From assembly GCA_002790095.1 (NCBI GenBank), contig PFUL01000153.1:1-40142 (forward strand): a stretch of 40,142 nt of DNA, read 5' to 3'. Every line of letters begins with the position of its first letter. The first letter of the stretch is position 1. A program made the position numbers and the translations under genes. A model generated the notes under the pieces. It worked only from the letters and a program-made list of their open reading frames with translations, searched no databases and was not told the origin of the DNA. This document shows positions 1 through 40,142 of this stretch, one piece after another. The DNA is from Elusimicrobia bacterium CG_4_9_14_3_um_filter_62_55. Lineage in GTDB: Bacteria > Elusimicrobiota > Elusimicrobia > UBA1565.

Positions 1-1
1 C

Positions 2-1984
2 TTCGACCTCGAGGTGGTGAACCCCGACGCGCGCTCGGGACTCAAGGTGGGCGTCGGCACCATCACCGTGCCCTCGGGCGAGCTCACCAACCCGGTCGAG
101 CCGCTCGTCTACACGACCGGCATCTCCCAGATCAATGGGACGGCTTCCTATAATCCGCTTCAGAAGCCGGTCTCGACCGGCACGGCCCAGGTGAAGCTCA
201 CCTTGGTCACGGACCCCGATGGGCCCGACGACGGGAAGTTCTTCACCGGCGCCGGCTGGAGCCCGGCCGAGACCTGGCTTAACTCGTCGCCCGATCCGGA
301 CAACGCGACCTGGAAGTACACCGGGTGGACGGCTCTCTACCAGGAGGACGGACACGAGTACCGGATCGACGTGCGCGGCAGGACGGAGGACCGCGGCTTC
401 GGACAGCCCGGCAACCCCTCGATCTTCACCGTGGACAAGGTGCCTCCCTCGGTCGCGTTCGTAGCGCCGGCGGCCAACTCCTCCCAGAGCAACTCCTTCT
501 CCGCCATTGCCGGCACGGCGATCGACCTCAACGGAAGCGGCCTCGACCGCGTCTGGTTCTTCGCCGCCGACACGGTCGGCACCGGCTCGGCCGGCGACGA
601 CGTCTACTGGACCGGCGCCGCGTGGGACACGGGCAACCCGGGAGTCGTGAGCTGGGTCGAGTTCAACGAGAGCCCGTTCAACGAGCCCGACAACGACGGG
701 GCCAAGAGCTTCGACGTCCTCAACGTGGAGTTGACCTGGCCGTCGTTCGAGGACGGCAAGAAATACCGGGTCCAGCTCCGCTCGAGCGACGACCTCTCCC
801 AGGAGAACGCGCCCTCGGCCACCGAGCGCGAGTTCTTCTACGACATCAGCCGGCCGACGGTGACGTTGCTGGCTCCGGTGCTGCCGTTGGGAGAGCAGTC
901 GGCCGGGTCGCCCTGGAAGAACCAGCTCCCGACGATCACCGGCACGATCGAGGACAACGTCGCCGACACGATCATCGGCAAGCGCTTCATCAAGCTCAAG
1001 ATCGTCGAGCAGGGCGGCACGCCGCTCTGGGACTGGCATACCTTGACTTTTGCCCCGTCGGTCGCCCTGGCGAGCTGGTCGATCGACGTCTCGACGACCC
1101 CCTACCAGAACGGCTTCTGGTACCAGGTGCTGGTCTACGCCGAGGACGCCGCGGGCAACAAGCACGGCACGCAGCTCGCGCCCGCGACGAGCGGCTACTT
1201 CCGGTTCGACGGCGGCCCCGCGTCCGGGGACGAGCCGACCGCGACGCTCGAGTCCCCGGCGAGCCCGGCCGAGGGCTCCGCGATCAACACGCTGCCGGTG
1301 CTGACCGGCACGGCCGTGGACCCCACCTCGGGCGCCGACCTCGTCGAGTACCGGCTCAAGGACGACATCACCGGCGAGTACTGGGACCCCGACGGGGGCG
1401 GGGGCTTGGGCGCTTGGAGCTCGACCCCCGGCATCGACACGACCTGGTTCGCCGCGACGATGACCGTGACCGGCGGGCAGCCCACCGATCCGAGCACGTG
1501 GGAGCTCACCGGCGTCACGTACAACTCCGGCAAACGCTTCAAGCTGTTCTACCGCGCCCGGGACCGTGCGGCCAACTACACGGCGAACTGGTCGACGCGC
1601 ACGTTCCGCTACGACAACCAGGCCCCGATCACGCAGGTGACGATCCCGGACTCCGCGTCCCCCGATCACTTCAAGTCGGCGTCCGAGATCCAGCAGATCC
1701 AGGGCACGTACGACGACCCGGGTTTCTCGGGCGTGAGCGACCTGCGGGTCCGGATCCAGCGCGCCACCGACAACCTTTATTGGGACTACGCGGGCAACTG
1801 GGTCGCGTTCTCGGAGGCCATCCAGACCCCGGCGGGGGGCGCGTTCAGCCAGGACACGAACTTCCTGGACGCGGACCTAAACGACGGGACCAGCTACTAC
1901 GTCTTCGCGTTCTCCCACGACGCGGCGACGAACGTGGAGACCGTCGCGGTCAAGGCCACGTTCTTCTTCGACGGGCAGAAGCCG
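2..1984 (+). other. N-terminal visible part of the Ig-like array (five domains)
   Basis: Five Ig/cadherin-like domains begin at about nt 2 (possibly incomplete), 449, 857, 1238 and 1628. Boundaries are placed after the Pro that ends each linker, such as VDKVPP, YDISRP and YDNQAP. Domains 2-5 carry the array signatures: a GT[AIY]xD turn, YW[TD] or LWDW aromatic motifs, and Asp-Ala-Ala or similar near the last strands. The first domain has NGTASYN in place of GTAxD and YRIDVRG in place of RAxDxAGN. Those are features of the type-3 domain of the later super-repeats, so this block may be the tail of a further, diverged unit. There are no cysteines in this stretch. Confidence 0.75.
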
Positions 1985-4900
1985 GTCGCCAAGCCGGTCT
2001 ATCCCGCGGGGGACCGGCTCAACTCGCTCCCCACGGTCTCGGGAACCGTCAGCGATCCGAGCCCCACTTCGCCCTCTCCCGGCGAGATCACCCTCGTCGA
2101 GACGCAGCTCGAGCGCCAGTCCGACAACTTCCACTGGGACGGCGGGAACTGGGTCAGCGACATCCCGGGCACGGTCTGGCGCAACGCCTGGCAGGCGGAC
2201 TTCGGCGCCTTCGGACCGCCGCAGAGCGGGACCTTCACCTGGACCTATCCGAACGCCACCTTCCCCGACCCGCTCATCGCCGGGACCTTGGTCAACGGGG
2301 AGACCTACCGGTTCCGCGCGAGGGCGACCGACAAGGCCGGCAACGTGCAGACCGCCTTCTTCACGAACACCTGGGTCCACGACGTGAGCAGCCCCGTCGT
2401 CAAGATCACGATCCCGAACGCGACGCCCACGACGAGCATCTCCTCGGTGGACGGGACGGCGCTGGACCCGGCGCCGGGGCTCATCCAGGAGGTGCGGGTC
2501 TGGTACCGGCACGTGGACGGCTCGTGCGCCTCGCCCTGCACGGGCAACGAGCAGTGGTGGGATCCTGCGACCGGGCAGTTCAACCTTGTGGGCTCGGCGC
2601 CGCCGGCCGCCGCCTACGCGAGCGCGGCGGTGACGGGCGTCGACTGGACGTTTACGGGCGACTCGACCCCGACCTTCTCCAACAACCAGTCCTACCAGAT
2701 CTTCGCGCGCGGCGTGGACGTCTCCTCGAACACGAGCCCGTTCCCGGGTCTCGGCAGCCCGGCGGACCGCACCGCCGGCGGGCTGGCCAAGGCGGCGGGC
2801 GCCTCGGGCGCGGGCACCTTCATCTTCTTCGAGTTCCGCCAGCCGCCGCCCGAGTCGGACATCGCGATCCCGGCGACGGACGGCAATTTCTATCCGATCG
2901 CGGGAGGCTCCGCGCTCAACTCCGTGAACGGGTCGCAGACCAACGGGACGACCGTGCAGATCCGGATCACGAACGTGACGACCCAGCCCGACCAGGTCTA
3001 TACGTGGGGGCTCGGGCCCGGCTGGCAGTCGACCTCCACGTGGCTCGGCGGCTGCAGCGATACCGACTATACGCCGGGCGAGGCGACCTGCGGCTTCCAC
3101 GGCGTGGACAGCCTCTCGTGGTCGAAAGACCTGACGGGGATCTGGCCCGCGGGCACGAACGACTTCCGGCTGGAGGTCCGCGGCATCCAGGGCACGCTCG
3201 TGGAGACTCCTCCGTTCGCGCAGAGGACGTTCGTGGTGGACGGCCAAAACCCCTCCGCCTCGGTGACGAACCCCGACGCGTCCGGGGGCGCGCGATCGGG
3301 GCAGGTGCGCTTCACGACCGCGACGGCCTCCGACGTTAGCCCGGGCCTGCTCGACTTCGCGACCGCCAAGTTCCAGATTTTCCTTTCCTCGGACACGGGC
3401 ACGCGCTGGAACGGCTCGGCCTGGGTCACGTCCGCGTCCGAACTCCTGGCGGCTTCGCCGGAGGGCGGGGGGAACTTCCAGTACAGCGACGCCTCTCTAC
3501 AGGCCGACACGGTGTTCGAGGACGGGGTCCGCTATACCGTCGAGTTCCGCATCGCGGACCGGGCCGGGAACACCACGATCACGAACCGCGAGTTCCGCTA
3601 CGACCTCGGGACGCCGAGCGGCGGGATCTCGGTCCCCTCCGCGGACCTGAGCACGAACAGCCTCACCCAGCTCTCGGGCGCCTTCACGGACCCGGACCCG
3701 AACCTGGGCGACAACCCCGGCGACACGGAGCCCTCCGGCGTGGCCCAGGTCGAGGTGCTGCTCAAGGCGCGGGGCTCGTTCAACGCGACCTGGCTCGGGA
3801 CCTACGGCGGCAGCATCGCCGACTGGGATGACTCGGCCTCCAAGTACGACGAGTCCCATTGGATCGACGCCGCCGTCTGGCAGACTTCGTGGAGCATCGT
3901 GCTGCCCTCCCTGTTGCCGGTCAACAATCACAAGTTCTCGGCCTGGATCCGCGTCACCGACAACGCCGGCAACCAGTCCGGGACGCCGTCCACGGTCGAG
4001 CTCGACGCGAACCAGAACGCGGGCGGCTCTCCAGCCCACACCTTCACCTTCGACGCGACGGACCCGCTCACCGACACGACGATCCCGCTCGCCGGCGAGT
4101 CCCTCCCCGGCGGGCTCGAGACGATCGCCGGGACCGCGGACGACGCGGGCGTGGAGCCGAGCGGGATCCTCGAGGTCCGCATGAAGCTCGGCCGATCGGA
4201 CGGCTCGTATTGGCACTTCGTCTCGAACAACTGGACCGCGACGGCGAACGACAACTTCGGCGTTACGGGAACCGACTCGTGGAGCAAGCCGCTCTCGGCC
4301 TCGGCCGTCCAGAACGGCTACCGCTACGACGTCATCGCCTTCGCCAGGGACAACGCGGGGAATAACCTCACGGGAGCGATCTCCTCTACGAGCACCTTCG
4401 TCGTCGACTTCACCTCGCCGACCTCGAAAGTCTCATTCCCGGGCACCGGGGGATTCGCGGGCGCCGGAGCCATCGCGATCCAGGGTACCGCCGACGACCG
4501 GTACTGCGCGATCGTCGCCGGCTCCTGCCCCGGCGCCGGCGGCCGAGACCACCAGAGCGGGATCGAGGCCTCCGTCGTGAACGCCTCCAGCGTCGCGATC
4601 GCGCTCGAGCGCGTCTTGGACGGCTTCTACTGGAACGGCCTGTCTTTCGCCGACACGAGCGGTTCCCCGGCCTGGTCGACGGCGACCTACGTCGGAGACT
4701 CGAGCGGCACGTTCAGCTATTTCCTCCCGGCGGGAGCGCTCTCCGACTTGGCGACGTACCGGATATCCTCTCGCGTGTTCCGCGACCGGGCCGGCGACCG
4801 GCAGCTCGTCTTTACGACGAACACGTTCTCGGCGGACTTCTCCCCGCCGGCTTCCGTCGTCACCGATCCCGCTCACAACTCGACCAAGGAGTCGATCGCG

Positions 4901-7900
4901 ACCATACTCGGTACCGCTCAGGACGTCGGCGCTGCGGGCATCTCGAGCGTCTACGTCGCCTACTACAGCGAGACGCTCGACCAATGGTGGAGCAAGTCGG
5001 CGAAGACGTTCAGTCTCGCCAATCCTGTCAGCCAAACCCCTCCCGACGAGCCCGACGGGTCGTCGGACTATTGGGTCGAGGCGAGCACCAATAATCTCAC
5101 TCCGGTAAACTGGAGCGCTACGGGAGCTTCGACCCCCACGTTCGTGTCGGACAGCTTCTACCATGTGCTCGTGGCCGCCGCGGACAAGGGACTCAACCGC
5201 GAGGCGCGACCCGCGACGCCCGCCGCCGACACGAGCCGCATCCGCTTCCAGTTCATCGCGCCGATCCCGCGCTCGGGGATCATCCTCCCCCAGTCGGGGG
5301 ACCACTTCCAATCGGCCGCGGTGAGCCTGACCGGCACGGCCAACGACGTCGCGACGGGCGAGGAGCTCCGCATCAAGGACATCACGGGCGGGACGCATCT
5401 CGCGTGGGACCGGACCTTGTTCCCGCTGGCGGGCTCCTGGAAGTCGACCACGGCCTTCAACGGCTTCAACGCGGCCGAGTACACGGACACCGCGACGCCG
5501 AACGACGACACCTGGCAATACACGAGGATCGGCGCGGCGGACTGGATCGAGAACGGGACGTTCCGCAAGTTCCGCCTCGAGGCCCGGGCGCTGGGCACGC
5601 CGACCGAGAGCCCGGCGCAGTCCGTCGAGTTCTTCGTCGACGACGTCGTCCCGCAGGCCGGGATCACCCTCCCGGACCGGAGCTACCACAGGCAGTTGCC
5701 GATGCTCTCGGGCACGGCGACCGACAACGCCGATCCGGAGCCGAGCTCCCAGAAAGGCGTCTACTTCAGAGTGAAGCGCAACTCCGACGGCTGGTATTGG
5801 GACTTCACGCTGGGTCAGTTCGTCTCGACGGCGGTGAACTGCATCTCGGGGACCGACGCCACCTGCGCGGTCGCGGCGGGCGGCGGCGGCTCGTACTCGG
5901 CGACGCACGCCAAGTTCGCGGACGGGACGGCGTTCGTCAACGATCAGCTCTACGTGGTCGAGCTCGTCGTCAAGGACAAGGCCGGCAACGCCTTCACCGC
6001 CTCGCGCAGCTTCACCTGGGACTTGGACGCCCCGGCCGCCCAGATCGACGAGCCGAGCGGTATCGGGGCGATCAACTCCCTTTCGACGCTGACCGGGACG
6101 GCCGACGACGACTTCTCGATCTACGCGACGAGCGTCTCACTGCGGTCCATCCCCAAGGACAAGTGCTTCAACCCCGGCACCGGCTCATTCAACAAGGCCT
6201 GCCCCTATTGGCTCGGCACCTCCTCGAGCCCGGTCACAGCCTTGCGGCAGCAGTGGTCCTTCACGCACGCCGGACTGAACTCGGCCCTGAGCCTCGCGAA
6301 CACGCACTACACCTTGCTCGCCCGGTCAATCGACGCCGCGGGCAACGAGGACGCGGTCTTCTTCGCGGGCGCGGCCTCGCGGACCTTCCTCTTCGACGAC
6401 AAGTCGCCCACGACCGCGATGACCTTCCCTGCCGACGGGGGGGGCTACAAGAGCAGCGCCGTCGGAGGCATCGCCAACCCGATCGCGGGGTCTGCGGACG
6501 AGGTGAACCTGCCTTGGGGCGCCGGCCTGCGCCGTGTCGAGCTGCGGATCGGCTACTTCCTCGCGGGCGACGACACCTATTACTGGCTGCCTGGGCCGCA
6601 GCTTTGGTCCTCGGGGACCCTGGCCAACGGCGGCTATTTCGACACCGGCGCGGACCCCTTGGGGGCGGGGTCGATCTCCTGGGACTACGACGTGCCCGTC
6701 GCCTGGACGGCCTCGGACCGGCTCTACACCGTCGAGTCGCGGGCGGAGGACGACAGCTACCTCGCCGACGGCACGGCCTCGGGCAACGTCGGCGTTCCCC
6801 AGACGGCGGGCGTGGACGTCCGGAGCTTCGTGGTGGACGACAGCCTGCCGACGGTCGCGTTGACCGCGCCGACGACCGGGTACCTCCCCGCGCTGACGCT
6901 GATCGCCGGAACGGCGAACGGAGACCTCTCAGGATTGGACCGGATCGAACTGCGCATCCGTCGCGTCGGCGGAGGGGCCGACGAGGATTGGACCGGCTCC
7001 TCGTGGACCGCGCTGAACATTCACTACTCGACCGCGGCGTTCACGCCGGGAAGCGGGAACATCCCGTGGACCTACGACGATTTGGCCGGCGCCTTCCAGA
7101 ACGCGCAGGATTATCGGCTCTACCTCCGCGTTACGGACCTTTCCGGGAACCAGCGCATCGCTCCGGCCGGGGGGGACTTCACCTTCCGCCTCGATGACGC
7201 CCCGCCGACCGCCGCGCTGACCCGCCCCCCGGACCCGAGCATCGCGCTCAGCCCGCCCCCGTATTCGAACGCGCTCGCCTCGACGCGGCAGTTGACAATA
7301 ATCTCGGGCACCGCGACCGAGCCGGGCGGATTGCCGTCGGGTATTTCTCAGACCTGGGTCGCGATCGCTTCGGGATCCGGCTCGGGGGCGATGTGGTACA
7401 GCACGATCACGGCGCAGTTCAGCGTCGGCCCGCAACTCGCGATCCACTGGGCGACGACCGTCGTCAACGGCAGCCCGTGGTCGTGGAACGAGCCCGCGAT
7501 GACGAACCTCCTCGCAAACGGCAATGTCTATACGGTCTTCATGCGGGTCTTAGACGGGGCGGGGAACTCGATCGGGGACGTTTTGAACTTCAACAGCGCG
7601 GGCGCGATCTCGGAACCGTTCCTCTATGACGACGTGATCCCGACCCTCGGGATAGAGGCCCCGTCCGTCGCGTCGCACAACGCCGGCCTCGCGACGCTGT
7701 CGGGTACCGCGAGAGACCCGGGCGCCGGGCCTTCCGGCGTCAGCAAGGTCCGGATCGCGGTCCGCGATATCGGCGCGGGCAAGTGGTGGAATTTCACGCT
7801 CAACAACGGATACAACGTCATCGACCCGCCGGCGATCACCGGCGACGGGTGGACCGAGGCGTCTCTAGTGCAAAACGATCCGGTTCGCTGCCAGGGGGGA

Positions 7901-10900
7901 ACGCAGAACTTCTGCTGGTCGATTTCGTTCCCGGTCGGCCGCTACGTCGAGGGATTGAGCTACCAGGTCGTCGCGCGGGCCGAGGATACGGCGACGAATA
8001 CCGACGACGGCGCCCCCGGCGGCGGCGAGGGAAAAACCTTCATTTACGACAATACGCCGGCGGTTATCGTGGCGACCTTCCCTGCTCTGGGAGGGGCCTA
8101 CAACCTGGCGGGTCTGAGCGCGCTTGCCGGGACCGCCGACGATTCCGGAACCGGAAATTCGGGCAACGCCCAGGTTCAGATCCTGCTCAAAAACGATACC
8201 TTGGGCAGCTACTGGACCGGCCTTGCCGCCGATTTCGACGCCCCGCCGGGAGGATACGACAACTGGGTGACGGTCGGCGGCACGGATCAATGGAGCATCA
8301 ATTGGCCGACGCTCAACGACAATACCCCTTATGTCGTGTGGCTGCGCACGACCGACAACGCGGTGAACACCTCGACGCACCCGGCCTATCCGTCTCCGGA
8401 TCACTCCTCGCATCTCGACGCGAACAAATATCCCGACGGGGTCACCCCGGCCCTGAGCTTTACTTTTGACGATTCCCTGCCGGTATCGGAAGTGATCGAG
8501 CCGGCGAACGGCGCCTTCATCAACGACCTTGCATCGCTTGCCACGATCTCGGGAACGGTCTGGTCGGATCCGGCGGATTCCGCGAACGCGAGCCCGATCG
8601 ATCAGTTGCTCGCGAACCTCTGGTGCTCGGGCTGCGCGCCGGGCGCCGTTCCCGGGTGGTGGAACGGTTCGGTTTGGGGCGCCGGGGCGGAGCCTGCGCC
8701 GCTGTTTGGCGCGGCGGTATCCGCTCCGAGTTGGAGCGTCGGATTCTCGGTGACCTACGACGACGGCTATCAGTACAAGGCGTACACGCGCGGCCGCGAT
8801 CAGGCGCTGAACCTTGAGGTTCCCGAAGCGGTCGGAACCTTCGTCGTGGACCTGACGCGTCCCGAAGCGAAGACCGTGTTCCCCGCGCATTTGGGATCCG
8901 CCGGCGCAGGCACCGTCATGATCGCCGGCACGGCGGACGACCGTTTCTGCGCGTTCAATCCGGGGCTGTGCGTGGCGGGCGCGCGCGACTTCCAGGCGGG
9001 GATCGAAGCGTCGAGCGTCACCGTTTCGGTGGAGAAGCTTAGCGGCAACTGCCCGACGCTTCCCACGGTCAACAACTGCTGGTGGGACGGGAACTCGTGG
9101 GTCGATCAAGTCGCTCCGATTTGGTCGACCGGGACCTTCGTCGGGGCCTCGAGCGGTGCGTGGACATACGCATTGGCGTCGTACGCGCTGACCGACACGC
9201 AGAACTATAGAGTGTCCGCGCGGGTAAACTTCGACCGGGCCGGCAACTCGCAGATCGTGATCACGACGAATTCCTTCACCGCGGATTTTAGTCCGCCGAC
9301 GACGAAGATCCTCACGCCTCCGAATGCGACCAGCCCGGACTCGTTGCCGTTCATTTCCGGGACCTCGCTCGACGCCGGATCCGCGGGGGTGGAGACCGTC
9401 TACGCCGCCTATTACCACCAGGGCTCCAACAAATGGTGGAGTCAGGCGGCGCAGGATTTTACGCTTGCGAACCCCGGGGACAATAAGCCGCCGTTGCCGA
9501 GTCTCGACGCCACCTACTGGGTCCAGGCGTCCACCGACAACTCAACACCTGTGAATTGGTTCACCACCGGGGAGTCGACGCCGACCTTCGTGTCGGGGCA
9601 GACCTACCACGTGGTCGTCATCGCCGAGGATGTCGGTTTGAACCTCGAGGCGATTCCAGCCGCGCCGGCGGCGAACAGCGCCCGCCATTCGTTCACCTTC
9701 ACCGCGCCGACTCCGCGTTCAGAGATCGTCAAGCCCGCGGCGGGCAAACCGCATTTCTCGCCGGGTGCGGCGTCGCTCAGCGGTACCGCCAACGACCCGA
9801 CCACCGGGGCCGAGGCGCGCGTAAAGGACATCACCGTGGAACCGAATCTCGTGTGGAACGGGGGGGCGTGGATCAGTTCGGACACCTTCAACGACTTCAT
9901 CGCGATCAACTTCGTCGACAACGGCATCGGGGTGGACGACAACTGGGACTTCACGATGGCCCCGGCGTCGAATTGGACTCTCAACGGAGCGCTCCGAAAA
10001 TTCCAGATCGAGGAACGCGCAACGCCCGGTCCCGAGGCCCCGGCGAAGGGTCCCGTGGAATTCTATGTGGACGATGCGCCGCCGACGCTCGCGGTGACCC
10101 GTCCTGCGGCGCCTTTCCTTAATAAACTTTCCGCGCTGTCGGGAACGGCGGCCGACAACACCGATTCGCTCGGCGTCGGCGAGGGACAGAGCAAGACGGT
10201 GTTCTTCCGCATCGTCCGCATCGGAGACAGCGCGGTATTCGACGGCGTCGCCGGGAATTTCATCGCCCCGACCGGGAAAACCTGCTTCGCCGCGGACACC
10301 GACGACACCTGCTTGCCGGCGGTTTTCGTTTCTGGGACCCAATACAAATACGACCACGCGAAGATCGCCGACGGCACCGCGTTCACCAACAACGAGAGCT
10401 ATACCGTTGAAATCCGGGCCGAGGACGCCGCGAAGAACCCCAACACGGCCGGCTTCGGCTTCACTTGGGATCTCGATTCCCCCGCCGCGGGCATCATCCG
10501 CCCGACACTGAACGCGCCGATTAATTCCCTGAGCGCGCTGACCGGTACCGCGTCCGATGACTTTTCCATGTTCCATACGAGCGTCTCTTTGCGCAGCCTC
10601 GGCAAGAACCAGTGCTACAACCCGGGCACGGGATCGTTCAACCGGAACTGCCCGTTCTGGATCGAGACCTCCTCGGATGCGAGCGCGAACTGGACCTACA
10701 CGGACGCGAGCCTCAATTCCGCTCTGGCATTGGCCAACACGCACTATACGCTTCTGGTTCGCGCTATCGACGCGGCGACAAATCAGGACGTTTCCTATAC
10801 CGACAACGTCTCATCGTTCACCTTCCTGTTCGACAGCGCGGCGCCCGAAACCTTCTTGGCGTTTCCGGCCCATCAGCAGGCGTATAAGAGCGCGAACATC

Positions 10901-13900
10901 AGCGGCGTCGGCAACCCCATCGCCGGCAGCGTCGTCGATCCGGGCGCGCCGTGGAATTCGCCGGTCCGGAGGGTCGAATTGCGCGTCGGACATCTTGTCG
11001 CCGACGATACCTATTACTGGGAGCCGGGTCCGCAGATTTGGTCCTCGGGCACCTTGGCCAACAACGGCTACTTCGACAGCGGCGCGGTGGCGTTCACGCC
11101 GTGGTCCTACGACACTCCGATCACCTGGCTGGGAACCGATACTCAATATCGTCTCGAAGCGCGGGCCGAAGACGAAACCTTCCTCGGAAACGGAACCGCG
11201 ACCGGCAATAAAGAGGTTCCGAGTCAAATCGGGACGGACATCCGCACCTTCGTCGTCGACGACACGCCGCCGAGCGTCTCGCTGCAGGCGCCGGCGACCG
11301 GTTATTTGGCCTCCCTGACCGAGATTTCCGGAACGGCGAACGGGGATCTCGCGGGGTTGTCGCGCGTCGAACTCCGCGTTCAGCGCATCGCGGGAGGCGC
11401 CGACGAGGATTGGACGGGGTCTTCGTGGACCGCGCTCAACGAGCATTATTCGACGGCGACCTTCAGTCCAGCGCCGGGCGACATCCTCTGGAGCTACGAC
11501 GATTTAGACGGCGCTTTCCTGACCGGAGAGGATTACCGGCTGTTCATCCGGGCCTTCGACACCGCGGGCAACGAGAGACCGGCCCCCGTGAACGGGGATC
11601 TGCAGTTTCGCTACGATGATCAGACTCCCTCCGGAGGGATCACGCGTCCTCCCGGTCCGCTGCCGGCGCCGAATCCGCCCCCGTACTCGAACGCGGGCGC
11701 CTCGACGCGGCAGTTGACGGCCCTGTCGGGAACCGCGGCCGAACCTGGGGGCGTGCAGTCGGGGCTTGACGAAATTTGGGTGGCAATCTCCTCGGGTTCG
11801 GGGTCCGGCGCGAAGTGGTGGGATTACGGCGCCGGGGCGTTCAGCGTGGGACCGCAGTTGGCCATCCACTGGTCGTCGAAGGCCGTGACCGCCAATCCGT
11901 GGACCTACAACGATGCGAATCTCGCCGCCGCGTATCAAAACGGCGTTTCCTATAACGTGTTCCTGCGCATCTACGACCACTCCGGCAACGCGTTTGGGGC
12001 GGTGGTGAACTCCGACGACACGGGCGTCGTGAAGCAGAACTTCCTCTATGACGACGCGATGCCGACGGCGGCGATCGAGAAGCCGAACACGACGTTCCAT
12101 AACGCCATTTTGACGACTCTGTCGGGAACCTCGCGCGACGCGGGCGTGAGCGGCCTTTCCGGGCTCAAGGAGGTGCGGGTCGCCGTGAGGGACGTGGGCG
12201 CGGATCAGTGGTGGAACTTTACGACCGACGGCGGGTTCAACGTCGCCGACACGGACGTTAACGGCGACGCCTGGAGACTCGCGGCGCTCACGCAGGACGA
12301 TCCGGTGCGCTGCCAAAACGGCACCGAGAATTACTGCTGGAAGGTCGCCTTCTCGACGGGCCGTTACGTGGCCGGCAAGAATTATCAGGTCGTCGCGCGG
12401 CCCAAGGACAACGCGACGAATATCGATGACTCCGCGCCGCTCGGAGGCGAGGGCTATACCTTCGTTTATGACGATGCGCCGGCGGTGGTGAATTCGACAT
12501 TCCCGATCGCGGGCGCCTCGTACAACCTCGCGGGACTCGAGGCGCTGGCCGGAACGGCCGACGACTCGGCCACCGGCGCGTCCGGCGTCCAAACGGTCGA
12601 GATCCTGCTGAAGAACCCCGTCGGCAACACCTGGACCGGCGTCGGCGACGCGTTCGACTCGAACACCAACTGGGTGACCGTCAATGGAACGACCGAATGG
12701 AACAAGGCGTTTCCGAATCTGTCGGACAACGTCACTTACGTGATTTGGAAGCGTGCGACCGACGTGGCCTTAAATATCTCGACCTCGCCGACCCTCGTGG
12801 ACATCGGAAACAACCTCGAGGGCGACAGCGCGACGCCGGCTGTTTCGTTCACGTACGACAACTCGGCGCCGTATTCCGTGCTCACCTCTCCTTTGCCGAG
12901 TTCGTTCCCCTCGAACGTGGGGGCGCTCGCGACGATTTCCGGGACGGCGCACACCGACGTGGACGAACTCGTCACGAGCGGTTCACCGGTGAGCCAGGTC
13001 CTGTTGAATCTCCGCTGTTCGGGCTGCGGCGCCGGGGTGACGGCCGCATGGCGCGATTTGTCTTCTTGGGTCGCGGGAGAACCGAATCCGCCGTTGCGCA
13101 CGACGGCGTTCGCCTCCCCCGAGTGGTCGTTTTTCTTCAACGAGCCCGCGCTGTGGCGAGACGGCATGCGCTACGAAATCCACACCCGCGCGAGGGACGC
13201 GGCCGGCAATCCCGAATCGCCGAATTCGGTTTCCAGCTTCGTCGTCGACCTGACGACGCCCGCGTCGAAAACGACGTCTCCGACGCCCGGAGGCTACGCG
13301 AGCGCGTCGCTGACTCAGATCACCGGAACGGCGGACGACGAATTCTGCACCTTCAACCAGGGGCTTTGCACGGCGGGCGCGCGCGAGTACGAGGCGGGCA
13401 TCGCGGCCTCGAGCGTGGCGGTGACGCTGCGCGAAATCTTCGGCGTGAACAACTACTGGGACGGGAACGGATTCAACAGCGCGTCGCCGGTTTGGCTGGA
13501 CGCGAACTTCGTCGGCGCGTCGAGCGGCGTCTGGACGCTGCCGTTTCTCGCCGCGGATCTGACCTCGCCGCGCCAATACGAGGTCTCCTCGGCGGTGCGC
13601 GACCGCGCGGGCAACCAGGAGGTCGTCACCGTCACGACGGTCACCTTCACCTACGACATCAGCGCGCCGGTGTCTCTGGCGACGGCGCCGGTCGGCAACA
13701 TCGGCGGGATCGCCGGGATTTACGGAACGGCGAAAGACGACGCTCCGGGCTGGTTGGACCATATCGAACTGCTGATTAAGGAGACCGAGTGCGCTGACCC
13801 GGATGGAGCCTGCAACGTCAATAAGTATTGGACCGGCGCGATTTGGGACGCGAACCCGGCCTGGGTGGCCGGCGGGATCATCGGGGCGGAACTCGCGGGC

Positions 13901-16900
13901 ATCGACGGCAACGACGACACCGTCTGCGACGCCGGCGAGACCTGCGCGTGGACCTTCGACACTTCCGGCGTCGCGTGGGACAACAAGTCGACCTTTACGG
14001 TGATCGCGGCCGGCGTCGACCAGGCGGGCAACCAGGAAGCCCAGCATTTGGTGAAGGACATCGAGTTCAACCTGGAGACCCCGGAAGCGGTCGTCGTGAT
14101 GACGCAGCCGGGGTCCCCGGACGATCTGAACTACAAGTCGAACACGTCGTCGATCCTGACCCTCCAGGGCACCGGCTCGAACATGCGCACCGTCGGCGGG
14201 CACGGCGTCCAGATCCAGGTCAAGCGTCTGAGGGAGCCGACGAGCTACTGGTACGATCCGGACGCGAAGTGGGTGAACGATCCGTCGACCTACACGCCGG
14301 TGAACGTCGTGGACGGCGGACCGCAGACCTGGAGCAAGAGTCTCGCGGCGCCGTACACGGTCAACAACTCGTCGTACCTGATTACGGTCACGCCGATCAA
14401 CGCCGCCGCCCAGCCGGGCCCCGTGTACACGCGCCGGGTTATCGTCGACAACACCGCTCCGGTCGGCCAGATCACCCAGCCCCCGACGGCGTCCTGCGCC
14501 GGCGCCGACGCGTGCTTGAACTCCTTGCCGGCCCTCATCGGCACCGCGACGGACCCGAACACGCCGAAGCCGCCGACGGTCGCGATCGGGAACATCAAGT
14601 TCAACTTCAAGGACAATTCCACCGGGGATTATTGGGACCCGGCGGCCGGTTCGTTCCAGGCGCTGTTTAAGGAGTTCGGCGCCGGGGCGTTCAGCTCCGC
14701 GGGCAACCCGCCGACCTTCACCTTCAGCTCGACGACCTTGATCGGGCCGGCGTTGCTGGACGGCATCGACTATACGCTTACCGCGCACGCGTCGGATAAA
14801 GCGGGCAACGACGACGCCTCGATGGCCGAGTACACCTTTGTGTTCGACACCAGCCCGCCGACGGGCTATCTCGTCCAGCCTTCCTCGGGCTTGGTTTACT
14901 TGAACCTGTCCCAAATCTCCGGGACCTCGTTGGACCCCACGGGCGTGTTCGGCGTGGCCAAATCCGATTTGAACCGGGTCGAGGTCGAGATCCGCGACGA
15001 GGTGTTCGGGAGCTGTTGGTCGGACGCGACCGGATCCTTCCTCGGCTGTCCGAAGTTCAATGCCGCGACGGGGCTCAACCCCTGGACCTACTCGCATCCG
15101 AATCTTTCCGGAGCGCTGACCAGCGGAAAATCGTACGTGATCACCGCACGGGGCGTCGACAACGCCGGCAACACGCAAGGGCTGTTCGCGGTTCCCGCCT
15201 CGTCGAAGACGATCAAGGTCGACAACGGCGCGCCCCAGGTGGTGATCACGAAGCCGGTGGAGGGGCAGGCGTATCGCGACATCGATTTAGCGGGCGGCGC
15301 CGCGCTGCTGGGTACCGCCTCGGATCCGGAAAGCGGATTGTATCCGGATTCCGACGCCCTGGAGCGCATCGAGATCGTGATTTCCTACCTGTTCGCGGGC
15401 GACACCTATTACTACACCGGCGTGATTCAGCCCGGAGGCACAAAGTTCTCCTCGGACACGACGGAAACCGCCGAATGGTTCGCGGACTTCTCGGGGAGCA
15501 CCGATTCGTGGCGCTTCTTCTTTGACGCCGTGGACTGGGTCTCCGACAAGGTCTACCGGATCAAAACGCGCGGCTTGGACAAGGCGCGCGACGCCAACGA
15601 AAGCATCGTCGGAAATTTGACCTCCGTGTTCACGCCGACGGTCAACGAGGTCGAGTTCATCGTCGACCGGACGAAGCCGACGAGCGAGATCACGAGCGTC
15701 GGCAACGGGGAGTTCATTCAGAATCTCGATGTGATCGCGGGAACCGCGAACGCGGATTTGGCCGGGCCGTCCCAGTATTTCCTGCGGGTGACGACCGGGA
15801 CCGCGCCGAATCAGGCGTACTGGAACGGAACCGCGTGGTCGCTCACACCGACCGACCTCCCCGTGGACGTCCCCGGGTCCCCCGGCCAGGTGAACTGGCA
15901 GTATCCGGGCACCTTGCTCGGTCAGAACGCCCCGACGGTTATCGAGAACGATGGAACGCTGTACGGCATCTCGCTTCAGGTGCGCGACCGCGCGGGCAAC
16001 CTTTCGGCCGCCGCGACGACCTTCGTGACGCTGGACCGCATCGGTCCGAGTGTTTCGATCACGACGCCGATGGCGGCCCCGTACGACAACTATTCAACGG
16101 TTCGCCCGCTGGCGCAGCTCCGCGGCGGCGCGTCCGACCTGCCGGCCGGCGTGCAGCGCGTCGAGGTCCAGCTCGAAAACATCAATGACGGGTCCTTCTG
16201 GCAGGTCGGCACCTCGAACTGGGTCGTGGGTGTTTCAAGCTACGCGATCGCGACCGACACCAACCCGTGGACGACGAACGCGGCGGCCTGGGAGGACAAC
16301 AAAACCTACCGAGTTTACGTGCGCGCGTTCGATTTTGCCGGCAACCAGTCGGGGTCGACGATTCAACGCGATTTCGTCTATGATGTCAACAAGCCCTCGA
16401 GCACGATCGCGGTCCCGAACCAGGCCTTCTACCCCGCGGGCCAGCCGGCGGTCCTTCAGGGAACGGCTCGTGACTGGGTGAATCTGCCGGGTTCCGAGAC
16501 AGATTCCGGCCTGCTGCGCGTCGAACTGCAGGTGCAAAACGAAGCGGGGGATTTCTGGAACGGCGCCGTGTTCAATCCCGCGGTCACTTGGCGCACGGTG
16601 TCGACGAACACCTTGGTGCCGGCCGACTGGCTGTACCCGCCGTCGAACCCTCCCGGAGAGTCGATCCCCGGCTGGCAGCACGGGATCGACTATACCGTGC
16701 GCCTGCGCGCGATCGATGAGGCGCTCAACATCGAGTTCCCGGAGCAGACGTTTACCTTCACCTACGACGCGGAAGCGCCGACGACGACGGTCAGCGCGCC
16801 CTACGACGCCCAATACGTCGTCGCGTTCTCCTCGGTCTCCGGGCCGTTCGACGAGCCGATTCCGCCGACCGAGTCGGGGGTCGCGTTGATTCAGGTCGCG

Positions 16901-19900
16901 ATTCAGGAGCCGTTGGGAAACTTCTGGGACGGCTCGGCCTTCAACTCCTACGCCGCCGGGACTTCGTGGCGCGCGGCCGCGGTTCACCAGACGAGTTGGA
17001 GCTTCGTCGACGCGAATCTTTCCGCGTTCTTCGCCGGCATCTCCGACCCGAAGACCTACACCTTCTACCTGCGCGGCGTCGACGCGGCCGGCAACCAGAA
17101 TCGGGGAACCGGCGTCGCTCCGGTCGGCGGGGGCAGCGATGTTCAGGTCGATTTCTTCCCACCGGTGTCGGAAACGACCTACCCGGTGACCGGGGGCTTC
17201 TATCAAGGAGGACTGACGCCGATCCGCGGCACCGCCGACGACCAATCGCTCAATCCGACTCCCGGCGCCGGGATATTGGAAATCAAGCTGAAGGCGATCC
17301 GGCTCAATAACGCGGGAGTCGCCAGGTACTGGAACGGTTCCGCCTTCGCCGATTTGACGGACCCCGGCTTCAACCTTCCGACGACGCCCATCGGGGCGGC
17401 CCAGTCCATCGTCAACTTCCAGAGCGAAGCGCAGTCCTTGGGCGAGGCGGCCTTCGCCGACGGCTACGAATACCGCGTCGTGACGCGTGCGAAAGACCTC
17501 CTGGCGAACACCGAGGTCTCGGTGACGACGGTGTCGTTTATCGTCGACAAGTCGACGCCGGTGGCGAACTTCACCGGCGTGAGCAACGGGGTCGTCTATG
17601 TCAGCACCAACGGCCTGCAGATCACCACGGGCACCTTCGCGGAAACCTTCGCGGGCGGGAATGTCGTTTCGAGCGTCAGCGTGGTCGATGTGCAGATTGA
17701 GGACATCTCCGCGGGGCCGCACTCCATCCCGGGCGGCAACGCTTACTGGGACGGAGAGAACTGGACCGCGGCCGCGGTGTCTTCACGAGCGACAATCACC
17801 TCGACGTGGACCTTCAGCGGCATGCCGGCCGATTGGACCCACGGCGATTCCTGCGGCCTGATTACGACCTGCGCCGACGGCCGCGAGTACTTGCTGCGCG
17901 TGCGCGCGGTCGACAATGCCGGAAACCGCGGATCGTTTCCGTCGTCGGGGCAGACCGACCAGGTCCGCGTCGTTGTCGACGTTCAGGAACCGGTCGCGGC
18001 GATCACGGTTCCCGCCGTTCCCGACGGCGATCTCGTGACGAGCCTTCTTACGATCTCCGGAACGGCCGCCGATGTCGTCGTGAACGCCTCGTCCTCGGGA
18101 ATCAGCGCGGTGGACGTCAGCATCGAGGGGGACACCGGTCCTGGAGGCTGTCACCTCAACTTGCATTGGTGGGAGGGCGGGGGGTCCTGGGGGCCGGTCG
18201 GTCCCGTTTGGAATCCCGCCGTCTATAATCAGTCGCTGGACCAATGGACCTTCACCTCGACGAACCTCGACTCAAATCTGGGTGTGGACTGCTTTTACAT
18301 CGTGACCGTCCGCGCGACCGACAAAGTCGGCACGCGACAGACGAAATTCCAAGGCGCGGGCGAGATCGCGCGCTTTCGCTGGCGCTTCCGCCCTCCGCCG
18401 GCCGTCACGACGATCAGCGCGCCGCTCAACGATCAGTACAACGATTTGACGCTGTTCAACGGAAGCGCGAACAACGAGACCGTGAAGGTGGAGGTGCAGG
18501 TCAAGCGTCAGGACACAGGAGAGTGCTGGGGGGGAGATTCCGGGTTGGGCAGCGGCGGCTGGGTCGATTGTCTCGTCGACGTTTCGACCGCGGTGCGCAC
18601 CGTCTACCCGAGCCTCAACCTGTGGACCTATCCGGGCGGCGGGGACGTGATCCCGCCGGCGGTCAACAACACGACCTTCACGCTTTCGATTCGCGGCTAC
18701 AACGTCGCGGGGATTCCGGAGGTCGCCGCGCCCAACTTCGCGACGGCGGTCAATTACCAGGTGGATCGTTCCTCGCCGCTCAGCACGATCGGCTTTCCCA
18801 ACAACGGCGCGTTCCTCTCGACGCCCCCGACCCTGACGGGCTCGGTCGTCGATCCGACGATCGGACAGGTATCGGCCGGAATCAAAGATCCCGCCGGCGC
18901 GGAAATTCGCCTTCAGCGCTCCGACGGAAAATACTGGAACGAGCTTCTCGGCAACTGGTTCGGCGCGCCGGTGTTTTCGACTGCGGTCTACAACGGCGGG
19001 GCCGACGAATGGGCGTTTACCGCGGCGGTCTCCTCGATGGTCTGGTCCAACGGCGAGAGCTACACGCTCGACGTCCGCGGCATCGACCAGGCGATCGGGG
19101 CCGCCTCCGGGAACACCGAACTTCCCAGCGGGACGGTCAACTTCATCTACGACACCCAGGTCCCGACCGCGACGATCACCTCGCTGTTTGCGGGCAGCAC
19201 CTATACGGCCATCGCCGTCTCCGGAACCTTTGTGGAAGCGGGTCCCGGGCAGATTCAGGACGTTCTGTTGGTGATCAAGGATCACGGGACGAACGGCGCC
19301 CCGTTCGTGCGGTACGCGAACGGAACCACCTGGGGCGACCAGTTGATCCCGACGACGACGGTTTTGACCGGGAATGATTGGGAACTGCTGAACCTGCCGA
19401 CTTTCGAAGACCGGCATTTCTATACCGTGTACGCGGAGGCGCGCGACAAGGCGGGCAACCAGCAGAACCAAACCCAGTACGCGCTGAACAACTCGTCGGT
19501 CTCCTTCTACCTGGACCTGTCGACGCCGATCATCACGATGACCAATCCCCCGTCCGACGGCTTTTCGACGAATCTGCGCTTTAATTTGGCGGGCAAGGTC
19601 ATCGACCCGAACGCGGGCTTCAACGCCGGGGTTTCCAGCGAACTCAACGTGAAGGTGCTGATCAAGTACGTCGAGGCCGGGACGACCTACTATTACGACA
19701 AGAGCACCTTCACCTCGGTTTGCGCGCTGTGCAATGAGACCGACGCCTGGTTCGAACCGCGGTCGATCGGCTGGACGCAATTGGGCCCGTCGTCGGGGTC
19801 CTGGGTGTACGACCAAGGAAACCTTCAGACGAAATGGGTGTCCGGCAAGCAGTATGTGATCGGCGTGCGGGCGCTCGATGACGCCGTCCCCTCGCCCAAC

Positions 19901-22900
19901 GAGGCGCCGTCCCAGCCGCTTCTGTTCAGCAACTTCCGCTTCGACGAGGTGCTGCCGTCCGCAGGGATCACTTCGCCGCTCGACCATACGCCGCGAAAGG
20001 CGCTGGCTTCGATCGCCGGTACGGCGGCCGACGATTTCGCCGGCATCAGCAGCGTGAAGCTGGTCATCAGCCATGTCGCGGCCGGAACGACCTACTACTG
20101 GAACGACGGCGTGGTGCCTTCGACCTTCACGACGGCCTACGATGACGTTCCGGCGGTGCTGGGCTCTCCCGGCGCGACGAATACCGGCTGGACCTTCGAC
20201 TCCTCGGTGATCCCTCAGCTCAACGACGGCTCGACCCTCGGCCACGAATTCCGGATCTACGCCTTCTCAGGCGACGACGCCGGCAACGTGGAGGTGGCGG
20301 GTTCGACGACGTCGATCTACATCGACAACACGCCGCCGGTGCCGCTTTGGTCGCGGCCGCCGAGCGCGGCGGTCAACCAGGCGGGGCGCAAATACTACAG
20401 TCCCGCCGAAACGGTCGGCAGTCAGAACTTCGGAAACCCGGTGGACCCGATGGGGGGCAGCGCCTCGGATACGCCGTACCCGGCGGGCTATCCGACCGCG
20501 CGTCCGAGCGCCGTCGAGGTTCGGATAAAGCGGAGCTTCGACGGGCTGTACTGGGACGGAACGAATTGGGTGGCGCCGAACACGACCTGGGTGACGATGT
20601 CCGGAACGACGACCTGGTCGTGGACGACCCCCCCGGCGGTCTCGACGCCGACGGCGTGGAACGACAATCAGAAGATGACCGTCGACGTCCGCGCGTTCGA
20701 CGTGGTCGGGAACACCTCTTCGATCGTGACCGAGGACTTCAACTGGGATTCCGTCCGGCCGATTCCCTACATTGGGATTCCGAATCAGGCTTATGTCGCC
20801 GCGATTCCCTCCTTAGTCGGCACGGCGAACGACCCGCTCGACGGATCCGAGGGCAGCGGCTCGGATTCCGGAACGGAAATCGTCGAGATCGCGGTGCGGC
20901 GCAACGTCGGCCTGCCGCGCTGGTGGGACGGCGGGGACTTCACCGTCCTTGACGTCGATCACGCCGTCGACGGCTCGGGCTGGTTCGGCGCCGCCGTCGG
21001 GGTCGAGCTGTCGACGGCGAATTGGACCTACGACAGCACGACGATCGAGTCGCAGCTGGTCTCGGGCGAGGAGTATTCTCTCAACGCGCGGGCGAAGGAT
21101 TACGCCAAGAACGTGAGCGACCCGGTCAGCACCTTCACCTTCGTCTACGACCCCGATCCGCCGAGCGTGCGCATCAACGAGCCTCCGGCGCAGACGGGGC
21201 TGACGATCTCGCATTTGAGCAGCCTCACCGGAACCGCGCAGGACAACGTGCTGCTCGACCGGGTGCAGGTGCGCATCTACAGCGCGCAGTTCGCGCTGTT
21301 CTGGGCGCCCGGAGACTACTCGATTCCGGAGGCGATCCGCTACTCGCTCTCGGACACCGATGCGGGCGCGTGGTTCAACGCGAGCGGGCTCGCCAATTGG
21401 ACGACCGGGCCGTTCGGTCCGGACTTCTTCACCAACGGCCAGAGCTACTCGATCCACTCGCGCTCGGTGGACAAGGCGGGCAATGTCTCGCAGATTTCGG
21501 CGTCGACCTTCGGATTCACCACGGAGCTTCCGGAAACCTTCATCGTCCATCCGAGCAGTCCGGCCCTGTCGGTGCTGCCGACGATCAGCGGTACCGGCGT
21601 CGACTTCCAGGCGAACATCACGACGATCAGCGTCGCGATCGGGCGTTTGACCGGCGGATCCACCGCCTGGTGGAACGGCGCCGCGTTCCAGGCGCAAAAC
21701 GATCCGGTGTGGAATTTCGTCGAGAAATGCGACGCGCAGAACTGCAACTGGCAGTACGCGGGTCTGACCGAGCCGTTCCTGACGCCGGGCCTGCGCTATC
21801 ATGTCGTCAGCATTTCGACGAACCAGGCCGGCAATGTCGAGGAATTGGGCTTGGGCAATGTCGATACCGGCCGCGATTTCACCTTCGTTTGGGATAAACT
21901 GGCCCCGGATTCCGACATCACCGTGCCGCTCGACGGGCAGGTGTTGTCTTCGATCGCACAGCTCGCGGGGACGGCCGGCGATCAGGATCCGGGGGGCGGC
22001 ATCCCGGGCGTGTCGAGCATGACCGTTTCCATCCAAGAGATCTGGCCGAACGTCGGCGCGTATTGGGACGGCGGCAGCACCTTTACGCTTACCGCAGAAG
22101 CGTTCTGGCCGGTCGACACTTTGACGCCGACCGGAGGCAACCAGTACACCTGGTCGATCGCGGGCGGCCTGCCGGTCTTTAAGGACGACACGACCTACCG
22201 GGTGCGGGTGAAGGCGGCGGACGGGGCTTTGCCGACGCCGAACCAGCAGGCGATCGCCTCGCAGATCGATTTCAGTTTCGAGACTTCGGAATCGTCGGTG
22301 GCGGTGGTCTTCCCGGCGCTGTTGAACGACTATAACACGGTCGCGGCGATCTCGGGAACCGCGTCCGACACCTTCGGGGTGCGGGTCGCGTCGATCTCGA
22401 TCCGCGAGAAAACCGGCGCCTATTGGGACGGTTCGACCTACACCTTGCTGAGCCCGCAGTACTACACCGTGGGCTTGACCGATACCGGGGACGGACAGAA
22501 CTTCACCTGGAGCTTCTCTTCGAATACCTTCAACTTCCAGGATAACTTCCGCTATGTGATCAGCGTCAAGTCCGAGGGCGCCAGCTCCGTCGTCTATCAG
22601 GGCAACGACACGGAATTCATCTTCGACACCACCGAACCGACGGCCGATCTGACCCGGCCGGCTCGCGCGGTGAACCCGCTCAACGCGAACTCGGTCGGCT
22701 TCTTCCTTAACCAGTTGGCCGTGGTGTCCGGAACGGCCGAGGACTCCGAGGGCGCCAAGATCAACGCGGCGAGAACCAATTTCGTGGAGGTGCGCGTCCA
22801 GGACACGACGAACCCGCCGTTTAGGTTCTGGGACGGGGCGACGGGCTTCAACGCGGACAGCCCCTTCTGGATCCAGACCACTTTGGACACGATCCCCGAC

Positions 22901-25900
22901 CCCGACGAGTTCAGCAAGTCGGCGCAGCTTCCCACGCCCGACAAGATGACGACGGGGACCGTCTACGAGATCCAATCGCGCGCAACGGACAACGCGGCGA
23001 ACGTTCAATCGACGCTGAAGACCGGGACGACCTTTACCTTCGACGCGGTGCCGCCGACGATCGCGATTCTGGGGCCCGACAACGACATCGCGGTGAGTTC
23101 GGATCCGTTCAAATACTGCGGTCCGCTCAAATGCGGCGGCTTGGCGCAAAGCACCGGGACCGCGAGCGACAACTTCAACGTCCGCAGCGTCGAATACCGG
23201 ATCGCGAAGCAGAACGGGGAATACTGGAACAACGGGACGAACCTGTTCCAGGCGGGCTCGGTTTGGATCGTCTCCGACGACTCGGCGACCGTCTCGGGCG
23301 CCTTCTCGTGGGTCGCGTCGACTTTGCCGGCGTTCAGCGCCTTCGGCAATCAGCGCTACCGCATCGAGTCGCGCGCCACCGACGCCGCGGGCAACGTGCT
23401 CGTCTATTCGACCGCGACCTTCGTCTGGGACGACGTGCAGCCGATTTCCGTATCGACCTCGATCGTCCACTATTCGACCATCAGCACGCTCGGGGCGATT
23501 TACGGAACTGCGACCGACGGAAACGCGCCGCAGATCGGCGGGAAGATCGCGCCGCAGATCAGCGTGGTCAATTTCCGCATCCAGCGGGTCTCGGATTCCC
23601 AGTGCTGGGACTGGCTGGGCAACTTCGGTGATTCGACCTGCGGGTTCGCCCAGCCGGTCAATGTCGCCGGCGCGGCTCCGGCCTATGAATGGAACATCAG
23701 CACGGTGGAGAACCTCCCGGCGGATTCGAATCTTCTCACCGGATCGAGCTATACGATCAACGTCCAGGCGATCGACAAGGCGAACAACTTCGAAGTGAAC
23801 ATCTCGACGGTGCTGTTTACCTTCGACAACACGCCGCCGGTGACGAGCGTCGGAACCCCGGCGGCCGGGGGCTTCTACCGGCCGACCGATCTCGGCGCCC
23901 TCGGCGGCACGGCGTTGGACTCCCCCGCCGGCCCGGCGGGGGTGACCTACAACATGCGCGATACGGTCACCGGGCAATGGTTCGACGCGGTCGGCTCGAC
24001 CTTCAGCTTCAACGCCGAACCGCTTCCGTCGCCGGCGACCTTGATCGGCAACGCGTGGTCCAAGAGCATCGGCGTGCCGTTGACGACCTTCATCGACGGC
24101 CACGCCTACGAGCTTCGCATGATCGGCGAGGACGCGGTGGGCAACCGCGAGTCGCTGGCGAAGGCGATGACGACCTTCATCGTCGACAACAGCACGCCGA
24201 ACGCCGGCGTCGGAACGAACTCGATCAACGGCGACGGCGAAACGGAGTTCGATACCGTCGGCTTGGTCGGCAAGGCGCAGGACCGTACCCCGATCGGGCT
24301 GCCGGGCGAGGCGCTGACCCAGTCCTCGATCGCGCTCCCGACCGATGTTCTCTTCACGATTCGCCAGACGGATTCCTTCCTGAAGACGGTGCCTGCGCCC
24401 GGCGATTTGTTCTGGAACGGATCCGCGTTCGTCCCGGACGACAGCACGAACGTGATCTGCACGGCGCCCGGAGTTCCCGCGAACTGCCGCTGGAACACCG
24501 CGACCACTTACGACCCGGTGACCTACGATTGGACTTACACGGGTTTGGGCGCCGGCGGCACGCCGTGGCCGCGCGGTAAGATTTACTTCGTCCGCGTCCG
24601 CGCGCGCGACCGGGCGAAAAACCTAACCCCCCCGACCGATCCCGGCATCCCGACCTACAAGTTCAAGGTCGCGGCGCCGGCCGAGAGTTTCCGCGTCGAA
24701 GTGCTCGATCCTGATCCGTTTACCGCCAACGACCCGTTCAGCGTGCGGGTGACGGCGCTCGACGACTTGGGCGTCACCGCGGCCGACTACGCGGGCACGA
24801 TCAAGTTCCTCTCGCTGGACGCCTCTGCGCCGGAATCCAACGACGGAGTCACCTTCCCCTCGGACTACACCTTCCAAGCGGCCGACAACGGCGCGCGCGA
24901 TTTCACGGTGCGTCTGCGCATGTCGGGTACCCGCTCCATCCGCGTCGAGCAGGTGGACAACGCCGCGATCTCCGGTTCGACGGGCAATATCTCGGTGACG
25001 CCCGCTCCGGTGGACCGGATGCTGCTCACTTTGCCGGGCCAGACCTACCGTCCCGGAACAACGACCGGACGGCAGGGAACGGTGCAGGTCAGCACGGCGG
25101 GAGCGGCCTTCTTCGCGACGCTGCGCGTCACGGACGAATATTTCAACGTCATCACCGCCAGCGCGCCGGGCGGGGTTGCGATCACCCATGACGATCCGAA
25201 CGCCGCGCCGCTTTCGGCGGGCGCGTGGGGGAGCGGCGTGATGTCGGTGCCGGTGATCCTCCAGTCCAAGCGCGGGGCCGCGGCCGTTCCGGGAACGACG
25301 CCCGAGACGACGATTTCGATTTCCGGCGCCGGGACGCTGGGGACCTGGAATTCCCAGTCGATCGCCGTCCAGGCGAACGCGAACTCGGTCACCAAGAACG
25401 TCCTCCTGCGGCTCCCGGGAGAAACACTGGATCCCGGCGCTTCGACCGGAAAGACGGGGGCGATTCCGACCGAGCAGGAAGCCGGCTCGACCTTTACGGC
25501 GACCGCGTACGCGAGCGACGAATTCTTCAACCCGTATGAACCGTGGCAGAACCAGCAGCCGCAGGTGTGGCTGGAGGCGCAGACGCCGTACGCCGACGGG
25601 TTCGGATCCACGAAGACGCTGACGACGGGGTCGACCTCGTTCGATCTCGTTTTCCGCGAGGCGTCGACGACCACCTTCATCACCGCGAAGACGAACACCT
25701 CTCCGTTCGTGCAGAATTCGACGATGACCTCGATCAGTCCCGCCCGGCAGCTATCCGGCGCGTGGTCGCTGCAGCTTTTGGTCCCGGGACTTGACGAGGA
25801 TCCCGGTTCGACGCTCGGGTATACCGGAATTCCGGATACACTGACCGCCGGCGCCTCGTTCTTCGTCGCGGTGAATCTGGTCGACGTCTACAACAACGTG

Positions 25901-28900
25901 GTGTACGGGCCGACCTCCTTTATCGGCGAGGTCGTCTTCCCGAACGTCCACATCAACTTTTCGGACGCGAACATCTTCGCCCGCGGCCTCAATCCGCTGG
26001 ACCAAAGCCTGATCAACGGGCGGAAGACGTTCTCGTTCGTGCCCGCCACTCGCACCGACGTGCCCGCGGGCCTGCCTTTGCAGTCGATCACGGCTCAAGA
26101 CAACGGGGCGACCTACGCGGCCGATACGATCGGAAGCCTCTCGGTCGATCCGGGTCCCTCGAACCGCATGCAGTTGATTCTGCCCACCGAATTCGCCGCG
26201 GAGGGTTCGATCTCGGGCAAGACCGGGACGATCGACACCTTCACGGCGGGCCAGTCGTTCTTGGCCACCGTTCGCGCGACCGATGCGTTCTGGAACCTGA
26301 CCAACGACGGACGCCTGATCGGCTTGGAGTCCTCGGACGTCTACGCGTCGACGCCGATCGCGACGCCGATGGTGGCCGGCGAGGCGGCGGTTTCGTTCAC
26401 GCCGCGCACCGCGGCGACCTTCTCGATCGGCGCGATCGATCTCGACGGGATCAGTCCGAAGCTCTCGACCCACACGGTAGGGAGTCTCTCAACGGTCCCG
26501 AACACCTTCGTGAAGCTGCTTTCGCTGATTCCCGGAGAGTCTTATACCCCCGGCAAACCCCCCTACGACACCGGAGTCGTCGGCGGCCGCACGGTGGACG
26601 CGTCGACGACGGTTCCCGCCGGGGCGCCGTTCCGCTTTACCGTACGCGCGGTGGATAATCAGTGGAACACGACGAATACGAATTTGCCCGTCTTCATGTA
26701 CACCGACGATTCCGCCGCGGTGGTCCCGGAGCCGACGGTCACGCTGCAGTCCGGCGTGACCTCCTTCCTGTTCACGCCGGTGACGGTCGGGGCGCGGACG
26801 GCAGGGGCTTCGCGTCCGGGCGTGGCGTCGAGCACCTCCAGCGTCTTTACCGTCGCCGGTTCGCGGCTGTCGCTGTTGGTGTTCGGCGAGACGCCGGATC
26901 CGGGCAATGTCGGGGCGCTCGGCCGCGCGGGCTCCCCGGCCGTCACGGTCGCGGGTTCCAGTTTCTCGGTCACGGTGCGCCTGAGCGACGCGAATTTCAA
27001 TCCGATCGCGGCCGGAGTTCCGATCACGCTGCGCTTCTTCTCCGACGACCCGTACGCGTCTTTGCCCGCCGACACCGTTTTGGAATCCGACGGCGAGAGC
27101 ACGTTCTGGGTGACCTTGGCTTCGGCCAGCGCGCTCGGCGGCGGATCGACGGTCTGGGTCGTGCCGGCGGCGAACCCGAACGTTTCCTCTTCGACCTCCA
27201 CCGTGCTTCCGGTGATTCCGAACGAGCCGTCGAAGCTGTTGATTCTCGGCCCCGGCACGAGCCTGGATAAGGGCTCCCCGACCGGCATGACCGGGGCGGT
27301 GATCTCGACGACGGTCGGCCACGATTATCCGGTCGAGGTCTATGTCACGGACGCTTGGTTTAACCCGGTGCTCTGCTCGGAGTACCCGGTCGGCCCGCCG
27401 GCGCCCGACTGCGTCGAACCCTCGGTTCAGTTTGCGTTTACCGATCCGCATGCCGCGCCGCCGGCGAATCAGACTATTTTCGGCGGCAGCCGGACCATCA
27501 ATCTGTCCTTCCGCACGAACACGGTCGTGGATCCGATCGGCGGCCCTTGGTCGATCTCGGTGTCCACCATCGACGGCACTCCCGTTTCCTCTTACACGGT
27601 CGGCGGTCTTGTGGTGAACCCCGGTCCCCCGTCCCGCTTCCAGATTCTCGTCCCGACGGAGACGGCGAAGCCCGGCGACACGGTGCAGCTCGGCCGCTCG
27701 ACGCAGTCGGCGATTTCTCAACTCGCGGGGTCGACCTTCACCGTCACCGTCAACCTGGTCGATCAGTTCTTCAACCGGGTGGCGCCCGGCTTCAACTCGA
27801 CTTTCAAGTTGACCTCGACCGATCCGAACAACCGCTTGAACACGATCGTCGCCTCCTCGACGACGGTCAACGGCCAGTTGACGGTCGCGAATGCGTTCTT
27901 GGTCACCCAGGCGACGACGACGGGCTGGACGATCACCGCCTCGACGGCTACCGGGGATCCTTATCTGGCCTCGGAGTCGACGCCGTTCAACGTGTACCCG
28001 TCCACGCCGTCGCAGATGGTCGTCGTGCTCAACGGCCAGCAGCAGAAGGACGGCGTCGGCGTGATCGGCAATCCGACGACCAGGACCGCGGGAGAGTTGA
28101 TCACGGTTCGCGTGATCGCCGTGGACCCGGGCTTCAACCTGACGCCGAACGTGAACAAGACGGGCATTCGCTTGACATCCTCGGACGGCTTCGCGCAATC
28201 CTCCTGGACGCTGACGATGGCCGACGGCGTCTCGGTGGCGTCGGTGACTTTGCGCACGGCCGGGATTCATAGCTTCTTCGTCACCGATCAAAGCGGCGCC
28301 TCCCCGCTGCTGGCCGGCTACGCCTCTTCGACCTTTACCCAGGTCGCCAACAACCCGACCCGGCTGCGGGTGCTTCTGCCTGATGAATTCGCGGTGGCGG
28401 GTTCCACGAGCAACGGCCGAACGGGAACGGTCGCCGACCAGAACGCCGGATCGACGATGACCTTGACCGTGCAGCTGACCGATGCGTTCTGGAACCTTAC
28501 GCCCGGCGCCAGCCAGCAGATTCAAATCGTGCCGACCGATCCGTTCGCGACGGTGGCCCCGTCGACGCTGACCGTGCTCGGGCAGGCGACCGTGGACGTC
28601 GTCTTCAAGCGCGCCCAGCTTAACGAGGTCCGCGCCGAGATGCTGTTCCCCTCGCCGCCGTGGGGCCCGACGGTGGCCAAGGACACGAGCAGCGTGGTCA
28701 ACGTGCTGGCCGGCGCGCCGAAGAATCTGCTGGCGATCGTGCCGGGCGAGTCCTTCGATCCGGGCTCGAACAGCGGTAAAACCGGAATTCCCCTCGACAG
28801 TCTCAAGGCGGGCGTTCCGTTTCTCGTCACCGTCGGCATCATGGACCAGTTCAACAACATGGTCGTCGGCCGCGCGGCGACCGCGGGGCTGAAAATCCCA

Positions 28901-31900
28901 TCCGGCTATCCGTTTACCATCGTTTCGGATACGAAGGCGATCGACACGTCGGTGGGCTATACGGTACCGCCGATCCAGGCGTCCTTGGTCGCCGCGGCGA
29001 CCTGGCATCAGGTGATCGCCGAGGACTTCTTCTCCTCGGGTATCCAGGATTCGCCGTTCTCGTCGACCTTCACGGTGCATCACAACGAACCCGTCGGCAT
29101 ACAGCTCTTGGCGCCTGGACAGGTGAACGTCGGCGGTCTGGGGGTCTATCCGGCGGGCGGCAAGACCGGTACGGCCAGCACGCGCACGGCGGGCGTTCCG
29201 TTTCAAGTGACGGTCAACCTCGTCGACCTTTACAACAACGTGACGACCGAGATCTCATCGGGGCCGAGCGTTTTCGTCAACACCGGCGATGAGTTCGACA
29301 TCGACTCCGCTACGGCGCCTCTCTCTTCCGGAAGCCGCGCGGTGAGTCTCGCCTTGGTCACGAAGTCGGCCGGCGTGCTTATTTCCGCGGGCGTGCAGGC
29401 TCAGGGGGTCGATGAGATTTGTACCGGCAACCTGCCCGGAACTCAAATCTGTTCCGTGCAGACGCCGGCCGCCGTCAGCCCTCCGATCAAGGTTTTCGCC
29501 TCCACGGCGACGAAATTCCATGTTTTGCTCGCCGGCGAGACCTTGGTGCAGGGACAATGCGACAACCTCGTCGTCTGTAAATCGCTGACCGGAGGGCAGC
29601 GGCCCGGCAAGAACGGGACTCCCGCTCCGTTTACGATGACCGTGCCGCAGACCGCGTTCCAGGCCTCGGTGTACCTGGTCGACTCGTACTACAACGTTGC
29701 GACCGAGCGCACGCTCGGCGCCCAGGACACGAACCCGATCGCGACGATGCCCGAGGTGGAGTTGATCCTCGCCGGCGACCCGATCGCGACTCCGCCCGCC
29801 CCGAACGCGCTGCAATTGGGGTCCTGGATCTACTCGGTCGTGCCGATTGCCGCGTTGTCCACATACACGGTCGTCGCGCAAACGACTTCCGCGTCTGCGG
29901 TTTATTTTAGTTCTTCGGCGTCGGCGGATTTCAGCGTCTACCCCGGTCCGGAGCATCATTTGCATTTCGAAGGGGTGCCCTCAAGCGCGGCGGCGGGATC
30001 CGGGATCTCGGTGGTGCTGACGGCGCACGACCAATTCCACAACCTGCTCTCGACCGGGCCGAACATCTATGTGAGTACGGTCAATCTCACGGCCGAGATT
30101 TACCTCCCGCCGCAGGATCCCGAGTTCAGCCCGTTCGAGTTCTCCTACGGGGAAGGCGATTTTGGCGTGAAGATTCTTCCGAGCGCTTTTAAGCTCAAGA
30201 AAGCCGGCTTGCGCTGGATCAAGGCGGCCCAGAAGGACGACGCACTGGTGACGACCGAGCGTCCGGGCTTCTCGACCCGGCCCCTGATCGACATCATCCC
30301 CGGAAATCCGGGCGCGGTGAACGTCGCTCCGGGGCCGACGAGTCAGATCGTGAACGTCCGGGCGGGGTCGATTCTGAGCCCCGGCGTTCAGGAGATCACC
30401 GGTCAGCTTTCCGACGCGTACAACAACCCCGTCGTCTCGAGTTCCCCGGTCGAGATGGAGATCGTCGATGTTGCCGGGGTGCCGGGCATTTTCGTGTACG
30501 ACCCGGGAGGCGGCTGGGTGGACGTGGGTCCGTCCACGACGGTGTTCACCGATGACAAGGGACGGATCGGTCAAAACGGCGATCCGGACAACGTAAACTT
30601 CCCGCTGGGTTACAAGGTCGGAAGCACCGCTGGAAACTCGGCGCGTATTTGGATCGCGACCGCTTCGGCTCCCGCTGATTTGACGCCCTACATTCTCAAC
30701 CAGCGCAACCTTTCGGGAACTTTGCTGACGATCGGCGGAAAGCCGAGCCGGTTGGTGTTCCTGTCAAGCACGCCGGTCGCGCCGGTTACCGACGTTCCGG
30801 CCGGGGGCGGCAACTTCATCATCCAGCGTCTTGACGATTTCGGCAACCTGACTGATCAGGGGCAGACCGATGTGGTTCTCTCTTTGCCGGCGTCTCAGAT
30901 CAACGTCCATCAAAATTCCGGTTTCCGGTCAGGGACTCCGTTTACGACCTCGGGCGACTTCGGCTTTATGGAGCCGAATTCGCCGTTTAACTTCGTCAAC
31001 TCGTTGTCGATTTCCGACGGTTTGACTCAGGCGGGCTTCCGTTTCCGCTCGAAGATGGCCTCGTACTCGGGGGTCTCCCCGGCTTCGAACACCTTCTACG
31101 GAGGCCGCCCCGGTTATTGGACGCTTTCGCTCAATCCGAGCGACGTCAGCGTTGCTTCGGTGACGCTGCAGATGCAGATGGATCCGCAGCCGCTGCTGCG
31201 GCTCGGGTTCGGAAACCAGCCGAACAAGCAGTTGGCTGGAAAGGTATACGACGTGGGCGGCGTGACCCTGCGCTCCTACCAGATTCAAACCCGCGACCTG
31301 TTCGACAACCCGGTCGTGGCGACCGCGCCCGTGACGGTCGCGATTTCGACGTTATCGCGGCAAGGTTCGGCGGTGTTCGACGGGTTCTCGTTCTCGGCTT
31401 CAAGTGAAATCGCCGCGGGTATTCCGCCCCTGTTTACCACCGAGATCACGTCCGCGACGATCCCGGCGCTCCAATACGAGGCGACCTTCTTCTACCTCGA
31501 CACGCACGCGTCCGATGATTATCCGGGCAGTTGGGTGTATCCGGGCGGCTTCTCGACGGGGCCGGTAATCGGAATTCGCGACATCGCGAACGTGCTGATC
31601 TCGTCGGCGCAGTACGTGAAGGTGCTCCCCGACAACATTACCCGTATCGCGGTCGAACCCCTGGCGAGCGGGGGAGTGTTGCTGGCGGGCACGACGAGCG
31701 TGCCTGTGCTGGCCCAGGTCCAGGACCGGTTCGGTAATCCGTCGCCGATCCAGAGCGGACAGGAAGACGCGTCTTCCTCTTACGTCGCGTTCGAGGCGTT
31801 CTCGAACTCGTTGGGCGCGCTTCAGTTCTCGAGCCCGGACCCGACTTCGTTTATCGCCTCGACCGGGGTGCTGCGGATGCAGGCCGGCGAGCACACGACG

Positions 31901-34900
31901 ACCTTCTATCTCATCGATACCTTGGTGGGTCCGACGACCTGGGAGGTTACCGTCGAGGAGATCCAGGACCGCTCATGGAATCCCTCGGTCGCGACCTATA
32001 CCGTGATCCCCGGCCCGCCGGTATCGATGCGGTTTTCGAGTCCGATCCGCTACTTGGTGGCGGGAACGACGATTCAGTACAGCACCGCGACCGGTCTCCC
32101 GACCGAATCCTACATCGACATCGAACTCGTCGATCAGTTCGGCAACCTGACCTCGTCGAGTTGGGCGTTCCATACCGCGCTGTTTAATTCGCAGAACTCC
32201 CCGACGACCTTCGGGGGCTTCGATCCGAACAAGCCCATCGACCCGGGAACCTGGGACCGCATCGGGCCCTCGGATCCGGCGCTCGCGATCAGCATTCCGC
32301 CGTTTACGAGCAAGGCGCGGGCCTACATCTGGGACACGAAGGTCGGCACGACGACGCTTCAAGTGGCGATTGTCCGGCAGGACGGCGTCTCGATGACCGG
32401 CATCAACAGCGGCGGCTCCGTGGAGACCCAGGATCAGGTTATCACCCCGGCCCCGGCGGACTTCATTACGATCCATCATCCGTTCTCCGCCGGCTCTCCT
32501 CTGAAGGTGAACGTCCCCGGCGCGATCGGCCGCTCGGTCGGTGGGGAACTGCTCGGCGTCGTCCTGCGGGATAAGTTCGGGAACATCGCGCGCGGGCACC
32601 CGATCAACGGACAGTATTTCGAGGGTCTGGTGCAGTTCGCGACCTCGGGGTCGACGAGCACGGTCGCGCTCGACGATCTGACCGACAGCACCACGGTGCC
32701 CAACGCCTATTGGTTCAAGGGCGCCGCGGACGCGTCCCCCGGCATCTTTACCGGGCTGCAGGTCGTCGATTCGATCGTGGAATCGCTGAAGATCTGGGCG
32801 ACCGCGCAAAACATGCCGACGGTCTACGGCTTTACCAGCGACGCGGGCCGCTCCTACAACGACACGACCTTCACCCCGTCGACCAATTCCGACGGGGACG
32901 TCTTTATCGCCGGCGTCGTCTTCTTTCCGACGGATATGGCCCCCGAGAAAGGTCCCGACGGGCTTGTGGTCCCGGCGAAGTTGGCGGTCGGCCAGACTCG
33001 GCCGACGATCCGCCAAGGCGACGGAAACGTCGGCGATCCGCCGGTGCAGATGATGCGTCTCACCGCACGCGTTCTGCCGTCGAGCGCGACCTTCCTCACC
33101 GCGGAACTCGGCGGGCTGCGGGTGCAGCGCACGGGCCTGCTCGATCCGAACCACGTGAGCGAATTGGGCCTGTGGTACGATGAGGACGGAGACGGCGGCT
33201 TCGACACCGCGTTCGACGTCTTCCTCGGCAGCGCGACGCTCGACGGCGTGGAATGGGCCTTCGGCGATCCGATCTTCGGCCAGACTCCGCTGAACGTGGT
33301 CGACTCGACCCGAACGGTGATCGAAACGGTCGCGAAGAATTTCTTCCTCACGCTGCGGATGGATTCGACCGGCTACGCCGATTCGGAGCTGCCGTCGAGC
33401 CTGGGACTCCGGCTGCCGGGCCCGTCGTTCGTGCGCCTTTCCACGAACAGCCAGGTGGGCGTTGCGTCGAACAATTTCGCGATCCAAACCGCGACCTCGC
33501 CGGTGGAACGTCAGGCCGCGAAGATCAATGTGGTCGGTGAGAGCATCGGTTCCTGGTGGCGGGCGACCGACGATTTGGGCAACCCGCTCCCGCTGTCGAG
33601 CTATTCCTACGTGGACCAGGGCGCGAGCATGGTCGGCTACCTAAAGCTGGACATGTGGACCGACGACTTCGTCGGGACCGTCGGCTCGATCGTCGTCGAT
33701 CACAACGGCGACGGCGCCGACAGCGACATCAACTCGGTGCGGCTGTTCGTCGAGAGTTCGGCCGAGGGCGATCCGTTCTCCGGAAACGGATCGTTCCAGC
33801 CGCTGACCGATACCGAAATCACCAACCCGCTCAGCCCGGTGACTTTCCAGAACCGCAGAGCCTCGCTGCAGCTGGATATCCGTTTGACCGATCCGTTCAA
33901 CGAGGCGCAGAGAACGGTGTCGGCGTCGACGATCACCTACTACGTGGTGCTCTCCTACGCGCCCGGCGCGACTCCCGAGAAGTTCCACGGACTGCAGGTC
34001 GCCGGCGCCGCCAGCGTCATTCCGCTGGCCGGCAACGGCGACGTGCAGCCGTTCACGGCGATCGTCTCCACGCTCTCGCGCGTACGCGCGACCGCCGATC
34101 TGGCTTTGATCGAAGCCGTGAACGCCCAGGGCTGTCCGCTGCCGGGCAACAATTGTCTTCCTCAGGAGTTCACCGCGTCGGTCGCGGGTTCCATCACCCA
34201 GGCGGACAAGAACGCCCCGGTCATGAAGCTGTCCATGAAGACGGTCTCGGGGTCGGCGCTGTGGAGCGGTCTCAAGATGGACCGCTGGTTCCATTCGTCG
34301 CAGCAGGGAGGCGCGGTCGTCGTTCGCAACAAGGCCTCCGACGTTTCGGATATCAAGATCTGGGCCGACGTCAACGACAACGGCCTGCTCGAACCCGCCA
34401 CCGACCAGGTCGTTTCGCCGCTCTCCGGGTTGATCCATAAATTCCCGACCGCGAAATTGGCGGTGTCGATCAACTCCACCGCGCCGTCGCCGATCGACGT
34501 GTTCGTCGACAACATCGCCGCCTACATCCCCGACGACGATCCGTTCCCGATCGTCCCGCAGCGCCTGGTCTTCGCCGATGATCAGATCGACGAGTCCGGC
34601 AAGGAGGTGATGCTCTGTTCGGACGTGGACTTCTCTTCGAATGTGTGGAAGAACTGTCTGCGCGCCCAAGAGGGGACGCAGCAGATCACGTTCACGACGG
34701 GAACGGTGATTTCCGGGCCGGCGCGCATCCCGCTTTTGGGCTTGGGCGGGGGGCAGACGCTCGACACCTTCGGCGGGGACTACTTCGTCGCCTTCGACGT
34801 GAACCCGCTGGCCACGGTCTCCGATGAGGCGAACCTGGGCATCCTGATTCCCAATACCTTCTATTTCCTGATCCAAGAGCCCAAGTCCATGTCGACGGTC

Positions 34901-37900
34901 GGTGTCGGCATGCCGCCGCCGATCACCGTCGACGGCAAGACGCTGTCGGTGGTCAAGAACGTCTCGCCTTACGCCGACAAGGTCGTCGTGATTACGACCA
35001 ATACCGTCGACGACCAGGATCTCGGGCCGTTCCTGCAGCAGAAATCGACGAGCGCGGTGCTGGCCTTCGAGATGTATTCCGATGTCGCCGACACTCAATG
35101 GCGCTGGGTGCTGGTGCAGGCGACGGGAACCTCGGCGGCGGTCGGCGCGCACGTGAACGACATCGAACGGGTCTCGCTCTGGCGCGACGCGAACAACGAC
35201 GGCCTGTTCCAGCAGGGGACCGACGAGATGCTCGGCAGCGGCGTGTACGGCAACTCGGGCAACCCGAGTCTGGTGCGTTTGGATCTTTCGACTCCGACGA
35301 GCATCAAGACCGTCGCGGCCGCGAGTCAGCCGCAGCGCTTCTTCATCGCCTATCTGATCTCCGCGAACGCCGTCACCAACGACCCGGTCACGCAGGCGCC
35401 GCGGACTCTCGGCGCGACCTTGCTCGACACCTCGTTCCCTCAGAACAATCCGACGGTCGATGAACCGGGCGCGAATTCACTGTCGCTGCCGGACCGCTAC
35501 GATACCGCTTCGTCGCTGCCGTTCGGCGGCAAGCTGCGCCAGTTGATCCCCTCGCAGCAGACGATGTTCATGAAGACGACTCCGATGTTCTCGTCGAGTT
35601 CCGGAACCTTCGCGGCGCCGCTCTTGAATTTCTCGGTCATCGCGGCGACGGCTTCGGGCGTGGTGGAACCGTATTGGATCGTCACCTCGACGGCGGGTCT
35701 CCCTCTCGGCGGCCCGACGACCTACATGACGATCGACGAGGAGATCATCAGCTACGAGGGGGTCGGCCAGGTGCTGGGGCAGGACGCGCTCGTCAACGTC
35801 CGCCGCGGCATGCTGGACACCGCGCCTCAACCGCATTCCGTCGGCGCCGTCGTCGCGCCGCAGATCCGCCAGGGATCGCTCAACAGCGCGGTGATGAAGA
35901 TCGAGGCCTGGTCCAGCGCGTTCCAGGTCCAGTGGGAGCGAACGACGCTGAGCTTCGAGATCCCTCCGGGAATGAACGTCAACGACGGCGACATCGCCAA
36001 GGTGAAGCTGTGGAAGTCGCTTGAGCCCGCAGGCGCGCCCGAGTTCCACCGGACGGCCGGGGAGGGTTCGGACGCGGGGCTCAATCTCGTCGACGCGCTG
36101 CTCGGCGAGGGCGTGATCTCCAACGGTCTCGTGCTGATCGACATCAACGACCCGCTGTTGATCGGCGCGGACTACACCTTGGTGTCGCAGTCAACCGCCA
36201 CCTTCTTCGTCTCGTTCGACATCGACAAGGCGTCGCGCTTCTCGCACGAGCAGCTCTCGCCGGCCAATGTGATCGTCGGCCGCTACAACCCGCAGCCGCT
36301 GGACTTCCAACTCGGCCCGGTGGGCGCCGGCCATCTCACTCAGGTCGTCGATTCGATTCAAAGCCCCGCCTCGCCGATCGTGCCGACCATCAATACGCTG
36401 ACGCTGACGATGTCGCGTTTTTCGCCGAACTCGGCGGTGCAGAACGAGCAGTTCGTGCCGATGGTGAAGATTCGCGCGCAAACGGATGTGAATACGGTGC
36501 GCTGGGAGCAGCTCAATTTCGACCGCATCGGCTCGACGACCTCATTGGATATCGACGTGTCTTTGCTGCGGGTCTGGCAGGACGGCAACGGGGACGCCGC
36601 CTTCACCGAGGCGGACCGGTCGACGGACTCGCTGGGCAACTTCGTCAATATGATCTCGGTCGGAAACGAGACCTTCGAAACCGGCGCCAAGAACATCGTC
36701 TTCAAGGCCCCGGTGACGGTCTCGACGACGCCCACGAACTACTTCGTCACCTACGATTTCTCGCAATTCGCGGGCGTCGGGGCGACGCACGGGCTTTCCA
36801 TCGGCTCGACGGGCTACATCAAGGTGGAGGTGCCGCACTCGGTGAGCTTCTCGAGCCCGTCGTTTCAGACGAACCCGCAGGTCATCATGAACGAGGTTCC
36901 CTCGGCCGTGACGCTCGGCGTCAACGACGTGATCTTTAATACCGGACGCAGCGAGGTCGGACAGGCGCAGTCGAAGGTCGAGTTCCTGCGGATGAACCTT
37001 GCGACCGACATCGGAACGGCGCGCTGGCTGAAGCTGCGCGTCGAGCGCGGCGGGGCGTCCAACGACGAGGGCTTCACCGCGGGTCGGAACACGAACGTGG
37101 GCTTCATCAATATTTGGAGCGACATCAACCAGAACGATATCCTCGATGCTCCCGACGTGAACGTGACGGAGGCGAACACCTTCGTGCAGCAGCCGATCGT
37201 CTCGACTCAGACCGCGCCGTTTACGATGGTGCTGGGATCGACGACCGGCTTCCCGGTCAGCGGGCAGGGCCGGCTCTACGCCGGCGGTGCCGAGTTGATG
37301 AGCTTCAGCGGCGGCTACGGCGCCGCGCTGATTCAGGGAACGACCTATCCGACGGTGACGATCATCAGCCGCGGAGACCGGTTCGGCGACGGTCCCACGC
37401 CGACTTTGGATCTCGCGTTGGGAACTGCGATCCGCAAGGTGGACTTGTTTAATCAAAACAACGACAACGACGTTCAGACCGTCGTCGAACTCGCGGTGCC
37501 GCAGACGATCACGCCGGCGGCGGGCGTCTTCTTCGTCACCTACAACATCGGCGCGACCGCCGTGAAAAACGATCAGTTGGCGATCAAGATTCTCGACAAA
37601 TCCTGGGTCGGCGTCAGCGCGCCCAACGACACCACCGGGCTGATCTATAAGGACGTGACGAAGTCCAAGGAAAAGGGCGACTCGGTCGTCGCCTATCCGT
37701 TCGAGGGGGCGAAGGTCTTCATTTCCCCGCTGCAGCTGATCCTTGAGGCCCGCAATATCGCGCCGGCCGCCTCGATCGGCGGCCAGCGCAACGTTCCGCT
37801 CGAACAGGTCACGATGTCGGTGAACTCCGATTTTGTGCGCGTGGCCCAACTCCAATTGACGCAGCTCGGAACCGGAAAAACCGGATCGGCGGTCGGCCAA

Positions 37901-40042: not shown

Positions 40043-40142
40043 GGATCCTCCAAGTTTCCCCAGTTTCAACGACGGACCCAACGCATTGGTTTCGGCCTGA
40101 AGGGCCGATGTTTCGGATTTTGAACGAACCAAACCCGAAGCG
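40043..40142. other. 3' flank of the giant gene
   Basis: The last 100 bases contain no open frame of useful length and no recognisable ribosome binding site. The only structure I see is the short hairpin at 40092-40108. The string TTTCGG occurs twice (40090-40095 and 40111-40116) as a direct repeat of no evident meaning. Confidence 0.6.
40092..40121 (+). terminator. Possible weak intrinsic terminator
   Basis: TCGGCC (40092-40097) and GGCCGA (40103-40108) form a perfect 6-bp stem with a 5-base loop TGAAG. A moderately T-rich tail, TGTTTCGGATTTT, follows. The stem is short and the T-tract is interrupted by CGGA, so this may be chance. Its place 50 bases after the stop codon favours a real transcript end. 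Confidence 0.35.

Follow-up and report, generated by a model that had tools for sequence, protein, structure and literature searches.

The giant genes of bacteria are described as specific to single strains and mostly have no known role, and SiiE is a giant adhesin built from Ig repeats. The closest working model for the giant described here is SprB of Flavobacterium johnsoniae (approximately 6,500 aa, 150 nm; PMC13104615), a surface protein that rides on SprF and is moved by GldLM (PMC12635249, PMC13104615). In Myxococcus, the Agl/Glt gliding machinery (PMC13104615) uses MotAB-like stators for movement without a flagellum; the Agl stators form a non-flagellar branch (PMC12505986). The giant of Velamenicoccus archaeovorus reaches 39,678 aa with 42 predicted TM helices, and Velamenicoccia giants are described as poorly conserved (PMC10066038). 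Elusimicrobiota are rich in proteins longer than 5,000 aa (PMC11573180) and their giant genes are already known as a class (PMC11573180, PMC12057145). In the open-access PMC literature (preprints and subscription papers excluded) we found no report of the giant family presented here or of its linked FliF/FliG/TPR–MotAB module, and no paper tying an Elusimicrobiota giant to a set of partners. The gene studied here, 42 kb long and from an uncultured bacterium, is linked in many relatives to flagellar-type motor genes, in cells without a flagellum export gate; this suggests that the giant is a motor-coupled surface adhesin.

The window, i.e. the whole stretch of DNA analysed (40,142 nucleotides), is the entire contig C26 of an Elusimicrobiota MAG (4.31 Mb in 202 contigs, 95.4% complete). 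One frame is open from 2 to 40042 on the + strand (13,346 codons), and its sole stop is the TAG at 40040–40042. The GC3 of this frame is 0.81–0.95 across all ten 4-kb segments, and a value so constantly high in one frame indicates that no frameshift is hidden in the gene. ORFs of several hundred codons are found in many other frames, the longest being an antisense ORF of 1,096 aa; they are expected from the high GC3 and are without independent support here. Compared with the nearest relative read (L035, JACPXC010000064.1, whose matching coordinates suggest that it is contig G185:C25), the giant has 61.8% amino acid identity over 4,291 aligned codons, with per-position differences of 0.31, 0.23 and 0.45 at codon positions 1, 2 and 3, mostly at position 3. 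The NG86 estimates are dN 0.33 and dS 0.84; judged by these substitution rates, the coding sequence is under purifying selection. That the gene is real is almost certain, and the frame scan and the end-to-end GC3 signature bear out the claim of the earlier note that this is a single gene with an uninterrupted frame of 13,346 codons.

The same note placed the start of the gene outside the window and expected a larger protein, which the neighbouring contig confirms. Bases 1–47 of the window (+ strand) are identical to the last 47 bases of contig C171 (4,357 bases); the junction lies, by eye, inside an IPT/TIG-like domain. The frame runs on into C171 without a stop up to an ATG at C171:2725, and the last in-frame stop is a few codons 5′ of it. 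The N-terminus read from this ATG, MKHRTRESSRRRRGGWIAGALLPALLCLLPRAALGAAAS..., looks by eye like a typical export signal, so that the leftward extension proposed earlier does reach an in-frame start with a signal-peptide-like sequence. Four genomes (G130, G112, G127 and G140) each span the C171/C26 junction in single HSPs (160–205 columns, 41–55% identity), and in several genomes homologues of the C171 part and of the C-terminal part are found in one ORF. We are highly confident that the giant starts at C171:2725. The full protein comprises 13,875 aa (1.47 MDa, pI 4.5), i.e. 529 residues beyond the part encoded in the window, or about 4% more.

Concerning the domain plan, most of the protein consists of repeats. 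The largest region (122–24667, + strand) contains 62 Ig-like repeats of the Big_3_2/Big_13/OmpL47 type (iterated HMM, i-E<1e-3), each with a domain of approximately 110 aa and a period of approximately 134 aa. On this array, the Pfam models Big_3_2 and Big_13 score 39.7 bits (cut-off 23.3) and 47.4 bits (cut-off 27), and NCBIfam barrel_OmpL47 scores 53.3 bits (cut-off 40); in the PDB, the best matches of the Ig profile are weak, namely 2yn3 at E 0.0034 and a structure entitled Adhesin. A block duplication spans 4475–13261 (+ strand), where Ig domains 12–22 (4475–8863) are repeated as domains 23–33 (8918–13261). Domains 11 apart are 40–62% identical, against a background of 22%, and this duplication is one visible step in the growth of the giant. 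A second repeat, RegB, follows in 13 copies (25016–29875, + strand) with the pattern ..PGE..PG...GKTG...AG..F.VTV...D..FN.. and has no useful match in Pfam or PDB. The third region, RegC (32015–38314, + strand), contains at most five weak repeat units and a sub-threshold hint of GEVED. The C-terminal domain (39734–40039, + strand), of the T9SS type A/FlgD-Ig type, ends in RKIGVIH and is the most conserved part of the protein. An AlphaFold model of the last 1,200 aa consists mostly of strands at low confidence (mean pLDDT 42). The N-terminal domain matches nothing in the PDB at E≤1, and a propeller or sialidase fold for it is only an impression. Pfam and NCBIfam found no catalytic domains in the segments of the giant that were scanned.

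The giant belongs to a family which is widespread in its phylum. Homologues of its C-terminal 2,346 aa are found in 108 of 341 Elusimicrobiota genomes (E≤1e-20), and giant homologues in 69 of the 192 genomes with at least 90% completeness and at most 5% contamination. We read 16 relative loci, 15 of them closed at both ends; each of these 15 is a single ORF of 11,265–19,358 aa (lengths are stop to stop, and a few include an untranslated leader). The shared plan consists of a signal peptide, an N-terminal domain, an Ig-like array, a second repeat and a C-terminal domain resembling T9SS type A. The order of the Ig-like array (45–88 copies) followed by RegB (9–33 copies) is common to all 16 loci and the window, and identity to the window is higher in the C-terminal domain (50–69%) than in the Ig array (32–51%). 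The first proposal from the sequence, a single huge chain built of coherent repeats, is supported, and the same domain order recurs in 15 single-ORF relatives. The earlier note had named Omnitrophota as an example of a lineage with genes of this scale; the lineage here is Elusimicrobiota. Such giants had also been said to be rarely of known role, and none was offered for this one; the conserved neighbourhood now suggests one, and a homologous family with a fixed C-terminus in such a neighbourhood makes the role of the giant testable.

In the relatives read, the giant is followed on its 3′ side by genes for a PorV/PorQ-family barrel with TPRs, a fusion protein, a coiled coil, MotA, MotB and a lipoprotein. 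The whole module is found after the giant in L032 (CALMZU010000115.1) and L035, and in L034 (MGUI01000010.1) up to MotA, where the stretch examined ends. The PorV-family neighbour scores 102–112 bits with NF033709 (cut-off 90) in relatives. The genome of the window has a complete and ordered module on contig C119, with a PorV of 104.6 bits by the same model (cut-off 90), preceded by an epimerase-like ORF. The window ends 100 bp after the giant, and no overlap of its end with C119 was found. The fusion protein comprises an N-terminal signal or TM segment, a periplasmic domain, a TM helix, FliG_M, FliG_C and TPRs. In this genome FliG_C (91.2 bits) and FliG_M (40.8 bits) are both above cut-off; the full-length FliG model TIGR00207 is below cut-off in relatives. 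In the G324 homologue, the periplasmic domain matches the full YscJ_FliF_C profile with 24.3 bits (cut-off 23.8); its counterpart in this genome scores 22.8 bits. In a low-confidence AlphaFold model, this domain has the order helix–strand–loop–strand–helix–strand, and the top PDB match of the fusion model in Foldseek is FliF (E 1.9e-5). The stators of this genome are above cut-off for MotA_ExbB (86 bits), MotB_plug (39.2 bits) and OmpA (69.2 bits), MotA_N is below it (17.6 bits, cut-off 27.3), and MotB carries the motif YSDLMT. The best models for MotA in relatives are those of flagellar MotP/MotA. By eye, the FliG residues which contact MotA in E. coli are only partly kept in the fusion, a point against a motor role.

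In 44 genomes the fusion gene lies 3′ of the giant, on its strand and no more than 12 kb away; the distance is within 4.5 kb in 37 of them, with a median of about 2.2 kb; the 44 genomes represent at least nine family-level groups. The giant and the module were not seen linked in this genome, G225 or G244. Based on presence alone, the fusion (E≤1e-50) is found in 97 of the 108 giant-bearing genomes, and the giant in 97 of the 117 fusion-bearing ones; 213 genomes have neither, 11 have the giant without a strong fusion match and 20 the fusion without the giant, many of these being fragmented assemblies. Since whole clades lack both, we also ran tests within families. The counts for both, giant only, fusion only and neither were 22/1/9/12 in family f3 (p 1.6e-4, Fisher, genomes treated as independent) and 35/4/4/16 in family f8 (p 1.5e-7, Fisher, phylogeny ignored). 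We consider it probable that the giant works together with the motor module.

The flagellum export gate protein FlhA is found in five of the 341 genomes (G110, G117, G167, G169 and G188), and together with a strong fusion match in G110 only (one of the 117 fusion-bearing genomes). It is absent from this genome by a search which was positive in four control genomes, including E. coli and B. subtilis. As FlhA is nearly absent from fusion-bearing genomes, the motor is almost always separate from an ordinary flagellum. The FlhA-bearing genome G188, which is placed in the same genus as the genome studied here, lacks both the giant and a strong fusion match, but it is only 78% complete and its FlhA contig (L173, G188:C59) is a candidate for misbinning; four ORFs checked on that contig gave no match to FliF.

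Several features concern export. The only strongly hydrophobic stretch of the giant is close to its N-terminus, and two others are marginal. The C-terminal domain scores 21.0 bits with TIGR04183 here and 18.1–22.1 bits in three members of the family (cut-off 23); its other matches are the C-termini of T9SS cargo and FlgD. A profile of this domain hits 13 places in the genome, including the giant, and the second best is on contig C106, where a 1,439-aa open frame (L161, i.e. G000:C106, ORF 1–1785) ends in VLKIGVIH and is directly followed by a PorV-like ORF from 1837 (64.9 bits, cut-off 90); the two resemble a sprB–sprF pair. Going by these sequence signals, the giant is very probably exported to the surface. 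The SprA model matches this genome with an E of 1.3e-17, below cut-off, and is above cut-off in none of the 341 genomes; weakly SprA-like proteins occur in 291 of the 341, lineages without the giant included. ORFs of about 1,800 aa (e.g. L157 and L158) align to different portions of the SprA model, with scores under its cut-off, and one SprA-like member gave no match in Pfam or PDB; these ORFs are possibly a divergent T9SS translocon. GldM (TIGR03517) was not found in this genome. A further export-type feature is the spacing of the 69 Cys residues of the giant, with 32 gaps of at most 15 aa between neighbouring residues, compared with 4.9 expected and a maximum of 13 in 2,000 shuffles. Such closely spaced Cys residues are also frequent in G189 and G225, whereas G324 and G244 show the pattern weakly or not at all, and it looks lineage-specific.

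Based on the above, there is about an even chance that the giant is a T9SS-like, motor-coupled surface adhesin or filament, held by PorV and driven by FliF/FliG/TPR and MotAB. Sec would take the protein over the inner membrane, and a divergent route of the T9SS kind over the outer one, where it would be held by the PorV-family barrel whose gene directly follows that of the giant in relatives. The rotor would consist of the FliF-like periplasmic ring domain, the TM helix, FliG and the TPRs in one protein; MotA/MotB stators would drive it by protons, with the giant coupled to the motor. Scaled from SprB, the stalk would measure approximately 0.3 micrometre, and it would grip a surface as the motor moves its base, in the manner of SprB/SprF in Flavobacterium gliding. 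Contact of the giant with PorV and the motor, its movement and its adhesion are what we infer from these comparisons. We put the chance of the giant travelling along the surface, or propelling the cell, just short of even. More tentatively, flagellum-lacking Elusimicrobiota may have an undescribed machine for motility or surface transport, in which FliF–FliG–TPR and MotAB would move an adhesin of 11–19 thousand aa via a PorV-type barrel. If the coupling is true, rotor and stator parts of the flagellum work elsewhere in these cells, together with a surface protein of the T9SS-like kind, and this has a bearing on the recruitment of rotary motors for gliding and secretion.

The motor could instead serve export. 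FliFG/MotAB would then supply the power for passing the giant through the outer membrane, and the giant itself would be a static adhesin, coat or tether; we regard this as rather unlikely, though still a serious alternative. The T9SS motor serves export as well as gliding (PMC12635249, PMC13104615). The giant has a C-terminal domain similar to type A sorting domains and a PorV-family carrier as neighbour, and with GldM not found in this genome, T9SS-like export would need another motor. However, SprA-like proteins are present in 291 of 341 genomes and the fusion in 117, so the translocon, if it is one, does not generally depend on this motor, and other proteins of the same genome have a C-terminus of the giant type. 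As the SprA-like protein is the more widespread of the two, there is a mild argument for a motor in the service of the giant and not of the translocon. It is unlikely that the giant is a static protein for adhesion, coating or predation, as proposed for Omnitrophota, with the motor module as an unrelated neighbour. Giant ORFs with proposed roles in adhesion or predation are common among related phyla (PMC10066038, PMC12057145). Arrays of Ig-like domains typify adhesins, to which the weak PDB matches (2yn3, E 0.0034, and the Adhesin entry) also point, and three genomes, including this one, did not show the linkage. Against it, order and strand are conserved in 44 genomes spread over nine or more family-level groups, and giant and module are jointly absent from many members of two families. 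Also, no catalytic domain was found in the giant segments scanned, and there is no array of TM helices like the 42 predicted in the Velamenicoccus giant.

A further explanation is an ORF fused from separate genes during assembly. The window does come from an assembly in 202 contigs, and its contig is interrupted on either side, with a dispersed repeat as its tail. This explanation is extremely improbable, however, as 15 independently assembled relatives of 11–19 thousand aa are single ORFs with the same domain order, which makes a contig misjoin very unlikely; the constant GC3 in one frame and the purifying selection also stand against it. An assembly chimaera was rejected based on the relatives and the codon signature.

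Returning to the motor-coupled adhesin, the locus shares with SprB/SprF/GldLM a very large surface protein, a T9SS-like C-terminus, an outer-membrane barrel partner, a predicted proton-driven motor of the 5:2 class and cells without a flagellum export gate. The giant is about twice as long as SprB, and its partner is of the PorV type, not SprF. Unlike GldLM and the T9SS, the motor here is MotAB with a FliF/FliG/TPR fusion, GldM was not found, SprA is weakly matched and movement is hypothetical. The module has FliG_M/FliG_C, MotA, a MotB that includes the plug and OmpA domains, and a putative C-terminal ring domain of FliF in common with the bacterial flagellar motor. It differs from that motor in having FliF-like and FliG parts in one chain with added TPRs, in the absence of FlhA, and in its gene neighbours, which are a PorV-family barrel and, in many of the relatives, also the giant. 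As GldM and FlhA were both searched for and not found, we do not class the system as a member of the T9SS or the flagellum. Agl/Glt likewise combines MotAB-like stators with movement without a flagellum, but the best MotA models here are flagellar and are accompanied by a FliG rotor and a giant protein. The giants of Omnitrophota are similar in size, in belonging to a related phylum group and in their suspected surface role; the phylum-wide conservation, the fixed C-terminus and the one signal-like hydrophobic stretch set the present family apart. SiiE has similar long arrays of bacterial Ig-like domains, whereas the giant has a T9SS/FlgD-like C-terminus, and secretion ABC genes are absent among the conserved neighbours seen.

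Concerning the flanks of the gene, a dispersed repeat of approximately 95 bp occupies 40043–40142, and the contig breaks inside it. It has 13 other matches in the genome at 77–100% identity, three of them at contig ends; an Rfam search of the window gave no match. GC inside the giant gene is 67.5–69.5% in window positions 1–8000 and 61.7–65.5% thereafter. Just upstream of the giant, at C171:1843–2706, there is a secreted-looking HEAT-repeat protein, and in 10 of the compared loci a HEAT-repeat protein is encoded close to the giant, mostly directly upstream.
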